Assembly: GCF_008727735.1 (NCBI RefSeq)
Contig: NZ_CP044227.1
Location: 2,739,001-2,803,000 of the forward strand
Length of the DNA: 64,000 nt
Source of the DNA: Flintibacter sp. KGMB00164
GTDB taxonomy: Bacteria; Bacillota; Clostridia; Oscillospirales; Oscillospiraceae
Direction: 5' to 3'
Part shown: one piece after another, positions 1 through 64,000 of the stretch
How positions within the stretch are numbered: the first letter of the stretch is position 1
Layout: each line of letters starts with the position of its first letter
The notes under the pieces: generated by a model
Seen by the model: the letters and a program-made list of their open reading frames with translations, nothing else
Told to the model about the DNA's origin: nothing
The model's database searches: none
Made by a program: the position numbers and the translations under genes

Positions 1-472
1 CGTTTTTGGCCAGCTTCTTGAGCAGCAGGAAGGCCACGCTGCCGCCGATGAGGGTACCGGCAATGAAGGAGGGCACATAGTACACCCAGGTAAGGCCGGT
101 ATAGCCCCACCACAGGGTCATCACCGGGTAGGAGGCCACCGCGCCGATGATGCCGGTGCCCACCACCTCACCGATGACGGCGAAGATGAGCCGTCCGCCG
201 CTGAGGCGGTACAAAATACCCGACAGGGCCGCGCCAAACACTGCTCCGGTGAGGGCCAGAGGGGGGATGCCCATCAGGCTCATGCGGATGACGCCGATGG
301 TGCAGGCGCACACGAAGGAGTACACCGGACCCAGCAGCACCGCACACACGATGTTGATAAGGTGGGCGGTGGGGCACATGCCCTCCACCCGGAGGATGGG
401 CGAGATGACCACGCCCACGGCCACCAGCATAGCCAGCACCACCAGGCGCAGAAGAGAGGGGTTGCGTTTCAT
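1..472 (-). CDS. thiW: ThiW-like ECF transporter S component (3' end beyond window)
   Basis: The visible 157 residues are almost entirely hydrophobic and resemble ThiW, the substrate-binding membrane subunit of an energy-coupling-factor transporter thought to import the thiazole precursor of thiamine. The N-terminus reads MKRNPSLLRLVVLAMLVAVG, followed by PILRVEGMCPTAHLINIVCA, a segment typical of ThiW. At least four membrane segments are visible; the rest is cut off by the window edge. The ATG at 472 has AAGGAG about 8 bases upstream, inside a hairpin. A TPP riboswitch and terminator lie upstream, which fits a thiamine-repressed uptake gene. The thiazole specificity is inferred from the family and the riboswitch. 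Confidence 0.85.
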   Translation of the reverse strand, partial: MKRNPSLLRLVVLAMLVAVGVVISPILRVEGMCPTAHLINIVCAVLLGPVYSFVCACTIGVIRMSLMGIPPLALTGAVFGAALSGILYRLSGGRLIFAVIGEVVGTGIIGAVASYPVMTLWWGYTGLTWVYYVPSFIAGTLIGGSVAFLLLKKLAKN

Positions 473-514
473 AAAAAAGACTCCTTTTCCCAAAAGCTTC
501 CGCGGAAAAGGAGT
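473..514 (-). terminator. Hairpin plus U-run that also sequesters the thiW ribosome-binding site
   Basis: Arms ACTCCTTTTCC (504-514) and GGAAAAGGAGT (480-490) pair perfectly over 11 bp, and CTTTTTT follows directly before the ATG. The distal arm contains the AAGGAG Shine-Dalgarno. It could act as an intrinsic terminator, as a translation block, or both. It is a second control point after the riboswitch terminator at 737-768. Confidence 0.6.
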
Positions 515-736
515 GGGATCCCACATGGACAGCCCTCCCCCACGCCGGTCTCCCGGCGCCGCGGAGCCCCCGCCCGGGCAAACTACCGGGTCGGGTCGGT
601 CGAAGCTTACTGGCTTCCTCTCATGCCGGAACACGGCCTCCCATCGCTGTCCAGTTGTATACGAAAGCAGGACACAGGCCCAGGGCGCTCCCCCTCGGCC
701 TGCCGCCTTTGGCAGTCCTTCCTCGCACTCCGGCCG
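515..736 (-). other. Unassigned GC-rich structured leader of thiW
   Basis: About 220 bases lie between the TPP riboswitch terminator and the RBS-blocking hairpin and contain no convincing ORF. Transcribed leftwards they hold several self-complementary blocks, including GCGCCGGGAGACCGGCGT (near 545-565) and CCCGGTAGTTTGCCCGGG (near 575-595). The first resembles the P2-like box of cobalamin riboswitches, but the other cobalamin hallmarks are absent. I do not recognise the fold. Confidence 0.35.
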
Positions 737-768
737 AAAAAACAAAAGAGGCGTGCCGCAGGCACGCC
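737..768 (-). terminator. Intrinsic terminator of the thiW TPP riboswitch
   Basis: On the minus strand GGCGTGCC-TGC-GGCACGCC (750-768) is followed by TCTTTTGTTTTTT. It starts about 22 bases after the riboswitch aptamer, the expected place for a transcriptional off-switch on TPP binding. Confidence 0.8.
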
Positions 769-790
769 CGGACGCACAACAGCACGTCCA

Positions 791-868
791 CATCCCTACG
801 GCGGCATGATCCGCATCAGGTTTCTGGGTCGAAGCCGAACTTCCTCTCAGCGCTCGCGCGCTCCCCAT
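791..868 (-). promoter_or_regulatory. TPP riboswitch (thiW leader)
   Basis: The minus strand shows the conserved TPP (thi-box) elements in order: GCTGAGAGG (CTGAGA at 845-850), then ACCTGAT (814-821), then GCCGCCGTAGGGATG closing the P1 stem with GGGGAGCGC. The spacing fits a compact aptamer. Family knowledge says TPP binding turns expression off; the terminator at 737-768 supplies the platform. Confidence 0.93.
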
Positions 869-915
869 TGTATTTTCCGTCCGAAGAATGTCCCGGCCTT
901 GGCTGGGACGGGTTT

Positions 916-944
916 ATTATCCACCCCCCGCCCCTCTTTGTCAA
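916..944 (-). promoter_or_regulatory. Sigma-A-type promoter of thiW
   Basis: Minus strand TTGACA (939-944), a 17-base spacer, and GATAAT (916-921). The -10 box ends about 48 bases before the TPP aptamer. thiW therefore has its own promoter rather than only reading through from the HAD gene. Confidence 0.7.
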
Positions 945-973
945 TCCCCATTTGAAGGGCAGGGAGGTGATGC

Positions 974-1780
974 TCAATATTTCCGGTCCAGGATCTCCAC
1001 GATGTCGCCGATGACGCCCTCGTCGCAGTGGCACAGCAGCTTGGCGCCCCAGTCCTTGACCTCCTGGGCACAGTTGGCCGGCGCGAAGGGAATGGCGGAC
1101 AGGGCCATCATGGGGATGTCGTTCTGGTTGTCCCCCACACAGTAGAGGTTGTCCCGCTCCACCCCCAGCATGTCGATGAGCCGCTGCACCATGCCGCCCT
1201 TATTGCATCCCCGGCGGGTGACCTCCAGGTAGTAGCGGTTGGAGAAAATGGCCTCGTACCGCTCCGGACAGTGCTCCTCCAGCCAGGCCCGGGCGCGCAG
1301 CAGCTGGTCGTACTCCTGCTGGACAATAACCTTGTTCCAGGGGGTGGGCATGTCGGCAATGGGGGCCACCGTGTAGTCAGTGCCTACCTTGCGCATGTGG
1401 CCGTAGGTGACGTAGTTGGGGCGGTAGACATAGATGTCCTCCCCGTGGTAGGCCTCCATTCCCAGAGAGGGGATGGAGGCCATCAGGGCCTGGAAGTCCT
1501 GGGGCGCCCGGGGGTCCAGCTGGGTCTCCACCAGCATGGTATCGGTGTGAAAATCGTAGATGGCCGAGCCGTTGGACAGCACCACCGGGGCATTGATGGG
1601 CGCTAAGTGGACGTAGGGGGCAAAGGTGGTGTAGGCCCGCCCGGTGGCCACGGTAAACCGTCCCCCCTCCCGCAGCCAGTAGTTGATGGCTGCCAAATTG
1701 CGGGGCGGCACCCGGTGGTGGGAATCATATAAGGTATCATCAAAGTCGCTGACCAGCAGCAGGCCGTCAAATTTACCCAT
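974..1780 (-). CDS. Cof-type HAD-IIB family phosphatase
   Basis: This 268-residue protein belongs to the Cof-type haloacid-dehalogenase phosphatases. Motif I is SDFDDTLYD (residues 11-19, nucleophile Asp12 and acid/base Asp14). Motif II lies in VVLSNGSAIYD, and motif IV is GDNQNDIPMM near residue 217. The cap between them is the IIB type. It starts 31 bases after thiT and shares that gene's TPP-riboswitch transcript. That context suggests a phosphatase for thiamine phosphate or a related intermediate, but this is inference; Cof enzymes are broadly promiscuous towards sugar phosphates and FMN/PLP. RBS AGAGAGG precedes the ATG. Confidence 0.85.
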   Translation of the reverse strand: MGKFDGLLLVSDFDDTLYDSHHRVPPRNLAAINYWLREGGRFTVATGRAYTTFAPYVHLAPINAPVVLSNGSAIYDFHTDTMLVETQLDPRAPQDFQALMASIPSLGMEAYHGEDIYVYRPNYVTYGHMRKVGTDYTVAPIADMPTPWNKVIVQQEYDQLLRARAWLEEHCPERYEAIFSNRYYLEVTRRGCNKGGMVQRLIDMLGVERDNLYCVGDNQNDIPMMALSAIPFAPANCAQEVKDWGAKLLCHCDEGVIGDIVEILDRKY

Positions 1781-1811
1781 GGGGGCCTCTCTTTCTTCGC
1801 CCCCGAAGGGG

Positions 1812-2417
1812 TCAGTTCAGGTCCTGGCCCTGGTAATACTTCTTAAGCGGGCCGTAGGACAGCGCCGCCACCAGGGAGGTAATGATAATTTCCGGGATCA
1901 TGTAGCTGCCATTGTAGGCAATGGACCAGACGGGCGCGGCCCAGCCCAGCTCATTGGGCCACAGCACCTCCCAAACCACCACGCCGGAGACATAGTGGCA
2001 GCCAAGGCGCACCAAAAAGGTAAGCACGATGCCCAGCACCAGCTCCAGACGGGGATTGCCCAGCCGGCCTTTGAACATTCCGGCCAGTCCGATGACCGAG
2101 AAGGCCAGCACGTAGTCAAACAAAATGATCAGAATGGCGGTGGGTACACTGTCGGCGTACTGCACGTTCTGGATGCCCAGCACCATCTGCAGAAGGCTGT
2201 ACACAAAGGCGGCAAACACGCCCCACTTGCAGCCGTACCGCCAGGACAGCACCACCAAGGGCAGCATGGAACACACGGTGATGCCGCCCCCCAGCGCCCA
2301 GGGTCCCTGGAAGGGGAACATGCTCAGCACCGTGGCGATGGCCAGCATCATGGAGCTCTCTACCAGGCGGCGCAGCCGGATGGACTGGGCGCGCCGGGTC
2401 ACAGCAGTGGAATTCAT
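1812..2417 (-). CDS. thiT: ThiT thiamine transporter, ECF S component
   Basis: The 201-residue integral membrane protein has about six hydrophobic segments and matches ThiT, the thiamine-binding S component that docks to the shared EcfT-EcfAA' energising module (not encoded here). The N-terminal stretch LVESSMMLAIATVLSMFPF is the docking-helix region, and GGITVCSMLPLVVLSWRYG plus the aromatic-rich segment HYVSGVVVWEVLWP are typical of ThiT thiamine-pocket loops. The ATG follows TAGGAGG. It is led by a TPP riboswitch and followed at 31 bases by a HAD phosphatase. Confidence 0.93.
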   Translation of the reverse strand: MNSTAVTRRAQSIRLRRLVESSMMLAIATVLSMFPFQGPWALGGGITVCSMLPLVVLSWRYGCKWGVFAAFVYSLLQMVLGIQNVQYADSVPTAILIILFDYVLAFSVIGLAGMFKGRLGNPRLELVLGIVLTFLVRLGCHYVSGVVVWEVLWPNELGWAAPVWSIAYNGSYMIPEIIITSLVAALSYGPLKKYYQGQDLN

Positions 2418-2432
2418 ACTCGTTTCCTCCTA

Positions 2433-2477
2433 AAAAATGTTGTACCGCAACACATCCAAGCGGGTGCAGTGCGGTAC
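2433..2477 (-). terminator. Intrinsic terminator of the thiT TPP riboswitch
   Basis: On the minus strand GTACCGCA (2470-2477) pairs with TGCGGTAC (2442-2449) around a 20-base loop. ACATTTTTT follows and then the AGGAGG ribosome-binding site of thiT. Confidence 0.75.
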
Positions 2478-2506
2478 GAAAGAAACGACATGAGTCCACA
2501 TTCCGT

Positions 2507-2604
2507 TCACTTCCTACGCCGGCATTACCCGGATCAGGTTTAAGGGACCGAAGGCGGCCTATTCGCCTTTGCATCTCAGCCGGAAAAGCTTCCAGCGCCC
2601 CTGT
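2507..2604 (-). promoter_or_regulatory. TPP riboswitch (thiT-HAD leader)
   Basis: Minus strand CCGGCTGAGATG (CTGAGA at 2574-2579), then AACCTGATCCGG (ACCTGAT around 2533-2539), then ATGCCGGCGTAGGAAG. A long P3 arm (AAGGCG...CGCCTT) separates the two halves. This is a second, independent thi-box element 1.7 kb from the thiW one. Confidence 0.94.
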
Positions 2605-2629
2605 GCTCGATTGTTATGCGGTCATCTTT

Positions 2630-2658
2630 ATTGTACCCGCCCCGGCAGGGGCTGTCAA
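2630..2658 (-). promoter_or_regulatory. Sigma-A-type promoter of thiT-HAD
   Basis: Minus strand TTGACA (2653-2658), 17-base spacer, TACAAT (2630-2635). It lies 26 bases upstream of the TPP aptamer and about 10 bases past the dCMP deaminase stop codon. Confidence 0.8.
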
Positions 2659-2667
2659 GGTGGAGCC

Positions 2668-3153
2668 TTACTTATGCTGCTCCGGCAGGGAGTCGTCCTC
2701 CCGCACCCAGTCCTCCACATGGACCACGCTGTAATCCCGGTCGGTGTTGCGGATGACCACCCGCTGGATGCCCGCGTTTATGATGAGACGGCGGCACATG
2801 GAGCAGGAGGTGGCGTCGTGGAGCAGCTCCCCGGTCTTGGCCTCCCGGCCAGCCAGGTACAGGGTGGCGCCCAGGGTATCCCGTCGGGCGGCCGAGATGA
2901 TGGCGTTCATCTCCGCGTGGACGGAGCGGCACAGCTCATAGCGCTCGCCGCTGGGCACGTTCATGGCCTCCCGGGTGCAGTAGCCCAGGTCCATGCAGTT
3001 CTTCCGGCCACGGGGCGCGCCGTTATAGCCGGTGGAGACGATCTCGTCGTTCTTGACGATAATGGCTCCATAGCACCGCCGCATACAGGTGGACCGCTCC
3101 AGCACGGTCTCGGCGATATCCAGGTAATAGTTCTCTTTGTCGATGCGCTTCAT
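2668..3153 (-). CDS. dCMP deaminase (ComEB-like)
   Basis: A 161-residue zinc-dependent deaminase converting dCMP to dUMP for dTMP synthesis. The zinc-site motif HAE is at residues 79-81 (SVHAEMNAI), with the second half C117-S-M-C120. YNGAPRG (43-49) and the Cys-rich insertion CMDLGYCTR are typical of dCMP deaminases rather than cytosine or tRNA deaminases. The usual PCxxC is SCSMC here, a mild variant. The start MKRIDKENYYLD is chosen because GGGAGG lies about 8 bases upstream; the frame stays open further upstream but without family similarity. Confidence 0.9.
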   Translation of the reverse strand: MKRIDKENYYLDIAETVLERSTCMRRCYGAIIVKNDEIVSTGYNGAPRGRKNCMDLGYCTREAMNVPSGERYELCRSVHAEMNAIISAARRDTLGATLYLAGREAKTGELLHDATSCSMCRRLIINAGIQRVVIRNTDRDYSVVHVEDWVREDDSLPEQHK

Positions 3154-3370
3154 ACAGCGGTCCTCCCAGTTCATTTGGGAAAAGTATACCCTATTTTGTC
3201 CCCGGGCGCAAGACAAATGCCCCGGTTTCTGTTGTTCTGCCAGGAACAATTCACACTTTGTTTACGATTGCTTCCTTGACGAGTTCATACTCTCGCGCTA
3301 TCATATTTTCAAGATATTTCAAGAGAAAAAACCGCCCTCGCGCCTGTTTTCTCTACTTAGGAGGCTGCCT

Positions 3371-3766
3371 ATGATCCGCAACGCCATCCAGCGTTTTATG
3401 TACGGCCGCTACGGGACCGACCAGCTCAATCTGGCTCTGCTGGGTTTATACCTGGTCCTGTATCTGGTTTCCGCCCTCACCCGGTGGGGGGTGCTGTACT
3501 GGCTGTCCCTGGCGGTGCTTTTCCTTCTCCTGTTTCGTACCCTCTCCCGCAACGCCGCCCGCCGCCGGGCTGAAAACGCAAAGTTTCTCCAGGTGGCTGG
3601 CCCCATGATCCGGTGGTGGCGCTTTCAGCGCACGGCACACAGAGACAAGGAACACCGCTACTTCAAATGCCCTAACTGCGGCCAACAGCTGCGGGTCCCC
3701 CGGGGCAAGGGAAAAATCACCGTCACCTGCCGCAGCTGCGGCGCCAGCTTTGAGGAGCGAAGCTGA
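3371..3766 (+). CDS. Small membrane protein with C-terminal zinc ribbon
   Basis: This 131-residue protein has two adjacent hydrophobic segments (about residues 18-56), an Arg-rich cytoplasmic stretch (LSRNAARRRAENAK) and a C-terminal zinc ribbon CPNCGQQLRVPRGKGKITVTC then RSCG. The four cysteines (CxxC twice) form the predicted zinc site. AGGAGG sits 8 bases before the ATG. Similar proteins occur widely in Clostridia without an assigned role. It stands alone between a minus-strand gene and its own terminator at 3780. Confidence 0.75.
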   Translation: MIRNAIQRFMYGRYGTDQLNLALLGLYLVLYLVSALTRWGVLYWLSLAVLFLLLFRTLSRNAARRRAENAKFLQVAGPMIRWWRFQRTAHRDKEHRYFKCPNCGQQLRVPRGKGKITVTCRSCGASFEERS

Positions 3767-3779
3767 AATCTCCCCCGTC

Positions 3780-3803
3780 AGGCCGCCTTTGGGCGGCCTT
3801 TTT
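3780..3803 (+). terminator. Intrinsic terminator after the zinc-ribbon gene
   Basis: AGGCCGCC (3780-3787) pairs with GGCGGCCT (3792-3799) around TTTG, followed by a T-run. Confidence 0.85.
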
Positions 3804-3917
3804 CGTGTCTTTTCACCGGATTTCCCATTTTGTTTTTTTGAAAAGTATGTTATACTATATTTTGTATGAACGGGGCTTTTTGCCGCCGAAACAGAAGAAA
3901 ATGTAAGGAGAACTTCC

Positions 3918-5318
3918 ATGAATGCCATGTATGACGTAGTGATCCTGGGCTGCGGCGAGGCGGGCATCTTTGCCGCCTACGAGCTGGCCCACAGCCGTCC
4001 TGACCTGAAGGTACTGGCCCTGGACCAGGGCCGGGACATCTACCACCGCAGCTGCCCCATTGTGGCGGGCAAGGTCCGCGAGTGTATCCACTGTGCCGTA
4101 TGCGACACCATGTGCGGCTTTGGCGGCGCGGGCGCCTTCTCCGACGGAAAGTTCAACTTTACCACCCAGTTCGGCGGCTGGCTCACCGACTTTATGGACC
4201 CCAAGGTGGTCATGGACCTCATCGACTACGTGGACTCCATCAACGTCGCCCACGGGGCCACCACCCAGGTCTTCTCCACTCAGAGCGACGAGGCCAAGGC
4301 TCTGGCCCGGAAGGCCCTGGGCTATGACCTGCACCTGCTCCAGGCCCGGTGCAAGCACCTAGGCACGGAGAACAACCTGCGCATCCTCCAGAATATCTAT
4401 GAGGGGCTCAAGGACATGCTGGAGTTCCGCTTCAACACCGCGGTGGAGCACATCGCCCAGGCCGACGGCGGCTTCTGCCTGACCCTGGCCGGCGGGGAGG
4501 AAGTCACCTGCAAGCGGCTCATCGCCGCCCCCGGCCGCTCGGGCGCTGAGTGGTTCTCCAACCAGTGCAAGCAGCTGGGACTGGAGCTGCTCAACAACCA
4601 GGTGGACATCGGCGTGCGGGTGGAGCTGCCCGCCACCGTCTTCGAGCACATCACCGACGTGGTCTATGAGTCCAAGCTGGTCTACCGCACCAAGCAGTAC
4701 GGCGACCAGGTGCGCACCTTCTGCATGAATCCCTACGGCCACGTGGTGGCCGAGAACGTGGAGGGCATCAACACGGTCAACGGCCACTCCTACGCCGACC
4801 CCTCCCTGCGCAGCGAGAACACCAACTTCGCCCTGCTGGTAAGTAATCGCTTCACCCAGCCCTTCAATGAGCCCTACCGCTACGGCAAGCACATCGCCTC
4901 TCTGAGCAACATGCTGGCCGGCGGCGTGCTGGTGCAGCGCTTTGGCGACCTGGTCAAGGGCGTGCGCACCAACGAGCACCGGCTGGGCAAGTCCTTCACC
5001 CGGCCCACCCTCACCGCCGCCGTCCCCGGCGACCTGTCCCTGGCCCTGCCCAAGCGGCAGCTGGACGACATCATCGAGATGATCTACGTGCTGGACAAGA
5101 TCGCTCCGGGCACTGCCAACCACGACACCCTGCTCTACGGTGCCGAGGTCAAGTTCTACTCCGCCCGCCTGGCTCTCTCCCCCGAGCTGGAGACCGCCCT
5201 TCCCGGCTTCTTCGCCGCCGGCGACGGTGCGGGCGTCACCCGCGGTCTGGCCCAGGCCGGAGCCTCCGGCGTGCAGGCCGCCCGGGCGGTGCTGCGCCGC
5301 ATTCAGGAGGAAGTTTAA
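3918..5318 (+). CDS. NAD(P)/FAD-dependent dehydrogenase (COG2509-like)
   Basis: A 466-residue flavoprotein. The N-terminal dinucleotide-binding fold is YDVVILGCGEAGIFAAYEL (GxGxxG, residues 5-23), and a C-terminal FAD motif reads GFFAAGDGAGVTRGLAQAGA. Between them is an unusual cysteine-rich stretch ECIHCAVCDTMCGFGGAG (near residues 55-72), reminiscent of an iron-sulfur or redox-active site and typical of this uncharacterised dehydrogenase group. Substrate unknown. ATG with AAGGAG; a TATACT/TATATT -10-like sequence is near 3851-3862. It is monocistronic, with a hairpin after the stop. Confidence 0.8.
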   Translation: MNAMYDVVILGCGEAGIFAAYELAHSRPDLKVLALDQGRDIYHRSCPIVAGKVRECIHCAVCDTMCGFGGAGAFSDGKFNFTTQFGGWLTDFMDPKVVMDLIDYVDSINVAHGATTQVFSTQSDEAKALARKALGYDLHLLQARCKHLGTENNLRILQNIYEGLKDMLEFRFNTAVEHIAQADGGFCLTLAGGEEVTCKRLIAAPGRSGAEWFSNQCKQLGLELLNNQVDIGVRVELPATVFEHITDVVYESKLVYRTKQYGDQVRTFCMNPYGHVVAENVEGINTVNGHSYADPSLRSENTNFALLVSNRFTQPFNEPYRYGKHIASLSNMLAGGVLVQRFGDLVKGVRTNEHRLGKSFTRPTLTAAVPGDLSLALPKRQLDDIIEMIYVLDKIAPGTANHDTLLYGAEVKFYSARLALSPELETALPGFFAAGDGAGVTRGLAQAGASGVQAARAVLRRIQEEV

Positions 5319-5327
5319 ACCCTCACC

Positions 5328-5355
5328 TGCCGCCGCGGGTCATCCCGCGGCGGCA
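5328..5355 (+). terminator. Strong hairpin after the FAD dehydrogenase
   Basis: TGCCGCCGCGGG (5328-5339) pairs perfectly with CCCGCGGCGGCA (5344-5355) around TCAT. The following T-run is weak (TTCCTGCATTTT), so termination may be partial. Confidence 0.6.
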
Positions 5356-5400
5356 TTCCTGCATTTTGGGCAGACGCTCCGGTGGAGTTTTCTTCCCCCT

Positions 5401-5660
5401 CCCCCTGCGCTTCCAAATCCTCTATCCAAATCCACAAATTTTTTCGACCGCTGGTTTTATCTTCCCCATTTCCTTGCGGGGCAAGGGTTTTCCACACAAT
5501 CCACAAAGTTTTCCACAGGTTGTTATGTGAACAGAAACATTGGATTTTTACCGAAAATCCAGGTAAAATCCGTGTCAAGTCTTTTTTTCGCGGAAAAATC
5601 CACAAATCCGATTTTTGCAGGAACTGCCCGCCATCCCGGCGGTTTTCCACCATTCTTTGA
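5401..5660 (+). other. AT-rich intergenic stretch with DnaA-box-like 9-mers
   Basis: The 358-base gap before mnmE is markedly AT-richer than its surroundings. TTTTCCACA (fits TTWTNCACA) occurs at 5488-5496 and 5509-5517. Weaker relatives are AAATCCACA at 5428-5436 and 5596-5604, CAATCCACA near 5498, and TTTTCCACC near 5643. All point the same way. They could bind DnaA for transcriptional control or titration. No dnaA, dnaN or rpmH neighbours are present, so I do not call it an origin. Confidence 0.4.
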
Positions 5661-5676
5661 GAAGGGAGCCTTCCCC

Positions 5677-7050
5677 ATGAACCAAGACACCATTGCCGCT
5701 ATGGCTACCCCCGCCGTCCCCTCGGCCATCGGTATTCTGCGCCTGTCCGGTCCCCGGGCGGTGGAGACGGCCTCGGCCTGCTTCCGGCCCGCCGCAGGCA
5801 ACCGTTTGGAGGACCACCCGGCCCACAAGCTGGTCTACGGCAGCCTGCTGGACGCCCAGGGGGAGGTCATCGACCAGGTGCTGTGCACTTACAGCCGGGG
5901 ACCGGGCAGCTACACCGGGGAGGACACGGCGGAGCTGCAGTGCCACGGCTCCCCCATGGTGCTCACCCTGGGGCTGGAGGCCCTGTTTGCTCAGGGAGCA
6001 CGTCAGGCGGGTCCCGGCGAGTTTACCCAACGTGCCTTTCTCAACGGGCGGCTGGACCTGGCCCAGGCAGAGGCCGTGGCCGATCTGCTGGACGCTCGGA
6101 GCCGGGAAGGCGCCCGCCACGCCGCCGGGCGGCTGTCCGGCGCGCTGAGCCGCCGGGTGGGACAGATCTACTCCGCTCTGGTGGACGTTATGGCCCACTT
6201 CCACGCCGTGCTGGACTACCCCGATGAGGACATCGACCCCTTCACCCTCACCAAGCTGGAGGACGATCTGTCCGCCCAGAGCCGGGCTCTCCATGACCTG
6301 CTGGCCACCTACCAGCGGGGGCGCCGGCTTAATCAAGGTGTCCGCTGTGCCCTGGTGGGGCGACCCAACGCAGGAAAATCCTCTCTGCTCAATGCCCTGG
6401 TGGGCTATGACCGGGCCATCGTCACCGATATTCCCGGCACCACCCGGGACACTCTGGAGGCGGAGGTGGAGCTGGGCGGCGTGCCCCTGCGGCTCATCGA
6501 CACCGCCGGTCTGCGGGACAGCAGCGACCCCATTGAGCGCTTGGGCGTGGAGCGCAGCCGTCAGGCCATGGAGGAGGCGGAGCTTATCCTGGTGCTGTGG
6601 GACAGCTCTGTCCCCGCCACCCAGGAGGACGGAGAGCTGCTGGAAACCGCCCTCAGTCTGGCCCCTACCATTCTGATCCACACAAAAACAGACCTCCCCT
6701 CTGCCCCGGTTCCCTTTCTCAACCTGTCCCCCCTGCCCCCGGTGGTAGAGCTGAGCACCAAGACCGGAGAGGGCCTGGCCGACCTGGAGGCCGCCGTGGC
6801 CCAGCTGTTCCCCAAGGGCAGCGACTCCGCTTATGGAGAACTCCTGTCCAACGCCCGGCAGGCCCAGGCGGCCCAGCGGGCTTTGGAGGGCGTGGAACGG
6901 GCCCGGCAGGCCCTGGAGGCCGGGATGACCCCCGACGCCCTGCTCACCGATGTGGAGGAGGCCCTCCAAGCTCTGGGTGAGCTCACCGGGCAGAGTGTGG
7001 GAGAGGATGTTACCGCGCGGATTTTTCAGCGGTTTTGCGTGGGAAAATAA
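5677..7050 (+). CDS. mnmE: tRNA modification GTPase MnmE (TrmE)
   Basis: A 457-residue homologue of MnmE, which with MnmG installs the (carboxy)aminomethyl group at C5 of wobble uridine 34. The N-terminal folate-binding domain (about 1-120) begins DTIAAMATPAVPSAIGILRL. The inserted G domain has G1 GRPNAGKSS (228-236), a G2 region with GTTRDT, G3 DTAG and G4 HTKTD. The C-terminal signature is the invariant IFQRFCVGK (CxGK). Length matches the family. mnmG is not adjacent. ATG at 5677 chosen with GAAGGGAG upstream; the frame is open earlier but lacks similarity. Confidence 0.97.
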   Translation: MNQDTIAAMATPAVPSAIGILRLSGPRAVETASACFRPAAGNRLEDHPAHKLVYGSLLDAQGEVIDQVLCTYSRGPGSYTGEDTAELQCHGSPMVLTLGLEALFAQGARQAGPGEFTQRAFLNGRLDLAQAEAVADLLDARSREGARHAAGRLSGALSRRVGQIYSALVDVMAHFHAVLDYPDEDIDPFTLTKLEDDLSAQSRALHDLLATYQRGRRLNQGVRCALVGRPNAGKSSLLNALVGYDRAIVTDIPGTTRDTLEAEVELGGVPLRLIDTAGLRDSSDPIERLGVERSRQAMEEAELILVLWDSSVPATQEDGELLETALSLAPTILIHTKTDLPSAPVPFLNLSPLPPVVELSTKTGEGLADLEAAVAQLFPKGSDSAYGELLSNARQAQAAQRALEGVERARQALEAGMTPDALLTDVEEALQALGELTGQSVGEDVTARIFQRFCVGK

Positions 7051-7116
7051 AATTCAACCACAAGTTGTTTGCCTCTGCTGAGGAAAAGCACTATGCTGAA
7101 GGCAGGAGGTGAGGGC

Positions 7117-8043
7117 ATGGACGCACAAAAAACCGGCGCTCTGATTGGGCAGGCCCGTAGGGAAAAGGGCCTGACACAGAAGGAGCTGGCCCAGGCTCTT
7201 CATGTATCTCCCCAGGCGGTGAGCAAATGGGAGCGGGGTCTCAATTTCCCCGATCTGGCCTTGCTGGAGGCCCTGAGCGACCAGCTGGGTCTGACGGTAT
7301 CCGAACTTCTGTCCGGCACTCCGGGAGAGCCGCCCCAGGAGAAGCTGCTGCGGGATTCACTGCATCTGCTGCTGGTCCAGGCGGGCCGGAAGCTGCGCCG
7401 GTGGCGGCGGGCTACTCTGGCCTGTGTGGCTCTGCTGGCCTTGCTGGCTCTGGCGGGAGGCTTCTGGCTGGTAAGCACCCGCACGGAACTGCTGCCTCAA
7501 TCCACCACGGTAGTCTCTCCCTCTCCCCTCTCTGAGCAGGCGTTGCTGGCTGCCAGGACTGCAAAGACCGCATCGGTACATCTCTACGATCTGACCGTAG
7601 CCGACGGGATGGCAAACTATAAAATGCAGATGGAACTGTGGACAGACCAGGGTCTGGTCCAGACCTGGACGGTCGCGCAGGCATCCAATTGGCCGGATGC
7701 TCCCCGCCGCCAACAGCTTGCCTTCTCCTATGAGTTTCTTCCAGCTCAGGCGCAGATCCAGATAGGGGTAACCATGACCGGCGGCACCTGGTACACCACG
7801 CTCACGGATGTCCCCTATCTGGGGCAAGGATATATGATGGATGTACTGGAGCAGTCCTGCCGGCTGGATCCGGAATCCGGTGCAGTGCTGGCCTGCTGGT
7901 CCCTTCCCATGCTCCAGGAGAACGGCAGTGCCCGGGATTCTGACATCTCCTGGGCAGCTCCTGGCTATACCGGCCCCATCCAAACCCCTCAGTTGGAACC
8001 GGGAGAAGTCTTCCTCCTGCTGCGCTTGACTGTCTCGGCGTGA
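7117..8043 (+). CDS. XRE-family HTH protein with membrane anchor
   Basis: The 308-residue protein starts with an XRE/Cro helix-turn-helix (GALIGQARREKGLTQKELAQ, then VSPQAVSKWERGLNFPD, residues about 5-60). One transmembrane helix follows (about 103-125, TLACVALLALLALAGGFWLV) and then an extracytoplasmic domain of about 180 residues with no recognisable motif. This layout suggests a membrane-tethered regulator or envelope sensor. The regulated genes are unknown. Start chosen for GGAGGTGA 4 bases upstream of ATG 7117, rather than an earlier in-frame ATG at 7093. Confidence 0.75.
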   Translation: MDAQKTGALIGQARREKGLTQKELAQALHVSPQAVSKWERGLNFPDLALLEALSDQLGLTVSELLSGTPGEPPQEKLLRDSLHLLLVQAGRKLRRWRRATLACVALLALLALAGGFWLVSTRTELLPQSTTVVSPSPLSEQALLAARTAKTASVHLYDLTVADGMANYKMQMELWTDQGLVQTWTVAQASNWPDAPRRQQLAFSYEFLPAQAQIQIGVTMTGGTWYTTLTDVPYLGQGYMMDVLEQSCRLDPESGAVLACWSLPMLQENGSARDSDISWAAPGYTGPIQTPQLEPGEVFLLLRLTVSA

Positions 8044-8052
8044 TTTTTTGCA

Positions 8053-8094
8053 AAACACCGGGTGCGTGTCTAAGACACGCACCCGGTGTTTTTG
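8053..8094 (+). terminator. Convergent terminator between the HTH gene and spoIID
   Basis: AACACCGGGTGCGTGTC pairs with GACACGCACCCGGTGTT around TAA (8054-8090), followed by T-rich sequence. The hairpin is symmetrical and lies 5 bases from the spoIID stop, so it may serve both strands. Confidence 0.85.
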
Positions 8095-8095
8095 T

Positions 8096-9139
8096 TTACC
8101 ACAGGGAAGCCACCTCAGCCCCCGTATAGTACCAAGTCAGGATCTCGTCGTAGGTACTTCCCGCCTTGGCCATGGCGTTGGCCCCGTACTGGCTCATGCC
8201 CACCCCGTGGCCGTAACCGGTGACGGAAAAGGTAAAGTTGGTCCCATCCCAGGCCACGGTAAAGCAGGCCGAGCGCAGGTCAAACAGGGTGCGCACCTGC
8301 CCTCCCGTCAGGGTGACGCCGCCCACTAGGATGCTGGACACGGTGCCACCCTCATTGACTGCCGGAGTTCCAAACCAGCCCGACGGATCGCCGGACAGGT
8401 CGGCGCCGGGATAGGCGGAGAGCACCGCATTTTTTACTTCCTCGCCACTTTTCACCACCTGGCTGTGGTAATTGGGCACTTCCTCCCCCTCCGGGCTCTC
8501 CACGCTCTTTAAGTAATCCACACTGTTGCCCCAGACCTCCACCGCGTCCACCGTGTACCCCGGCGCAGAGGAGAAGAACACCGCCTGGATGGGCTGCCCC
8601 TGGTATAGAATCCCCATGCCGTCGGTCTCCGCAATGGCCTGGGCAATCTTTTGGCTATACTCCCCGGCGCTCAATCCCCACCGGGTCTCGGCCGCCTCCC
8701 GGGTAACATAGGCCTGACAGCAGCCTGTGTCCGTGCATACGTCGGCATCCGGATGGGCCTGGGTAGGATTGTTCTGCTTGCGTACGGTGTAGGTCCGGGC
8801 GGCACAGGTCTGTGCCTTCAGAGCCTCCAGCTCGAAGGAGGCGGGCATCTCCGCCGCCACCACCCCAAACAGGTAGTCCTCCATGGTCAGCTCGGTCACC
8901 GTTCCGTCCTCCTGAAGGAGCTTTACCACCTTTCCCCGGTCCTTGGCTGCTTGGGTCTGAACGCTCTCCCCCTGGGCCGCGCCGCCGCCTTCGCCCTGCT
9001 GAGCCAGTCCCAGCACCGGCTCGCCTCCTATCGTAAGCAGAGGGAGAAAAAACACCACCACTGCCAGAATGAGGCCCAGCCCCGCGGTCCGTCGGGCGTT
9101 CCAGCCTGTCCCTGTCTCCCGCCGCTGCCGGTAGTCCAT
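8096..9139 (-). CDS. spoIID: Stage II sporulation protein D (SpoIID)
   Basis: A 347-residue SpoIID-family lytic transglycosylase, part of the DMP peptidoglycan machinery that drives forespore engulfment. It has an N-terminal membrane anchor (about 19-38, GLILAVVVFFLPLLTI). The SpoIID domain opens with MEDYLFGVVAAEMPASF and ALKAQTCAARTYT, continues with CTDTGCCQAY and FFSSAPGYTVDAVEVWG, and ends YGHGVGMSQYGANAMA. The Glu in AAEMPASF corresponds to the catalytic residue of the family. ATG preceded by GGAGGGGATGGA. SpoIIM/SpoIIP partners are not in the window; a SpoIIQ-like M23 protein is at 56.3 kb. Confidence 0.93.
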   Translation of the reverse strand: MDYRQRRETGTGWNARRTAGLGLILAVVVFFLPLLTIGGEPVLGLAQQGEGGGAAQGESVQTQAAKDRGKVVKLLQEDGTVTELTMEDYLFGVVAAEMPASFELEALKAQTCAARTYTVRKQNNPTQAHPDADVCTDTGCCQAYVTREAAETRWGLSAGEYSQKIAQAIAETDGMGILYQGQPIQAVFFSSAPGYTVDAVEVWGNSVDYLKSVESPEGEEVPNYHSQVVKSGEEVKNAVLSAYPGADLSGDPSGWFGTPAVNEGGTVSSILVGGVTLTGGQVRTLFDLRSACFTVAWDGTNFTFSVTGYGHGVGMSQYGANAMAKAGSTYDEILTWYYTGAEVASLW

Positions 9140-9224
9140 TCCATCCCCTCCTCACTGCTGCGTGTAAAACAGCCTATGTCCGGCAGGGCAAAAATATGTC
9201 CGCCCTTCTTCGTGGAAAAAGGCT

Positions 9225-9253
9225 TTGCCCTTTCCCGCTCCATCTACTATAAT
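9225..9253 (+). promoter_or_regulatory. Sigma-A-type promoter of the ymdB-like gene
   Basis: TTGCCC (9225-9230), 17-base spacer, TATAAT (9248-9253), 40 bases before the ATG and divergent from spoIID. Confidence 0.7.
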
Positions 9254-9293
9254 ATGGGGCAGGACACTTTTTTCCATCCAAGGAGGAGACACA

Positions 9294-10082
9294 ATGCTGC
9301 TGAACATTTTGGCGGTTGGCGATATTGTAGGCGAGGGCGGTCAGGATATCCTGGCCCGCCGCCTGCGGGAGCTCCAGCGGGAGCATGACATCCACTTCAC
9401 CGTGGTCAACGGAGAGAACGCCTCCGGCGTGGGGCTCACTCCCCGGCAGGCCCGTGGTCTGTACGACGCCGGGGCCGATGTGATCACCCTGGGCAACCAT
9501 ACCTGGAACCGCATCCAGATTGCGGATTTTCTGGACAAGGACCCCTACATTCTCCGTCCGGCCAACTACGCCGGTCGGGTACCCGGCCGTGGCTTTGGGG
9601 TGTACGACGGACCTAAGGGGCTGAAGATCGGCGTCATGAACCTGATGGGACGCCTGGAGCTCAACTCCAATCTGGACAGCCCCTTCAAGGCAGCCAATCA
9701 GATCCTGCGCTCCCATGAGGCCCAGCAGTGCCAGGTGCTGCTGCTGGACTTCCACGCCGAGGCCACCAGCGAGAAGGGCGCCATGGCCTGGTATCTGGAC
9801 GGACGCATCCACGCCCTGTGGGGAACCCACACCCATGTGCCCACCGCCGACACCCAGATTTTGCCCAAGGGCACCGGCTTTGTCACCGACCTGGGTATGA
9901 CGGGACCGAGACACTCCGTGCTGGGCATCCGCCCCGAGCACTCCATCAACCTGTTTTTGGGCGGCTTGCCCCGGCGCTATGAGGAGGCGGAGGGTCCCTG
10001 CAAGATCAATGCCTGCCGCTTTACCATCGACACGGATAAGAACCGCTGCGTCCAGGTCCAGCGTGTGGACCTCCTCGAATAA
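9294..10082 (+). CDS. ymdB: YmdB / TIGR00282-family metallophosphoesterase
   Basis: The 262-residue protein matches YmdB, a dimetal 2',3'-cyclic-nucleotide phosphodiesterase that in Bacillus influences biofilm and motility gene expression. Metal and catalytic motifs are AVGDIVGEGGQ (7-17), VVNGENASGVGLT (38-50), LGNHTWN (66-72), LLLDFHAEATSEK and WGTHTHVPTADTQILP. Length equals the family norm (about 264). AGGAGGAG lies 3-10 bases before ATG 9294. spoVS and rny, often neighbours in Bacilli, are not seen. The clostridial role is inferred by family only. Confidence 0.92.
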   Translation: MLLNILAVGDIVGEGGQDILARRLRELQREHDIHFTVVNGENASGVGLTPRQARGLYDAGADVITLGNHTWNRIQIADFLDKDPYILRPANYAGRVPGRGFGVYDGPKGLKIGVMNLMGRLELNSNLDSPFKAANQILRSHEAQQCQVLLLDFHAEATSEKGAMAWYLDGRIHALWGTHTHVPTADTQILPKGTGFVTDLGMTGPRHSVLGIRPEHSINLFLGGLPRRYEEAEGPCKINACRFTIDTDKNRCVQVQRVDLLE

Positions 10083-10087
10083 CCAGC

Positions 10088-10160
10088 TTTCTTGAAAGAA
10101 CCTACTTTTTTCGAGAAAGAAGTAGGCAAAAAAGCTTTATGGGAAACTTCGTTTCCCCTC
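10088..10160 (+). repeat. Short dispersed hairpin repeat, copy 1
   Basis: It consists of CTTTCTTGAAAGAA, then a hairpin (CCTACTTTTTTC / GAAAGAAGTAGG, 10101-10136), then AAAAGCTTTATGG and a second hairpin GGGAAACTTCGTTTCCC (10141-10157). It matches, inverted, the sequence at 32856-32914 and a degenerate copy at 10191-10245. Non-coding; no terminal ORF or transposase. Confidence 0.7.
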
Positions 10161-10190
10161 TGGGGTTGCCGCCCTGCGGGGCGGCTTCCG

Positions 10191-10245
10191 CTTTCTTGAA
10201 AGAAAGCTTGGCAAAGAACTTTATGGAAAGCTTCGCTTTCCTTCT
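10191..10245 (+). repeat. Short dispersed hairpin repeat, copy 2 (degenerate)
   Basis: It contains CTTTCTTGAAAGAAAGCTTGG, AAAGAACTTTATGG and the hairpin GGAAAGCTTCGCTTTCC (10224-10240). Compared with copy 1, the second hairpin has changed on both arms (GGAAAC/GTTTCC to GGAAAGC/GCTTTCC) with pairing kept. It ends 26 bases before the start of the nuclease gene. Confidence 0.6.
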
Positions 10246-10271
10246 TCAAACAGAAAGGACTGGAACAAACC

Positions 10272-11363
10272 TTGCTGACCATCATCCACGGGGCTGACTT
10301 CCACCTGGACAGCCCCTTTGCCGGCCTCACCCCCCAGCGCGCTGCCCAGCGCCGGGGAGAACAGCGGGAGCTGCTCTCCGCCCTGGCGGAACTCTCCCGG
10401 CAGCGGCGGGCCGACCTGGTGCTCCTCTCCGGCGACCTGCTGGACAGCCACCAGACCTACCGGGAGACCGCCCAGGCCCTCTCGCAGGCCCTGGGGCAGA
10501 TTCCCTGCCCGGTGTTTCTGGCCCCGGGCAACCACGACTACTACCATATAAACTCCCTCTACGCCGCCCTGGACTGGCCGGAAAACGTACATATTTTTAC
10601 CTCCGGCGACCTGGAGGCGGTGGAACTGCCCCAGCTGGGCTGCGTGGTCCACGGCCGGGCCTTTCAGGCTCCCAGAGAGGACGCCTCCCCCCTGTCGGGC
10701 TTCTCTGCACCACAGGATGGAAAGGTTCATCTGATGGTGCTCCACGGCCAGGTGGATGGGGCGGGAGACTACGCCCCCATTTTCCGGGAGGACATCGCCG
10801 CCAGCGGCCTTCATTATCTGGCTCTTGGCCACGTCCACCAGTGCAGCGGCGTGCAGAGAGAGGGAAATACCTTCTGGGCCTATCCCGGCTGCCCCGAGGG
10901 CCGCGGCTTTGACGAGACGGGAGAGAAGGGCGTGCTCTGCCTCACCCTGGACGAGAACGGCTGCCAGGGTGAGCTGGTACCCCTGAGCCGGCGGCGGTAC
11001 GAGGAACTGGCCGTGGACCTCACCGACCGGGAGAGCCCTCTGGAGGCGGTGCGGGCCGTTCTGCCTCCCGACACAGACAATGACGTCTACCGCATCACCT
11101 TTACCGGGGAACGTGGGGAATCCCCCCTGGACCTTACCGCCCTGGAGGCGGTTCTGGCTCCCCGGTTTTATGGTCTGACTCTCCGGGACCGCACCCGGGT
11201 GCGCCGGGAGGTGTGGGCGCGGCGGGAGGAGGACTCCCTTACCGGGCTGTTTCTCCGCTCCATGGCCGCCCGCTGTCAGGCGGACCCAGAGGATGAGACC
11301 TTACAGCTGGCCGTGCGCTTTGGCCTGGCTGCCCTGGAACGAGGGGAGGATGTGGCTCCATGA
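10272..11363 (+). CDS. SbcD/YhaO-like DNA repair exonuclease
   Basis: A 363-residue calcineurin-like phosphoesterase of the Mre11/SbcD/YhaO type. Phosphoesterase motifs appear in order: GADFHLDSPF (about 7-16), LLSGDLLDS, LAPGNHDYY, MVLHGQVDG and LALGHVHQCS. It partners the SMC-like ATPase directly downstream, which starts in the overlapping ATGA at 11360. Such pairs process DNA ends; the exact substrate is not known for the YhaO/YhaN subgroup. The predicted start is TTG 10272 with AAAGGA about 13 bases upstream, a slightly long spacing. Confidence 0.88.
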   Translation: MLTIIHGADFHLDSPFAGLTPQRAAQRRGEQRELLSALAELSRQRRADLVLLSGDLLDSHQTYRETAQALSQALGQIPCPVFLAPGNHDYYHINSLYAALDWPENVHIFTSGDLEAVELPQLGCVVHGRAFQAPREDASPLSGFSAPQDGKVHLMVLHGQVDGAGDYAPIFREDIAASGLHYLALGHVHQCSGVQREGNTFWAYPGCPEGRGFDETGEKGVLCLTLDENGCQGELVPLSRRRYEELAVDLTDRESPLEAVRAVLPPDTDNDVYRITFTGERGESPLDLTALEAVLAPRFYGLTLRDRTRVRREVWARREEDSLTGLFLRSMAARCQADPEDETLQLAVRFGLAALERGEDVAP

Positions 11364-13549
11364 AGATCAAAACCATGACCGCCACCTTCGGCAAGCTCCA
11401 GGGGGAACGCCTCACTCTGGAGCCGGGACTCAACGTGATTACCGCTCCCAATGAGGGGGGAAAGTCCACCTGGTGCGCCTTTCTAAAGGCCATGTTCTAC
11501 GGCATCGACACCCGGGACCGGGACCGGAAAGGCCACCTGGCCGACAAGAACCGCTACCAGCCCTGGTCCGGCGCCCCCATGGAGGGGGAGATCACCCTGG
11601 AGTGGCAGGGCCGGGACATTACCATTCGGAGGGGACCTCGTGGCAATGTGCCCTTTGGCAGCTTCTCCGCCGTGTATACCGGCACCGAGGAGCCCGTCCC
11701 CGGCCTTACCGCCGACACCTGCGGGCAGATGCTGCTGGGCGTGGGCCGGGAGGTCTATGAGCGCTCCGCCTTCATTGGTCAAAGCGGCACCCTGGCCATC
11801 CGCTCCGCCCCGGAGCTGGAGGCCCGCATCGCCGCCCTGGTTTCCTCCGGGGAGGAGGATGTATCCTACTCCCAGGTGGAGCGGCAGCTCAAGGAGTGGC
11901 TCAACCGCCGCAAGGTCAACAAGAGCGTGGGCCGCATCCCTCAGCTGGAGGATGAGCAGGCGGAACTGGCCCGCAGTGCAGGCGAGCTCTCCCAGCTCAA
12001 CGACCAACTCAACCAGCTGGAGGGAGAGCGGGCCCAGGCCGCCCGAAAGTATGCCTTCTGCACCCGGCAGCTGGCCCTACATAAGGCCATTGCCCAGCGG
12101 AAGCTGGATCTTCAGTATACCCAGGCACGCACCGACGAGGCTCAGGCACAGGCACAGCTGAACGCGCTGCTCTCCGAGCAGGCCCGTTTTGGTCCCATCC
12201 CCTCCCGGGATGCCCTGAAGCGGGCACAGGGGGAGATGGCCTTTCTCAAGGCTCTGGAGCCGGAGATCCGGCAAGGCCAGGAGGAACTGGCCCTAGCCCA
12301 GCAGGCTCTGGAGCGCGCCCGCCAGGCGGCCCAGGACGACCACTTCCCGGGCATGACTGGAGAAGAAGCGGTGCGCAAAGGGGAACGGGACAGCGAGAGC
12401 TACCGCTCCGGCATGGCCAAGAAGGCCGCCAGCCGCCGAAATTTTGCCCTGCTCCAAATTGTAGGCATAGTGGCCGGCGCGGCACTGACTATCTTCGGCC
12501 CCTTCTGGTGGCTGGGGCCCATCGCCTATGTGCTGTGCGCCGCTGCCTCTGCCCTGGTTTTCGCAAACGGGACGAAGGCTGCCCGGCAGGCAGCCAAGAT
12601 TTTGGAGCGCTACGGGGTAGACAATGTCGAGGAGATCGCCGCCCTGACAGGAAACTATCAGCAGCGGATGGCTGCCGCCGACCAAGCTGCCCAGCAGGTA
12701 CGGATGATCCAGGGCGGCCTGAAGGACCGCCAGGCCCGGCTGGAAAACAGCCGCCAGGAGCTGTTCCGGTTTGTCCACACCTTTGCCCCTGAGGTAAAGG
12801 AGCTCTTCGGCGTCTCTGCCGCCCTCTCCCGGGCGCTGAACCTGGGTGAGCGGGAGACCCTGGCCCGTTCCAAGCTGGAGGGCGCCCAGCGCCTCACCCA
12901 GGCTCTCCAGGCCCAGGGCGGCAGGGAACTGACGGAGGAATCCCCGCTGTCCCAGCCCACCCTCTCCCTGGAACAGGCCGCTCAGGAGACGGGGCGGCTC
13001 CAGGTGGAGCTGGAACGGCTGGCTCGGGCACTCAACCAGGCCCGGGGCAAGCAGCAGGCCCTGGGTGACCCGGCCATTCTCTCTGCCCGGCTGGAGCAGG
13101 TGGAGGAGGAACTGGAGTGCCGCCGCCGGGAATACCAGGCCATCTCCATCGCCATAGAGACCCTCCAGCAGGCCAATGCCCAGCTTCAGCAGCGGTTCTC
13201 GCCTCAGCTCAACCGCGCGGCGGGTGCCCTCCTCAGCCGGCTCACCGGGGGAAAATATCATGCCCTGTCCCTGGACAAGGAGCTGGAAGCCAGCGCCTCT
13301 GGAGAACGGGACGTGCTGCCTCACAGCGCGCTGTACCTGTCCAAGGGAACAGTAGATCAGATCTATCTGGCGGTACGCCTGGCGGTGTGTGACCTTTGCC
13401 TGCCGGATGCACCGTTGGTGCTGGACGAGGCCCTGGCCGCCTTTGATGACGTGCGGGCCAAGCGGGCCCTGGAGCTTCTTCAGGAATTGTCTGCACAGCG
13501 GCAGATTCTGCTTTTCTCCTGTCACACTCGAGAGAAAAATCTTTCATAA
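11360..13549 (+). CDS. YhaN-like SMC-type AAA ATPase with internal membrane helices
   Basis: A 729-residue Rad50/SbcC-like ATPase. Walker A is APNEGGKST (about 30-38), an ABC signature-like LSKGTVDQIYLAVRLA lies near 655-670, and Walker B/D-loop is LVLDEALAAFDD near 690. The N-terminal half also carries FIGQSGTL (Q-loop region). Two coiled-coil arms flank a hydrophobic hairpin (about 364-400, IVGIVAGAALTIFGPFWWLG), where SbcC would have its zinc hook. Membrane helices at this position are characteristic of YhaN and suggest membrane-associated DNA processing. Shorter than SbcC (about 1000). Translationally coupled to the nuclease. Confidence 0.88.
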   Translation: MKIKTMTATFGKLQGERLTLEPGLNVITAPNEGGKSTWCAFLKAMFYGIDTRDRDRKGHLADKNRYQPWSGAPMEGEITLEWQGRDITIRRGPRGNVPFGSFSAVYTGTEEPVPGLTADTCGQMLLGVGREVYERSAFIGQSGTLAIRSAPELEARIAALVSSGEEDVSYSQVERQLKEWLNRRKVNKSVGRIPQLEDEQAELARSAGELSQLNDQLNQLEGERAQAARKYAFCTRQLALHKAIAQRKLDLQYTQARTDEAQAQAQLNALLSEQARFGPIPSRDALKRAQGEMAFLKALEPEIRQGQEELALAQQALERARQAAQDDHFPGMTGEEAVRKGERDSESYRSGMAKKAASRRNFALLQIVGIVAGAALTIFGPFWWLGPIAYVLCAAASALVFANGTKAARQAAKILERYGVDNVEEIAALTGNYQQRMAAADQAAQQVRMIQGGLKDRQARLENSRQELFRFVHTFAPEVKELFGVSAALSRALNLGERETLARSKLEGAQRLTQALQAQGGRELTEESPLSQPTLSLEQAAQETGRLQVELERLARALNQARGKQQALGDPAILSARLEQVEEELECRRREYQAISIAIETLQQANAQLQQRFSPQLNRAAGALLSRLTGGKYHALSLDKELEASASGERDVLPHSALYLSKGTVDQIYLAVRLAVCDLCLPDAPLVLDEALAAFDDVRAKRALELLQELSAQRQILLFSCHTREKNLS

Positions 13550-13559
13550 TATGATCTTT

Positions 13560-13594
13560 GTAGGAGTGACATTTCTTGTTGCTCCTACTTTTTT
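13560..13594 (+). terminator. Intrinsic terminator of the nuclease-ATPase operon
   Basis: GTAGGAG (13560-13566) pairs with CTCCTAC (13582-13588) and is followed by TTTTTTA. Confidence 0.75.
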
Positions 13595-13630
13595 ATTGAA
13601 TTCCGCCCTGAGCAAAAATAATACCCCCGG

Positions 13631-13659
13631 TTGAATTTTTCCTGCAAACCGGGTATAAT
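13631..13659 (+). promoter_or_regulatory. Sigma-A-type promoter of lepB
   Basis: TTGAAT (13631-13636), 17-base spacer, TATAAT (13654-13659), 38 bases upstream of the ATG. Confidence 0.75.
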
Positions 13660-13697
13660 GTAACGATCTACCACTGCAACACAAGGAGGCATCCCCT

Positions 13698-14300
13698 ATG
13701 GATCCAAAATACGATCAGCAGCCCCTGGACTCCCAGCAGGAGCCTCAGGAGGAAAAAACCGTCGAAAAATCCTCCGACGACCTGTTTTATTGGCTCAACG
13801 CGCTGACCACCGCCCTGGTGGTCCTGGTGCTTGTCTTTACCTTCTTCGGCCGCCTCACTCGGGTGGACGGCCATTCCATGGATAACACCTTACAACACAA
13901 CCAGTTACTTTTGGTCTGGTCTCTGGGCTACACCCCCCAGCAGGGCGATATTGTGGTCGTCAACAAAACCACCGTGCAGCATCTGGGCGGAAGCGCTATT
14001 GTCAAGCGGGTTATTGCCGTGGGTGGGCAAACTGTAGACATTGACTACGCTACCAGCTCTGTCTATGTGGATGGGGAACTGCTGGATGAGCCCTATATCA
14101 AAGAACCCATGTTTGACCGTCTGGGTGCCCAGGGCAGCACCCATATTGAGGTACCTGAGGGCTCTATTTTTGTGATGGGCGACAACCGCAACGACTCCGA
14201 TGACAGCCGTGACAACCTCATTGGGCCCATTGATGAGGACTATGTCCTTGGTAAGGCTTTCTTTTCCATCTTCCCCTTCTCTAAATTTGGTTCCCTCTAA
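13698..14300 (+). CDS. lepB: Type I signal peptidase
   Basis: A 200-residue single-pass signal peptidase I that cleaves Sec signal peptides on the outer face of the membrane. An acidic, Gln-rich cytoplasmic tail of about 30 residues precedes one transmembrane helix (about 34-51). The catalytic Ser60 sits in GHSMDNTL and general-base Lys103 in IVKRVIAVGG. Box E is GDNRNDSDDSR. Length fits Gram-positive SipS-type enzymes. ACAAGGAGG precedes the ATG. Own promoter and terminator make it monocistronic. Confidence 0.95.
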   Translation: MDPKYDQQPLDSQQEPQEEKTVEKSSDDLFYWLNALTTALVVLVLVFTFFGRLTRVDGHSMDNTLQHNQLLLVWSLGYTPQQGDIVVVNKTTVQHLGGSAIVKRVIAVGGQTVDIDYATSSVYVDGELLDEPYIKEPMFDRLGAQGSTHIEVPEGSIFVMGDNRNDSDDSRDNLIGPIDEDYVLGKAFFSIFPFSKFGSL

Positions 14301-14306
14301 CCCATC

Positions 14307-14333
14307 AGGCTGCCCGTCAGGGCAGCCTTTTTT
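14307..14333 (+). terminator. Intrinsic terminator of lepB
   Basis: AGGCTGCCC (14307-14315) pairs with GGGCAGCCT (14320-14328) around GTCA, then TTTTTT. Confidence 0.88.
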
Positions 14334-14338
14334 CCGCG

Positions 14339-14368
14339 TTGACGGCAGACACGCCTCCGTGATACAAT
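14339..14368 (+). promoter_or_regulatory. Sigma-A-type promoter of ridA
   Basis: TTGACG (14339-14344), 18-base spacer, TACAAT (14363-14368). Confidence 0.65.
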
Positions 14369-14420
14369 TTCTCTAGGCCATTGAGCCCACTATTTTATGT
14401 GAGAAAAGGAGTTTTCCGCT

Positions 14421-14798
14421 ATGAAGCAGGTCATTCATACTGATAAGGCCCCCGCCGCCATCGGTCCCTACTCCCAGGCCATCCAGATCGGCCAGCTGCT
14501 GTTCACCTCCGGCCAGGTCCCCATTGATCCCGAGACCGGCGCGATTGTGGAGGGCGGCATCCAGGAGCAGGCCCGTCAGTCTCTGAACAACATCAAGGCC
14601 ATTCTCAACGCTGCCGGCACCAACATGGGCGCGGTGGTCAAGACCACGGTCTTCCTCCAGGATATGAATGACTTTGCTGCCATGAACGAGGTCTACGCCC
14701 AGTTCTTCCAGGAGCCCTACCCTGCCCGTTCCGCCGTCCAGGTTGGCCGCCTGCCTAAGGACGCTCTGGTGGAGATCGAGGCTATCGCTCAGCTGTAA
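14421..14798 (+). CDS. ridA: RidA family enamine/imine deaminase
   Basis: A 125-residue RidA (YjgF/YER057c) protein that hydrolyses reactive 2-aminoacrylate-type enamines released by PLP enzymes. Family signature residues are [19 protein letters not shown] (15-33), [18 protein letters not shown], and the active-site Arg in [20 protein letters not shown] (Arg about 104) with the terminal Glu of the VEIEAIA motif. Length is exactly typical. AAAAGGAG precedes the ATG. Confidence 0.95.
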
Positions 14799-14888
14799 GG
14801 CCCATTTTGTGCCTCTGGTTTCGTTCCCGCCCTAGGGGCTGTGTTTCCCGGGAAATGGGAGAAATCCGAAGGATTTTCGATAAAACGC

Positions 14889-14917
14889 TTGCAATTTCTC
14901 CCACAATGTGCTATTAT
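14889..14917 (+). promoter_or_regulatory. Sigma-A-type promoter of secG
   Basis: TTGCAA (14889-14894), 17-base spacer, TATTAT (14912-14917), about 73 bases before the ATG. Confidence 0.65.
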
Positions 14918-14989
14918 AAACCCTGCGTCCGGCATCGGCCGCCGCAAGTTTGATTTTTCGCCCCCCGGGGCTTGAAAGGAACGATTACT

Positions 14990-15223
14990 ATGACTTTGAA
15001 GCTCGCTCTTACTGTAATTCAGGTGCTGTGCGCGCTGGTTCTTATTGCGGTGGTTATGCTTCAGTCCGGCAAGAGCGCTGGTCTGTCTGGTGCCATCGCC
15101 GGCGGCGTGGACACCTTCCTGTCTAAGAACAAGGCCAAGACCTGGGACTCCAAGCTGGCCAAAATGACCAAGTGGGTGGCTATCGTCTTCGTGATTCTCA
15201 CCCTGGCTCTGTCTCTGATCTGA
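14990..15223 (+). CDS. secG: Preprotein translocase subunit SecG
   Basis: A 77-residue protein with two membrane helices (about 4-22 and 56-76) joined by the SecG loop VMLQSGKSAGLSGAIAGG, the hallmark of the family. It stabilises the SecYEG channel; secY is encoded 5.4 kb away in the ribosomal operon. ATG 14990 is chosen over an in-frame TTG at 14972 because GAAAGGA lies 9 bases upstream of it. Confidence 0.95.
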   Translation: MTLKLALTVIQVLCALVLIAVVMLQSGKSAGLSGAIAGGVDTFLSKNKAKTWDSKLAKMTKWVAIVFVILTLALSLI

Positions 15224-15235
15224 GAAATAAACCAA

Positions 15236-15268
15236 ACTCCCGGTGTGACAGCACACCGGGAGTTTTTT
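15236..15268 (+). terminator. Intrinsic terminator of secG
   Basis: ACTCCCGGTGTG (15236-15247) pairs perfectly with CACACCGGGAGT (15252-15263), then TTTTTTAT. Confidence 0.9.
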
Positions 15269-15292
15269 ATTTGTATATACGACTTTTCGGCT

Positions 15293-15328
15293 ATAAAAAA
15301 ATCCCGCCCGAAAGGGCGGGATTTTTTT
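15293..15328 (-). terminator. Terminator at the end of the ribosomal superoperon
   Basis: ATCCCGCCC-GAAA-GGGCGGGAT (15301-15322) is flanked by an A-run on the left and a T-run on the right, so it can terminate the minus-strand ribosomal transcript and also back up the secG terminator from the other side. Confidence 0.9.
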
Positions 15329-15366
15329 ATCCTGTAACAGGTGGGATGATCACACGATCTCCGACA

Positions 15367-15711
15367 TTACACCAGCTGGATGATAGCCATCTCAGCGGCG
15401 TCGCCGCGGCGGGCGCCGATGCGGACAATGCGGGTGTAACCGCCGTTACGCTCGGCATACTTGGGGCCCAGCTCCTGGAACAGCTTCTTGGCCACATCCT
15501 CCTTGGTGATGAAGCCCAGAGCCTGACGATAAGCAGCCAGGTCGTTCTTCTTAGCCAGGGTGATCATCTTCTCAGCCACGGGAGCCACTTCCTTGGCGCG
15601 GGTGACGGTGGTCTTGATCTGGCCGTTCTCCAGCAGGTAGGTCACCATGGCACGGAGCATAGCCTTACGCTGATCGCTGGTGCGGCCCAGCTTACGGTTC
15701 TTCTGAGACAT
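15367..15711 (-). CDS. rplQ: 50S ribosomal protein L17
   Basis: 114 residues, full length, beginning [20 protein letters not shown] with the invariant L17 N-terminus and containing the [19 protein letters not shown] signature. L17 lies near the peptide exit tunnel of the 50S subunit. Last gene of the superoperon, separated from rpoA by 219 bases that contain a hairpin-prone GC-rich stretch (GCCCCCGCAAAAGCGGG) but no gene. Confidence 0.97.
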
Positions 15712-15930
15712 AAGAAACTCTCCTTCGACCTCGCGTGGCGAGATCCATCTAAAATTCGTTCATTGGACCCCAAATGGGATCGGGAGCCCCCGCAAAAGCG
15801 GGACGCAATGCGTGCAGGAAGAGGAACGTTACATACCTTCCTGGCGGCCCCGGGAAGCGGAAGAAGAAACTCTTTCACGCTTCTTTTTGTCACGCTGCGG
15901 ACAGGGCGCGCCTATCCTCGCGCTTCTTGC

Positions 15931-16881
15931 TTACTGGTTATCATCGCTGGCCAGGGACAGACCCATCATAGCCAGCTTGTTGATGACCTCTTCCAGGCTC
16001 TTGCGGCCCAGGTTACGCACCTTCATCATCTCTTCCTCGGTCTTGGAGATCAGATCCTCCACCGTGTTGATGTTAGCGCGCTTGAGGCAGTTATAGGAAC
16101 GCACGGACAGGTCCATGTCGTCGATGGTCATCTCCATCACCTTGTCCCGCTGGGTCTCGGCCTTCTCCACTACGGTGGAACGGCTGCCCATGGTCTCGGA
16201 CAGGTCGGTGAACAGAGCAAAGTGATCGCACAGGATCCGGGCGCCCAGGGACACCGCGTCACGGGCGTCGATGGTGCCGTCGGTCCAGACCTCCAGAGTC
16301 AGCTTGTCGTAGTCGGTGGCATCGCCTACACGGGTGTTCTCAACGGTGTAATTCACCTTGCGCACCGGGGTGTAGATGGAGTCCACAGGGATCAGGCCGA
16401 TGATGGTCTGGGCGGGCTTGTTCCGGTCGGCAGGGACATAGCCGCGGCCGTGGGACAAAGTCAGCTCCATGCTCAGGGTGGCGTCGGGACCCAGAGTGGC
16501 AATGTGCAGCTCGGGGTTGAGGATCTCCACATCGGCGTCACACTTGATATCGCCGGCAGTGACCTCGCACTCGCCGCTGGCCTCAATGTGAACCGTCTTG
16601 TTCTCCTCGCAGTGGAGCTTGGCGATAATGCTCTTGATGTTCAGGACGATCTCGGTCACGTCCTCTTTGATGCCGGGGATGGTGGAAAACTCATGCTGGA
16701 CGCCGGCGATCTTGATGGAGGTCACCGCGGTGCCAGGCAGAGAGGACAGCAGGATCCGGCGCAGGGAGTTGCCCAGGGTGGTGCCGTAACCGCGCTCCAG
16801 GGGCTCCACCACATACTTGCCGTAGGAAGCGTCACCGGGATTTTCCACACAATCAATGCGGGGCTTCTCGATTTCTACCAT
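15931..16881 (-). CDS. rpoA: RNA polymerase subunit alpha
   Basis: 316 residues. The N-terminal dimerisation domain (about 1-230) starts [20 protein letters not shown] and has [20 protein letters not shown], the alpha-alpha interface that seeds polymerase assembly. The C-terminal domain (about 245-310) has the DNA-contacting [18 protein letters not shown] and [11 protein letters not shown] helices. Length is normal for Clostridia. 128 bases separate it from rpsD, enough for minor processing or promoter signals, none of which I can identify. Confidence 0.98.
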
Positions 16882-17009
16882 ATGCTATGATACCCTCCTT
16901 TTCTGGGCGGCTTTCACGCCGCCTGATTCAGCTCACCAATATCTGAGGGTTGTCTAAGTCTAACTCCGTAGGGCCTCCGGCCAAGCCGAAGGCCCACGGA
17001 ACAGTATAA

Positions 17010-17612
17010 TTACTTAGAGTACAGCTCGACGATGAGGTGCTCTTCCACGGGGAAGTCGATGTCGTCCCGAACGGGCAGAGCAACGACCTTACCCTGGAGG
17101 GTGTTCTTGGCGTGGTCCAGCCACTTGGGCACGTTCACCACGGGGGCGTCCTCGCCCAGCAGGCGCTTAAACTTCACGGAAGAACGGCTCTTCTCACGCA
17201 CCTCGATGACGTCGCCCACCTTCACCAGGAAGGAGGGGATGTCCACGCGCTGGCCGTTGACGGTGAAGTGACCGTGGGTCACCAACTGACGAGCCTCACG
17301 GCGGGTCATGGCGAAGCCCAGGCGATACACCACGTTGTCCAGGCGGCGCTCGATGAGAGTCAGCAGATTCTCACCGGTCTTGCCGGGCATACGGGTGGCC
17401 TTCTCGTAGTACATGTGGAACTGCTTCTCCATGATGCCGTACACGAACTTGACCTTCTGCTTCTCGGTCAGCTGCATGGCGTACTCAGACTGCTTTCTGC
17501 GCATCTGACCCTTGGGGTTGCGGTTGGTCGTCTTCTTGGCATAGCCCATGGCGGCGGGAGACAGGTTCAGAGCCTTGCACCGCTTGGCGATGGGCTGCAT
17601 ATTTCTAGCCAT
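17010..17612 (-). CDS. rpsD: 30S ribosomal protein S4
   Basis: 200 residues with an S4 RNA-binding domain (about 90-150, [20 protein letters not shown] and [19 protein letters not shown]). The N-terminal zinc-finger cysteines of some S4 paralogues are missing (only one Cys, in the KRCKALN segment), so this is the zinc-independent form. S4 nucleates 16S assembly and is often an autogenous repressor of the alpha operon; the S4 target was not identified here. Confidence 0.97.
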
Positions 17613-17638
17613 CTGTCAAAAACCTCCTTTATTCCAGA

Positions 17639-18043
17639 TCAGACACGGCGGCGCTTCGGGGGCCGGCAGCCGTTGTGGGGAACGGGGGTCACGTCCTTGA
17701 TCAGGGTGACCTCCAGGCCCACGGCCTGCAGCGCACGAATGGCGGCCTCACGGCCGGCGCCGGGACCCTTTACGTAGACCTCAACGATCTTCAGGCCATA
17801 GCCCTCCATAGCAGCCTTAGCGGCAGTCTCGGCGGCGGTCTGAGCGGCAAAGGGGGTGGACTTACGGGAACCACGGAAGCCCAGGCCGCCGGAGGAGGCC
17901 CAGGACAGGGCGTTGCCCTGCATGTCGGTGACAGTCACCATGGTGTTGTTGAAGGAGGAACGGATATGCACCTGGCCCTTCTCCACGTTCTTACGCTCGC
18001 GGCGCTTACGCACCACTTTCTTACCCTTGGTATTTGCAGCCAT
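17639..18043 (-). CDS. rpsK: 30S ribosomal protein S11
   Basis: 134 residues. The platform-protein signature [20 protein letters not shown] and the C-terminal [20 protein letters not shown] are intact. Starts 13 bases after the rpsM stop, within the alpha-operon order rpsM-rpsK-rpsD-rpoA-rplQ. The N-terminus (first 18 residues) is Lys/Arg-rich, as usual. Confidence 0.97.
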
Positions 18044-18056
18044 GTGTTATCCCTCC

Positions 18057-18425
18057 TTACTTCTTCTTGTTGGCCACGGTACGCTTGGGACCCTTGCGGG
18101 TACGGGCGTTGGTCTTGGACCGCTGGCCGCGCACAGGCAGGCCCTTGCGGTGACGGATACCGCGGTAGCAGCCGATCTCGGTCAGCCGCTTAATGTCCAT
18201 AGCCACGTTGCGGCGCAGGTCACCCTCCACGGTGTACTCGTGGCTGATGATCTCACGCAGCTTGGCCTCATCGTCCTCGGTGAGGTCCTTCACGCGGGTG
18301 TCGGGGTTAATCCCGGCCTTGGCCAGGATCTTGTTGGCGCTGGTGCGCCCAATGCCGTAGATATAAGTGAGGCCGATCTCGACTCTCTTCTCTCTGGGCA
18401 GATCAATGCCGGCAATACGAGCCAT
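18057..18425 (-). CDS. rpsM: 30S ribosomal protein S13
   Basis: 122 residues starting [20 protein letters not shown] with the helix-two-turns-helix motif ([16 protein letters not shown]) and the basic tail [18 protein letters not shown] that reaches the P-site tRNA and bridges to the 50S subunit. Length typical. Confidence 0.97.
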
Positions 18426-18443
18426 TTATTACAGCACCTCCAA

Positions 18444-18644
<201 letters not shown>

Positions 18645-18676
18645 TCAAACCGACGCGACAATTCGGTCGTTAATAG

Positions 18677-18895
18677 TTACTTAGAACGCCAGGTAATACG
18701 GCCTCGGGTGAGGTCGTAGGGTGACATCTGTACGGTCACCTTATCTCCGGGCAGGATGCGGATGAAGTTCATGCGCAGCTTGCCGGAAATATGAGCCAGA
18801 ATGATGTGCCCATTGCCGATGTCCACATGGAACGTGGTGTTGGGCAGGGATTCGGTGACGACTCCCTCCAGCTCGATCATATCATCTTTCGCCAA
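18677..18895 (-). CDS. infA: Translation initiation factor IF-1
   Basis: 72 residues, a single S1-type OB fold starting [20 protein letters not shown] and ending [22 protein letters not shown]-1 occupies the A site during initiation. Its first 14 bases overlap the end of the upstream KOW-domain gene, and 119 bases separate it from rpmJ. Confidence 0.97.
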
Positions 18896-19169
18896 GCGTG
18901 TTTCCCTCCTTGAAGGCGGCCAGCGCCCTTCTCAGTTCTCGATCGGATACCGTTTGTCCTTGTTGCAGTTTTTCCACAGCAGGGTGACGGAAGTCCCCCT
19001 GGTCCAGCCACGCCACATGGCGGGGCTTTTTCCGTTTGGGAGCGGCCATGGTACGGCCCTTCCCGTTGGCCAGCAGGAGAAATTCCCCCTTCTGTCCGGT
19101 GACAAAGAACAGCTCGCCCTTGTCCCGTCCGGCCGTCGCCCGGACGATTTGGCCGCTGCTATTACACAT
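18882..19169 (-). CDS. KOW-domain RNA-binding protein (L14e/L6e/L27e-like)
   Basis: A 95-residue basic protein with an N-terminal KOW fold ([20 protein letters not shown], residues 6-25), a linker [18 protein letters not shown], and a helical C-terminus. Homologues sit between map and infA in many Firmicutes; the eukaryotic L14e-like KOW similarity suggests ribosome or RNA association but the function is unknown to me. The ATG at 19169 overlaps the map stop by 8 bases and the end overlaps infA by 14 bases, so it is probably translated by coupling. Confidence 0.8.
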
Positions 19170-19926
19170 AGGCCCCATCTTCCGTAACGGTAAGGATCTC
19201 CGGCTCTCCATCTGTAATGAGGATGGTATTTTCATAGTGCGCAGCCAGGGAGCCGTCCAATGTGACGGTGGTCCACTTGTCGGCCAGCACCTTTACCTGC
19301 CAATCCCCAGCACAGACCATGGGTTCCACCGCCAGAGTCATACCCGGCAGCAGCCGGGGACCGTGGCCGGCAGGCCCGAAGTTGCGTACCTCGGGGGCCT
19401 CGTGGAGCTTGGCGCCCACACCGTGGCCCACAAAGTCCCGAACCACGGAGAAGCCGAAGCTCTCCACATAGGTCTGAACCGCATGACCGATATCGGAAAC
19501 TCTCATGCCCTTCCGGGCCATCTTGATGCCCTCCCAGAAACTCTGCTGAGTCACCTGGATGAGCTTCATAGCCTCGGGGCTCACCTCCCCACAGGGGTAG
19601 GTGGCGGCGCAGTCTCCGTGGAAGCCGTCTACATAGGCTCCCACGTCCACGCTGACGATGTCGCCCTCCTTCAGCTTCAGGGGGCCGGGGATTCCGTGGA
19701 TCACTACATCGTTGACCGAAATGCAGGCGGAACCGGGAAATCCTCCGTAACCAAGGAAGGAAGGCTTAGCGCCATGGCTCTCGATAAAGCGGCGCACCGC
19801 AGTATCGATTTCGTGGGTGGTGACACCCGGACGAACCATGGAGCCGGCCAGCGCCCGGGCCTGGGCGGTGAGCCGCCCGGCCTTGCGCATGGCCTCAATC
19901 TCACGGGGAGATTTCATAGAAATCAT
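19162..19926 (-). CDS. map: Methionine aminopeptidase type I
   Basis: 254 residues of type Ia MetAP, which removes the initiator Met from nascent proteins. Dimetal ligands are in VSVDVGAYVDGFHGD (both Asp), FVGHGVGAKLHEAP (His) and AVEPMV plus HYENTILIT (Glu). SVNDVVIHGIP carries the substrate-binding His. The start is uncertain: ATG 19926 gives MISMKSPREIEAM; TTG 19941 would overlap the adk stop, and a later ATG 19917 gives MKSPREIEAM. The ribosome-binding site is weak, consistent with coupling to adk. Confidence 0.95.
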   Translation of the reverse strand: MISMKSPREIEAMRKAGRLTAQARALAGSMVRPGVTTHEIDTAVRRFIESHGAKPSFLGYGGFPGSACISVNDVVIHGIPGPLKLKEGDIVSVDVGAYVDGFHGDCAATYPCGEVSPEAMKLIQVTQQSFWEGIKMARKGMRVSDIGHAVQTYVESFGFSVVRDFVGHGVGAKLHEAPEVRNFGPAGHGPRLLPGMTLAVEPMVCAGDWQVKVLADKWTTVTLDGSLAAHYENTILITDGEPEILTVTEDGAYV

Positions 19927-19937
19927 TTCGATGCTTC

Positions 19938-20576
19938 TCAAAGCCCCAGCGCCTCCAGAATCACCTTGGTGGTGGCTTCAATGGTGGGCTGGTTATCCAC
20001 CGAGCTCAGCAGGCCCTTGCTCTGGTAGTAGCCCTTCAGGGGCTCGGTCTGCTCATGGTAGACCGCCAGACGCTGACGCACGGTCTCGGGCTTGTCGTCA
20101 TCCCGCAGGACCACGGGGCCGCCGCAGGAATCACACACACCCTCCACCTTGGTGGGCCGGGCCACAATGTGGTAGGAAGCGCCGCACTGGGCACACACCC
20201 GACGGCCCGACATACGCTGCTCGATCTCCTCGTCGGAGATCTCGATGGACAGAACATGGTCCAGCTTCACGCCGGCCTTGTCCAGAGCTTCGGCCTGAGG
20301 CAGGGTGCGGGGCATCCCGTCCAGGATAAAGCCGTTGGCACAATCCTCCTGAGCCAGGCGCTCAGCCACGATGGCGATGACCACCTCATCGGGGACCAGC
20401 TGGCCGTTGTCCATGTAGGACTTAGCCTTCAGGCCGGTGGGGGTACCGTCTTTGATCGCGGCGCGGAGGATGTTGCCGGTGGATATGGTGGGGATGTTCA
20501 GCTTAGCGCTGAGTACCTCAGCCTGGGTTCCTTTGCCGGCGCCGGGAGCGCCCAGCAGGATCAGCTTCATTCCCAT
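19938..20576 (-). CDS. adk: Adenylate kinase (zinc-containing LID)
   Basis: 212 residues catalysing ATP + AMP to 2 ADP. P-loop GAPGAGKGT (9-17), NMP-binding ISTGNILRAAI, and FILDGMPRTLPQAEAL. The LID domain carries four cysteines (CAQCG and CDSCGG), the zinc-binding form usual in Firmicutes. ATG 20576 is preferred because AGGGAG lies 8 bases upstream; ATG 20570 is an alternative. Sits between secY and map. Confidence 0.97.
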   Translation of the reverse strand: MGMKLILLGAPGAGKGTQAEVLSAKLNIPTISTGNILRAAIKDGTPTGLKAKSYMDNGQLVPDEVVIAIVAERLAQEDCANGFILDGMPRTLPQAEALDKAGVKLDHVLSIEISDEEIEQRMSGRRVCAQCGASYHIVARPTKVEGVCDSCGGPVVLRDDDKPETVRQRLAVYHEQTEPLKGYYQSKGLLSSVDNQPTIEATTKVILEALGL

Positions 20577-20591
20577 ATCACACACTCCCTC

Positions 20592-21956
20592 TTACTCCAG
20601 GAAGCCCTTGTAGTGCCGCATGAGCATCTGAGCCTCCATCTGCTTCACGGTCTCCAGAGCGACGCCTACCACGATGATAACGGAAGTGCCGCCGATGGCC
20701 AGAGAATTATAGCTGACCAGGTTGCCGGTGATGATGGGGGCGATAGCCACCACGGAGAGGTACAGGGCACCGAACATGGTGATCTTGTTGAGCACCTTCA
20801 TAATGAAGTCGGCGGTGGGCTTGCCGGGACGGAAGCCGGGGATAAAGCCGCCGTTCTTCTTCAGGTTGTTTGCCACCTCGATGGGGTTGAACTGCATGGT
20901 GGCGTAGAAGTAGCTGAAGCCCACGATCAGCAGGAAATACAGGATGCTGTAGAAGGGCTTAGTAGTATCAAACAGGTTCATCAGACCTCCGCCGAAGCCG
21001 CCGCTGGTGGTAGTCCAGCCGGCAAAGGCGCCGATGGTGGCAGGCAGGGAGGCGATGGACTGGGCGAAGATGATGGGCATAACGCCGCTCATGTTCACCT
21101 TGATGGGGATGTGGGTGGACTGACCGCCGTACATCTTCCGGCCCACCACCCGCTTGGCATACTGCACAGGCAGGCGGCGCTCGGCGTTGGAGATGAACAC
21201 GATGAACACCACCAGAGCCAGCATACCGATGATGATCACGGGGACCATCCAGGGAGCCAGGGCAGCGTTCTCATAGGCGGCGATCTGAGTCTCGCTCATG
21301 CTGGCCTTCATCTCGTCGGTGAGGGGGTTGTTGTAGTAACCCAGGCCAGTGATGATGTCGCCCACCATACGGGGGAAGCGGGAAACGATACCGGCGAACA
21401 GCAGAATGGAGATGCCGTTGCCGATGCCGAACTCGGTGATCTGCTCACCCAGCCACATCAGGAAGGCAGAGCCAGCAGTGAAGGACAGCACGATGACCAG
21501 GCCCACCCAAATGGCAGGCAGACCGTCGGTCTCCACCAGACCGTAGCTGTTGATCAGGGTGTAGTAACCAAAACCCTGCAGCAGGCCGATGGCCACGGTG
21601 GTGTACCGGGTGATGGAGGCGATCTTCTTCCGGCCCTCCTCGCCGCCCTCCTTGGCCAGCCGCTCCAGAGCGGGGATGGCCACGGTAAGCAGCTGGATGA
21701 TAATGGAGCTGTTGATATAGGGCTGCACGCTCAGGGCGAACAGGGTAGCCATAGAGAAGGCAGAGCCGCTCATGGCATTCATCAGCCCCAGAATGGTACC
21801 GCTCTGGGCTGTGAGATAGGTCTCCAGCTGAGCACCATTGATATAGGGGACCGGAATGGCGGCGCCCAGACGGAAGATGAGCAGCGCGAAGATGGTAAAG
21901 AGGATCTTGTTGCGCAGCTCAGGGATCTTCCAGGCGTCCCGAACGGTCTTGATCAT
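20592..21956 (-). CDS. secY: Preprotein translocase subunit SecY
   Basis: 454 residues with ten predicted membrane helices forming the Sec channel. N-terminal amphipathic helix TVRDAWKIPELRNKILFTI, then RLGAAIPVPYIN; the cytoplasmic C5 loop region with PGFRPGKPTADF is involved in SecA/ribosome contact. Its ATG is adjacent to the rplO stop (1 base apart), so translation is probably coupled. Confidence 0.98.
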   Translation of the reverse strand: MIKTVRDAWKIPELRNKILFTIFALLIFRLGAAIPVPYINGAQLETYLTAQSGTILGLMNAMSGSAFSMATLFALSVQPYINSSIIIQLLTVAIPALERLAKEGGEEGRKKIASITRYTTVAIGLLQGFGYYTLINSYGLVETDGLPAIWVGLVIVLSFTAGSAFLMWLGEQITEFGIGNGISILLFAGIVSRFPRMVGDIITGLGYYNNPLTDEMKASMSETQIAAYENAALAPWMVPVIIIGMLALVVFIVFISNAERRLPVQYAKRVVGRKMYGGQSTHIPIKVNMSGVMPIIFAQSIASLPATIGAFAGWTTTSGGFGGGLMNLFDTTKPFYSILYFLLIVGFSYFYATMQFNPIEVANNLKKNGGFIPGFRPGKPTADFIMKVLNKITMFGALYLSVVAIAPIITGNLVSYNSLAIGGTSVIIVVGVALETVKQMEAQMLMRHYKGFLE

Positions 21957-22397
21957 TTAGATCACCTCGTACTTTCCGCCGGCCGCCACGATCTTCTCCT
22001 TGGCAGAGGCGGAGAAAGCGGACGCCTGGACAGTCAGCTTCTTGGTGATGGTGCCGTTGCCCAGGATCTTCACACCATACTCACACTTGGAGAGGATGCC
22101 CTTCTCCAGCAGAGCCTGAGCGTTGACCACAGCGCCGTCCTCGAACTTCTCCAGAGCGGAGACGTTCACGGACTCCAGGGGCTTAGCGAAGATGTTGTTG
22201 AAGCCGCGCTTGGGGATACGGCGGGCCAGAGGCATCTGGCCGCCCTCAAAACCCACGCGCACGCCGCCGCCGGAGCGGGCCCACTGGCCCTTGTGACCAC
22301 GGCCGGCAGTCTTACCGTTGCCGGAACCATGACCGCGGCCCTTGCGGAAGGACTTAGTGGTGGAACCGGCGGCGGGGGAGAGTTCATGCAGATTCAT
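21957..22397 (-). CDS. rplO: 50S ribosomal protein L15
   Basis: 146 residues: [20 protein letters not shown], then the glycine-rich 23S-binding extension [19 protein letters not shown] and the conserved core [17 protein letters not shown]. Length typical. Confidence 0.97.
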
Positions 22398-22415
22398 TGT
22401 CTCGCGCCTCCTACG

Positions 22416-22598
22416 TTAGTTTTCCTCGGTCACCTGGAGCAGGTAGCCGATGTGGGCGATCTTACCACGGGTGGCAGCGTTGTCGGGCTGCACGGTGATG
22501 TCGCCGATCTTCTTCAGGCCCAGAGCCTCGGCAGTCGCCTTGTGCTTGGCGATGCGGCCGTTCAGGCTCTTGACCAGCTTAATGTTCAGATTAGCCAT
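22416..22598 (-). CDS. rpmD: 50S ribosomal protein L30
   Basis: 60 residues with the L30 ferredoxin-like signature IKLVKSLNGRIAKHKATAEA and GKIAHIGYLLQVTEE. Located between rpsE and rplO, 13 bases after the rpsE stop. Confidence 0.95.
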   Translation of the reverse strand: MANLNIKLVKSLNGRIAKHKATAEALGLKKIGDITVQPDNAATRGKIAHIGYLLQVTEEN

Positions 22599-22611
22599 TG
22601 TCAGCGCCTCC

Positions 22612-23112
22612 TTAACCCAGGATCTCGTCCACGCTCTTACCGCGGATGCGGGCGACCTCCTCAGGGCTGCGCAGGGACTTCAGGCCCACAAAGGCAGCGG
22701 AGACCACGTTCTGCGGATTGTTGGAGCGCAGGCACTTGGTGTAGATGTCCTTGATGCCGACAGCTTCCAGCACGGCGCGGACAGCGCCGCCGGCGATAAC
22801 GCCGGTACCGGGGGCAGCGGGCTTCATCAGCACGCGGCCGGCGCCGAACTCACCGATCACCTCGTGGGGGATGGTGGTGCCGGACAGGGACACAGTGATC
22901 ATGTTCTTCTTGGCGTCCTCGATGCCCTTGCGGATAGCCTCGGGCACCTCGGCGGCCTTACCCAGGCCAAAGCCCACGCGGCCCTTCTCATCGCCCACCA
23001 CCATCAGAGCGGCGAACTTGAAGATACGGCCGCCCTTGACGGTCTTGGATACGCGGTTCAGGGAAACGAGCTTCTCCACGAACTCGCTGGGTTCTCTCTC
23101 AAATCTAGCCAT
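22612..23112 (-). CDS. rpsE: 30S ribosomal protein S5
   Basis: 166 residues. The double-stranded RNA-binding region [18 protein letters not shown] and the loop implicated in mRNA unwinding and fidelity ([17 protein letters not shown]) are intact, followed by the conserved [20 protein letters not shown] (with a Leu before it) S5 C-terminal fold. Confidence 0.97.
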
Positions 23113-23129
23113 TGTCGTTTCCTCCTCCC

Positions 23130-23489
23130 TTAGAACTGCAGGCCGCCCTCACGGGCGCCCTCGGCCAGAGCCTTGACGCGGCCGTGGTAGACATAGCCGC
23201 CGCGGTCGAACACCACGGTGTCGATGCCCTTGGCCTTGGCACGCTCAGCCACGTTGATGCCAACCTGCTTGGCGGCGTCGGACTTGGTGCCCTCACAGGA
23301 GAAATCCTTCTCCAGGGAAGAGGCGCTCACCAGGGTCTTGCCGGTCACATCGTCGATGATCTGGGCATAGATGTTGGTGGCGCTGCGGAACACGTTCAGG
23401 CGGGGACGCTCGGGCGTGCCGGAAATCTTGGCGCGCACGCGCTTATGGCGCTTAAGCCGCTGGGAACGAGTATCGGGTCTGTTGATCAT
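23130..23489 (-). CDS. rplR: 50S ribosomal protein L18
   Basis: 119 residues binding 5S rRNA. Arg-rich start [20 protein letters not shown], then [20 protein letters not shown] and [20 protein letters not shown]. All conserved blocks present. Confidence 0.97.
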
Positions 23490-23506
23490 AGTGGCACACC
23501 TCCTTC

Positions 23507-24052
23507 TTACTTCTTGGCGCCGGTCTTACCAGCCTTGCGGCGGATGACCTCGTCGGTGTATTTGATGCCCTTGCCCTTATAAGGCTCGGGGGGACGCTTC
23601 TCTCTCACTTCGGCAGCAAACTGGCCAACCTGCTGCTTGTCGCAGCCGTTGATGATGATCTTGTTGGGGCCGGGAACCTCGATAGTGATACCGGGAACCT
23701 CCTCCATGATGACCTGATGGGAGAAGCCCAGGTTCATCACCAGCTTGTTGCCCTCCTTGGCCACACGATAGCCAACGCCGTTGACGTCCAGCTCCTTCTT
23801 ATAGCCCTCGGTCACGCCCACCACCATGTTGTGGATCAGGGTGCGAGTCAGGCCGTGAAGAGCACGGTTCTCCTTGGCGTCGTTGGGACGAGTGACATGC
23901 AGCACGTTCTCCTCGATGGCGATGGCCATGTTGGGGTTGAACTGCTGGGTCAGGGTGCCCTTGGGGCCCTTGACGGTGACAACGTTGTTGTCCTCTACCT
24001 TAATCTCCACTCCGGCGGGAATGGCGATAGGAGCTCTACCAATTCTAGACAT
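23507..24052 (-). CDS. rplF: 50S ribosomal protein L6
   Basis: 181 residues with two tandem L6 domains. [20 protein letters not shown] opens domain 1; domain 2 ends with the signature [20 protein letters not shown] that contacts the sarcin-ricin region. Confidence 0.97.
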
Positions 24053-24066
24053 TCCTATAACCCTCC

Positions 24067-24465
24067 TTACCAGACAAATGCCAGGACTTCGCCGCCGACA
24101 TGGGCCTTGCGGGCCGCTTTGTCAGTCATGACGCCCTTGGAAGTGGATACGATGGCGATACCCAGGCCGCGCAGAACCTTGGGCAGCTCGTCCGCGCCGG
24201 CATACACCCGCAGGCCGGGCTTGGACACGCGGCGCAGACCGGAGATGACCTTCTCCTTACCGGCGCCATACTTCAGAGTGATGCGGATGACACCCTGAGT
24301 GCCGTCGTCGATGAGCTGGAAGTTCTTGATATAGCCTTCATCCAGCAGGATCTGAGCGATGGACTTCTTCATGTTGGACGCGGGGACGTCCACGGTGTCA
24401 TGCTTGGCGTTGTTCGCGTTGCGGATGCGGGTGAGCATATCCGCAATGGGGTCCGTGATATGCAT
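24067..24465 (-). CDS. rpsH: 30S ribosomal protein S8
   Basis: 132 residues: [20 protein letters not shown] and the C-terminal [20 protein letters not shown] signature. Normally it directly follows rpsN; here 507 bases with an internal promoter intervene, so rpsH and downstream genes can be transcribed independently. Confidence 0.97.
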
Positions 24466-24726
24466 GAGATATACCTCCTTATAAGATTACCGGGAGACCC
24501 GGTACAGACGGTAAGGTATCGGGGGTAGGCGCTCCCCGACCTGTTGACCGCCTTCGCGCCTTTGGCGCTATCAAAACCGCCGTGAGGCGGGCTTGACCAA
24601 AGTCACCTTGCAAGCCAAAACCCCGTACTCACACCCCGGGATTTTCCGGTGGGGATTACGGGTTTTTTGCACCGCCCAACGGTGTCGTGCGTGCCATTTT
24701 TAAGTCCTCTGGCGCACAAGCACTTT

Positions 24727-24755
24727 ATTGTACCCCATAAATCTGGGAATTGCAA
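24727..24755 (-). promoter_or_regulatory. Internal sigma-A-type promoter for rpsH onwards
   Basis: Minus strand TTGCAA (24750-24755), 17-base spacer, TACAAT (24727-24732). It would drive rpsH through rplQ with a leader of about 255 bases. Confidence 0.7.
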
Positions 24756-24803
24756 GGGTTTTTTGCTTCGCACACACGAGTGCGTGGTCAGCTTTTGTCT
24801 GGA

Positions 24804-24836
24804 AGAGACCGGCTGCACCGCAGCCGGTCTCTTTTT
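24804..24836 (+). terminator. Hairpin with T-run inside the spc-operon gap
   Basis: AGAGACCGGCTGC (24804-24816) pairs with GCAGCCGGTCTCT (24820-24832), followed by TTTTT on the plus strand. Orientation is opposite to the operon, so it best terminates antisense transcription; read from the minus strand it is a hairpin without a good U-run and could be an attenuator or processing site. Confidence 0.6.
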
Positions 24837-24972
24837 CGACTCATTTCAGGGGCAAGCCTCTTAAGGGGCCTGCCAGGGTCTTGGTGAAGATCGCTTTGTC
24901 AGACAAAGCGGAGCGGCGCAGGCGTACTTTGTGTACGTCAAGCCGGTCCAACGCAGTATGACGGAGCGAGAT

Positions 24973-25158
24973 TTACCAAGAAGCCTTCTTCACGCCGGGG
25001 ATCTGGCCCTTGTAAGCCAGCTCGCGGAAGCAGATACGGCAGATGCCGTAGTCGCGCAGGTAGGCGTGGGGACGGCCGCAGAGCTTGCAGCGGTTGTAGC
25101 GGCGGCTGGAGAACTTGGGCTCGCGCTGCTGCTTGAGAATCATAGATTTCTTAGCCAT
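24973..25158 (-). CDS. rpsN: 30S ribosomal protein S14, zinc type
   Basis: 61 residues, the short type-Z S14 with C24-K-L-C27 and C40-R-I-C43 as zinc ligands ([20 protein letters not shown]). No zinc-free paralogue is seen in the window. Confidence 0.97.
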
Positions 25159-25172
25159 GTTGTTCCTCCTCC

Positions 25173-25724
25173 TTAGCGGCCGGCGAAGGGAGCGCCGATG
25201 AGCTTGAGCAGCTCGCGGGCCTCCTCATCGGTCTGAGCGGTGGTGCACATCACGATGTCCATACCGCGGATCTTGTCGATCTTGTCGTACTCGATCTCGG
25301 GGAAGATCAGCTGCTCCTTGATGCCCAGAGCGTAGTTGCCCCGGCCGTCAAAGGAGTCGGCGGAAATGCCGCGGAAGTCACGCACGCGGGGCAGGGCCAC
25401 GTTGAACAGGCGGTCCAGGAACTCCCACATCTTGTTGCCGCGCAGGGTAACCTTAGCGCCGATGGGCATGCCCTCACGGAGCTTAAAGTTAGCCACGGAC
25501 TTCTTGGCCTTGGTGATCACAGCCTTCTGGCCGGTGATAGCGGTCAGGTCGCTGACCACGGCGTCCAGAACCTTGGCGTTCTCGCGGGCCTCGCTGCAGC
25601 CCACGTTGACAACGATCTTGTCCAGACGGGGGATCTGCATGGTGGACTTGTAGCCGAACTTCTGCATCAGAGCAGGAGCGACCTCGTCCTGATACAGCTT
25701 CTTCAGGTTAGGCGTATTGGCCAT
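25173..25724 (-). CDS. rplE: 50S ribosomal protein L5
   Basis: 183 residues, 5S rRNA-binding central-protuberance protein. [20 protein letters not shown], then [18 protein letters not shown] and [20 protein letters not shown] are conserved. Full length. Confidence 0.97.
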
Positions 25725-25742
25725 TGGTTAACTCCTCCTCTC

Positions 25743-26057
25743 TCAGATTTCGGCGCCGCACTTCTTGCAGATGCGGACCTTCTTGTCACCCTCGACCTTG
25801 TGGCCGACGCGGGTGGGCTTACCACACTTGGGGCAGACCTTCTGCACCTTGCAGGCGTAGATGGGGGCCTCCTTCTGGATGATGCCGCCCTGCTCGCCCT
25901 GCTTACGGGGCTTGGTGTGGCGGGAGACCACGTTGACCTTCTCCACCACGACCTTGCCGCTCTTGGGCATAACTTCCAGGACCTTGCCCTGCTTGCCCTT
26001 GTCCTTGCCGGACAGAACGACCACCAGGTCGTCCTTGCGAATGCTCATTTTATTCAT
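25743..26057 (-). CDS. rplX: 50S ribosomal protein L24
   Basis: 104 residues with the KOW motif ([20 protein letters not shown]) and two C-terminal CxxC pairs ([11 protein letters not shown] and CKKCGAEI) typical of many Gram-positive L24 proteins. Start [10 protein letters not shown] at 26057 chosen because GGGAGGG is 8-9 bases upstream. Confidence 0.96.
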
Positions 26058-26072
26058 CCTAAAAACCCTCCC

Positions 26073-26441
26073 TTACAGCACTTCGGGAGCCAGGGACAGG
26101 ATCTTCATATAATCCTTGTCGCGCAGCTCGCGGGCCACTGGGCCAAAGATACGAGTGCCGCGGGGGTTCTTGTCCTCCTTGATGAGGACGGCGGCGTTGT
26201 CGTCAAACCGGACGTAGGAGCCGTCGGCGCGGCGCACGCCCCGAGCGGAACGGACGATAACGGCCTTAACGACCTCGCCCTTCTTCACGGTACCGCCGGG
26301 CTGAGCCTTCCGCACGGAAGCCACGACCACATCGCCGATGTTGCCGAACTTGCGCTTGGAACCGCCCAGCACGCGGATGGTCTTGATCTCCTTGGCGCCG
26401 GTGTTATCGGCGACTTTCAGATAGCTTTCTTCCTGAATCAT
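26073..26441 (-). CDS. rplN: 50S ribosomal protein L14
   Basis: 122 residues: [35 protein letters not shown] and the signature [20 protein letters not shown]. Contacts the 30S subunit at intersubunit bridges B5/B8. Confidence 0.97.
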
Positions 26442-26453
26442 GCCGGCACCTCC

Positions 26454-26714
26454 TTATTTCGCCTTCTCGATGATCTCAACCACGCGCCAGCGCTTGTCCT
26501 TGGACAGGGGACGGGTCTCCATGACACGGACACGGTCGCCGATGCCGCACTGGTTGTTCTCATCGTGAGCCTTCAGCTTATAGGTTCTCTTAACGATCTT
26601 CTTGTACAGAGGGTGGGCCACGCGGTCGGCGATGGCGACCACCACGGTCTTATCCATCTTGTCCGAAACCACCAGGCCGACTCTGGTCTTACGGGAAGAA
26701 GTTCTGTTTTCCAT
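26454..26714 (-). CDS. rpsQ: 30S ribosomal protein S17
   Basis: 86 residues, OB fold: [20 protein letters not shown] and [20 protein letters not shown], the S17 signature. Confidence 0.97.
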
Positions 26715-26729
26715 CTTCTATTCCTCCTA

Positions 26730-26927
26730 TTACCGGCCGGCGAGCTGCTGCTCGCGGATGATGGTCTTGACCCGGGCGATATCCTTCTTGACCTCAGCGA
26801 TGCGCACGGGGTTATCCAGCTGGTTGGTGGCGTGCTGGAGGCGCAGGTTGAACAGGTCCTTCTTCAGGTCCATCAGCTTGGTCTCCAGCTCGGCGCCGGA
26901 CATCTTGCGGATTTCATTGGCCTTCAT
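26730..26927 (-). CDS. rpmC: 50S ribosomal protein L29
   Basis: 65 residues forming a helical hairpin: [20 protein letters not shown] and KKDLFNLRLQHATNQLDNPV, with IRIAEVKKDIARVKT-like end. Its first base is the last base of the rplP stop codon, implying coupled translation. Confidence 0.96.
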   Translation of the reverse strand: MKANEIRKMSGAELETKLMDLKKDLFNLRLQHATNQLDNPVRIAEVKKDIARVKTIIREQQLAGR

Positions 26928-27358
26928 TACGCTTCACCACCCTTCTCGGTCTCTTCACGCTTTACGATCTTGCACTTGACAGGCAGCTTGTGGCTGGCCA
27001 GACGCAGAGCCTCACGAGCGACCTCCTCGGAGACGCCGGCGATCTCGAACATCACGCGGCCGGGCTTAACCACGGCCACCCAGTACTCGGGGGAACCCTT
27101 ACCGGAACCCATGCGGGTCTCGGCGGGCTTCTCGGTTACGGGCTTATCGGGGAAGATCTTGATCCAAACCTTACCACCACGCTTGGTGTGACGAGTCATG
27201 GCGATACGGGCGGCCTCGATCTGATTGCTGGTGATCCAGCTGGGCTCAGTGGCCATCAGGCCAAACTCACCGTAGCTGACGGTGTTGCCCCGGGTAGCCT
27301 TACCCTTCATGCGGCCGCGGTGAACACGGCGATACTTTACGCGCTTAGGCAGCAGCAT
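26927..27358 (-). CDS. rplP: 50S ribosomal protein L16
   Basis: 143 residues: [20 protein letters not shown] and [21 protein letters not shown]16 lines the A-site tRNA path near the peptidyl-transferase centre. Overlaps rpsC by one base (27358). Confidence 0.97.
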
Positions 27359-28221
27359 TACTGAGCGCCTCCTTCCTTAGGAGCATTGGCCTGACCGGCG
27401 GGGCGGGGGCCACGATTGTTGTTGAAGTTGCCCTGGCCGGCGGGACGAGGACCGCGGTTGAAGCCGCCCTCGCGACGATCCCGGTTGAAGCCACCACGAC
27501 GGTCGCCGTCGCGGCGGTCGCGGCGGGGACGCTCACGGCGCTCCTGATAGGGCTTGCTGGTATCCAGGGTGCGGGGAGTGGTCCGCAGGGCCTGGGTGAG
27601 CACCTCACCCTTGTAGATCCACACCTTCACGCCGATGCGGCCGTAGGTGGTGGCAGCCTCAGCAAAGCCGTAGTCGATGTCGGCGCGCAGAGTCTGCAGG
27701 GGGATGGTGCCATCGTGATAGTGCTCGGTGCGGGCGATCTCAGCGCCGCCCAGACGGCCGGAGCAGCAGGTCTTGATGCCGCGGGCGCCGGAGCGCATCG
27801 CACGGCCCATGGCGTTCTTCATGGCGCGGCGGAAGCCGATACGCTTCTCCAGCTGCTGAGCGATGTTCTCGGCAACCAGCTGAGCGTCCATGTCGGCGTT
27901 CTTCACTTCCACGATCTTCAGGTCCACGGGCTTGCCGATCATCTTGACCAGCTTGGCCTCGATCTTCTTGATCTCCTCGCCGCCCTTACCGATGACCACG
28001 CCGGGACGGGCGCAGTGCAGGTAGATGCGGACCTTGGCGTTGTCCCGCTCGATCTCGATCTTGGGGATGCCGGCGGAGTACAGGGTCTTCTTCAGGTAGT
28101 CACGGATCTTCTTGTCCTCAACCAGCAGGTCGCCAACCAGCTCGTTCTTGGCGTACCAGCGGGAGTCCCAATCCTTGATGACACCCACGCGCAGGCCGTG
28201 GGGATTAACTTTCTGTCCCAT
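27358..28221 (-). CDS. rpsC: 30S ribosomal protein S3 with long Arg/Gly-rich tail
   Basis: 287 residues against about 215-230 in most bacteria. Residues 1-212 are a normal S3: [20 protein letters not shown], a type-II KH domain with [18 protein letters not shown], and [16 protein letters not shown]. The extra 70-odd residues are low-complexity and strongly basic, with repeats of the kind [18 protein letters not shown] and GPRPAGQ twice. Similar but variable tails exist in some Clostridia. The tail probably extends to the mRNA entry site, where S3 sits; that role is inferred. Confidence 0.97.
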
Positions 28222-28236
28222 ATTCTTCCTCCTCCC

Positions 28237-28569
28237 TTAGCGCTCGCTGACCACGATGGTCACGTGAGAAGTGCGCTTGTTGATGCGGAACGCACGGCCC
28301 TGAGCGCGGGGGCGGATGCGCTTAATGATGGGGCCGGGGTTGGCGTAGCAGGCGCTCACGTACAGCTTCTCGGGATCCATCTGGTGGTTGTTCTCCGCAT
28401 TGGCAGCGGCGCTCTTCAGGAGCTTGAGCACAGGCTCAGAGGCAGACTTGGGGGTCTGCATCAGGATGGCGGCGGCAGTGCCCACATCCTTACCGCGGAT
28501 CAGATCCAGAACGATCTTCACCTTCCGGGGAGAGATCCGCAGATATTTCAGATTCGCAACAGCTTCCAT
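28237..28569 (-). CDS. rplV: 50S ribosomal protein L22
   Basis: 110 residues: [20 protein letters not shown], then [20 protein letters not shown] and the C-terminal signature [20 protein letters not shown]. The extended loop lines the exit tunnel (macrolide-resistance site); nothing abnormal is visible in it. Confidence 0.97.
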
Positions 28570-28583
28570 GGTATCTCTCCTCC

Positions 28584-28856
28584 TTACTTACCGGTCTTGG
28601 AACCCGCGTGGCCCTTGAAGGTGCGGGTGGGGACGAACTCGCCCAGCTTGTGGCCGACCATATCCTCGGTCACATAGACGGGCACGTGCTTGCGGCCGTC
28701 GTGGACCGCGAAGGTGTGGCCGACGAAGGAGGGGAAGATGGTGGAGGCGCGGCTCCAAGTCTTCAGGACCTTCTTCTCGCCGGTCTGATTCATTTCGTCG
28801 ACCCGCTTCAGCAGCTCGGGGGCGCAAAAGGGGCCTTTCTTGATACTTCTGCTCAT
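28584..28856 (-). CDS. rpsS: 30S ribosomal protein S19
   Basis: 90 residues: [40 protein letters not shown] and [17 protein letters not shown], the S19 signature in the 30S head. Confidence 0.97.
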
Positions 28857-28870
28857 CTTTTACTCCCTCC

Positions 28871-29704
28871 TTACTTGTCGTTGCGGCGCTTGACGATGAA
28901 CTTATCGGTGCGGTTCTTGGTCTTGCGGGTCTTGTAACCCAGAGCGGGCTTGCCCCAGGGGGTAACAGGACCGGGACGACCAACGGGGCTCTTGCCCTCG
29001 CCGCCGCCGTGGGGGTGGTCATTGGGGTTCATGACGGAGCCACGGACGGTGGGACGCCAACCCATGTGACGCTTACGGCCGGCCTTACCGATCTGGATGT
29101 TGGCGTGATCGGTGTTGCCAACCTGGCCGATGGTGGCCTTGCAGTTCTCACGGATATAGCGCACCTCGCCGGAAGGCAGACGCACCTGAGCCATGCCGTT
29201 CTCCTTAGCCATCAGCTGAGCGGCCACGCCGGCGGCGCGAACCAGCTGAGCACCCTTGCCGGGGTACAGCTCGATGTTGTGGATCATCTCGCCCACGGGG
29301 ATGTTGGCGATGGGCAGGCAGTTGCCGGGCAGGATGTCGGAGTCAGCACCGGTCATGATGATGTGACCGGCCTTCAGGCCGTTGGGGGCCAGGATATAGC
29401 GCTTCTCGCCGTCCTCGTACTGGATCAGGGCGATGTTGGCGGAACGGTTGGGGTCGTACTGCAGGTTCAGAACAGTAGCCTTACCTTCCTTGTCGCGCTT
29501 GAAGTCGATAACACGATACTTCTGCTTGTTGCCGCCGCCGCGGTGGCGAACGGTGATGCGGCCGTAGCTGTTGCGGCCAGCGTGCTTCTTGAGGTTCTCA
29601 GTCAGGCTGCGCTCGGGCTTAGCCTTCTTGTCGATGCCCTCGAAGGCGGACACAGTCATGTGACGGCGGGAGGGCGTTGTGGGCTTAAAAGTTTTGATAG
29701 CCAT
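28871..29704 (-). CDS. rplB: 50S ribosomal protein L2
   Basis: 277 residues. The C-terminal block [20 protein letters not shown] contains the conserved His needed for peptidyl-transferase-centre assembly, and [20 protein letters not shown] is the N-terminal RNA-binding segment. Full length. Confidence 0.98.
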
Positions 29705-29719
29705 TGTTCAATCTCCTCC

Positions 29720-30013
29720 TTACACCATGCCTTCGAAGAACTCGATGGTCTTGGAATCGGCGGTCAGAGTGACCATAGCCTTCTTCCAGCTGGGACGGCG
29801 GCCAGCGGGCCGGGCGCCCATGCGCTTCTCCTTACCCTGCATGTTCAGGGTGTTGACCTTGGCAACCTTCACGCCGAAGATCTCCTCAACCGCCTTGGCG
29901 ATCTCGATCTTGTTGGCGTTCTTGGCCACCTCGAAGGTGTAGCGCTTCATCTCGGTATCAGCCATGGACTGCTCGGTGATGATGGGGCGCTTGATGATAT
30001 CATAAGCGGTCAT
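29720..30013 (-). CDS. rplW: 50S ribosomal protein L23
   Basis: 97 residues: [20 protein letters not shown] and [17 protein letters not shown]. It lies at the tunnel exit and docks trigger factor and SRP. The ATG overlaps the rplD stop by one base. Confidence 0.96.
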
Positions 30014-30633
30014 TACGCGAACACCTCCTCGATGATGGCCAGGGCGGCCTTGTCGATGACCAGGCGCTTGGCGTTGACAATGTCGTACACGCTGAGGATC
30101 TTAGCGGTGGTGGTCACCACGCCGGGGATGTTCCGGGCGGACTTGACCACGATCTCGTTGACCTCAGGAGTGATAACCACGGACTTGCCGGCCTCAACCG
30201 CGTTGAGGAAGTTGCGCATGTCCTTGGTCTTGATGGCGTCCAGCTTCAGCTCGTCGACCACCAGGATGTCGCCGGAGGCGGCCTTGGCGGACAGAGCGGA
30301 CTTCAGAGCCAGGCGCTTCACCTTCTTATTCAGGGTGTAGCTGTAATCGCGGGGCTTGGGAGCAAACACGATACCGCCGTGAGTCCACTGGGGAGCCCGG
30401 GTGGAACCCTGACGGGCGTGGCCGGTGCCCTTCTGGCGCCAGGGCTTCTTGCCGCCGCCGGAAACCTCGGCGCGGGTCAGAGCGCTCTGGGTGCCCTGAC
30501 GGCAGTTGGCCAGGTGGTTCTTGACCACCTCGTGGACAACAGCCTGGTTGGGCTCGATGCCGAAAACAGCCTCGGAGAGCTCGATCTCGCCGACCTGCTG
30601 GCCGGCCATGTTAAACACATTCGCTTTTGCCAT
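30013..30633 (-). CDS. rplD: 50S ribosomal protein L4
   Basis: 206 residues, L4/L1e family: the long tunnel loop is [20 protein letters not shown] followed by [21 protein letters not shown]4 represses the S10 operon in Escherichia coli and could be a ligand of the structured rpsJ leader here, but that is not shown by the sequence. Confidence 0.97.
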
Positions 30634-30652
30634 GATTTACACTCTCCTTTCC

Positions 30653-31378
30653 TTACTTGTTGCGGGCGGAAGCCTTCTGGGGATTGCGGCCGGAAGCCTT
30701 CTGCGGGTTGTTGCTGATGCCGGCAGCACCCTTGGGCTCGAAGTACTTCTTCACGCTGTTGCGCAGGAACACCACGCCGCCCTTGGGGCCGGGGATGGCG
30801 CCGCGAACCGCGATGATGCCCAGCTCGGCGTCCACAGAGATGACGTCCAGGTTCATGACAGTGACCTGCTCGTTGCCCATCTGGCCGGCGCCGATCTTAC
30901 CCTTGAAGATACGGGAAGGATCGCTGTTGGCGGCCATGGCGCCGGCGTGACGATGCACAGGGCCGGTACCGTGGGTCTCCTTCAGACGAGAAGCACCGTG
31001 ACGCTTGATAACGCCCTGGTAGCCGTGGCCCTTGCTGATGCCGGTGACGTCCACGCGGTCGCCCGCGGCGAACACGTCAGCCTTCAGCTCGTCGCCGATC
31101 TCGTACTTGGAGCAGTCATCCAGACGGAACTCCTTGAGAACCTTCTTCAGCTCCTCCAGGCCGGCCTTCTTCTGATGGCCAACCTCAGGCTTGGTCAGCT
31201 TGCGCTCGGGAACGGTCTGATAACCCAGCTGAATGGCCTCATAGCCATCCTTCTCGGCGGTCTTCTTCTGCACCACGGTGCAGGGGCCGGCCTCGATCAC
31301 GGTCACAGGGACCACGTGGCCAGCTTCATCGAAGATCTGGGTCATGCCGATCTTTTTGCCGATGATCGCTTTCTCCAT
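30653..31378 (-). CDS. rplC: 50S ribosomal protein L3
   Basis: 241 residues, about 30 longer than usual. The core is standard: IGKKIGMTQIFDEAGHVVPV, GHGYQGVIKRHGASRLKETH and GPKGGVVFLRNSVKKYFEPK. The extra C-terminal tail repeats NPQKASGRNPQKASARNK, a basic duplication of the unit NPQKAS. It starts 139 bases after rpsJ, the largest gap within the S10 half of the operon. Confidence 0.97.
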   Translation of the reverse strand: MEKAIIGKKIGMTQIFDEAGHVVPVTVIEAGPCTVVQKKTAEKDGYEAIQLGYQTVPERKLTKPEVGHQKKAGLEELKKVLKEFRLDDCSKYEIGDELKADVFAAGDRVDVTGISKGHGYQGVIKRHGASRLKETHGTGPVHRHAGAMAANSDPSRIFKGKIGAGQMGNEQVTVMNLDVISVDAELGIIAVRGAIPGPKGGVVFLRNSVKKYFEPKGAAGISNNPQKASGRNPQKASARNK

Positions 31379-31517
31379 GTTGGATTTTCCTCCTATATAG
31401 GTTATTGGTTGGGCGAGTTACCCATTGGACTGGTATTGCTCGGCCAACTTGACCCGTCCGCCTCAATATGCGGCAGACAGCGGGTACACAAGGTAGTTGT
31501 TTGAGATCGCTGTGAAA

Positions 31518-31832
31518 TTACAGCTTGATCTCGATCTCCACACCAGCGGGAAGCTCCAGGCTCATCAGGGCCTCGACGGTCTTGGGGGAGGGCTTGACCA
31601 CGTCGATCAGGCGCTTGTGAGTGCGGCGCTCAAACTGCTCGCGGCTGTCCTTGTACTTGTGGACGGCGCGCAGGATGGTGACGACTTCCTTCTTGGTGGG
31701 CAGGGGGATGGGGCCGGAGACGGTAGCGCCGGTGCGCTTGGCGGTCTCCACGATCTTCTCCGCGCTCTGGTCGATGAGCTGGTGATCGTAAGCCTTCAGA
31801 CGGATGCGGATCATTTCTTTCTGAGCTGCCAT
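31518..31832 (-). CDS. rpsJ: 30S ribosomal protein S10
   Basis: 104 residues, first gene of the superoperon: [40 protein letters not shown] and [21 protein letters not shown]10 also serves as NusE in antitermination. Start ATG 31832 follows AAGGAGGAAACAACCC. Confidence 0.97.
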
Positions 31833-31929
31833 GGGTTGTTTCCTCCTTAATACATACGAAGTGAATTCCTTGTCCCTCGCTTCGTACGGTGAAGTTCCTG
31901 TCCACGTTCTCGTGCGTATCACTCCGTGG

Positions 31930-32097
31930 CATGAAAGAAACCGGCGTGCAAGCAGGCCGGTTCCACCCAGCTACAGCGATATACGCTGTGCCCAGGTCCT
32001 TCAGCCGCCCGATTCTAGCTCGGACATACTCCGTGGAAGTTACCTCATTTCTGAGCAATCTCCCACATCATCGCAGTTGCCCCCTTAACAGGGACTC
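31930..32097 (-). promoter_or_regulatory. T-box-like attenuator leader of the S10 operon
   Basis: Reading leftwards from the promoter, the transcript has an early stem (GTGGGAG / CTTCCAC enclosing CTCA-GAAA-TGAG), a perfect hairpin ACAGCG-TATAT-CGCTGT (about 31973-31989), then GGGTGGAACCGGC, which contains the T-box core UGGNACC. That core forms one arm of a terminator GGAACCGGC...GCCGGTTTC followed by TTTC (about 31935-31964). This is the arrangement of a T-box riboswitch. The stem I hallmarks are not clear, so a ribosomal-protein-binding attenuator is the alternative. Confidence 0.5.
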
Positions 32098-32101
32098 CAG
32101 T

Positions 32102-32131
32102 ATGATACATCAACACCCCCGTGTGTGTCAA
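32102..32131 (-). promoter_or_regulatory. Promoter of the ribosomal superoperon
   Basis: Minus strand TTGACA (32126-32131), 18-base spacer, TATCAT (32102-32107). It implies a leader of about 265 bases before rpsJ. Confidence 0.7.
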
Positions 32132-32210
32132 GGTGTTTTTTCAAAAAATTTTGCCCGTTTTCACGGAGTTTCTCTGGTTTGCTTTGGTGATGTTTGATAG
32201 GGGCAACCTT

Positions 32211-32770
32211 GTTCCTTTTTGCTTGCCCAAAAAGGAACCAAAAAGGCCCCAGGGGTGTGGCTCCGACGAACGCCTCGCCATAGGCGGGCGTTCATAGTCA
32301 CCACACCCCCTGGACCCCCGATTACGGGGGACGCCCTCCAGGAAAACCTTCATGCCCTCCCGGCGGGCAAAGACATGATCGCTGGTTCTTCTTGCCTCGG
32401 GGGCACAGGCCCCTACCCGGTTTAAAATTGAAAGTACCTGTGTTGTACGAACACCGCCTACTCAGGCAAAACCGTGGCAGCTGAGCAATCATCGATGACG
32501 GCCGCACCAAACAGGTAGGGACGCACCAGGCGGTGTACGTTAGAATGGAAACGCTTTTAAATTTTGATGGCATAAGGGCCTAAGGTCCGAGTGTAGTAAG
32601 GCGCAGGGTCAAAGCTTAGGCCGCCGGAAGTAACCAAAAAACCAAAGGGACACGCTCCCGTAAGCGGGGGTCTGGGGGCAATGACTGTGAGCGCCGCCGC
32701 AGGCAAGGCGCTCACCGGAAGCGGCCCCCAGTCACTCTTTGGTTCCTTTCTGGTGACTCAGAAAGGAACC
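32211..32770 (+). repeat. Dispersed structured intergenic element, copy A
   Basis: This 560-bp element is bounded by perfect hairpins: GTTCCTTTTT / AAAAAGGAAC (32211-32238) and GGTTCCTTTC / GAAAGGAACC (32741-32770). It aligns along its length with the reverse complement of 53279-53894. Shared blocks include a hairpin GAACGCC / GGCGTTC (32268-32293), CCCCTGGACCCCCGATTACG, TGCCTCGGGGGCACAGGCCC, and a long-range pair ACACCGCCT (32451-32459) with AGGCGGTGT (32528-32536). No intact ORF is shared: an 83-codon minus-strand frame (32322-32573) is frame-broken in the other copy. No transposase or target duplication is recognisable. Confidence 0.8.
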
Positions 32771-32803
32771 CGCGCCGCAGGGCGGAATCTATATATAATA
32801 AAG

Positions 32804-32832
32804 GTGGGAGCGACCTAAGCAGTCACTCCCAC
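32804..32832 (-). terminator. Candidate terminator beyond the EIIC-like gene
   Basis: GTGGGAG (32804-32810) and CTCCCAC (32826-32832) form a stem; on the minus strand CTTTATTATATA follows. It lies about 85 bases past the stop, after a short repeat copy. Confidence 0.45.
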
Positions 32833-32855
32833 GAAAGTCTCTCTTACGGGCGCAG

Positions 32856-32914
32856 AAGGGAAACGAAGTTTCCCACAAAGTTCTTTTGCCTACTTTTCTT
32901 TCAAGAAAAGTAGG
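32856..32914 (-). repeat. Short dispersed hairpin repeat, copy 3 (inverted)
   Basis: On the minus strand CCTACTTTTC-TTGAAA-GAAAAGTAGG is followed by CAAAAGAACTTTGTGGGAAA and the hairpin GGGAAACTTCGTTTCCC. It is the best match to 10088-10160. It abuts the 3' end of the EIIC-like gene. Confidence 0.7.
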
Positions 32915-34021
32915 TCAAGAAAGCGCAAGGTCGCCTTCTTTGATCCAGCCAATCTTGCGGAAGAAGATGCCGAAGGCCCAGCACAGGACAGCAGGCAGAA
33001 TAAAGGAGATCAGAATCAGCCCCGCCCAGTCAAAGGCCGTGGGCGCAATGGCAACCGCGCCGTTGGCCAGGGCCTGCTCGCTGGGAGCCACCCAGCCCGT
33101 CCAGACGCCCAGCTGTCCGCACAGGCCGCAGGTGCCCATACCCGAGTTGATGGGCGCGCCGTTCATCTCCAATTTAAACAGACAGGTGGCAATAGGCCCG
33201 GTGATGGCGGAGGTGAGGATGGCAGGCAGCCAGATCTTCGGGTTCTTCACAATGTTGGGCATCTGGAGCATGGAGGTGCCGATGCCCTGGCTGACCAGGC
33301 CGCCCCAGCCATTCTCTTTAAAGGAGAGCACCGCAAAGCCCACCATGTTGGCACAGCATCCAGCCACCGCGGCGCCTCCCGCCAGGCCAGTGAGGGTGAG
33401 GGCGGCACAGATAGCCGCCGAGGAGATGGGCAGAGTGAGGGCAATGCCCACCAGAACAGACACCAGCATCCCCATCCAGAAGGGCTGAAGCTTGGTGGTC
33501 TGCATAATGAGCTGTCCAAAGGCACTGGCCGCCCCACCGATGGGGGGCGCGATGATCCAGGCCGCTCCGATGCCAACAAGGATAGTAACGATGGGCGTGA
33601 CCAGAATGTCGATCTTGGTCTCCTTGCTCACCGCCTTGCCAAATTCCGCGGCAATGATGGCCACAAACAGGACGGCCAGCGGCCCTCCTGCCCCACCCAG
33701 GGCGTTGCAGGCGTAGCCCACCGTCACAAGGGAAAAGAGCACCATGGGCGGCGCCTGGAGGGCGTAGCCGATGGCCACCGCCATGGCCGAGCCGCTCATA
33801 AAGGAGCACAGCCCACCCACGGTGTAGCCCACGTCATTGATGGTAATGATCTGGGCGGTAAGAAAGGGGATGCCGAACTGGGTCCCCAGGGTGTTGAGGA
33901 TGGTACCGATCAGCAGCGAGCAGAACAGGCCCTGGGCCATGGCGCCCAGAGCGTCGATGCCGTAGCGCTTGGCGGAGATAACAATGTTCTTCCGCTTCAT
34001 AAATTCCTGTAAGCGTCCCAT
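32915..34021 (-). CDS. PTS EIIC-like membrane transporter (PTS_EIIC_2 type)
   Basis: A 368-residue, Ala/Gly-rich membrane protein with about ten hydrophobic segments. Motifs such as FGIPFLTAQIITINDVGYTV, ALGGAGGPLAVLFVAIIAAE and NSGMGTCGLCGQLGVWTGW are typical of the standalone PTS EIIC-like family, which lacks EIIA/EIIB domains; none is encoded nearby. The substrate is unknown. The promoter carries a near-perfect palindrome also found at niaR, so a role in niacin or a related vitamin uptake is an inference worth testing. ATG 34021 chosen for GGGAGAG 7 bases upstream. Confidence 0.75.
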   Translation of the reverse strand: MGRLQEFMKRKNIVISAKRYGIDALGAMAQGLFCSLLIGTILNTLGTQFGIPFLTAQIITINDVGYTVGGLCSFMSGSAMAVAIGYALQAPPMVLFSLVTVGYACNALGGAGGPLAVLFVAIIAAEFGKAVSKETKIDILVTPIVTILVGIGAAWIIAPPIGGAASAFGQLIMQTTKLQPFWMGMLVSVLVGIALTLPISSAAICAALTLTGLAGGAAVAGCCANMVGFAVLSFKENGWGGLVSQGIGTSMLQMPNIVKNPKIWLPAILTSAITGPIATCLFKLEMNGAPINSGMGTCGLCGQLGVWTGWVAPSEQALANGAVAIAPTAFDWAGLILISFILPAVLCWAFGIFFRKIGWIKEGDLALS

Positions 34022-34043
34022 AGAATTCTCTCCCAAACAAAAT

Positions 34044-34105
34044 GTGGTATATAGGTGTCAAGACACGTGTATACCACATTGTACCGGATATTTCCGGTTT
34101 GTCAA
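34044..34105 (-). promoter_or_regulatory. Promoter and candidate NiaR operator of the EIIC-like gene
   Basis: Minus strand TTGACA (34100-34105), 16-base spacer, TACAAT (34078-34083). Immediately downstream, 34044-34077 is a 34-base inverted repeat with arms GTGGTATACACGTGTC and GACACCTATATACCAC around TT (three mismatched positions). Its core GTGTC-TT-GACAC resembles published NiaR sites rich in TGTC/GACA. A bound dimer would block the start of transcription. Confidence 0.7.
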
Positions 34106-34114
34106 CCTATTTCT

Positions 34115-34630
34115 TTATTCCCCCGGGTAGAGAAATCCCTCTGCCTTCAATCCAGCCAGCACCCGGCGGTAGCTGTCCTCGTCAGGACAGCGCAGGGTGT
34201 GAAGGTGGACTCCCCCGGTGAGATCGGACAACGGCTTGGCCTTCCGCTGAGAAACCAGACGGACAAACTCCTGCACATCATACCGGGAAGCCAGACGCAG
34301 CTGTCCCGTAAGCTGGCCGTACACCGGGTGTTCCACCACCACATCCATCACCTGGCAGCCCTGATCCACCATGATCTCCAGCTCCCGGGCCATGGCCTCC
34401 CCCGGATGGACGCAGGCCACGGTGCGCACCAGCCCGGTGGTCTCCTTGGGCAGCACGTAACCCCGCGGGGTGGCAGCAATGTCCAGTCCTGCCGCCCGCA
34501 GCAGGGCCACGTCCCCCACAATGATCTGGCGGCTGACGGAGAATTCCCGGGCCAGGGCGGCAGCACTCACCGGCGCTTTGGCCTCCTCTAAAATATGTGT
34601 GATTGTCTTTCTTCTGTGTGCAGCGTCCAT
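34115..34630 (-). CDS. niaR: Niacin-responsive repressor NiaR (HTH-3H)
   Basis: 171 residues. The N-terminal winged HTH_11 domain (about 5-60, SAAALAREFSVSRQIIVGDV) is followed by a 3H domain. The three histidine elements are VHPGE (His75), VEHPVYGQL (His101) and GGVHLHTL (His142/144), the nickel- and nicotinate-linked features of this family. NiaR represses NAD-precursor uptake and synthesis genes when niacin is plentiful. GGAGGTG precedes ATG 34630. Its own promoter holds a half-matching operator, suggesting autoregulation, and it sits next to the EIIC-like transporter. Confidence 0.93.
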   Translation of the reverse strand: MDAAHRRKTITHILEEAKAPVSAAALAREFSVSRQIIVGDVALLRAAGLDIAATPRGYVLPKETTGLVRTVACVHPGEAMARELEIMVDQGCQVMDVVVEHPVYGQLTGQLRLASRYDVQEFVRLVSQRKAKPLSDLTGGVHLHTLRCPDEDSYRRVLAGLKAEGFLYPGE

Positions 34631-34654
34631 GGCCGCACCTCCTGTCTGTTTGGT

Positions 34655-34695
34655 TGTCATGACAGGAGTGTACCACATCCCATCTGCGCGGGCAA
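34655..34695 (-). promoter_or_regulatory. niaR promoter with candidate NiaR operator
   Basis: Minus strand TTGCCC (34690-34695), 17-base spacer, TACACT (34667-34672). GTGGTACACTCCTGTC then ATGACA (34655-34676) shares the order GTGGTAnAC...TGTC.TGACA with the operator at 34044-34077. Confidence 0.6.
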
Positions 34696-34697
34696 GG

Positions 34698-34726
34698 TTG
34701 ACTTTCCCGCTTTCTTCCTTTAAAGT
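34698..34726 (+). promoter_or_regulatory. Promoter of the lipoprotein gene
   Basis: TTGACT (34698-34703), 17-base spacer, TAAAGT (34721-34726), divergent from niaR with the two -35 boxes nearly touching. Confidence 0.5.
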
Positions 34727-34802
34727 TAAAGTATCCAAGATTCGGACCGGGCGGTTCCCCGCCTGCCGCCACCCCCGCGCAAGGAAAGAGAGGAGATCGT
34801 CT

Positions 34803-35489
34803 ATGAAAAAACGCCACTTGTTTGCCGGAATTCTGGCCTGCGCGCTGACCCTGACCCTCGCTGCCTGCGGTCTGTCCGGAGCGGACGTGACCACCTATAT
34901 TCAGGGGGAACTGGACTGCACCTACAAAGGCCAGTACAGCCAGGAATATCTGGACCTGGTGGACGGCATGACGGAGGAGGACGCCAAGCAGCAGTATGAG
35001 GACAACGCCCAGGCCGAGGCCCAGCGTCTGCTGAACTATCTGGAGGTCTTTTACCCCAACGACGAGGTCAATGAGCGGGCCACCCAGCTGGTCAAGGATA
35101 TCTATGCCAAAGCCCAGTACTCCGTGGGCGAGGGCAACAAGCTCCAGGGCGGAGACTTTGCCGTGGAGGTCATCCTCTCCCCCATCGAGGTGTTCCATCT
35201 AATCCCCGATGAGACGTACGCCGAGATCTGGAGCCAGGTATGCGCGGACAACGGCACCACCCCCGACGAGGCCAGCACCCTGAGCGAGGCGGCCTATCAG
35301 GAACTGGACGCGGAGTACGCCCTGCGCATGATCGAGAAGGTGGAGCAGGTCCTGCCCCAGGCCACCTACGGCCAGGACCAGTCGGTAATGCTCCAGCTGA
35401 AGCTGGACGGGGACTACTACTCCCTGGTGTCCAGCGGCTGGACCACGCTGGACGATATGGTCATCGACTACACCGGCGACTATATGTAA
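34803..35489 (+). CDS. Putative lipoprotein of unknown function
   Basis: 228 residues. The signal peptide MKKRHLFAGILACALTLTLA ends in lipobox LAAC (Cys22), so the protein should be lipid-anchored outside the membrane. The mature part is acidic and Tyr/Gln-rich (GELDCTYKGQYSQEYLDLV, MTEEDAKQQYEDNAQAEAQ) and looks mostly helical, without enzymatic motifs. GAGGAG precedes the ATG. Similar DUF-type lipoproteins are common in gut Clostridia. No operon partner: proS has its own promoter. Confidence 0.7.
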   Translation: MKKRHLFAGILACALTLTLAACGLSGADVTTYIQGELDCTYKGQYSQEYLDLVDGMTEEDAKQQYEDNAQAEAQRLLNYLEVFYPNDEVNERATQLVKDIYAKAQYSVGEGNKLQGGDFAVEVILSPIEVFHLIPDETYAEIWSQVCADNGTTPDEASTLSEAAYQELDAEYALRMIEKVEQVLPQATYGQDQSVMLQLKLDGDYYSLVSSGWTTLDDMVIDYTGDYM

Positions 35490-35524
35490 CCCCGTCCTTT
35501 CCCTTCGCTTTTGCGGTTTCCGCC

Positions 35525-35553
35525 TTGACTTTTCCAGCCGAAATTTATACAAT
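35525..35553 (+). promoter_or_regulatory. Sigma-A-type promoter of proS
   Basis: TTGACT (35525-35530), 17-base spacer, TACAAT (35548-35553). The 52-base leader is too short for a T-box. Confidence 0.7.
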
Positions 35554-35605
35554 AAACGGTACGAGTTTTCCAAGCCCGATCTTATAGAAAAGGACTGATT
35601 TTGAT

Positions 35606-37048
35606 ATGGCTCAGAATAACAAGAAGCAAGTGGAGCAGATCACCGATATGGAGGTGGACTTCGCCCAGTGGTACACCGACGTGTGCAAGAAGGCGGAGCT
35701 CATCGACTACTCCTCTATCAAGGGCGTGTTTATCTACCGTCCCTACGGCTACGCCATCTGGGAGAATATCCAGGCGGAGCTGGACAAGCGGTTTAAGGAG
35801 ACCGGCCACGAGAACGTGTACCTGCCCATGCTGATCCCTGAGAGCCTGCTGCAGAAGGAGAAGGACCACGTGGAGGGCTTTGCCCCCGAGTGCGCCTGGG
35901 TGACCTACGGCGGCAGCGAGAAGCTGGAGGAGCGCTACTGCATCCGTCCCACCTCTGAGACCCTGTTCTGCGAGCACTACAAGAGCATCATCCACTCCCA
36001 CCGTGACCTGCCCAAGCTGTACAACCAGTGGTGCAGCGTGCTGCGCTGGGAGAAGACCAGCCGTCCCTTCCTGCGCCACCGTGAGTTCCTGTGGCAGGAG
36101 GGCCACACCATGCACGCCACCGAGGAAGAGGCGCGCCAGGAGACCCAGCAGATGCTCAACATCTACGCCGACTTCCTGGAGAACGTGCTGGCCATGCCCG
36201 TGGTCAAGGGCCGCAAGACCGACAAGGAGAAGTTCAACGGCGCCGAGGAGACCTACACCGTGGAGTGCATGATGCACGACAAGAAGGCTCTCCAGTCCGG
36301 CACCAGCCACTACTTCGGCGACGGCTTCGCCCGCGCCTTTGACATCACCTTCACCGGCAAGGACAACCAGCTCCACTATCCCCATCAGACCTCCTGGGGC
36401 GTGTCCACCCGTATGATCGGCGGCATCATCATGACCCACGGCGACAACAACGGCCTGGTGCTGCCCCCCCGCATCGCCCCCATCCAGGCTATGGTCATCC
36501 CCGTGGCCCAGCACAAGGAGGGCGTGCTGGACGCTGCTACAGACCTGCTCAACCGTCTGAAGGCCGCCGGCATCCGTGCCAGCATGGACGCCTCCGACCA
36601 GTCCATGGGCTGGAAGGCCGCCCAGTATGAGATGAAGGGCGTGCCCCTGCGCGTGGAGATCGGCCCCAAGGATATGGAGAAGGGCCAGTGCTGCATCTGC
36701 CGCCGTGACTCCGGCGAGAAGATCTTCGTGCCTCTGGCCGAACTGGAGACCACCGTGCCCCAGCTGCTGGACGCGGTACACAACGGCCTCTACGAGCGGG
36801 CCAAAAAGAACCTGGAGGACCACACCCGCGTGTGCCTGACTCTGGACGAGGTCAAGGAGTTTATGGAGACCGAGGGCGGCTTTGCCAAGACCATGTGGTG
36901 CGGCGATCTGGAGTGCGAGCTCAAGATGAAGGAGCAGGCCGGCGTCACCTCCCGGTGCATGCCCCTAGAGCAGGAGAAGGTGTCCGACACCTGCGTGTGC
37001 TGCGGCAAGCCCGCCAAGCACATGATCCTGTGGGGCGTGGCCTACTGA
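35606..37048 (+). CDS. proS: Prolyl-tRNA synthetase, archaeal/eukaryotic type
   Basis: 480 residues, the ProRS form without the editing (INS) domain. Class II motifs: motif 1 region [18 protein letters not shown], motif 2 [20 protein letters not shown] (about residues 148-168), motif 3 [20 protein letters not shown]. The anticodon-binding domain (about 290-390) is followed by the type-specific C-terminal domain with clustered cysteines (CCICRR, CGDLEC, CVCCGK) that usually bind zinc, and the terminal Tyr (WGVAY) of this class. Length matches the group (about 480). Confidence 0.97.
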
Positions 37049-37070
37049 TCCCTTTATTTCCCGATGATTT

Positions 37071-37110
37071 CCCCCGTCCCGGGCCTTTTGCCCGGGCGGG
37101 GGAATTTTGT
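37071..37110 (+). terminator. Intrinsic terminator of proS
   Basis: CCCCCGTCCCGGGC (37071-37084) pairs with GCCCGGGCGGGGG (37090-37102), then AATTTTGTTT. Confidence 0.8.
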
Positions 37111-37213
37111 TTCCGGCCATTCCCACCGAAGCGCGCGCACAAATGTGAACTTTCTGTGTACTTTTCACAAAGTTCAGCAACTTCCACAGATTGTTCTGGC
37201 TTTTATCCACTTT

Positions 37214-37372
37214 TTCCTGTATAATAAGTCTACATAAAGGCCCCGCGTTCCGTTCCCCTTCGGCACGCAGGGCTTCCTTGCGCCCTGTGAGACGCCGGGG
37301 CCGAGAGGAGGTCTGAACCGCGTCTGTTGTCGGAGAGAGAACTTCACCATTTAAGAAAGTGAGTGTGTTGTC
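37214..37372 (+). promoter_or_regulatory. Promoter and structured leader of the AGCS symporter
   Basis: TATAAT (37220-37225) has only a weak -35 (TGGCTT). The leader contains a large stem-loop: GGCCCCG near 37239 pairs with CGGGGCC near 37297, enclosing a second hairpin GCAGGGC / GCGCCCTGT. GAGAGGAGGTCTGAACCGCG follows. The upstream stretch 37130-37215 is AT-rich with TTTATCCAC and TTTTCACAA. I do not recognise a known riboswitch class. Confidence 0.45.
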
Positions 37373-38779
37373 ATGCTTGATATGATCATCAACGAGATCA
37401 GCAACATCATGTACTCCTACCTGCTGATCATCCTGCTGCTGGCAGTAGGCCTGTACTTCACCTTCCGCACCAAGTTCATCCAGTTCCGTATGTTCGCCGA
37501 GTCCATCCGCGTGGTGGGCGAGAAGCCGGACAAGGCCGGCTCCATCTCCTCCTTCCAGGCTCTGATGGTGTCCACCGCCTCCCGCGTGGGTACCGGCAAC
37601 ATCATCGGCATTTCCACCGCCATCTGCCTGGGCGGCTTCGGCGCCGTGTTCTGGATGTGGATCATCGCCATCATCGGCGGCGCTTCCGCCTTCATCGAGT
37701 CCACCCTGGCTCAGATCTATAAGCGCCGCAACCCCGAGACCGGTGAGAGCTACGGCGGTCCCTCCTACTACATCGAGGCTGCCCTCCACTCCCGTCCCCT
37801 GGCCGTCATCTTCGCTGTGGCCCTGATCCTCACTTACGCCGGCGGCTTCAACATGCTGGCCTCCTACAACCTGCAGTCTACCTTCAGCGGCTACTCCTTC
37901 TATAACGCAGAGAGCACCCCCTGGGTCATCGGCGCCATTCTGGCGGTCCTGGTGGGCTACTGCGTCATGGGCGGCGGCAAGCGCATCATTAAGTTCACCT
38001 CCACCCTGGTGCCCTTCATGGGCGGCCTGTACGTGCTGGTGTCCCTGGTGGTGCTGGTGATGAACATCAGCAACCTGCCCTATGTGTTCGGCCGCATCTT
38101 CTCCGAGGCCTTTGACTTCCAGGCCATCTTCTCCGGCTTTGCCGGCTCCGCTATGATGTACGGCATCAAGCGCGGCCTGTACTCCAACGAGGCCGGTGTG
38201 GGCTCTGCTCCCAACGCCGCCGCCTCCGCCAACGTCAGCCACCCCGTCAAGCAGGGCCTGGTGCAGATGCTCTCCGTGTTCATCGACACCCTGCTCATCT
38301 GCTCCGCCACCGCCTTCATGCTGCTGTGCTCCGGCGTGGAGCCCACCGCCGAGCTGGAGGGCGCTCCCTATGTTCAGGCTGCCCTGTCCGCCACCTTCGG
38401 CCCCATCGGCCCCATCTTCATCACCGTGGCCATGGTGCTCTTTGCCTTCACCACCCTGATCGGCAACCTGTACTATGTGGATAACTGCCTGGCCTACATC
38501 GTGAAGAAGGTCCCCGCCAAGGAGTTTATGATCCTCTTCCGCATCGACGCCATGATCCTCATCTTCATCGGCGCCGGCATGCAGATCAGCACCGTGTGGA
38601 ACCTGGCCGACGTGCTCATGGGCATTATGGCTATCCTGAACCTGCCCGTCATCGTCATCCTGGCCCGTCCCGCCCTGGCTGCTCTCAAGGACTACACCAC
38701 CCAGAAGAAGCAGGGCAAGAACCCGGTCTTCAAGGCTGCCAGCATCGGTCTGAAGGAAAAGACCGACTACTGGAACTAA
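37373..38779 (+). CDS. Alanine/glycine:cation symporter (AGCS family)
   Basis: 468 residues with about eleven membrane helices. It has the AGCS features STASRVGTGNIIGISTAICL (about 68-86), GGFGAVFWMWIIAIIGG, YGGPSYYIEAAL and GIKRGLYSNEAGVGSAPNAA, which form the Na+/amino-acid site. It imports alanine, glycine or similar amino acids with sodium. The ribosome-binding site is weak (GAAAGTGAG), unusual beside its neighbours, and a long structured leader precedes it, so expression may be controlled after initiation. Confidence 0.92.
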   Translation: MLDMIINEISNIMYSYLLIILLLAVGLYFTFRTKFIQFRMFAESIRVVGEKPDKAGSISSFQALMVSTASRVGTGNIIGISTAICLGGFGAVFWMWIIAIIGGASAFIESTLAQIYKRRNPETGESYGGPSYYIEAALHSRPLAVIFAVALILTYAGGFNMLASYNLQSTFSGYSFYNAESTPWVIGAILAVLVGYCVMGGGKRIIKFTSTLVPFMGGLYVLVSLVVLVMNISNLPYVFGRIFSEAFDFQAIFSGFAGSAMMYGIKRGLYSNEAGVGSAPNAAASANVSHPVKQGLVQMLSVFIDTLLICSATAFMLLCSGVEPTAELEGAPYVQAALSATFGPIGPIFITVAMVLFAFTTLIGNLYYVDNCLAYIVKKVPAKEFMILFRIDAMILIFIGAGMQISTVWNLADVLMGIMAILNLPVIVILARPALAALKDYTTQKKQGKNPVFKAASIGLKEKTDYWN

Positions 38780-38793
38780 GCAAATTTTCAAAA

Positions 38794-38828
38794 AAGCGCC
38801 GTGGAGCAATGCTCCGCGGCGTTTTTTC
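38794..38828 (+). terminator. Intrinsic terminator of the AGCS gene
   Basis: CGCCGTGGAGCA pairs with TGCTCCGCGGCG (38797-38821), flanked by A-run and TTTTTT. Confidence 0.88.
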
Positions 38829-38923
38829 TGCGTTGCGCAAAAAAACGTTCCGGGTTATGATGGAATGGACATAACTTGGACACAGGCAGGGTGTACCCTG
38901 AACACAGAAAGGGAGGATGGGCG

Positions 38924-39592
38924 ATGGACCGGATTCTTGTGGTAGAGGACGAGCGAGCAATGCGGGAGATCATCCGGGACTATCTCACCGCCCACGGTCT
39001 GGAGTGCGATCTGGCCCGGGACGGCCAGGAGGCCCTGGAGCTTCTGGAGGAGCAGGACTACGATGCGGTGGTGCTGGATGTCCTCATGCCCCGACTGGAC
39101 GGCTTCGGTGTGTGCCGGGCAGTGCGCCGCCAAAGCTCTGTGCCCATTTTGTTTCTCACCGCCCTGGGCGGCGAGGAGGAGACGCTCCGTGGCTATGCGC
39201 TGGGAGCGGATGACTATGTAACCAAGCCTTTCTCCCTGGCCGTGCTGCTGGCCAAGCTCCAGGCTCTCATCCGCCGCAGCCGGGGAGAGCGGAAAACCGG
39301 TGTCCTCTCCTGCGGGGCCATCCAGGTTGACACCGGCGCCCGCCGGTGTACGGCAGCGGGACAGGAAATCAAGCTCTCCCCCCGGGAGTACGAGCTGCTC
39401 CTATGCCTTCTGCGCAATCAGGGGCAGGTGCTCTCCCGCGCCCAGCTTCTGGACAAGGTGTGGGGGCTGGACTTTGAGGGGGACGACCGGGCGGTGGATG
39501 TACGGGTGCGCAGTCTCCGCGCCGCTCTGGGCAAGGCGGGCAAGCAGATCAAGACGGTATTCAAGGCGGGCTACCGATTGGAGGAGGGATGA
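38924..39592 (+). CDS. OmpR-family response regulator
   Basis: 222 residues. Receiver domain (1-118): acidic pocket VVEDE (6-10), phosphoacceptor Asp52 in VVLDVLMP, and ADDYVTKPF with the conserved Lys. The winged-helix DNA-binding domain (about 128-220) has LSPREYELLLCLLRNQGQVL and VRSLRAALG. GGGAGG is 7 bases before ATG 38924. Overlaps the kinase start by 4 bases (ATGA), so the two are translationally coupled. Target genes unknown; the MATE and BceAB-like exporters downstream are candidates by proximity only. Confidence 0.92.
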   Translation: MDRILVVEDERAMREIIRDYLTAHGLECDLARDGQEALELLEEQDYDAVVLDVLMPRLDGFGVCRAVRRQSSVPILFLTALGGEEETLRGYALGADDYVTKPFSLAVLLAKLQALIRRSRGERKTGVLSCGAIQVDTGARRCTAAGQEIKLSPREYELLLCLLRNQGQVLSRAQLLDKVWGLDFEGDDRAVDVRVRSLRAALGKAGKQIKTVFKAGYRLEEG

Positions 39593-41205
39593 CCATGAAG
39601 CGGCTCAAGCGGATTTTTACCGGTACGCTCCCCCTGTTTTTGCTGCTGTGGGCGGGGATGATGGGGATTTTATGGGGACTGAGCGGACAAAAGCTGAAGG
39701 GTGAGGTCCAGCTTGCCGTCCAGTCCGCCTGTCAAAACGCCGAGAGTTACTACCAAAGTGTGTGGTCCGGAGAGGCCACAGATGCCCGGAAACCGGCCAT
39801 TCTCGCCAGTTGGCTGGGAAATCAGCTCTACGACTACGACGGGATCGTCCAGTTCCGCTTTTACACTGCCGATGGCCAAGAGCTGGCCCGTAGTCAGCTG
39901 ACCAACAGCCGTGCCTCCCTGCCCGGGACTTCGACACTCGACTGGTATCTCTGGCTGGATGCGGTGCTCAGCCCGGAGGAGCAGGTAGAACTGGCGGAGA
40001 AGCTGCGGGAGGAGCCCAGCCTAAGAATTTTCCAGGCTCTTCCCAGAGAACCCGGCATGGAGTCGGAGACAGACGCCCTCTGGTGCGATGTGGTGGGCGT
40101 AGTGGATGAGGAGCGGCAGATCGTCTACCCAAAGACCATCACCTATGTCTACCGAGGCAAGGAAGTCACCATGGTAGACACCGACAGCTCCTTTTTTGAG
40201 GGGAAGGAGCTGACCACCATGCGGTTTGAGGCGGTAGATCTTTTTTCCGCCCTGATGGTCCGCAGCGCCTCCCCCCGGGAGATGCTGGACCAGTGGCAGA
40301 AATTAGAGAAACAAGTGGATCTTCTCTTTGCTGGGATCGATACTCTGCCAGACACCTTCTCCTCCGCCTCCGTCAGCTCCAACACCAGCTGTTATCCTCT
40401 GTCCGACGGCATCCTGTTCGGCTATGGCTTCTCCTATATTCCCACGCATCGAATTATTGAGGAGCTTTGGCCCACCGCCCTGTTTACCCTGCTGGCCGCC
40501 ATCGCCATGGCCCTCTTTACCGACCACCGCCAGCGCCGGGCCATCCAGCGGGAGCGGGACTTTGCCCGGGCGGCGGCCCACGAACTGAAAACCCCCCTGG
40601 CCGTCCTCCGTGCCCACGCCGAGGCCCTGCGGGAGGACATCGCCCCGGAGAAGCGGGATCAATACTTGGACGTGGTACTCTCAGAGAGCGACCGCATGTC
40701 CGCTCTGGTAGGCAGCCTGCTGGAGCTGTCCCGGGCTGAGGTGAAAGGGGCAGCGAAAAAGGAACCGGTGGACCTGGCCGCCCTGGTACGGGAGGTGCTT
40801 GCTCCCCTTGCCCTGCCCCTGGAGCAGAAAAATCTCCAGCTTCAACTGGAGCTGGAGGAGGTATCCCTCTCCGGGGACCGGGCACGGCTGGAGGAGGCGG
40901 TGGAAAACCTGGCCTCCAACGCCCTGCGCCATGCCGATTCCGGCGGGACCGTACAGGTCTCTTTGGAAAAGTTGGGCCATCGCGCCCGCCTCACCGTGTA
41001 CAACGATGGGCCTAACATCCCGTCCGAGGACCTGTCCCGGCTCTGGGAGCCCTTCTACCGCGCCGATCCCTCCCGCAGCCGGGACAGCGGCGGCACCGGT
41101 CTGGGGCTGGCCATCGTTTGGAAGACCGTGGAGGCCCACGGCGGCCGGTGTTGGGCGGAGAACCGCCCGGTTGGCGTGGCCTTTGTCCTGGAACTGCCGA
41201 TATAA
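39589..41205 (+). CDS. Membrane sensor histidine kinase
   Basis: 538 residues. Helix 1 (about 9-28), a large extracytoplasmic region of about 250 residues with no recognised ligand domain, helix 2 (about 291-312, LFTLLAAIAMALFTDH). HisKA H-box AAAHELKTPLAVLRAHAEAL with His331; N-box ENLASNALRHAD; G-boxes DSGGTGLGLAIVWKT. Start at ATG 39589 or, with better spacing to GGAGG, ATG 39595. Partner of the regulator directly upstream. Confidence 0.92.
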   Translation: MTMKRLKRIFTGTLPLFLLLWAGMMGILWGLSGQKLKGEVQLAVQSACQNAESYYQSVWSGEATDARKPAILASWLGNQLYDYDGIVQFRFYTADGQELARSQLTNSRASLPGTSTLDWYLWLDAVLSPEEQVELAEKLREEPSLRIFQALPREPGMESETDALWCDVVGVVDEERQIVYPKTITYVYRGKEVTMVDTDSSFFEGKELTTMRFEAVDLFSALMVRSASPREMLDQWQKLEKQVDLLFAGIDTLPDTFSSASVSSNTSCYPLSDGILFGYGFSYIPTHRIIEELWPTALFTLLAAIAMALFTDHRQRRAIQRERDFARAAAHELKTPLAVLRAHAEALREDIAPEKRDQYLDVVLSESDRMSALVGSLLELSRAEVKGAAKKEPVDLAALVREVLAPLALPLEQKNLQLQLELEEVSLSGDRARLEEAVENLASNALRHADSGGTVQVSLEKLGHRARLTVYNDGPNIPSEDLSRLWEPFYRADPSRSRDSGGTGLGLAIVWKTVEAHGGRCWAENRPVGVAFVLELPI

Positions 41206-41241
41206 AAAGAACCCGAAGCCATCAGGCTTCGGGTTCTTTTT
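41204..41241. terminator. Bidirectional terminator shared by the kinase and MATE genes
   Basis: AAAAAGAACCCGAAGCC (41204-41220) pairs perfectly with GGCTTCGGGTTCTTTTT (41225-41241) around ATCA. The MATE stop codon lies in the loop, so the last MATE codons (KEPEA) are encoded by one arm. Confidence 0.9.
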
Positions 41242-42583
41242 CGTAAATCTTTCGCAGACGGTTAATGCTGCCCATGCAGGCGGGAATCAGGAACAGGTCG
41301 GCGCACACCCAGGCCGCCGGAGAGGCGAAACAGGCCGCCGTATAGCCAAACATAGGCACAAAGATGACGCCCACCGCCGTGCGGGCGATCATCTCCATCA
41401 CGCCGGCCAGAATGGCCAGGCCGCTGAAACCCATGCCCTGGATGGAGAAGCGGACAATGTTCACCAGGGCCAGAGGGAAGAAGAAGGCAGTGAGGGTGCG
41501 GATATACTGGGCGGTCAGATCCACCAGGGTGGCAAGCTCCGGCTCGGTAGGGTCCAGGAAGAGCATGGCCCCCTGGGGCGCAAAGAGCAGCATGCCGCCG
41601 AAGGCGATCAGCGCATAGATGAGGCCCAGCAGCGAGCAGGCCCGCACGCCCTTGCCCAGGCGGTCCAGCTTAACCGCGCCCACATTCTGGCCGCAGTAGG
41701 TGGCCATGGTGGCACCCATGGCGTCGTAGGGACAGCCCAGCAGCTGGAACAGCTTGCTTCCCGCAGCCACACCCGCCACATAGAGGCTGCCCAGGCTGTT
41801 GACGGCGGACTGGAGGAAGATGGAGCCGATGGCGGTGATGGAGTACTGAAGCCCCATGGGTACCCCCATGAAGCACAGCGCTCGGCAGGAACGGATATCC
41901 AGCTGCCGCTCCTCCCGGCTCATGTGGAGGATGGGGAACTTTTTCACCATATACACCAAGCAGGCCAGGCCGGACACTCCCTGGGACAATACAGTGGCCA
42001 GAGAGGCTCCCGCCACCCCCAACCGGAACACCAGGATAAAGGCCAGGTCCAGGCCGATGTTCAGCACCGAGGACATGGCCAGAAAATAGACGGGCGTCTT
42101 GCTGTCTCCCAGGGACCGGATAATGGCCGCCAGCAGGTTATAAAGGAAGGTGGCGGGAATGCCCATGAAGATGATGAAGATGTACCAGTAGGCCCCCTCA
42201 TAGATGTCGGCGGGGGTATTCATGACAGTGAGAATGGTACCGCACAGCAGGCCGGTGGCCACGGTGAGTACCGCGGCAAACGCGATGGCCAGCCAGGCGG
42301 CGTTGGCCACATACCGGCGCATCTGGCTATAATCTCCCGCGCCCATACGCTGGGCCACCGGGATGGCAAAGCCGTTGCACACGCCCATGCAAAAGCCGAT
42401 GACAAAGAAGTTGATGGAGCCGGTGGAGCCCACCGCCGCCAGAGCGGTGGCGCCCAGCAGTTTGCCTACAATCATGGTGTCCATCATATTGTACAGCTGC
42501 TGGAACAGCATGCCCAGCAGGGTGGGCAGTGCAAAGCCCAGAATGAGCCGCATGGGGCTGCCGGTGGTCAGGTCCTTGGTCAT
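41222..42583 (-). CDS. MATE family efflux transporter
   Basis: 453 residues with twelve hydrophobic segments in two repeats. Typical DinF/NorM-like motifs: LGFALPTLLGMLFQQLYNMM (helix 1), GKLLGATALAAVGSTGSINF, and the mid-protein RALCFMGVPMGLQYSITAI at the second-repeat start. Exports cationic compounds using an ion gradient; substrate not predictable. ATG 42583 chosen with AAGGAGAG upstream; the frame is open 23 codons further but without similarity. Confidence 0.93.
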   Translation of the reverse strand: MTKDLTTGSPMRLILGFALPTLLGMLFQQLYNMMDTMIVGKLLGATALAAVGSTGSINFFVIGFCMGVCNGFAIPVAQRMGAGDYSQMRRYVANAAWLAIAFAAVLTVATGLLCGTILTVMNTPADIYEGAYWYIFIIFMGIPATFLYNLLAAIIRSLGDSKTPVYFLAMSSVLNIGLDLAFILVFRLGVAGASLATVLSQGVSGLACLVYMVKKFPILHMSREERQLDIRSCRALCFMGVPMGLQYSITAIGSIFLQSAVNSLGSLYVAGVAAGSKLFQLLGCPYDAMGATMATYCGQNVGAVKLDRLGKGVRACSLLGLIYALIAFGGMLLFAPQGAMLFLDPTEPELATLVDLTAQYIRTLTAFFFPLALVNIVRFSIQGMGFSGLAILAGVMEMIARTAVGVIFVPMFGYTAACFASPAAWVCADLFLIPACMGSINRLRKIYEKEPEA

Positions 42584-42684
42584 ACGCGTTCTCTCCTTGG
42601 ACAATCTCCCCAGGGGGGATTTGGATTCCGGACTATTATAGCCATTCCCCACCGGCCTGAACAGATGAAATTTTTCCTAAAATT

Positions 42685-42719
42685 TTGCCCATTGGCCCCG
42701 GGGGCCAATGGGCAATTTT
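42685..42719 (-). terminator. Terminator of the ABC exporter operon
   Basis: TTGCCCATTGGCCCC (42685-42699) pairs with GGGGCCAATGGGCAA (42701-42715), a perfect 15-bp stem flanked by AAAATTT / TTTTG on both sides; probably active on both strands. Confidence 0.8.
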
Positions 42720-42726
42720 GATCGAT

Positions 42727-44583
42727 TCAGCGCCGCGCTCCCGTTCCCTGGAGGGCCAGACGGCGGCAGGCCAGGGCGGTGGCCAGGAAGTAGCCGCCGT
42801 ACACCACCAGCAGCATGAGGGCGGTAAAGACGGTGCTCTGAAGGGCGTCCACCTTGCCCGCCTGGGCAATCAGGTCGTTGGCCGCCTTCATGCCCACCAC
42901 GCTGTGAATGAGGGCCAGGGCCAGCGGCAGCAGGAAGGCGAGAGCCACCTGCTCCACCGCGCAGCGGGACACCATGCTCTCCTGGGCGCCCAGGCGGCGG
43001 AGAATGGCGTAGCGCCCGGCGTTGTCTGCCCCCTGGCTCAGCTGCTGCAAGGCCAGCACCGCCGCGGCGGCCAGCAGGAAGGTGATTCCCAGATAGAGTC
43101 CCAAAAACAGGGCCAGGATCTTATTGCCCACCAGCTCCTGATAGAGCGTGATCCGGCTGTCGATGAAGGTGATACAGTCCTGGGGCAGCTGCTCCAGAGC
43201 AGAGACCAGCTCAACCTCTGTCTCCTCCGCGTCCCCGGCGTAGTCGGCCACCCAGATTTGGCGGCGGACCTCCAGCTCAGACAGTATGGCGTCGTCCGCC
43301 ACCACAAGGTCCATCATCAGGCCCCCGTTCACAAGCTTATCACTCTCCTCCCAAGGGATGGAAGCGGGCAGAGTCCCAGTGTAGGGCTCCTCGCCCCGGC
43401 GCTCCCGCAGAGCATTGTAGTCGGTAATACCGATCACTCCCGAGGAACTGATTCCCGTCACGGCGGTGTCCCCGTAGTAAATGAGGATCTCCCGCTGCCA
43501 GGACAGCTTCTTTGCCGTGTCAAACCCGGCGGCGTTTAGGTCCCCGTCAAAGTCCACCTGCCGCTCGTCCCCATTCTGGTTCTGAATGGTGATATCAAAG
43601 GGAGCCTGATCCTGGGCCAAGGCGTCCAGGGTGGAGTTGAGGCCGATGGAGCTGGCGGTAATTCCCATAGCCAGCAACAGCAGAATGCAGATGACGGTCT
43701 GGGCCAGGTAGGTGGAGTGGACCTTGCTCATCCACTCCCGCAGGGTGAAGAGGTTCAGGTTTTTATAGTAGAAACCGGGGTGGCTCTGGGCCAGCCGCAG
43801 CACAAAGCCGAACAGAGACCGGAAAATGAGCAGGGTACCTACCGTACCCAAGGCCAGCATGGGCACACAGAGCATGGGCATGGCCAAAATCATCATGCCG
43901 AAGGTGAGCAGCATGACATAGGCCACCCCCAGGCACACCACACCCAGCACACACTGGAATACCGCCCACTTGAGGGACCGCTGCCGCAGAGGCTCGTTGC
44001 GCCGGTCCCCCTGCATCAGGTCCAGCAGCTTGGAGCGGGATACCTGCACGCCGCTGAGCAGCATCACCAGCAGGAAAATGAGGCCAAAGTACAAGATGGT
44101 CTTGCCTGCCGCCGCCGGGGAGAAGTGCAGGCCCAGCATGCCGTCCATGGAGATCTGGAACATGGACAAGGTGAGCTGGGACAGCCCCAAAGAGGCCAGC
44201 ACGCCCAGCCCAAGACCCAGCACCAGAGACACCAGGGCCACCAGCCCGGTCTCCAGCACCAGCACCAGGGACACCTGCCCCTGGCCAAGACCCAGCAGGA
44301 GGTAAGTACCCAGCTCCCGCTTGCGCCGCCGGAGCAAAAAGCGGTTGGCGTAGAGAATGAGGCAGGCCAGCACCACCGCCACAAAGACGGAAAAGATGCT
44401 GATGCAGGCCTGGATCACCTCCACCATGGGGCTGCCGTTTTGGGCCAGATAGACCATAGCGCCCTGGCCCTCCAGGGAGTTAAAGGTGTAGAAGAGACAC
44501 ACGCCGAAGGTGAGGGTGAGCAGATACACCCCGTAGTCCCGGAAGGACCGGCGCACGTTGCGGAGAGCCAGCTTAAAGAACAT
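42727..44583 (-). CDS. BceB-like ABC transporter permease (FtsX domain)
   Basis: 618 residues. N-terminal helix and FtsX domain: KLALRNVRRSFRDYGVYLLT, several helices to about residue 310, an extracellular domain of about 200 residues (about 325-500) in the position of the BceB peptide-sensing loop, and a final helix bundle. This is the architecture of bacitracin/antimicrobial-peptide detoxification permeases, though the extracellular domain sequence is not one I recognise. It overlaps the ATPase gene by 11 bases. The usual adjacent BceRS pair is absent; a two-component system lies 1.4 kb away beyond the MATE gene. Confidence 0.88.
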   Translation of the reverse strand: MFFKLALRNVRRSFRDYGVYLLTLTFGVCLFYTFNSLEGQGAMVYLAQNGSPMVEVIQACISIFSVFVAVVLACLILYANRFLLRRRKRELGTYLLLGLGQGQVSLVLVLETGLVALVSLVLGLGLGVLASLGLSQLTLSMFQISMDGMLGLHFSPAAAGKTILYFGLIFLLVMLLSGVQVSRSKLLDLMQGDRRNEPLRQRSLKWAVFQCVLGVVCLGVAYVMLLTFGMMILAMPMLCVPMLALGTVGTLLIFRSLFGFVLRLAQSHPGFYYKNLNLFTLREWMSKVHSTYLAQTVICILLLLAMGITASSIGLNSTLDALAQDQAPFDITIQNQNGDERQVDFDGDLNAAGFDTAKKLSWQREILIYYGDTAVTGISSSGVIGITDYNALRERRGEEPYTGTLPASIPWEESDKLVNGGLMMDLVVADDAILSELEVRRQIWVADYAGDAEETEVELVSALEQLPQDCITFIDSRITLYQELVGNKILALFLGLYLGITFLLAAAAVLALQQLSQGADNAGRYAILRRLGAQESMVSRCAVEQVALAFLLPLALALIHSVVGMKAANDLIAQAGKVDALQSTVFTALMLLVVYGGYFLATALACRRLALQGTGARR

Positions 44584-45343
44584 CTTCCATCTCTCCTCCC
44601 AGCTGGGTAACCACCCGGATAATGGTTTGGAAGAAGGTACGGCGGTCCTCCCCCTCGCCCCGGCGCAGCTCCTTAAAGATGCGGCCGTCCCGCAGGAAAA
44701 CCACCCGGTGACAGCAGCTGGCGGTAAAGGCGTCGTGGGTCACCATGAGGATGGTGGCTCCCCGCTCCCGATTCAGGACCTCCAGCCGCTCCAGCAGCAT
44801 CCGGGCGGACTTGGAGTCCAGAGCGCCGGTGGGCTCGTCGGCCAGCACCAGGGCAGGGCGGGTGACCATGGCCCGGGCGGCGGCGCACCGCTGCTGCTGG
44901 CCGCCTGACATCTGGTAGGGGTACTTCTGCAAACACTCCGAGATGCCCAGCAGAGAGGCCATCTCCTCCACTCGGTTTTTAATCTCCCCTGCCGGAGTAC
45001 CTACGATGGACAGGGACAGGGCAATGTTTTCAAAGGCGGTGAGGGTGTCCAGCAGGTTGCAGTCCTGGAAGATAAAGCCCAGCCGCTCCCGGCGGAAGCG
45101 GGTGAGCTCCTTGCCCCGGAGTTTTGTCAATTCCTGTCCGTCCACCTGGATGGAGCCGGAGGTGGGTCGGTCGATGGTGGAAATGCAGTTGAGCAGGGTG
45201 GTCTTGCCGGAACCGGAGGCTCCCATGATACCCACATATTCCCCCGCCGCCAGAGACAGGCTTACCCCATCCAGCGCACGGGTGGCCGCGTCCCGGCGGC
45301 CGTAAATTTTGACCAGGTCGGTCACTTGCAGCAAATCAGACAT
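44573..45343 (-). CDS. BceA-like ABC transporter ATP-binding protein
   Basis: 256 residues, MacB/BceA subfamily. Walker A GASGSGKTT (about 43-51), Q-loop FIFQDCNLL, signature MSGGQQQRCAAARAM, Walker B ALVLADEPTGALDS, H-loop THDA. GGAGAGG precedes ATG 45343. Pairs with the FtsX-type permease that overlaps its end. The promoter region contains a perfect palindrome (45382-45408), suggesting control by a dedicated repressor or activator. Confidence 0.95.
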   Translation of the reverse strand: MSDLLQVTDLVKIYGRRDAATRALDGVSLSLAAGEYVGIMGASGSGKTTLLNCISTIDRPTSGSIQVDGQELTKLRGKELTRFRRERLGFIFQDCNLLDTLTAFENIALSLSIVGTPAGEIKNRVEEMASLLGISECLQKYPYQMSGGQQQRCAAARAMVTRPALVLADEPTGALDSKSARMLLERLEVLNRERGATILMVTHDAFTASCCHRVVFLRDGRIFKELRRGEGEDRRTFFQTIIRVVTQLGGEMEDVL

Positions 45344-45381
45344 GCGATGATCCTCTCCTTTTGCCGGACAGTTCCGGCTTG

Positions 45382-45408
45382 AACTGTATGAGAGGATAAC
45401 ATACAGTT
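45382..45408 (-). promoter_or_regulatory. Palindromic operator at the ABC exporter promoter
   Basis: AACTGTATG (45382-45390) and CATACAGTT (45400-45408) are perfect 9-base inverted arms separated by 9 bases. The element overlaps plausible -10 sequences (TATGTT or TATCCT on the minus strand) 40-65 bases before the ATPase gene. Confidence 0.65.
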
Positions 45409-45464
45409 TGTGCAAATCCTTGAAAGGTTTTCTTAGGTTTCTCTTAAGAAGTTTGGAAGATTTT

Positions 45465-45755
45465 TTATAGCAGGAACAGTGCGGCATACCAGGCTGCAGA
45501 AGCCGCCGCCGCTCCTGCCGCCCCCCAGATGGGGCCCCGGAACCGGTCCAGGCGCTCCAGCTTCCGGTTCCAGGCCCGTCCGCTCTTCAAATAGCCGTCG
45601 GCGGCCTGGCGGGCCTGACGGATCACCTGGTCGGCGCTGACCCCTTCCCGGGCCAGGGCCTCCTCTTTCACGATAAAGATTGCCTCCTCAAAGAGCTTGG
45701 GGTCGGGGGACTTGACCAAAATCACCTGGCGGGTGATTCCCTTTACCATCTCCAT
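45465..45755 (-). CDS. Small tail-anchored protein of unknown function
   Basis: 96 residues: a soluble N-terminal part (KGITRQVILVKSPDPKLFEE, then IVKEEALAREGVSADQVIRQ) and one C-terminal hydrophobic segment (about 74-96, GAAGAAAASAAWYAALFLL). Related clostridial proteins are found near gpr, but I know no function. Start is uncertain: ATG 45755, ATG 45749 or GTG 45758, all near AAAGGA. It could belong to the gpr transcript, 231 bases upstream. Confidence 0.6.
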   Translation of the reverse strand: MEMVKGITRQVILVKSPDPKLFEEAIFIVKEEALAREGVSADQVIRQARQAADGYLKSGRAWNRKLERLDRFRGPIWGAAGAAAASAAWYAALFLL

Positions 45756-45890
45756 CACATCCTTTCCCGGGGCGCAGCCCCTTTGATTCCCGGTTAGTGT
45801 GTCCCATTTCCTGGGGGGATATTCCAGTCCCCGCTGCGCATGAGTCCCCCATCCCGGCGCATACACTGACACCGGAAAGGGGGAGTTTTC

Positions 45891-45995
45891 TTGACCCAGC
45901 AGCAGCGTCTGCGCCTGACCGGAGACTTTTTTGTCCTGTACTGCACCAATGTGGCCCTGATTCTCCTGTGCCAGTGTCTGCGGGGCCTAGCTTAA
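45891..45995 (+). CDS. Possible 34-residue small membrane protein
   Basis: A TTG-initiated frame preceded by a strong GGAAAGGGGGAG 5-8 bases upstream. The product, starting MTQQQRLRLTGDFFVLYCTN, has one hydrophobic segment (about 13-30) and ends at 45995, overlapping the antiparallel gpr end by 9 bases. It could be a sporulation-type small membrane protein, but nothing beyond the ribosome-binding site and hydrophobicity supports it. Confidence 0.35.
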   Translation: MTQQQRLRLTGDFFVLYCTNVALILLCQCLRGLA

Positions 45996-46877
45996 CAACA
46001 GATCCAGGTCCTCCACCCCCAGACCGGGCTGGAGGGCCAGGTTGATCCCGTAGGCGATGACCTTGGAGAGGTCGCCCACCTGGCTGTCGATGTCCTTGGG
46101 AGTGACCAGCAGCTCGCCCTCCCGGCCCAGGGGGGGCAGGTCGTCCCGCCCCAGCAGGTCGGCGGCCAGAGTGGCCCCGTAGACCACCGTGGGCACCCCT
46201 ACCGCCAGCACCGGCACCCCCAGGGTCTTCTCATCCAGGGCAAAGCGGTGGTTGCCCACCCCGGAGCCGGGGACGATGCCGGTGTCGGAGATCTGCACCG
46301 TGCGGCACAGCCTGTCCAGGGAGCGGGAGGCAAGGGCGTCCACCGCAATGACCCAGGCGGGTTTCAAACTGCGGCACACCGCCTGCACCAGCTCCCCGCT
46401 CTCCATCCCCGTGGTGCCCAGCACCCCGGCGGCCAGGGAGGCCACAGGCCGAAACGAGCCAAAGTGCTCCGGCACCCCCTCCACCAGGTGACGGGTGACC
46501 AGGGTGTACTCGTGGACCTTGGGCCCGATGGCGTCGGGGGTGATGGCCCGGTTCCCCAGCCCTACCACCAGGGCGCCGCCCTTCTCCCCCTCCAGTCCCA
46601 TCAGCTCCCGCAGCACCCCGGCCACCGCCCGGGCGCCCCGACCGAAGGCGTCCTCCTCCCGGCGCTGCAGGCCGTCCATGGTCAGCGTCACATAGGTGCC
46701 CGCCGGTTTGCCCAGAGCCTGCTCCCCCCGCTCATCCAGGATGTGCACGGTCTCTGAGCGGAAACCCTCCCGCTCCCCGGTCCGGGCCTCCACGCCCTCC
46801 AGCTTGCTGGTCTCCCCCGCCCGCTCCTGCCACAGCTCCCGGGCCTCCAGAGCCAGGTCGGTACGCCGCTGCTCCAT
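45987..46877 (-). CDS. gpr: Germination protease GPR
   Basis: 296 residues, M63-type aspartic-like endopeptidase that degrades small acid-soluble proteins during spore germination. The N-terminus MEQRRTDLALEARELWQERA matches the propeptide region normally removed by autoprocessing. Core motifs VVGLGNRAITPDAIGPKVHE, GVLGTTGMESGE and VDALASRSLDRLCRTVQISD are conserved. AAAGGAG precedes ATG 46877. In Bacilli gpr neighbours rpsT, as here (rpsT is divergent, 201 bases away). Strong evidence that the organism forms spores. Confidence 0.95.
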   Translation of the reverse strand: MEQRRTDLALEARELWQERAGETSKLEGVEARTGEREGFRSETVHILDERGEQALGKPAGTYVTLTMDGLQRREEDAFGRGARAVAGVLRELMGLEGEKGGALVVGLGNRAITPDAIGPKVHEYTLVTRHLVEGVPEHFGSFRPVASLAAGVLGTTGMESGELVQAVCRSLKPAWVIAVDALASRSLDRLCRTVQISDTGIVPGSGVGNHRFALDEKTLGVPVLAVGVPTVVYGATLAADLLGRDDLPPLGREGELLVTPKDIDSQVGDLSKVIAYGINLALQPGLGVEDLDLLLS

Positions 46878-46987
46878 GTTCCCCACTCCTTTTCCTTCCA
46901 TATCTTGTGGTCTTGCCACATTTCTCTGCTAGCATTTGCGGCAGCGGAAATTTTATCCGATTTTCTCATTCTTTTTGAAAAAAAGTG

Positions 46988-47016
46988 TTGCATTTTCCGC
47001 CGCGATATGCTACAAT
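46988..47016 (+). promoter_or_regulatory. Sigma-A-type promoter of rpsT
   Basis: TTGCAT (46988-46993), 17-base spacer, TACAAT (47011-47016), 62 bases before the start codon. Confidence 0.75.
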
Positions 47017-47078
47017 ACATATCCGCACAGGATTATTGTGCTAATTTTAACGATTAAAAATCGGAGGAGGTGTTTGGT

Positions 47079-47342
47079 TTGCCGAATATCAAGTCTGCCA
47101 AGAAGCGTGTGCTGGTTTCCCAGACCAAGGCCATGCAGAACAAGGCCGCGAAGTCCGCGCTGAAGACCGACATCAAGAAGTTTGAGGCCGCGGTGGCGGA
47201 AGGCAACCGCAGCGAGGCCGATGTTGCTTACAAGGTGGCTGTGAAGGCGGTGGACAAGGCTGCTGCTAAGGGGCTGCTGCACAAGAACAACGCTGCCAAC
47301 AAGAAGAGCAGCATGACCATCAAGCTGAACAAGCTGGCCTAA
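47079..47342 (+). CDS. rpsT: 30S ribosomal protein S20
   Basis: 87 residues beginning MPNIKSAKKRVLVSQTKAMQ (TTG start 47079) with GGAGGAGG 8 bases upstream; the TTG gives the family's usual N-terminus MPNIKSAKKR, so the upstream extension is ignored. The Lys/Ala-rich helical body and LLHKNNAANKKSSMTIKLN end are typical. TTG starts are common for rpsT. Confidence 0.96.
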   Translation: MPNIKSAKKRVLVSQTKAMQNKAAKSALKTDIKKFEAAVAEGNRSEADVAYKVAVKAVDKAAAKGLLHKNNAANKKSSMTIKLNKLA

Positions 47343-47357
47343 TTTTCTGCAAGAGGA

Positions 47358-47385
47358 AAGCCGTCTGCATCGCAGGCGGCTTTTT
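47358..47385 (+). terminator. Intrinsic terminator of rpsT
   Basis: AAGCCGTCTGC (47358-47368) pairs with GCAGGCGGCTT (47372-47382), one G-T wobble, then TTTTT. Confidence 0.85.
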
Positions 47386-47468
47386 GCGTTTTTCTCGACC
47401 CCTTCCCCCTGGTTTTATCCCGCCCTTCTGCTATACTGGGAGTATTGATTTGAGAGGAGGCCGACCCC

Positions 47469-48347
47469 ATGTGGCGCGCACTGCTGGAGAAAAAGCCGGT
47501 GGCCTTTGCCCTGGACTTAAAAGAAACCTACGACCGGGTGGGCGTGGCCCGGGCGGCGGCGGCCCTGTCCTATTTTCTTATCCTGACCCTGTTTCCCCTG
47601 CTCATGTGCGTCAACTTCTTCATCGGCCTGCTCCCCCTGGAGCCGGAGGACGTCTTTTTTGCCCTGGAGCCCCTGCTGCCCCAGGAGAGTCTGAACATTA
47701 TTCTGGACTACCTCACCTACGTCTCCTCCATCCCCCAGAATCAGTCTACCCCCCTGCTGCTGGCCAGCCTGTTTACCATTCTGCTCTCCGCCTCTGCCGC
47801 CCTGCGCACCCTGTTTCAGACCATGGACGAGCTCTATGAGGTCCCCCGGAACAACAGCATCAAGCGCCTGGTCCTCAGTGTGGTGCTCTCCCTGCTGTTC
47901 CTGCTGACCCTGTACCTATCCATTATCGTGGTCTTTACCGGCGACTGGTTCTTCCAGGCTCTGGAGCGGACTCTGCCCCAAAAAATTCTGGAGCTGATCC
48001 CGCTGCACATGCTGGCCTCTTTTTGGACCCAGCTGCGCTATGTGCTGCTGTTCTGCTTTGTCCTGCTGCTGGTGCTGGCGGTGTACCGTCTGGGCACCCC
48101 CCGCGCCCTGCACGTCAAGGGCACCATCCGCCTCACCGCCCTGCTCTCCGCCCTGGCCATGGTGGCCTGCTCGGTGCTCTTTTCCTGGTTTATCGACATG
48201 TCCTCCCGCTATTCCCTGGTGTACGGCTCTTTGGCCTCCCTCATCATCCTGCTGGTGTGGCTCTACTTCTGCGGCAACATCCTGGTGATCGGCGCGGTGG
48301 TGGGCCAGGTGTGGATCCGGGGCCGCTGGCGCGGGGATCCCATATAA
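47469..48347 (+). CDS. YihY/BrkB-family membrane protein
   Basis: 292 residues with six membrane helices. The family hallmarks are present: DRVGVARAAAALSYFLILTL near the N-terminus, the central PRNNSIKRLVLSVVLSLLF and the C-terminal YGSLASLIILLVWLYFCGNI followed by LVIGAVVGQVW. The family was once annotated as RNase BN in error; its real role, possibly transport or envelope maintenance, is unknown. GAGAGGAGG precedes the ATG. The next gene starts 129 bases downstream and may share its transcript. Confidence 0.88.
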   Translation: MWRALLEKKPVAFALDLKETYDRVGVARAAAALSYFLILTLFPLLMCVNFFIGLLPLEPEDVFFALEPLLPQESLNIILDYLTYVSSIPQNQSTPLLLASLFTILLSASAALRTLFQTMDELYEVPRNNSIKRLVLSVVLSLLFLLTLYLSIIVVFTGDWFFQALERTLPQKILELIPLHMLASFWTQLRYVLLFCFVLLLVLAVYRLGTPRALHVKGTIRLTALLSALAMVACSVLFSWFIDMSSRYSLVYGSLASLIILLVWLYFCGNILVIGAVVGQVWIRGRWRGDPI

Positions 48348-48476
48348 CAAACCATACTGCGGCTCGTCAAAAGGTTGTTTTTGGCGGGCCGCTTGCTCTT
48401 TCCTTCTTCCAGTTTTTGTGCTAAACTGAAAAACAACAATTCTTTACCACTTTACTCCCAGAAAGGCGGGACGTCT

Positions 48477-51400
48477 ATGCATGAAAAATTGATCCGCCAG
48501 CTCTCCAGCCAGGTGGCCGACGCCCTGGCAGAACAGGAGCTGGCCTGCGCCCCAAACCGCCGCGCCGCTCTGGCCCTGCTGAAGACCCCCGGCTGGGCCG
48601 AGGAGCTGGACCAGCTGCTTCCCATCCGCACCCGCCTGGAGTGTGATCAGGTGCTCCAGGTGTGCGCCCCCATCCTGGCCAAACTCTCCCCGGTGCCCGA
48701 GGACGGCTGGCTGTCCTTCTGCTACCGGTATATCCGCGCCTGTCTGTATCCCCAGGGCAACTTCGCCCCCGACGCCCAGGAACATGTGGAGGGCGCCCGG
48801 TTCTATCTGACTGTCCTCCAGGTGCTGCTGGACTACGAGCGGCAGGTGCTCCCCTTTGACCCCCTCATGGACTTTCAGTTCCTCACCCCCGAGGAGTATA
48901 CCCCCTGCGACTGCGGCCGGGAGTATGCCAAGCTCCTGGAGTGCTACCGGAAGGAGTACGTCTACGAGCTCATGCGCTTAGGGCTGGAGGTCACCCCCTT
49001 CAAGACGCTGGGCCACATCGCCGGGGTCCACTACATCGCCATGGCGGTGGCCCGGGGATTGAAGCAGGCCGGGGTGGACATCGATCTGGCCCTCATCTCC
49101 GGCTCTGCCGCTGCCCACGACATCGGCAAGTTCGGCTGCCGCCCCGGAGAGCGGGTGCCCCACCTGCACTACTACTACACCGACCAGTGGCTGCTGGAGC
49201 GCCACCTGGACAACATCAGCCACATCGCCTCCAACCACTCCACCTGGGATCTGGAGCTGGAGTCCCTGTCGGTGGAGTCTCTGTGTCTTATCTACGCCGA
49301 CTTCCGCTCCAAGCAGAGCCGGGATGCCGACGGCAACGAGATCACCGTCCTCTACCCCTTGGACGAGTCCTTCCAGGTCATCCTCTCCAAGCTGGAGAAT
49401 GTGGACCCCTCCAAGCGGCGGCGGTATGAGTTCGTCTACGGCAAGCTCCACGATTTTGAGGACTACATGCGCGCCCTGGGCGTGGACGTGGACCTCACCG
49501 GTCAGCCCCAGCAGCCCCGTCCCCACAAGGACCCCTCCCTCATGGGACCGGGAGAAACGGTGGAGGGTCTGACCCTGCTGTCGGTAGGCCACAGCCTGCG
49601 CCTGATGCACATGCTCTCCAACGAGCGCAAGTTCGGCAACATCATTGAGGCCGCCCGCTCCACCAAGGACTGGAAGCAGCTGCGGGCCTACCTCAACGTG
49701 TTCCAGGAGTACTTCACCTACCTGTCGGTGCGCCAGAAAACTCAGGCGCTCTCCTTCCTCTACGAGCTGCTGGTCCACCGCGAGGGTGATATCCGCCGTC
49801 AAGCCGGCTCTCTCATCGGTCTGATCATCGCCCGCTTCCACCTGGTCTACCGCAAGGAGGTCCCGGCGGACGAGGAGAACGACCCCGCCGAGGAGGTCCC
49901 CTTCACCCTGTGGGAGCAGTACCTGGACATGCTCATCTACCCCGACCACAAGACCACCCAGCAGCAGCGCCACCACATCGGCTACACCCTGAAGCTGGTG
50001 CTGGAGTCCCTGCTGAAGTACGCCCGTCCCGGGGACGTGCCCCGGTTTGTAGGCGCCTTCCTGCGCTACTTCCACGACCCCCAGCAGAAGGACGCCGACA
50101 CCGCCTTCACCCTGCTGGACGCGGCCTGGTATCTCCCCTCCAAGTACTATAACGACGAGGTGCGCCAGCTGCTTATCAACTTTGCCGCCTACTGGGTGGG
50201 GCAGAACGACCTGCGCCTCACCGTGGCCTCCCTCATGTTCCTGCGGGAAGCCGCCCGCAATCTCTCCCGCAGCAACCCCCAGATGGAGCAGATCGTCTCC
50301 ATCGCCAACGGGGTCACCCAGAAAAGTCTGGCCGTCACCTTCCTGCAGTACCGCATTCTCCAGCGGGCCGGCAAAGACACCTCCGCCCACAAGCGGGCGC
50401 TCTACGACCAGGACATCACCAGCGAGGTCTTTTTGGACAACCTGAAGACTGCCACCCCCTGGGTGGTCAAGGTGGTGGGCGTGGAGCTGCTGCGGGACCA
50501 GGTGGAGCACGGCCTCCAGGAGCACATGCTCCACATCTGCACCCACTACTCCAACCTCATCAAGGTCTCTGAGCGGGTGGTAGTGCGCTGCAACGCCGGC
50601 GACGCTCTGGTGCATATCCTGCCCATGCTCCGCCGGGACCAGCGCAACGAGGTAGTCGTGGAGCTGGGCAAGGGTCTGGAGATGGGACAGTACGAAATTT
50701 CCAAGTACATCCCCGAATATCTGGGCCAGGCCGCCCTGTACCTCTACCCCAGCGAGCTGGACGAGCAGGTGCTGTGGCTCAAGACCCTGCTGGGCTCCCC
50801 CAACGACTCCGCCGTCTCCGGCGCGCTGAACACCATCGGAGTGCTGCTCCAGCACTACCCCGCCTACCGGGGCCGCTTTGTGGAGTCCGCCCAGAACTAT
50901 GAGTCCCGCCGCCAGGAGCTGCTGGGTCTCCTGCTCCAGGGATTGGCCCACTACCGTCCCCCGGTGCGCCAGGAGGCGTTGCTGGTCACCGGCAAGCTGC
51001 TGTTTGAGAGCAACGTCCTCTCCATGGACGAGAAGGCCCACCTGTTCTCCCTGAGCTACCGTAAACTTCTCTTCCTCATCCAGGAGGCTCCGGTGCAGGA
51101 CGACGACATGACCTTCTTCTACCGCGCCGCCGCCCTGGCCCACATCAACCGCTTCATCGCCCTGTGGCGGCTGGACCACGGTCCCTTCTCCTTCACGGTG
51201 CCCAAGAAGGTGGCCTTCTTCCCCGGCACTTTTGACCCCTTCACCCTGTCCCACAAGGGCATTGTCCACGCCATCCGGGACCTGGGCTTTGAGGTCTACC
51301 TGGCGGTGGACGAGTTCTCTTGGTCCAAGAAGGCCCAGCCCCACCTCATCCGCCGGCAGATCGTCAACCTGTCGGTGGCAGGGGACTTCCACGTCCACCT

Positions 51401-53273
51401 CTTCCCCGACGACATCCCGGTGAACATCGCCAACCCTGCCGACCTCAAGCGGCTGCGCAACCTCTTCCCCGACCAGGAGGTCTATCTGGTGGTGGGCAGC
51501 GACGTGGTGGGCAACGCCTCCTGTTTCCAGGCCGCCCCCCGTCCCTGGTCCATCCACTCCATGAACCTCATTATCTTCCGCCGTGCTGGCCAGCCCCCCC
51601 TGCCCAGCACCGAGCAGCTGAATCTTAAGGGCGATGTCATTCAGCTTCAGCTGCCTCCCCACCTGGAGGATATCAGCTCCACCCGCATCCGGGAAAATGT
51701 GGACCTGAACCGGGACATCTCCAACCTCATCGACCCGGTGATTCAGGACTTTATCTATCAAAACGGCCTGTACCTCCGGGACAGCCAGAACAAGCCAGTG
51801 CTGGGTTCCGGCGATCTGACCTTCCAGTGGGTGGACGAGCCGGACGAGCTGCTTGTCCAGGAGCTCACCGCCGGCCGGCCCGACCGGGACGCCCTGCGGG
51901 AGGGAATTCTCCGCGGCCGGGACCGTCTGGTCCTGCTGCGCTCCAGCACCCAGAACCAGCTGCTGGGCTTCCTCAGCTTCCGGTACCTGTCGGCCTCCCA
52001 GCTCTTTGGCGCCCTGCGGGATACCGAGCTGGCCAACCGCATCCGCCTGCGCTCGGCTGGCACCACGCTGATCATCACCTCTGCCATGGCCGACACCTCC
52101 GATCCTCTGAAGGACTATCTCCAGCTTCTCTTCACCGAGGTGCTGGCCAAGGCGCTGGCCGACGACTGCATTTACGGCGTCTACCGCCCCTGCGGCGCTC
52201 TGCCTGACCCGATCCTGGAGGACACCCTGGCCCGCCAGGGCTTCCTGCGCCGGGAGGGAGACACCCCCATCTGGGAGGTGGACATGAGCGCTCCCACCGT
52301 TCTCATCCAGAACCTGGAGACCACCATTCAGGACCCCCTCAACCGCAACCCCAAGGTGCTCTCCGCCATCCAGCGTGGACACCGGCGGCTGCAGATGGCC
52401 CTGACCAAGCTCTACCCCCGGTTCCTGGTGCTCACCTTGTCCTCGGATATTATCCACCAGCGGCTGCTGGAGATGATCACCACCTACAACGAGGTGCCCT
52501 CTGTCCCCACCACCCCCCGGAAATTGGGGAAAAATATGTGCGTTCCCTACGGAAAAATGCTCCGCGGCAAGATCGTACCCAATACCGTGACCAAAACTAT
52601 CCACACCGACAAGGTATTTACCCCCGATCTCAGCCAGAGCACCATGGAGGCCTTCCCCCATTACGCCCCCATCCCCTGCCAGATCCGCACCATCAAGTCC
52701 TTCAACCGTCCGGTCATCTTGGTGGACGACATCATGCACCCCGGCTTCCGTATCAAGGCGCTGGACCCCATCCTCCGCAAGGAGGAGGTAGACATCCGTA
52801 TGGTGCTGGTGGGTCTGCTCTCCGGCCACGGCCGTGACTTGATGGACGCTCAGGGCCGCCCGGTAGACAGCGTGTACTACCTGCCCCGGCTGCGGGAGTG
52901 GTTTGTGGAATCCACCCTGTACCCCTTCATCGGCGGCAACACGGTGCGCCGTTCCACCTCCCCGGTACCCGGCATGCTCCCCGGCATCAACCACATCCTG
53001 CCCTACGCCTCCCCCACCTTCCGCAGCGAGTACAGTGAGGACGCCGTGTTTGAACTGTCCCGCTGCTGCCTGGAGTCGGCCCGGGACGTGATTTCCACCC
53101 TGGAACAGGAATACCGCATCCTCTATGGGCGCAACCTGACTCTGAACCGCCTGCCTGAGGCTGTCATCCTGCCCCTGTGTCCCGATAAGGGCACTTGTCT
53201 CCATTACGACCCCAATTTGGCTGCGTCGGTGTATCTGGAGAACGATTTGGAGCAGCTGCTGCGCACGCATTAA
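48477..53273 (+). CDS. 1598-residue multidomain protein: HD, helical repeats, NadD-like nucleotidyltransferase, GNAT-like, PRTase-like
   Basis: A very large cytosolic protein with no signal or membrane segments. (1) HD-type domain, about 150-310: GVHYIA (His185), SAAAHDIGKFG (His214-Asp215), SNHSTW (His254) and YADF. (2) About 370-900: helical, HEAT/ARM-like repeats. (3) Nucleotidyltransferase, about 910-1085: VAFFPGTFDPFTLSHKG (912-928; (T/H)xGH motif as T-L-S-H926) and EDISSTRIRENV (ISSTxIR at 1066-1072), as in NadD/NMNAT. (4) About 1110-1270: GNAT-like fold by appearance (LLGFLSFRYL...DTLARQGFLRR). (5) About 1300-1590: PRPP-site-like RPVILVDDIMHPGFRIKAL (Asp1417-Asp1418). AAAGGCGGG precedes ATG 48477. 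Similar long 'cytidyltransferase-domain' proteins occur in related Clostridia, function unknown. NAD or nucleotide metabolism is a guess from domains 3 and 5. Confidence 0.8.
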   Translation: MHEKLIRQLSSQVADALAEQELACAPNRRAALALLKTPGWAEELDQLLPIRTRLECDQVLQVCAPILAKLSPVPEDGWLSFCYRYIRACLYPQGNFAPDAQEHVEGARFYLTVLQVLLDYERQVLPFDPLMDFQFLTPEEYTPCDCGREYAKLLECYRKEYVYELMRLGLEVTPFKTLGHIAGVHYIAMAVARGLKQAGVDIDLALISGSAAAHDIGKFGCRPGERVPHLHYYYTDQWLLERHLDNISHIASNHSTWDLELESLSVESLCLIYADFRSKQSRDADGNEITVLYPLDESFQVILSKLENVDPSKRRRYEFVYGKLHDFEDYMRALGVDVDLTGQPQQPRPHKDPSLMGPGETVEGLTLLSVGHSLRLMHMLSNERKFGNIIEAARSTKDWKQLRAYLNVFQEYFTYLSVRQKTQALSFLYELLVHREGDIRRQAGSLIGLIIARFHLVYRKEVPADEENDPAEEVPFTLWEQYLDMLIYPDHKTTQQQRHHIGYTLKLVLESLLKYARPGDVPRFVGAFLRYFHDPQQKDADTAFTLLDAAWYLPSKYYNDEVRQLLINFAAYWVGQNDLRLTVASLMFLREAARNLSRSNPQMEQIVSIANGVTQKSLAVTFLQYRILQRAGKDTSAHKRALYDQDITSEVFLDNLKTATPWVVKVVGVELLRDQVEHGLQEHMLHICTHYSNLIKVSERVVVRCNAGDALVHILPMLRRDQRNEVVVELGKGLEMGQYEISKYIPEYLGQAALYLYPSELDEQVLWLKTLLGSPNDSAVSGALNTIGVLLQHYPAYRGRFVESAQNYESRRQELLGLLLQGLAHYRPPVRQEALLVTGKLLFESNVLSMDEKAHLFSLSYRKLLFLIQEAPVQDDDMTFFYRAAALAHINRFIALWRLDHGPFSFTVPKKVAFFPGTFDPFTLSHKGIVHAIRDLGFEVYLAVDEFSWSKKAQPHLIRRQIVNLSVAGDFHVHLFPDDIPVNIANPADLKRLRNLFPDQEVYLVVGSDVVGNASCFQAAPRPWSIHSMNLIIFRRAGQPPLPSTEQLNLKGDVIQLQLPPHLEDISSTRIRENVDLNRDISNLIDPVIQDFIYQNGLYLRDSQNKPVLGSGDLTFQWVDEPDELLVQELTAGRPDRDALREGILRGRDRLVLLRSSTQNQLLGFLSFRYLSASQLFGALRDTELANRIRLRSAGTTLIITSAMADTSDPLKDYLQLLFTEVLAKALADDCIYGVYRPCGALPDPILEDTLARQGFLRREGDTPIWEVDMSAPTVLIQNLETTIQDPLNRNPKVLSAIQRGHRRLQMALTKLYPRFLVLTLSSDIIHQRLLEMITTYNEVPSVPTTPRKLGKNMCVPYGKMLRGKIVPNTVTKTIHTDKVFTPDLSQSTMEAFPHYAPIPCQIRTIKSFNRPVILVDDIMHPGFRIKALDPILRKEEVDIRMVLVGLLSGHGRDLMDAQGRPVDSVYYLPRLREWFVESTLYPFIGGNTVRRSTSPVPGMLPGINHILPYASPTFRSEYSEDAVFELSRCCLESARDVISTLEQEYRILYGRNLTLNRLPEAVILPLCPDKGTCLHYDPNLAASVYLENDLEQLLRTH

Positions 53274-53278
53274 AACGT

Positions 53279-53894
53279 GTTCTTTCCAGCGATGGAAAGA
53301 ACCAAAGATCGCCGGGGGACGCCTTCGGGGAACACTTCGCCTTCGGCGGTGTTCCCAGGCGGCTTGTCCCTACCCCCTCTGGCCCTTCGGTCCATCTCCC
53401 CCTGACAGGGGGAGTCGGCCCCTGGACCCCCGATTACGGGGGCGTGTCCCTTTGGGCATTTGATAAGTTTCGGCGGCCTAAGTTTTGACCGTGCGTTCCT
53501 CTCTTCTCAGCCCACAGGGGCCTTTTGCCATCAAAATTTTCAGGCTGTTATTTCTAGCGTACACCGCCTGGTACATCCCTTCCTGTTGGGTGCGGCGGTG
53601 GTCGAATTGCCGCCAGCTATTGCCCAGCCGCCCTGGCTCCGCCAGAGTAGGCGGTGTCCGTACAGCGCAGACACTTTAAATTTTCACCCGGTAGGGGCCT
53701 GTGCCCCCGAGGCAAGAAGGACCATACGGTCTTGTCTTTGCCCGCCGGACGAAATTGCCAAGAAAGCTGGAGGGCGTCCCCCGTAAATGGGGCCTGGGGG
53801 AAAGGTGACTATGAACACCCGCCTTAGGCGAGGTGTTCATCGGAGCCGTCCCCCAGCGATTCTTTGGTGACTTTCTGATCGCTCAGAAAGTCAC
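53279..53894 (-). repeat. Dispersed structured intergenic element, copy B (inverted relative to A)
   Basis: 616 bp bounded by hairpins GTTCTTTCC / GGAAAGAAC (53279-53302) and GTGACTTTCT / AGAAAGTCAC (53867-53894). Its reverse complement aligns with 32211-32770, with about 70 extra bases near 53350-53420. The internal hairpin GAACACC / GGTGTTC (53813-53838) differs from copy A (GAACGCC / GGCGTTC) by a compensatory G-C to A-T change, and the long-range ACACCGCCT (53561-53569) / AGGCGGTGT (53649-53657) pair is kept exactly. It begins 6 bases after the 1598-residue gene and ends about 60 bases before the next. Frames of 65-108 codons inside it are not conserved in copy A. Confidence 0.8.
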
Positions 53895-53955
53895 ATCGCC
53901 CCGTCGCCCGCAGGGCGGAACTCCCCCTCAAAATCTCACAACTAGGAGTAATACT

Positions 53956-55194
53956 ATGTTTTATTATTACGAAAAGGATGGAAAAATCCTGGCCTCCGAC
54001 CGCTCCGACCTGCCCTACACCCCCGTCACGCCCCGCGCCGGAGAGCCCATCTACTACCTGGTGGAGGGTGACCCCATCCTGGGCCGCGGCTCCTTTAAGG
54101 TGAACGCTCCCGGCCAGCTTCTGGCCCCCCACAGCTTGGAGGTGCTGGACGAGAGCCGCCTGCCCACCCTGGAGCTGGACGAGGCTCTCTCCGCCGCCCT
54201 GGAGGCAGGACAGCTCACCGCCGTGAACACCGGACGCATGGGCTGGGAGTCCATCTTCACCGCCGCTCCCAACAGCGGAAAGAAGCGGGTCCACATCCTG
54301 GCTATCGGCGACGTGGGCTCCACCCTGCTCACCGGTTTGAAGCTGCTGGGCGGGGACGTGATCTCCACCATCGGCATCTGCGACCTCTCCGACCAGATCA
54401 CCGCCCGGTGGGAATTTGAGATGGGGCAAATTAACCTCCCCTGGGACTACAATGCCTTCCCCGACGTGGAGGTGGTCAAGCCCGAAAACCTCTTCGACTG
54501 CGACGTATTTGTCTTTGTGGCCTCCAAGGGGATCCCGCCGGTAGGCTCCCAGGTGAAGGACGTGCGCATGGCCCAGTTTGAGAACAACGCCGCCATCGTC
54601 AAGACCTACGCCCGTATGGCCCGGAAGGCCAACTTCCAGGGCCTGTGGTGCGCCGTGTCCGACCCGGTGGATCCCCTGGCCAAGACCGCCTATCTGGAGA
54701 GCAACAAGGACGAGGATGGCAACTGGGACGGCAAGGGTCTGCGGCCTGAACAGGTCCAGGGCTACGGCCTTGGCGTCATGAACGCCCGGGCGGCCTACTT
54801 TGCCAAGAAGGACGAGAAGCTCTCCTCCTTCCTCACCGAGGGCCGCTCCTTCGGCCCCCACGGCACCGGCCTGTTTATTGCTAACTCCATTGAGAACTAC
54901 AACGAGGAAATTTCCCAGGAACTGACCCACAAGACGGTCACCGCCAACCTGGTCATGCGGGAGATCGGCTTTAAGCCCTACGTGGCTCCCGCCCTGTCCT
55001 CCGGCGCCCTGTCCATCCTGCTCACCCTGCGGGGCGAGTGGCACTGCGGCTCCGTCTTCCTGGACGGCATCTTCATGGGCTGCAAGAACCGCTACACCCC
55101 CGCTGGCGTGGAGACCGAGCTGCTGCCCCACATCCCCGATCCCCTGTTTGCCCACATCCGGGAGGCCGCTGACCATTTGAAGACCATCCTGTAA
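53956..55194 (+). CDS. Lactate/malate dehydrogenase-like protein
   Basis: 412 residues, about 100 longer than ordinary LDH. An N-terminal domain of about 110 residues (FYYYEKDGKILASDRSDLPY) precedes a Rossmann fold with IGDVGSTLLTGLKLLG (residues about 117-132). FVFVASKGIPPVGSQVKDVR corresponds to the LDH loop region, and WCAVSDPVDPLAKTAYLE mimics the NPVD segment. The catalytic Asp/His pair of LDH is not evident to me, although FGPHGTGLF lies where the active-site His region would be. Product unknown. AGGAG precedes ATG 53956; the flavoprotein follows after 38 bases, so the two are likely one operon. Confidence 0.7.
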   Translation: MFYYYEKDGKILASDRSDLPYTPVTPRAGEPIYYLVEGDPILGRGSFKVNAPGQLLAPHSLEVLDESRLPTLELDEALSAALEAGQLTAVNTGRMGWESIFTAAPNSGKKRVHILAIGDVGSTLLTGLKLLGGDVISTIGICDLSDQITARWEFEMGQINLPWDYNAFPDVEVVKPENLFDCDVFVFVASKGIPPVGSQVKDVRMAQFENNAAIVKTYARMARKANFQGLWCAVSDPVDPLAKTAYLESNKDEDGNWDGKGLRPEQVQGYGLGVMNARAAYFAKKDEKLSSFLTEGRSFGPHGTGLFIANSIENYNEEISQELTHKTVTANLVMREIGFKPYVAPALSSGALSILLTLRGEWHCGSVFLDGIFMGCKNRYTPAGVETELLPHIPDPLFAHIREAADHLKTIL

Positions 55195-55232
55195 TCTCCC
55201 CCGCAATTCTACTTTTCTCAGAAGGTGAGTGT

Positions 55233-56294
55233 ATGTCCCTGACTGTACTCTATCCCACCCTCCCCAACACGGTGGACCAAGCTCGGCTGGACCGGGTGCT
55301 GGACCGTGCTCTGGCAGGCCGGGAGGTTCGGCTCGTCCGCCGGGCTGAGGACCTCTCTCAGCTCCAGGGGGAGCGTATCCTGTTTGCCCTGTCTCTGGAC
55401 GAGGCCGGACAGAATTTTGAGTATTATCGGATGCTCTCCCGGCTGCGCCGGGAGCCGGAGCTGCTGGAGAGCTGCACCGGCGGCCTCGTTGTGGACGGCC
55501 CTGGAGAGCTCTACACCAAGTCCACGGCGGCAGAGCTGGCCCTGGCCATGAACCGTGCCGGGTGCGCCCTGCTGGGCCGCCCCCTGGTGGAGGCCACCGG
55601 CTCCCTGGCCAACTTCCGCATCCAGGCCAAAAATCTGGGCACCGACCTGGCCGGAGCCTATGAGGCCGCGGTAGCGGACACCGCCCAGCGGCTGGAGCAT
55701 GAGGTCTTTGCCCGCCACGTTCGGCCCAAGCTGCTGGTGCTCCACGCCTCCAGCCACCACACCTCCAACACCATGGCCCTGTGGAGTGCCCTGCACCAGC
55801 GCCTGGGGGACAACTGGGACGTCACGGAGATCGGTCTGCGCAACGGCACCCTGTCCGACTGCGCCGGCTGCCCCTACACCATGTGTCTCCACTTCGGCGA
55901 GCGGGGCGGCTGCTTCTATGGCGGCGTGATGCAGGAGGAGGTCTACCCCGCCGTGCGCTCTGCCGACGCACTGCTCCTTCTGTGCCCCAACTATAATGAC
56001 GCTCTCTCCGCCAACCTCACCGCCTGCATTAACCGCCTCACCGCTCTCTTCCGGCAGACCCGCTTTTATCACAAGGCGGTCTTTGCCCTGGTGGTGTCGG
56101 GCTACTCAGGCTGCGATACGGTAGCGCGACAGGTTATCTCCGCTATGAGCATGAACAAATCCTTCTACCTGCCCCCCCGCTTCGCCCTCATGGCTACCGC
56201 CAATGATCCCGGCGAGGCTATGGCTGCCCCGGATATCAACCAGCGGCTGGATCAATTTGCAGAAACCATGCGCCGAACTTTGGTGCAGGAATAA
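55233..56294 (+). CDS. Flavodoxin-like NAD(P)H-dependent oxidoreductase with N-terminal extension
   Basis: 353 residues. The second half is an NADPH-dependent FMN reductase fold: KLLVLHASSHHTSNTMALWS (about 166-185) is the FMN-phosphate loop, and CAGCPYTMCLHFGERGGCFY (about 210-229) is a cysteine cluster like that of iron-sulfur flavoproteins. LLLLCPNYNDALSANLTACI follows. The first 160 residues are an unrelated alpha/beta domain (GRPLVEATGSLANFRIQAKN). It probably transfers electrons with the LDH-like protein encoded just upstream; partners and substrate are not known. Confidence 0.75.
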   Translation: MSLTVLYPTLPNTVDQARLDRVLDRALAGREVRLVRRAEDLSQLQGERILFALSLDEAGQNFEYYRMLSRLRREPELLESCTGGLVVDGPGELYTKSTAAELALAMNRAGCALLGRPLVEATGSLANFRIQAKNLGTDLAGAYEAAVADTAQRLEHEVFARHVRPKLLVLHASSHHTSNTMALWSALHQRLGDNWDVTEIGLRNGTLSDCAGCPYTMCLHFGERGGCFYGGVMQEEVYPAVRSADALLLLCPNYNDALSANLTACINRLTALFRQTRFYHKAVFALVVSGYSGCDTVARQVISAMSMNKSFYLPPRFALMATANDPGEAMAAPDINQRLDQFAETMRRTLVQE

Positions 56295-56299
56295 GTACA

Positions 56300-56340
56300 A
56301 CAAAATGACCTCTATCCCACAGGGATAGAGGTCATTTTGT
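56300..56340. terminator. Bidirectional terminator between the flavoprotein and M23 genes
   Basis: A perfect 19-bp stem: ACAAAATGACCTCTATCCC (56300-56318) and GGGATAGAGGTCATTTTGT (56322-56340) around ACA, with T-rich ends on both strands. The last base is within the M23 stop codon. Confidence 0.9.
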
Positions 56341-57071
56341 CAAAGCTGGTCGGGCAGCAGGGTGACCGGGTCCACGGCCTCCCCCTCCTTGGTCATCTCC
56401 AGGTGCAGGTGGGGCTCCATGGCGCTCTCGGCAATGGCGGTCTCACCCACCGCGCCGATCTCCGCGCCGGTATCCACCGTGTCACCCACCGCCACCAGGG
56501 GGTCGGCGGCCAGGTTGGAGTAGGTGCTGATTACCCCGTCCGGGTGCTCGATCACTACGGTGACTCCCATCATGGGGTCCTCATACACCTCGCTCACCGT
56601 ACCCTCTCCGGCGGCCCAGACCTTGCGCCCCACCTCTGCGGCGATGTCTACCCCCGCGTGGGTGCGCCAGTCTCCCATGGTCTGGTCATAGGACAGGGTC
56701 TCCACGGCAAAGCCCCGCAGCAGTTCTCCCTTCACCGGCCAAGTGTACACCACGTCCCGGGTGGTCTGGTCCTGAGCCTGGGTCTGAGGCAGGGCCTCAG
56801 GATCGTCCTTCTCCTCCTGGACGGCGGACTGCTTTTCCGGAGTCTTTTCCGCAGGCGTCTCCGCCTTGGGCGGCGTCTGGGCGCTGCTGTCAGGCAGTAC
56901 CACGGTGGGGTTGCCGGTTACGGCCTGATCGTCGATTTCGCCGCCCCCGCTGACGGAGCGGATCAAATAATAGCCCGAAATTCCCATTGCGGCCACGCAC
57001 AGGAAAAGGACGATGTAAAATCCTTTCCCCAGCAGAAAGTCCCCCAGCTTTTTCCATCGATTTTGGTTCAA
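56340..57071 (-). CDS. SpoIIQ-like M23 peptidase-domain membrane protein
   Basis: 243 residues: a short cytoplasmic N-terminus, one transmembrane helix (about 18-38, GFYIVLFLCVAAMGISGYYL), a Pro/Glu/Gln-rich linker (about 60-105), then a LytM/M23 domain with THAGVDIA (zinc-ligand His and Asp region) and EPHLHLEM (HxH). Single-pass M23 proteins of this layout include SpoIIQ, which with SpoIIIAH links the spore membranes during engulfment; spoIIIA genes are not in the window. Start TTG 57071 is chosen because GGAGG lies 8 bases upstream; the earlier GTG 57080 overlaps the ribosome-binding site itself. Confidence 0.82.
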   Translation of the reverse strand: MNQNRWKKLGDFLLGKGFYIVLFLCVAAMGISGYYLIRSVSGGGEIDDQAVTGNPTVVLPDSSAQTPPKAETPAEKTPEKQSAVQEEKDDPEALPQTQAQDQTTRDVVYTWPVKGELLRGFAVETLSYDQTMGDWRTHAGVDIAAEVGRKVWAAGEGTVSEVYEDPMMGVTVVIEHPDGVISTYSNLAADPLVAVGDTVDTGAEIGAVGETAIAESAMEPHLHLEMTKEGEAVDPVTLLPDQL

Positions 57072-57214
57072 GGAAACCACCTCCGAAGCCTATTGTGGAC
57101 AGACTTATCCCAGCATATACCTGGGGGACAAAACTTTTTCTTCCATAGACGGCGGGCCGGAAGCTGTGGTATACTTTCCAAAACGAATCCCAACACAGAA
57201 GAAAGGGTTTTATC

Positions 57215-58474
57215 ATGTATCGAAGCATTACACTGCCCAACGGCGCCCGCATTCTCACCCAGCGCATCCCCGGTGTGCGCTCTGCCGCCCTGGGCTTTTT
57301 TGTGGGAGCTGGCTCCCGCCACGAGTTGGCCTCGGAAAACGGCGCCGCCCACTTCATTGAGCATATGTCCTTCAAAGGCACCGCCACCCGCTCCGCCGGA
57401 GACCTGGCCCGGGAGATGGACGCCATCGGCGGCCAGGTAAACGCCTACACCACCAAGGAGCACACCTGCTACTACGCCCGCTGTCTGGACAGCCACCTGG
57501 ACCGGGCAGTGGATCTGCTGTGCGACATGCTCTTTGCCTCCCGCTTTGACCAGCGGGACGTGGAGGTGGAGCGGGGCGTCATTCTGGAGGAGATCGGCAT
57601 GTACGAGGACACCCCCGAGGACCTGTGCGCCGAGCGGCTGTCCATGGCGGTGTACAAGGGCGACTCCCTGGGCCGGCCCATTCTGGGCCGGGCTTCCACC
57701 CTGGAGAAGATGACGGGCGAGTGGCTGCGCCAGTGGCAGCAGGAGCACTACCGTCCCCAGGCCATGGTGGTCTCTCTGGCGGGCAGCTTCACCCAGCAGC
57801 ATGTGGACGCTCTGGCCCAGCGTCTGTCCGCCCTGCCCCAAGGTCCCACCTCCCCCGGCCGTCAGGCCTACTACCGCAGCGCCGTCACCGTGCGGAAAAA
57901 GGCCATTGAGCAAAACCATCTGATTCTGGCCTTCCCAGGCCTGTCCTACCTGGACGAGCGGCGCTATCAGCTGCTGCTGCTCAACTCCATTCTGGGCGGC
58001 GGCTGCTCCTCCCGGCTGTTCCAGCAGCTGCGGGAGCAGCGGGGTCTGTGCTACTCCGTGTATTCCTACGTCTCCGACCACGCCGACACCGGCTTTCTGG
58101 GTATCTACACTGGCCTAAGCCGGGAGCAGGAGGAGCCCGCCCTGGAGACGGTGCGCGCCATTGTCTCCCAACTGGCGGACCAGGGTCCCTCCCAGGAGGA
58201 GCTGGACCGCGCCCGGGAACAGGCCAAGGCCAACATCCTCATGGGGCTGGAGTCGGTCCAGGCCCGGATGAGCCACCTGGGCAGTTCCATGCTGCTCTAT
58301 GGCCGGGTGCGGGAGCCGGAGGAGCTGCTGGCGGCCTATGACCAGGTCACCCGGGAGGACCTGCGCACCCTCAGCCAGGAGATCTTCACCTTCCCCCGGG
58401 CCTCCCTGTCCGCGGTGGGCCGGGTGCGCTCCGGCGAAGAGTACACCAACTGGCTGGAACACGGCACTTTTTAA
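57215..58474 (+). CDS. M16 family zinc peptidase (processing-protease type)
   Basis: 419 residues, pitrilysin family. The inverted zinc motif HxxEH is H46-F-I-E49-H50 in GAAHFIEHMSFKGTATRSAG, with the third ligand Glu in VERGVILEEIGMYEDTPED. The C-terminal half has the second M16 domain with GGGCSSRLFQQLREQRGLCY, the substrate-binding R/Y block. Similar to YmxG/PepR of Bacillus and mitochondrial processing peptidase beta. Its location next to a sporulation-type gene may be incidental. GAAAGGG precedes the ATG. Confidence 0.93.
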   Translation: MYRSITLPNGARILTQRIPGVRSAALGFFVGAGSRHELASENGAAHFIEHMSFKGTATRSAGDLAREMDAIGGQVNAYTTKEHTCYYARCLDSHLDRAVDLLCDMLFASRFDQRDVEVERGVILEEIGMYEDTPEDLCAERLSMAVYKGDSLGRPILGRASTLEKMTGEWLRQWQQEHYRPQAMVVSLAGSFTQQHVDALAQRLSALPQGPTSPGRQAYYRSAVTVRKKAIEQNHLILAFPGLSYLDERRYQLLLLNSILGGGCSSRLFQQLREQRGLCYSVYSYVSDHADTGFLGIYTGLSREQEEPALETVRAIVSQLADQGPSQEELDRAREQAKANILMGLESVQARMSHLGSSMLLYGRVREPEELLAAYDQVTREDLRTLSQEIFTFPRASLSAVGRVRSGEEYTNWLEHGTF

Positions 58475-58490
58475 CCTGTCACATACAAAA

Positions 58491-58516
58491 CAAGGCCGCC
58501 CAGATGGGCGGCCTTG
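58491..58516. terminator. Bidirectional terminator between the M16 and VWA genes
   Basis: CAAGGCCGCCCA (58491-58502) pairs with TGGGCGGCCTTG (58505-58516) around GA. It is convergent and 5 bases from the VWA-gene stop. Confidence 0.75.
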
Positions 58517-58520
58517 TTCG

Positions 58521-60242
58521 TTATAAGCGGTCTCCGGCGGTCAGGCGGCCCTGGATGAGGCGGCTGACCGTCTGGGCCAGGAAGGACACTCCGGGCAGGC
58601 GCACCACCTCCCGGCCGTAGATCTGCCGGGCGGCGGGCAGTTCCCGCTCCCCACCGGTGTAGATGCACACCACCTCCACCCCCTTCTTCCGCAGAGCCGC
58701 CGCCTCCTGGGCGGCATCCTTTACCCCCAGCACCCCGCTGTAATCCCGGTTTCCGTGGAGCAGGCTGTTGCTGGGGATTTTTTGGTCGTCATTGGGGCTG
58801 GCGTCGGAGAGGACGATGAGCAGCCGCCGGCCTTCCTCCTTGTTCCGGTCCAGCAGCCAGCCCATGGCCCGCAGGGCCAGGCCGTCCCGGTTCCACCCGG
58901 CAGCGGCATAATCAAAGATCTTCTCGTCCGCTCCCTTATCCTGGTAGTCCCGGTAGACACGCAGTACCGTGCAGCCGCTGACGCTGCAAAAGGAGCTCAC
59001 CCGCACCGGGATCTGGCACCGGCCCAGGCTGGCGGCGATGAGGTAGGCCTGGGCGGCCAGCTTCTCCTGCTGGCCGTTCTGGGATGCCGAGCCGTCCAGC
59101 AGCAGGTCCACCCACAGTTCCCCCGGCTCCCGGGTCTGGCGGCGGGCAAAGATCTGCTCCTCCCCCAGGGCCGCGCCCCGCCAGGCTGTCTGAGGCCGAA
59201 GGCGGCCCCACCGGCTGGAGCTGTCGTTCTCCTCCCGCTGGAGCAGGAGGGTATTCTCCAGCGCCTGGGACAGTCTGGCCATAGCCAGGCGGTACTGGCC
59301 CTTGTGTTCTTCAAAATAGGCGCGGTTTTTCTGCCGCTGGAGCTCAAACAGGGCCCGCTCCCGGGCGCATGCCCCCTTTACCGGGCGAGAGATGGGGGCT
59401 CCCTTAGTAAAGTGGAGGCGGCAGTTCCGGTGGTCTCCGGTGCACAGTTCCTGCTCTGCCTGGGCCAGCTCTCCCGGGGAGAGCAGACTGGCTCCAAAAC
59501 ATCCCTCCACATAGTCCCGCAGCACCCGCTCCCGGGTCTTGGTCTGCCAGAAGGGGCTCAGCCGCTTTTTCCCCAGCAGGCCGCCTCCCTGGCCCTTGCT
59601 CTCTCCCGGGCCGCTGAGCCGCCTCAGGGCGTCTCCCCGGTTCCGGCCGGGCTGCCAGGCGGCAAAAAAGCTGCGGTCCACCCGGCTGCTGCCCAGCTGG
59701 TCCAACGTGCTGCGCCGGGGACGGCGGTACCACTGGTACAGCAGGTCCTCCACCCCCTGGCGCACCTGATCCCCGCTCCAGGTTTGAGGAAATTCCAGTT
59801 GGTCCAGCACAGCCTTCTCCCGGGAGCTCTCCCGGTGGGGCTGGTCCAAAGCCCGTGCCCACCAGCACCCCCGCAGACTCTCCCCCTCATTCCGGTCCTG
59901 GGGCGCGGGGAGCCGGGCCAAAGCCTGAGCGGCGTAGTCCCGGCGCAGCGCTTGGAGAGCGGGGCGCTCCTCCTGCCACCGCAGGGCGAGACAGCGCTCC
60001 AGCCCCATCCACAGCAAGTCGCTGTACAGCGCTCCCCGGGCGCTGCCCTCAAAGGAGCGCAGCAGGGGCTCCAGAGTCTCCTGCCACCCCTCTCGCTGGG
60101 CCAGGCCCACGATGGTATTGAGGTACACCGGCGCCCGGCCATCCGGCCCTATGGCCCGGTACCAGGGGTGCAGTTGGTAGTCCCCCGCTCCGTTCCACAC
60201 CTGGTTGTCCGCCCGGCGCGCCTCCATCTCCCGGCGGTCCAT
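58521..60242 (-). CDS. VWA-domain protein, partner of a MoxR-type ATPase
   Basis: 573 residues. The C-terminal third is a von Willebrand A domain with the MIDAS motif LLLDGSASQNG (about 375-385) and the downstream metal region LLIVLSDASPNDD. The N-terminal 350 residues are Arg/Gln/Trp-rich, mostly helical, with no motif I recognise. Such proteins act with MoxR/CbbQ/NorQ ATPases to activate metalloenzymes or assemble complexes, as in CbbQ-CbbO and NorQ-NorD; the client here is unknown. Its ATG is 1 base beyond the ATPase stop, so the pair is co-translated. Confidence 0.85.
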   Translation of the reverse strand: MDRREMEARRADNQVWNGAGDYQLHPWYRAIGPDGRAPVYLNTIVGLAQREGWQETLEPLLRSFEGSARGALYSDLLWMGLERCLALRWQEERPALQALRRDYAAQALARLPAPQDRNEGESLRGCWWARALDQPHRESSREKAVLDQLEFPQTWSGDQVRQGVEDLLYQWYRRPRRSTLDQLGSSRVDRSFFAAWQPGRNRGDALRRLSGPGESKGQGGGLLGKKRLSPFWQTKTRERVLRDYVEGCFGASLLSPGELAQAEQELCTGDHRNCRLHFTKGAPISRPVKGACARERALFELQRQKNRAYFEEHKGQYRLAMARLSQALENTLLLQREENDSSSRWGRLRPQTAWRGAALGEEQIFARRQTREPGELWVDLLLDGSASQNGQQEKLAAQAYLIAASLGRCQIPVRVSSFCSVSGCTVLRVYRDYQDKGADEKIFDYAAAGWNRDGLALRAMGWLLDRNKEEGRRLLIVLSDASPNDDQKIPSNSLLHGNRDYSGVLGVKDAAQEAAALRKKGVEVVCIYTGGERELPAARQIYGREVVRLPGVSFLAQTVSRLIQGRLTAGDRL

Positions 60243-60243
60243 C

Positions 60244-61164
60244 TCAGTCCTCCATCAGCTGGCCCCGGCATGCTTCCCGGGGGATGCGGGCGGCGATCAC
60301 ATCGGCGGCCAGCTGCCGCTCATAGGGGTCAAAGGCCTTGTTCACCAGCCCCAGCTCCAGAGCCTGCCCGGCGGTGAGGCCATGCTCGATAAGCCGCAGA
60401 GCGGCCAGCAGTCCACGCAGATCCAGGGTGCGGGTGGAGATTTCCCCGCTCTGGCACTTGTCCCGCAGGTCCTGGAACAGGGCGGCAAACTGCCCCACCC
60501 ACTTGCTTTTTAGATGGGGAAAGGCCCGGCGCAGCAGCTTTTCCAGGTCCTCCTGGGCGATCACCGGCATATCCACCACCGCAAAGCGGGACACCAGGGC
60601 CTCGTTGAGCTCCCGGGTGCCGGCGTAGCCGTAGTTCATAGTGCCGATAAACCGGGCGGCATCGTCCAGAGGGACAGGGCGGTAGCCCGGCACGTCAAGG
60701 ACCCGGCGGAAATCCAGGGCGGCGTGGAGCACGGCCAGGGCCTCATTTTTGGCCATATTCACCTCGTCCAGTACGCCAAAGCCCCCCAGGCGGGCACACT
60801 GGCACACCGGTCCCTCCCGGAACACCACCTCGCCCTCCTTCAGGGTATCTGCCCCGATGAGGGAGGCCGCGTCGATATTTACATACATGGACACATTCCA
60901 CACCGGGCGTCCAAAGGCGGCGGCCAGATTTTCCGCCAGGACATTTTTCCCGGTGGCTTTCGGGCCGGAGAGGAGCAGGTTTTCCCCGCACAGCAGAGCA
61001 GTGGCCGCGGCCTGCCATACCTCCCGGCCGTAGTACAGCAGCTTGGGCCGGATCAGCCGTCCCTGTGCCTCCTGGGGCACCGGGTGCTCCGCCCGAAAGG
61101 CCCGAATGGCCTCCAGCAGCCCCCGGTCTATCCCCTCCTGTTCCAGTTCCTCAAAGAGCTCCAT
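60244..61164 (-). CDS. MoxR/CbbQ/NorQ-like AAA+ ATPase
   Basis: 306 residues. Walker A GPKATGKNV (about 80-88), Walker B FGVLDEVNMAKNEAL (the usual DE followed by VN), sensor-1 FIGTMNYGYAGTRELNEALV, and Arg finger region VSRFAVVDMP. The family remodels or activates client proteins with a VWA partner, encoded directly downstream. ATG 61164 follows GGAGGCGAGGAGC. It overlaps the trmO end by 14 bases. Confidence 0.9.
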   Translation of the reverse strand: MELFEELEQEGIDRGLLEAIRAFRAEHPVPQEAQGRLIRPKLLYYGREVWQAAATALLCGENLLLSGPKATGKNVLAENLAAAFGRPVWNVSMYVNIDAASLIGADTLKEGEVVFREGPVCQCARLGGFGVLDEVNMAKNEALAVLHAALDFRRVLDVPGYRPVPLDDAARFIGTMNYGYAGTRELNEALVSRFAVVDMPVIAQEDLEKLLRRAFPHLKSKWVGQFAALFQDLRDKCQSGEISTRTLDLRGLLAALRLIEHGLTAGQALELGLVNKAFDPYERQLAADVIAARIPREACRGQLMED

Positions 61165-61870
61165 GCTCCTCGCCTCCTGATTTGCTTGCTGTAATCTCCC
61201 GCACATGGAGGACCGGCTCTTCCACCGTAAAGCGCACCTCCAGCCCTCCGAAGGCCATGCCGTACACCCGCTCCGGGTCGTGCTGATAGGTGGGGCGTGG
61301 GTCCTGGGCCAGCACGCCGATCAGCGCCTCCCGCAGTTCCTCCGGCACCTGAGCGAGCAGTTCCGGGGGGATATCCACCTCCAGGGTGGCCTCCTTGGGC
61401 GCGCTGGCAAAGCCTCCCACCGCCTGAGGACGGCAGTCGGCGTAGGGGATATAAGGCTTGATATCATAGATGGGACTGCCATCCATCAGATCGGCCCCGG
61501 TAACATGGATCACCGGTCCCTGAGGGGTGTGCAGTTCCACCCCTTCCAGCCCCACGCAGCTCAGCCCGATGGGATTGGGCCGGAACGGAGAACGGGTGGC
61601 AAAGACCCCCATGCGGGTATTGCCCCCCAGACGAGGCGGGCGCACCGTGGGCGACCAGTCCTTGCGCACCGCCTGGGAAAACTGCCAGATGAGCCACAGG
61701 TGAGAAAATCCCTCCAGCCCCCGCAGGGCGTCGGGATTGCGGTACTCCGGCTCAAAGACAATGGTGGCTTTCAGCTCCTCCACCAGGCCGCTCTGCCGCG
61801 GGATACCAAACTTGGTGGGGAAGTCGCTGTGGATGCGGGCGATAATATGTAAGGCACTCTGTTCTGCCAT
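61151..61870 (-). CDS. trmO: tRNA m6t6A37 methyltransferase TrmO (TsaA)
   Basis: 239 residues, TsaA/TrmO family: SAM-dependent N6-methylation of t6A37 in some tRNAs. Signature segments: ARIHSDFPTKFGIPRQSGLV, LEGFSHLWLIWQFSQ, MGVFATRSPFRPNPIGLSCV and GADLMDGSPIYDIKPYIPYA. The C-terminal extension (about 175-239, with RPTYQHDPERVYGM) is typical of the long form. AAAGGAG precedes the ATG. First gene of a three-gene operon with the MoxR ATPase and VWA protein, a pairing with no obvious logic. Confidence 0.93.
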   Translation of the reverse strand: MAEQSALHIIARIHSDFPTKFGIPRQSGLVEELKATIVFEPEYRNPDALRGLEGFSHLWLIWQFSQAVRKDWSPTVRPPRLGGNTRMGVFATRSPFRPNPIGLSCVGLEGVELHTPQGPVIHVTGADLMDGSPIYDIKPYIPYADCRPQAVGGFASAPKEATLEVDIPPELLAQVPEELREALIGVLAQDPRPTYQHDPERVYGMAFGGLEVRFTVEEPVLHVREITASKSGGEEHGAL

Positions 61871-61935
61871 GGTAAACTCCTTTTCTATTCACAGGCCGGG
61901 ACGGTTTTCCCGCCCCGGGCGTTTGATCTGCCTCC

Positions 61936-61964
61936 ATTGTACCGAGTCTCTTCTGGGATTGCAA
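61936..61964 (-). promoter_or_regulatory. Promoter of the trmO-MoxR-VWA operon
   Basis: Minus strand TTGCAA (61959-61964), 17-base spacer, TACAAT (61936-61941), about 66 bases before the trmO ATG. Confidence 0.75.
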
Positions 61965-62148
61965 GGACTACCAGGCGGCCATTCCCCACCGGCCGGACGC
62001 ATGTTTGGACGCAGACACCAGGCCCAACGCCGCCTTCTCTGGTGCTGACAGATGCCCGCTGTTGTGCTATTCTTTTAGTTAGATTTAAAGTTTTTGCGGT
62101 ATGCTGAACATCATAGACTTCTTACCATCTGGAAGGAGGCGCGTAAAG

Positions 62149-62826
62149 ATGCGCATTCTGCTTGCTGAGGATGAACGCTCCCTGTCCCGGGCGGTCATTG
62201 CCCTGCTGGAAAAAAACAATTACTCCGCCGATGCGGTTTATGACGGCCAGGAGGCCCTGGAGTACCTGGAGGCGGGAAACTACGACGCCCTCATCCTGGA
62301 TCTGATGATGCCGAAAATGGATGGACTGACGGTGCTGCGCACCCTGCGGGAGCAGGGCAACCCCATTCCGGTGCTGATCCTCACCGCCAAATCCGAGGTG
62401 GACGACAAGGTGCTGGGGCTGGACACCGGCGCTAACGACTACCTCACCAAGCCCTTCTCCACCCAGGAACTCATGGCCCGCATCCGCGCCATGACCCGCA
62501 GCCAGACCGGGGGACAGGTCACCAGCCGTCTCACCTTCGGCAACATCACCCTGGATCAGGCCACCTTTGAGCTCTCCTCCCCTGCGGGCAGCTTCCGCCT
62601 GGCCAACAAGGAATTTCAGATGATGGAGATGCTCATGCGCAATCCCAGGCAGATCATCCCCACCGAGCGCTTTCTGGAGCGGATCTGGGGCTATGACAGC
62701 GAGGTAGAACTGAGCGTGGTGTGGGTGTACATCTCCTACCTGCGTAAAAAGCTCTCTGCCCTGCGCTCCAACATCCAGATCAAGGTCACCCGGAACGCAG
62801 GCTATTCTTTGGAGGGACCGGTATGA
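62149..62826 (+). CDS. OmpR-family response regulator
   Basis: 225 residues. Receiver: AEDERS (6-11), Asp51 in LILDLMMP, and NDYLTKPFS. The winged-helix output domain (about 130-222) has LANKEFQMMEMLMRNPRQII and VWVYISYLRKKLSALRSN. GGAAGGAGG lies 9 bases before ATG 62149; the longer upstream frame lacks similarity. Overlaps the next gene by 4 bases (ATGA). Targets unknown. Confidence 0.93.
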   Translation: MRILLAEDERSLSRAVIALLEKNNYSADAVYDGQEALEYLEAGNYDALILDLMMPKMDGLTVLRTLREQGNPIPVLILTAKSEVDDKVLGLDTGANDYLTKPFSTQELMARIRAMTRSQTGGQVTSRLTFGNITLDQATFELSSPAGSFRLANKEFQMMEMLMRNPRQIIPTERFLERIWGYDSEVELSVVWVYISYLRKKLSALRSNIQIKVTRNAGYSLEGPV

Positions 62827-64000
62827 TCAAAAAGCTGCGGGCCAAGCTCATTCTGGCCTGTATGTTCTCTCTGGCCGTGGTGCTGCTGGTCATTCTGGGC
62901 GGCGTCAATCTGATGAGCTATCAGAAAGTGGTCTCCGACGCCGACACCGTGCTGTCTCTGCTGGCGGCCAATGACGGCGCATTTCCCAAGCTTCGCGCTC
63001 CCCAGGAGGAAAAGGACGAGGGCTACTTTGCCCCCTTTGGCACACCGGGAGACAAACGGGATCTGTTCAACCAGCGGATCATGTCTCCCGAAACCCCCTA
63101 CGAGTCCCGTTTCTTCTCCGTTTTGCTGGGGGAGGACGGTCAGGCGGTAGAGACGGACACAGGACAGATCGCCGCCGTGGACGCAGAGCAAGCCACCGAC
63201 TACGCCCAAAAAGCAGCCGCGTCCGGAAAGACCTCCGGATTTTTGGGTGACTACCGCTTTCTGGTCCAGAATGAGTCCGGAGGCATACGGGTCATTTTTC
63301 TGGACTGCGGCCGCAGTCTCTCCTCCTTCCGCACCACCCTGCTGGCCAGCGTATCTCTGGCTGTGCTGGGGCTGGCAGCGGTGCTGCTCCTGCTGCTGAT
63401 TCTGTCCCGGCGCATTGTGCGCCCCATGGCAGAGAGCTATGAGAAGCAGCGCCAGTTCATTACCGACGCAGGCCACGAGCTGAAAACTCCCATGACCATT
63501 ATCAGCGCAGACGCCGATCTGGCCGAGATGGAGTGCGGAGAAAACCAGTGGCTTACCGATATCCGCCGCCAGGCCCAGCGTCTGACCGCCTTGACCAACG
63601 ACCTCATCTACCTCTCCCGCATGGAGGAGGAACAGCCTAAACTGCAATATATCGACTTTCCCATCTCCGACGTGGTGGAGGAGATGGCCCAGTCCTTTGC
63701 CGCTCCCGCCCGCAGCCAGGACAAGGAGCTCCAGGTACAGGTGCAGCCCATGCTCTCCTTTAAGGGGGATGAAAAGGGGATTCGCCAGCTGGTCTCCATT
63801 CTGCTGGATAACGCCCTAAAATATTCTCCTTCCGGCGGACAGCTGGCGCTGCGCCTGGAAAAGCAGGGACGCAATCTGCTGCTTACCGTATCCAACACCT
63901 GTGCTCAGCCCATGGAGCAGGACAAGCTCCCCCATCTGTTTGACCGCTTCTACCGCACCGACCAGTCCCGCAACAGTCAAAGCGGCGGCTACGGTCTGGG
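62823..64000 (+). CDS. Sensor histidine kinase (3' end beyond window)
   Basis: 392 residues visible. Helix 1 (about 9-30, LILACMFSLAVVLLVILGG), an extracytoplasmic domain of about 140 residues, helix 2 (about 176-197, TLLASVSLAVLGLAAVLLLL). HisKA H-box FITDAGHELKTPMTIISADA (His218), N-box LLDNALKYSPSGG and the beginning of the G2 region SQSGGYGLG, where the window ends. The cut is at the window edge, not a truncation. Cognate kinase of the regulator just upstream. Confidence 0.93.
   Translation, partial: MIKKLRAKLILACMFSLAVVLLVILGGVNLMSYQKVVSDADTVLSLLAANDGAFPKLRAPQEEKDEGYFAPFGTPGDKRDLFNQRIMSPETPYESRFFSVLLGEDGQAVETDTGQIAAVDAEQATDYAQKAAASGKTSGFLGDYRFLVQNESGGIRVIFLDCGRSLSSFRTTLLASVSLAVLGLAAVLLLLLILSRRIVRPMAESYEKQRQFITDAGHELKTPMTIISADADLAEMECGENQWLTDIRRQAQRLTALTNDLIYLSRMEEEQPKLQYIDFPISDVVEEMAQSFAAPARSQDKELQVQVQPMLSFKGDEKGIRQLVSILLDNALKYSPSGGQLALRLEKQGRNLLLTVSNTCAQPMEQDKLPHLFDRFYRTDQSRNSQSGGYGL

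What the first reader, a model, noticed from the sequence alone, without database searches (positions are those of the whole stretch)
32211..53894. Inverted pair of ~0.6-kb structured intergenic elements with compensatory changes
Copy A (32211-32770) and the reverse complement of copy B (53279-53894) align from end to end. Both are bounded by hairpins at each end. The terminal hairpin sequences differ, but pairing is kept (GGTTCCTTTC/GAAAGGAACC against GTTCTTTCC/GGAAAGAAC). An internal stem changes from GAACGCC/GGCGTTC to GAACACC/GGTGTTC, a compensatory pair. A 9-bp long-range pair (ACACCGCCT/AGGCGGTGT) enclosing about 70-80 bases is identical. The shared frames are broken between copies. This pattern fits selection on nucleic-acid structure: a large non-coding RNA, or a hairpin-ended mobile element moved by an enzyme elsewhere. 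It matches no element class I know by name.
Basis: seen in the sequence. Interest (0 to 1): 0.8.

Follow-up and report, generated by a model that had tools for sequence, protein, structure and literature searches.

The report
Origin-clustered, sequence-swapping palindromic DNA elements
The two copies belong to a family of about 33 non-coding, hairpin-built DNA elements, most of them close to this gut bacterium's replication origin, which keep their places between genes while their sequence modules are reshuffled among them; this resembles known mobile repeats but in a pattern I have not seen described.

Summary
In detail: A (32211-32770) and B (53279-53894, minus) align end to end with compensatory stem changes. 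They are 2 of 33 family loci found in the genome; 29 lie in a 244-kb arc around dnaA. Each full element is a quasi-palindrome of two related ~280-nt halves. Each end is a "head": a hairpin, an A-rich linker, about 4 nt complementary to the hairpin loop, then further stems. 65 of 92 heads keep >=4 nt of that complementarity (best of 1,000 permutations: 30). Stems are almost wholly Watson-Crick with very few G-T, pointing to DNA-level structure rather than an RNA gene. No Rfam match; no shared reading frame. Related heads occur in 41 of 64 genus genomes and 20 of 197 of the order (own included). In sister species G014 about 21 of 29 sites are also occupied, yet elements at shared sites mostly resemble each other no more than random pairs: positions persist, sequences are swapped. 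Origin clustering recurs in G014 and G011, not clearly in G016, G010 or G041. Best reading: non-autonomous mosaic palindromic mobile elements (MITE/REPIN/BOX-like), now long-lived residents; enzyme and any origin function unknown.

The parts
32211..32770 (+). Copy A, full-length element (left half + inverted right half)
32211..32338 (+). Left head of A: P1 hairpin 32211-32238, A-rich linker, GGC complementary to the loop (3 nt only in this copy), further stems
   Evidence: R1 121.5 bits
32268..32293 (+). Internal hairpin GAACGCC/GGCGTTC (P3) with compensatory change in B
32451..32459 (+). 5' arm of central long-range pair ACACCGCCT
   Evidence: nearly invariant in 31 elements
32528..32536 (+). 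3' arm of central long-range pair AGGCGGTGT
32646..32769 (-). Right head of A (inverted)
   Evidence: R1 115.6 bits
32770..32787 (.). Outer hairpin module (CCGCGCCGCAGGGCGG type), found next to many heads
   Evidence: read
53279..53894 (-). Copy B, full-length element with an extra module of about 54 bp
53770..53894 (-). Left head of B
   Evidence: R1 129 bits
53279..53387 (+). Right head of B (inverted); short-stem allele GTTCTTTCC/GGAAAGAAC
   Evidence: R1 66 bits
53649..53657 (-). 5' arm of central pair in B
53561..53569 (-). 3' arm of central pair in B
53365..53418 (-). Extra hairpin module (CCGACTCCCCCTGTCAGGGGGAG...), also in the elements about 25, 35 and 77 kb from dnaA

Best explanation
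The copies are members of a family of non-coding, non-autonomous, mosaic palindromic DNA elements (MITE/REPIN/BOX-like in kind). SHOWN: an element is two paralogous half-units facing each other; each end is a hairpin plus A-rich linker plus a short segment complementary to the hairpin loop, followed by further stems; stem alleles change by paired Watson-Crick changes; in this lineage most elements sit at old, shared intergenic sites around oriC, while their modules have been exchanged between sites. INFERRED: the heads act as folded single-stranded DNA (or cruciform) when replication or transcription opens the DNA. A recombinase supplied in trans, not identified, recognised the fold rather than the sequence and spread the family; in this species change is now mainly short-patch ectopic conversion or template switching between copies, which swaps modules and sometimes flips an element without moving it. 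Retention close to the origin may reflect the stable gene order there, a dosage or proximity effect on conversion, or an unknown function.
For: 33 loci, 29 in the origin arc. Head alignment of 78 sequences: 19 predicted pairs, 13 with both-sided changes. Loop/downstream complementarity >=4 nt in 65 of 92 heads, permutation maximum 30; 27 of 46 distinct combinations, maximum 14; >=4 nt in 14 of 19 heads read from other genomes, the other 5 with 3 nt, which chance often gives. P1 1,029 of 1,034 and P3 789 of 813 pairs Watson-Crick, in left and right heads. No shared frame: lengths between conserved anchors fall in all three frames (6/9/8, 5/13/5, 7/10/6 of 23 copies). In G019 eight copies (77.5-95.0% alike, median 88%) lie in unrelated flanks, with TAAATTTTAGTTTAT-type inverted ends in most. 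Sister species G014: 16 of 29 sites shared by a strict script, about 21 on my reading; the ortholog ranks first among 28 G014 elements in only 3 of 22 rows; within-species identity 0.718 and 0.705 against 0.663 between; exact tracts up to 98 bp between elements about 70% alike.
Against: No transposase or recombinase was linked to the family: Y1 transposase (PF01797) gave no match in G010, G018, G066, which carry heads (G018 is only 85% complete), and matches in G057, G060, G077, which gave none. No consistent target-site duplication seen, and four presence/absence sites between G000 and G014 are not precise to the element ends. No very recent copy pair was found: even the G019 copies differ by 5% or more. 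The G019-type outer repeats in G040 also bound a separate shorter repeat family, so mobility there may be borrowed. Conserved unpaired core segments are more than a MITE needs.
Confidence: 0.57

Rival explanations
1. Origin-domain sites: the elements are kept by selection as cis-acting DNA that organises, anchors or insulates the origin region, like parS or the RacA sites of Bacillus (RacA sites recalled).
For: 29 of 33 loci within -147..+98 kb of dnaA; in G014 26 of at least 32 loci in the arc; 6 of 9 loci near the origin in G011; some intervals are occupied in three to five species; a control repeat is less clustered, 8 of about 21 sites in the arc.
Against: G016 has 6 loci, 2 within 122 kb of dnaA, both weak matches; in G010/G041 only about 4-6 of 20 windows around top-scoring heads match origin-arc genes; on my reading 8 of 29 sites are empty in G014. 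The control repeat is also enriched near the origin. Old insertions in a stable region would look similar.
Confidence: 0.2
2. Hairpin upkeep by mutation: polymerase template switching in quasi-palindromes repairs stems to perfect pairing, so the compensatory changes need no selection.
For: Very few G-T or A-C intermediates, as expected from one-step arm copying; such switching can create and maintain hairpins (PMC8794818, abstract and opening text read).
Against: Does not explain conserved unpaired segments (CAAA linker, core motifs), the loop/downstream arrangement seen in several genomes, spread to new sites, or copy number. May well contribute.
Confidence: 0.25
3. Large structured non-coding RNA present in ~29 origin-proximal genes.
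For: Strong folding (z about -8), paired changes, conserved core. The A-C excess in heads (17 against 4 G-T) would be G-U if the opposite strand were transcribed.
Against: Few wobble-type pairs in all (21 of 1,847) against a terminator control; both strands fold equally; 3 of 17 rows flipped between species; no Rfam match at gathering score; no promoter-like match inside copy A, the one copy scanned.
Confidence: 0.1

Closest known systems
Bacterial MITEs
   Same: Short, non-coding, inverted ends, many intergenic copies; dispersed copies with inverted outer ends in G019
   Different: The ~560-nt interior is conserved too; ends are hairpin plus loop-complement modules with many alleles; no target-site duplication or autonomous partner found
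REPINs / BIMEs (REP elements with RAYT)
   Same: Inverted palindromic units, mosaic arrangement, long persistence as an intragenomic population (PMC8049555, abstract read)
   Different: About 560 nt and many stems rather than two short REPs (recalled); Y1/RAYT transposase does not track with the family
Pneumococcal BOX elements
   Same: Structured, dispersed, slow transposition, judged parasitic (PMC3049150, abstract read); modular (recalled)
   Different: Module exchange at fixed sites and origin clustering are not mentioned in that abstract
Stem-loop repeat families of a 40-genome survey (PMC2267715, passages read)
   Same: Mostly intergenic families sharing a predicted fold
   Different: Not compared by sequence; 'pseudoknot' does not occur in its text
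IS200/IS605 ends
   Same: End hairpins with short base-pairing beside them act as single-stranded DNA (recalled)
   Different: Here the pairing is between hairpin loop and downstream segment; the two ends are inverted relatives; no Y1 gene in some carriers
parS / RacA sites
   Same: Repeated palindromic DNA concentrated near oriC (recalled)
   Different: Far larger and sequence-diverse; parS sites exist separately 19 kb from dnaA

Membership tests
MITE | Short (about 600 bp or less) and without an open frame | tested here: met
   23 copies of 536-646 bp; no shared frame
MITE | Terminal inverted repeats | tested here: met
   inverted heads; outer repeats of about 14 bp in G019
MITE | Target-site duplication | tested here: inconclusive
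   none consistent by eye in 8 G019 copies; TA at both ends of most
MITE | Autonomous transposon with the same ends | tested here: inconclusive
   11 intervals between facing heads hold only short frames (139 aa or less), none identified; outer repeats searched in two genomes only
REPIN/RAYT | RAYT (Y1) transposase in the genome | tested here: not met
   no PF01797 match in G010, G018, G066; G000 itself has 7 matches
REPIN/RAYT | REP sequence with conserved tetranucleotide | not tested
   no REP consensus search made
Known structured RNA (Rfam 15) | Covariance-model match at gathering score | tested here: not met
   one search lists 5 sub-threshold matches
Structured RNA in general | Stems tolerate G-U on the transcribed strand | tested here: inconclusive
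   very few on either strand, slight excess for the opposite strand
Structured RNA in general | Transcript exists | not testable with these tools
   no RNA data
parS | TGTTNCACGTGAAACA-type site in the element | tested here: not met
   in 359 kb scanned only three sites, about 19.3 kb upstream of dnaA, outside elements

The most novel reading that the evidence does not exclude
A new class of DNA element whose ends are DNA pseudoknot-like folds recognised by shape, held at an ancient set of sites around the replication origin where position is conserved and sequence is continually exchanged, serving the origin domain (folding, segregation, or a recombination network confined to it).
Probability: 0.18. 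Interest if true: 0.88.

Novelty: new variant of a known kind. Interest (0 to 1): 0.62.

Why it matters
It offers 29 natural, site-fixed, sequence-divergent copies around one origin and a sister species with most of the same sites filled by other alleles: a system to see whether hairpins evolve by selection or by template switching, how exchange without rearrangement works between ~70% identical repeats, and why repeats gather at a replication origin. If a shape-reading recombinase exists, it would add to the few known that read folded DNA.

Tried and rejected
Rejected: known Rfam RNA; phage or plasmid cargo (A against phages and plasmids, a core pattern against viral contigs: no match); coding element; Y1/RAYT-driven family; terminator function as the main role (many elements follow a separate terminator, read by eye); DnaA-box or parS carriers. 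Led nowhere: target-site duplication and precise empty sites; gene-orientation context from a crude ORF picker, which I do not trust; a pattern scan of named genomes returned only one MAG, so relatives stay mostly unnamed; eight paper searches listed no description of this family, which covers only the open library and the terms used; I saw listings, three abstracts and passages of two papers.

Rows dropped and limits: one search used 76 of the 80 heads listed plus 2 from other genomes; one search kept 92 of 99 head hits (those starting within the first 6 model positions); its stem finder favours Watson-Crick pairs; one search kept 31 of 33 elements; alignment A2 holds one row (p40) in the wrong orientation and was used for no count. 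Arc limits used for the probabilities were set from the data, so those P values are too small. One search scored 150 of 1,290 candidates. Of 48 G014 matches, 32 are shown; searches cover most of the rest. One search matched 16 sites by rule; five more are my reading.
Full report
OBSERVATION. The window is positions 2,739,001-2,803,000 of a single-contig genome of 2,917,795 bp. Contig position 1 lies in dnaA: the frame there is 96% identical to the G011 stretch that matches the DnaA family; dnaN and recF follow (names recalled). So the origin is there.

FAMILY AND PLACE. Searches with A and B and with a covariance model of the ends (R1: 57 heads over 50 bits, 52 in the arc, 5 outside) give 33 loci: 29 between -147 and +98 kb of dnaA (8.4% of the genome) and 4 elsewhere (about 0.386, 1.656, 2.221, 2.246 Mb). 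For arc limits set from the data the binomial probability is about 1e-27. Orientation is mixed. A different hairpin repeat of the same genome is less concentrated: 8 of about 21 sites in the arc by my merging of overlapping hits (Fisher P 2e-4), but it too is enriched there. One element lies between dnaA and dnaN.

ANATOMY. The 23 full-length copies used measure 536-646 bp; others are half-length (~280 bp). A full element is a left half followed by the reverse complement of a related right half. Each half starts with a head: P1 hairpin (9-11 bp, loop ~6), A-rich linker CAAAGA/CAAAAA, a short segment complementary to the P1 loop, a G/C stem enclosing hairpin P3, and a CCCC...TTTACGGGG hairpin. 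The two halves meet at a nearly invariant pair ACACCGCCT/AGGCGGTGT around conserved unpaired segments (31 of 33 elements). In two G010 elements the matching pair appears to be GCGCCTG(G)/(C)CAGGCGC (my reading).

STRUCTURE UNDER CONSTRAINT. In 78 heads RNAalifold predicts 19 pairs, 13 with changes on both sides and few on one side only. Loop/downstream complementarity is >=4 nt in 65 of 92 heads, against at most 30 in 1,000 permutations; over 46 distinct combinations 27 against at most 14. One recurring allele (TTTGCC loop with TGCCC) lacks a full match at that place, an exception. P1: 1,029 of 1,034 pairs Watson-Crick, 1 G-T, 4 A-C; P3: 789 of 813, 3 G-T, 13 A-C, 8 other. Terminator-like hairpins of the same DNA: 1,990 Watson-Crick, 76 G-T, 31 A-C, 94 other in 212 hairpins, found with a more tolerant rule. 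Wobble-type pairs are thus few in heads, and their slight A-C excess would favour the opposite strand if any RNA were involved. Single strands fold about 8 SD better than shuffles as RNA on both strands and as DNA. I read this as structure of the DNA itself. Whether loop pairing and P1 can form together (6-nt linker over 11 bp) was not modelled.

SISTER SPECIES. G014 (in GTDB: uncultured Oscillospiraceae MAG BRZ_EE__bin73) is largely collinear around the origin at about 78-96% DNA identity. A strict script matches 16 of 29 sites, 14 of 17 rows in the same orientation; reading the alignments where they run into the element gives about 21 of 29, with 8 empty. Five arc sites are G014-only. G014 has 26 loci in the arc and at least 6 elsewhere, two of these at -165 to -172 kb. 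At shared sites the elements are 60-80% identical, and the ortholog ranks first among 28 G014 elements in only 3 of 22 rows (the other ranks run from 3 to 27); within-species pairs (0.718, 0.705) are more alike than between-species pairs (0.663). Elements at different sites share exact tracts of up to 98 bp in G000, and one of 108 bp between species (400 of 812 between-species pairs sampled). So sites persist while modules are exchanged. Four presence/absence sites include flanking intergenic DNA and show no clean junction.

WIDER SPREAD. R1 matches in 41 of 64 genus genomes at E <= 0.01 (31 by my count at E <= 1e-4) and in 20 of 197 genomes of the order at E <= 0.001, own genome included in both. 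In G011 (complete, dnaA at position 122), 6 of 9 loci lie within -93..+59 kb (interval set from the data). Gene for gene, the interval at -10.5 kb is occupied in G000, G014, G011, G010 and, with one flank seen, G041; the interval between the frames at 3.9-5.1 and 6.1-8.1 kb in G000, G014, G010, G041; 11.7 kb in G000, G041 and, with one flank seen, G010; 39.9 kb in G000, G014, G011. Against a general rule: in G016 (dnaA at 1.371 Mb) 2 of 6 loci are within 122 kb, and the one at +12 kb is not in an interval used in G000; of 20 windows around top-scoring heads in G010 and G041, about 4-6 match origin-arc genes and the rest do not. Origin concentration is thus a property of some lineages.

MOBILITY. 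G019 holds eight examined relatives of 514-573 nt head to head, 77.5-95.0% alike, in unrelated flanks, most with TAAATTTTAGTTTAT-type repeats at both outer ends; in G040 the same repeats also bound shorter units. In G030, of another family of the order, the element sits inside longer chains of hairpin modules. No transposase was linked.

MECHANISM. Shown: structure, distribution, site persistence, module exchange. Inferred: DNA folding during replication or transcription; a trans-acting recombinase in the past; present change mainly by short conversion or template switching, which can itself mend stems (PMC8794818). Why the origin: not settled.

VERDICT. A real family of structured DNA elements, scattered through the order, in kind close to MITEs, REPINs and BOX, with two unusual features: allele-rich loop-paired ends, and fixed origin-proximal sites with sequence turnover.

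Noticed in passing
window 775-877 and 2494-2612 (-): Two TPP riboswitches about 1.6 kb apart.
   Followed up: no
window 32002-32079 (-): S10-Clostridia ribosomal protein leader just before copy A.
   Followed up: no
window 32891-32914: Hairpin TACTTTTCTTTCAAGAAAAGTAGG, a separate genome-wide repeat (about 21 sites), also within 300 bp of three of the four out-of-arc loci.
   Followed up: partly
window 48375-53273 (+): One 1,632-aa open frame of unusual length beside copy B.
   Followed up: no
G000 about 19.3 kb upstream of dnaA (L073): Three perfect parS sites within about 100 bp (motif recalled).
   Followed up: no
G040, many contigs: Pairs of TAAATTTTAGTTTAT-type repeats mostly 126-258 bp apart, often also at contig ends: a separate MITE-like family.
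   Followed up: partly
L276-L288 (G030): Element embedded in chains of further hairpin modules with compensatory alleles filling most of the 851-bp windows.
   Followed up: partly
G007, many places: Fifteen equal-scoring weak DnaA-like matches in 277-aa frames, perhaps an insertion sequence's ATPase.
   Followed up: no
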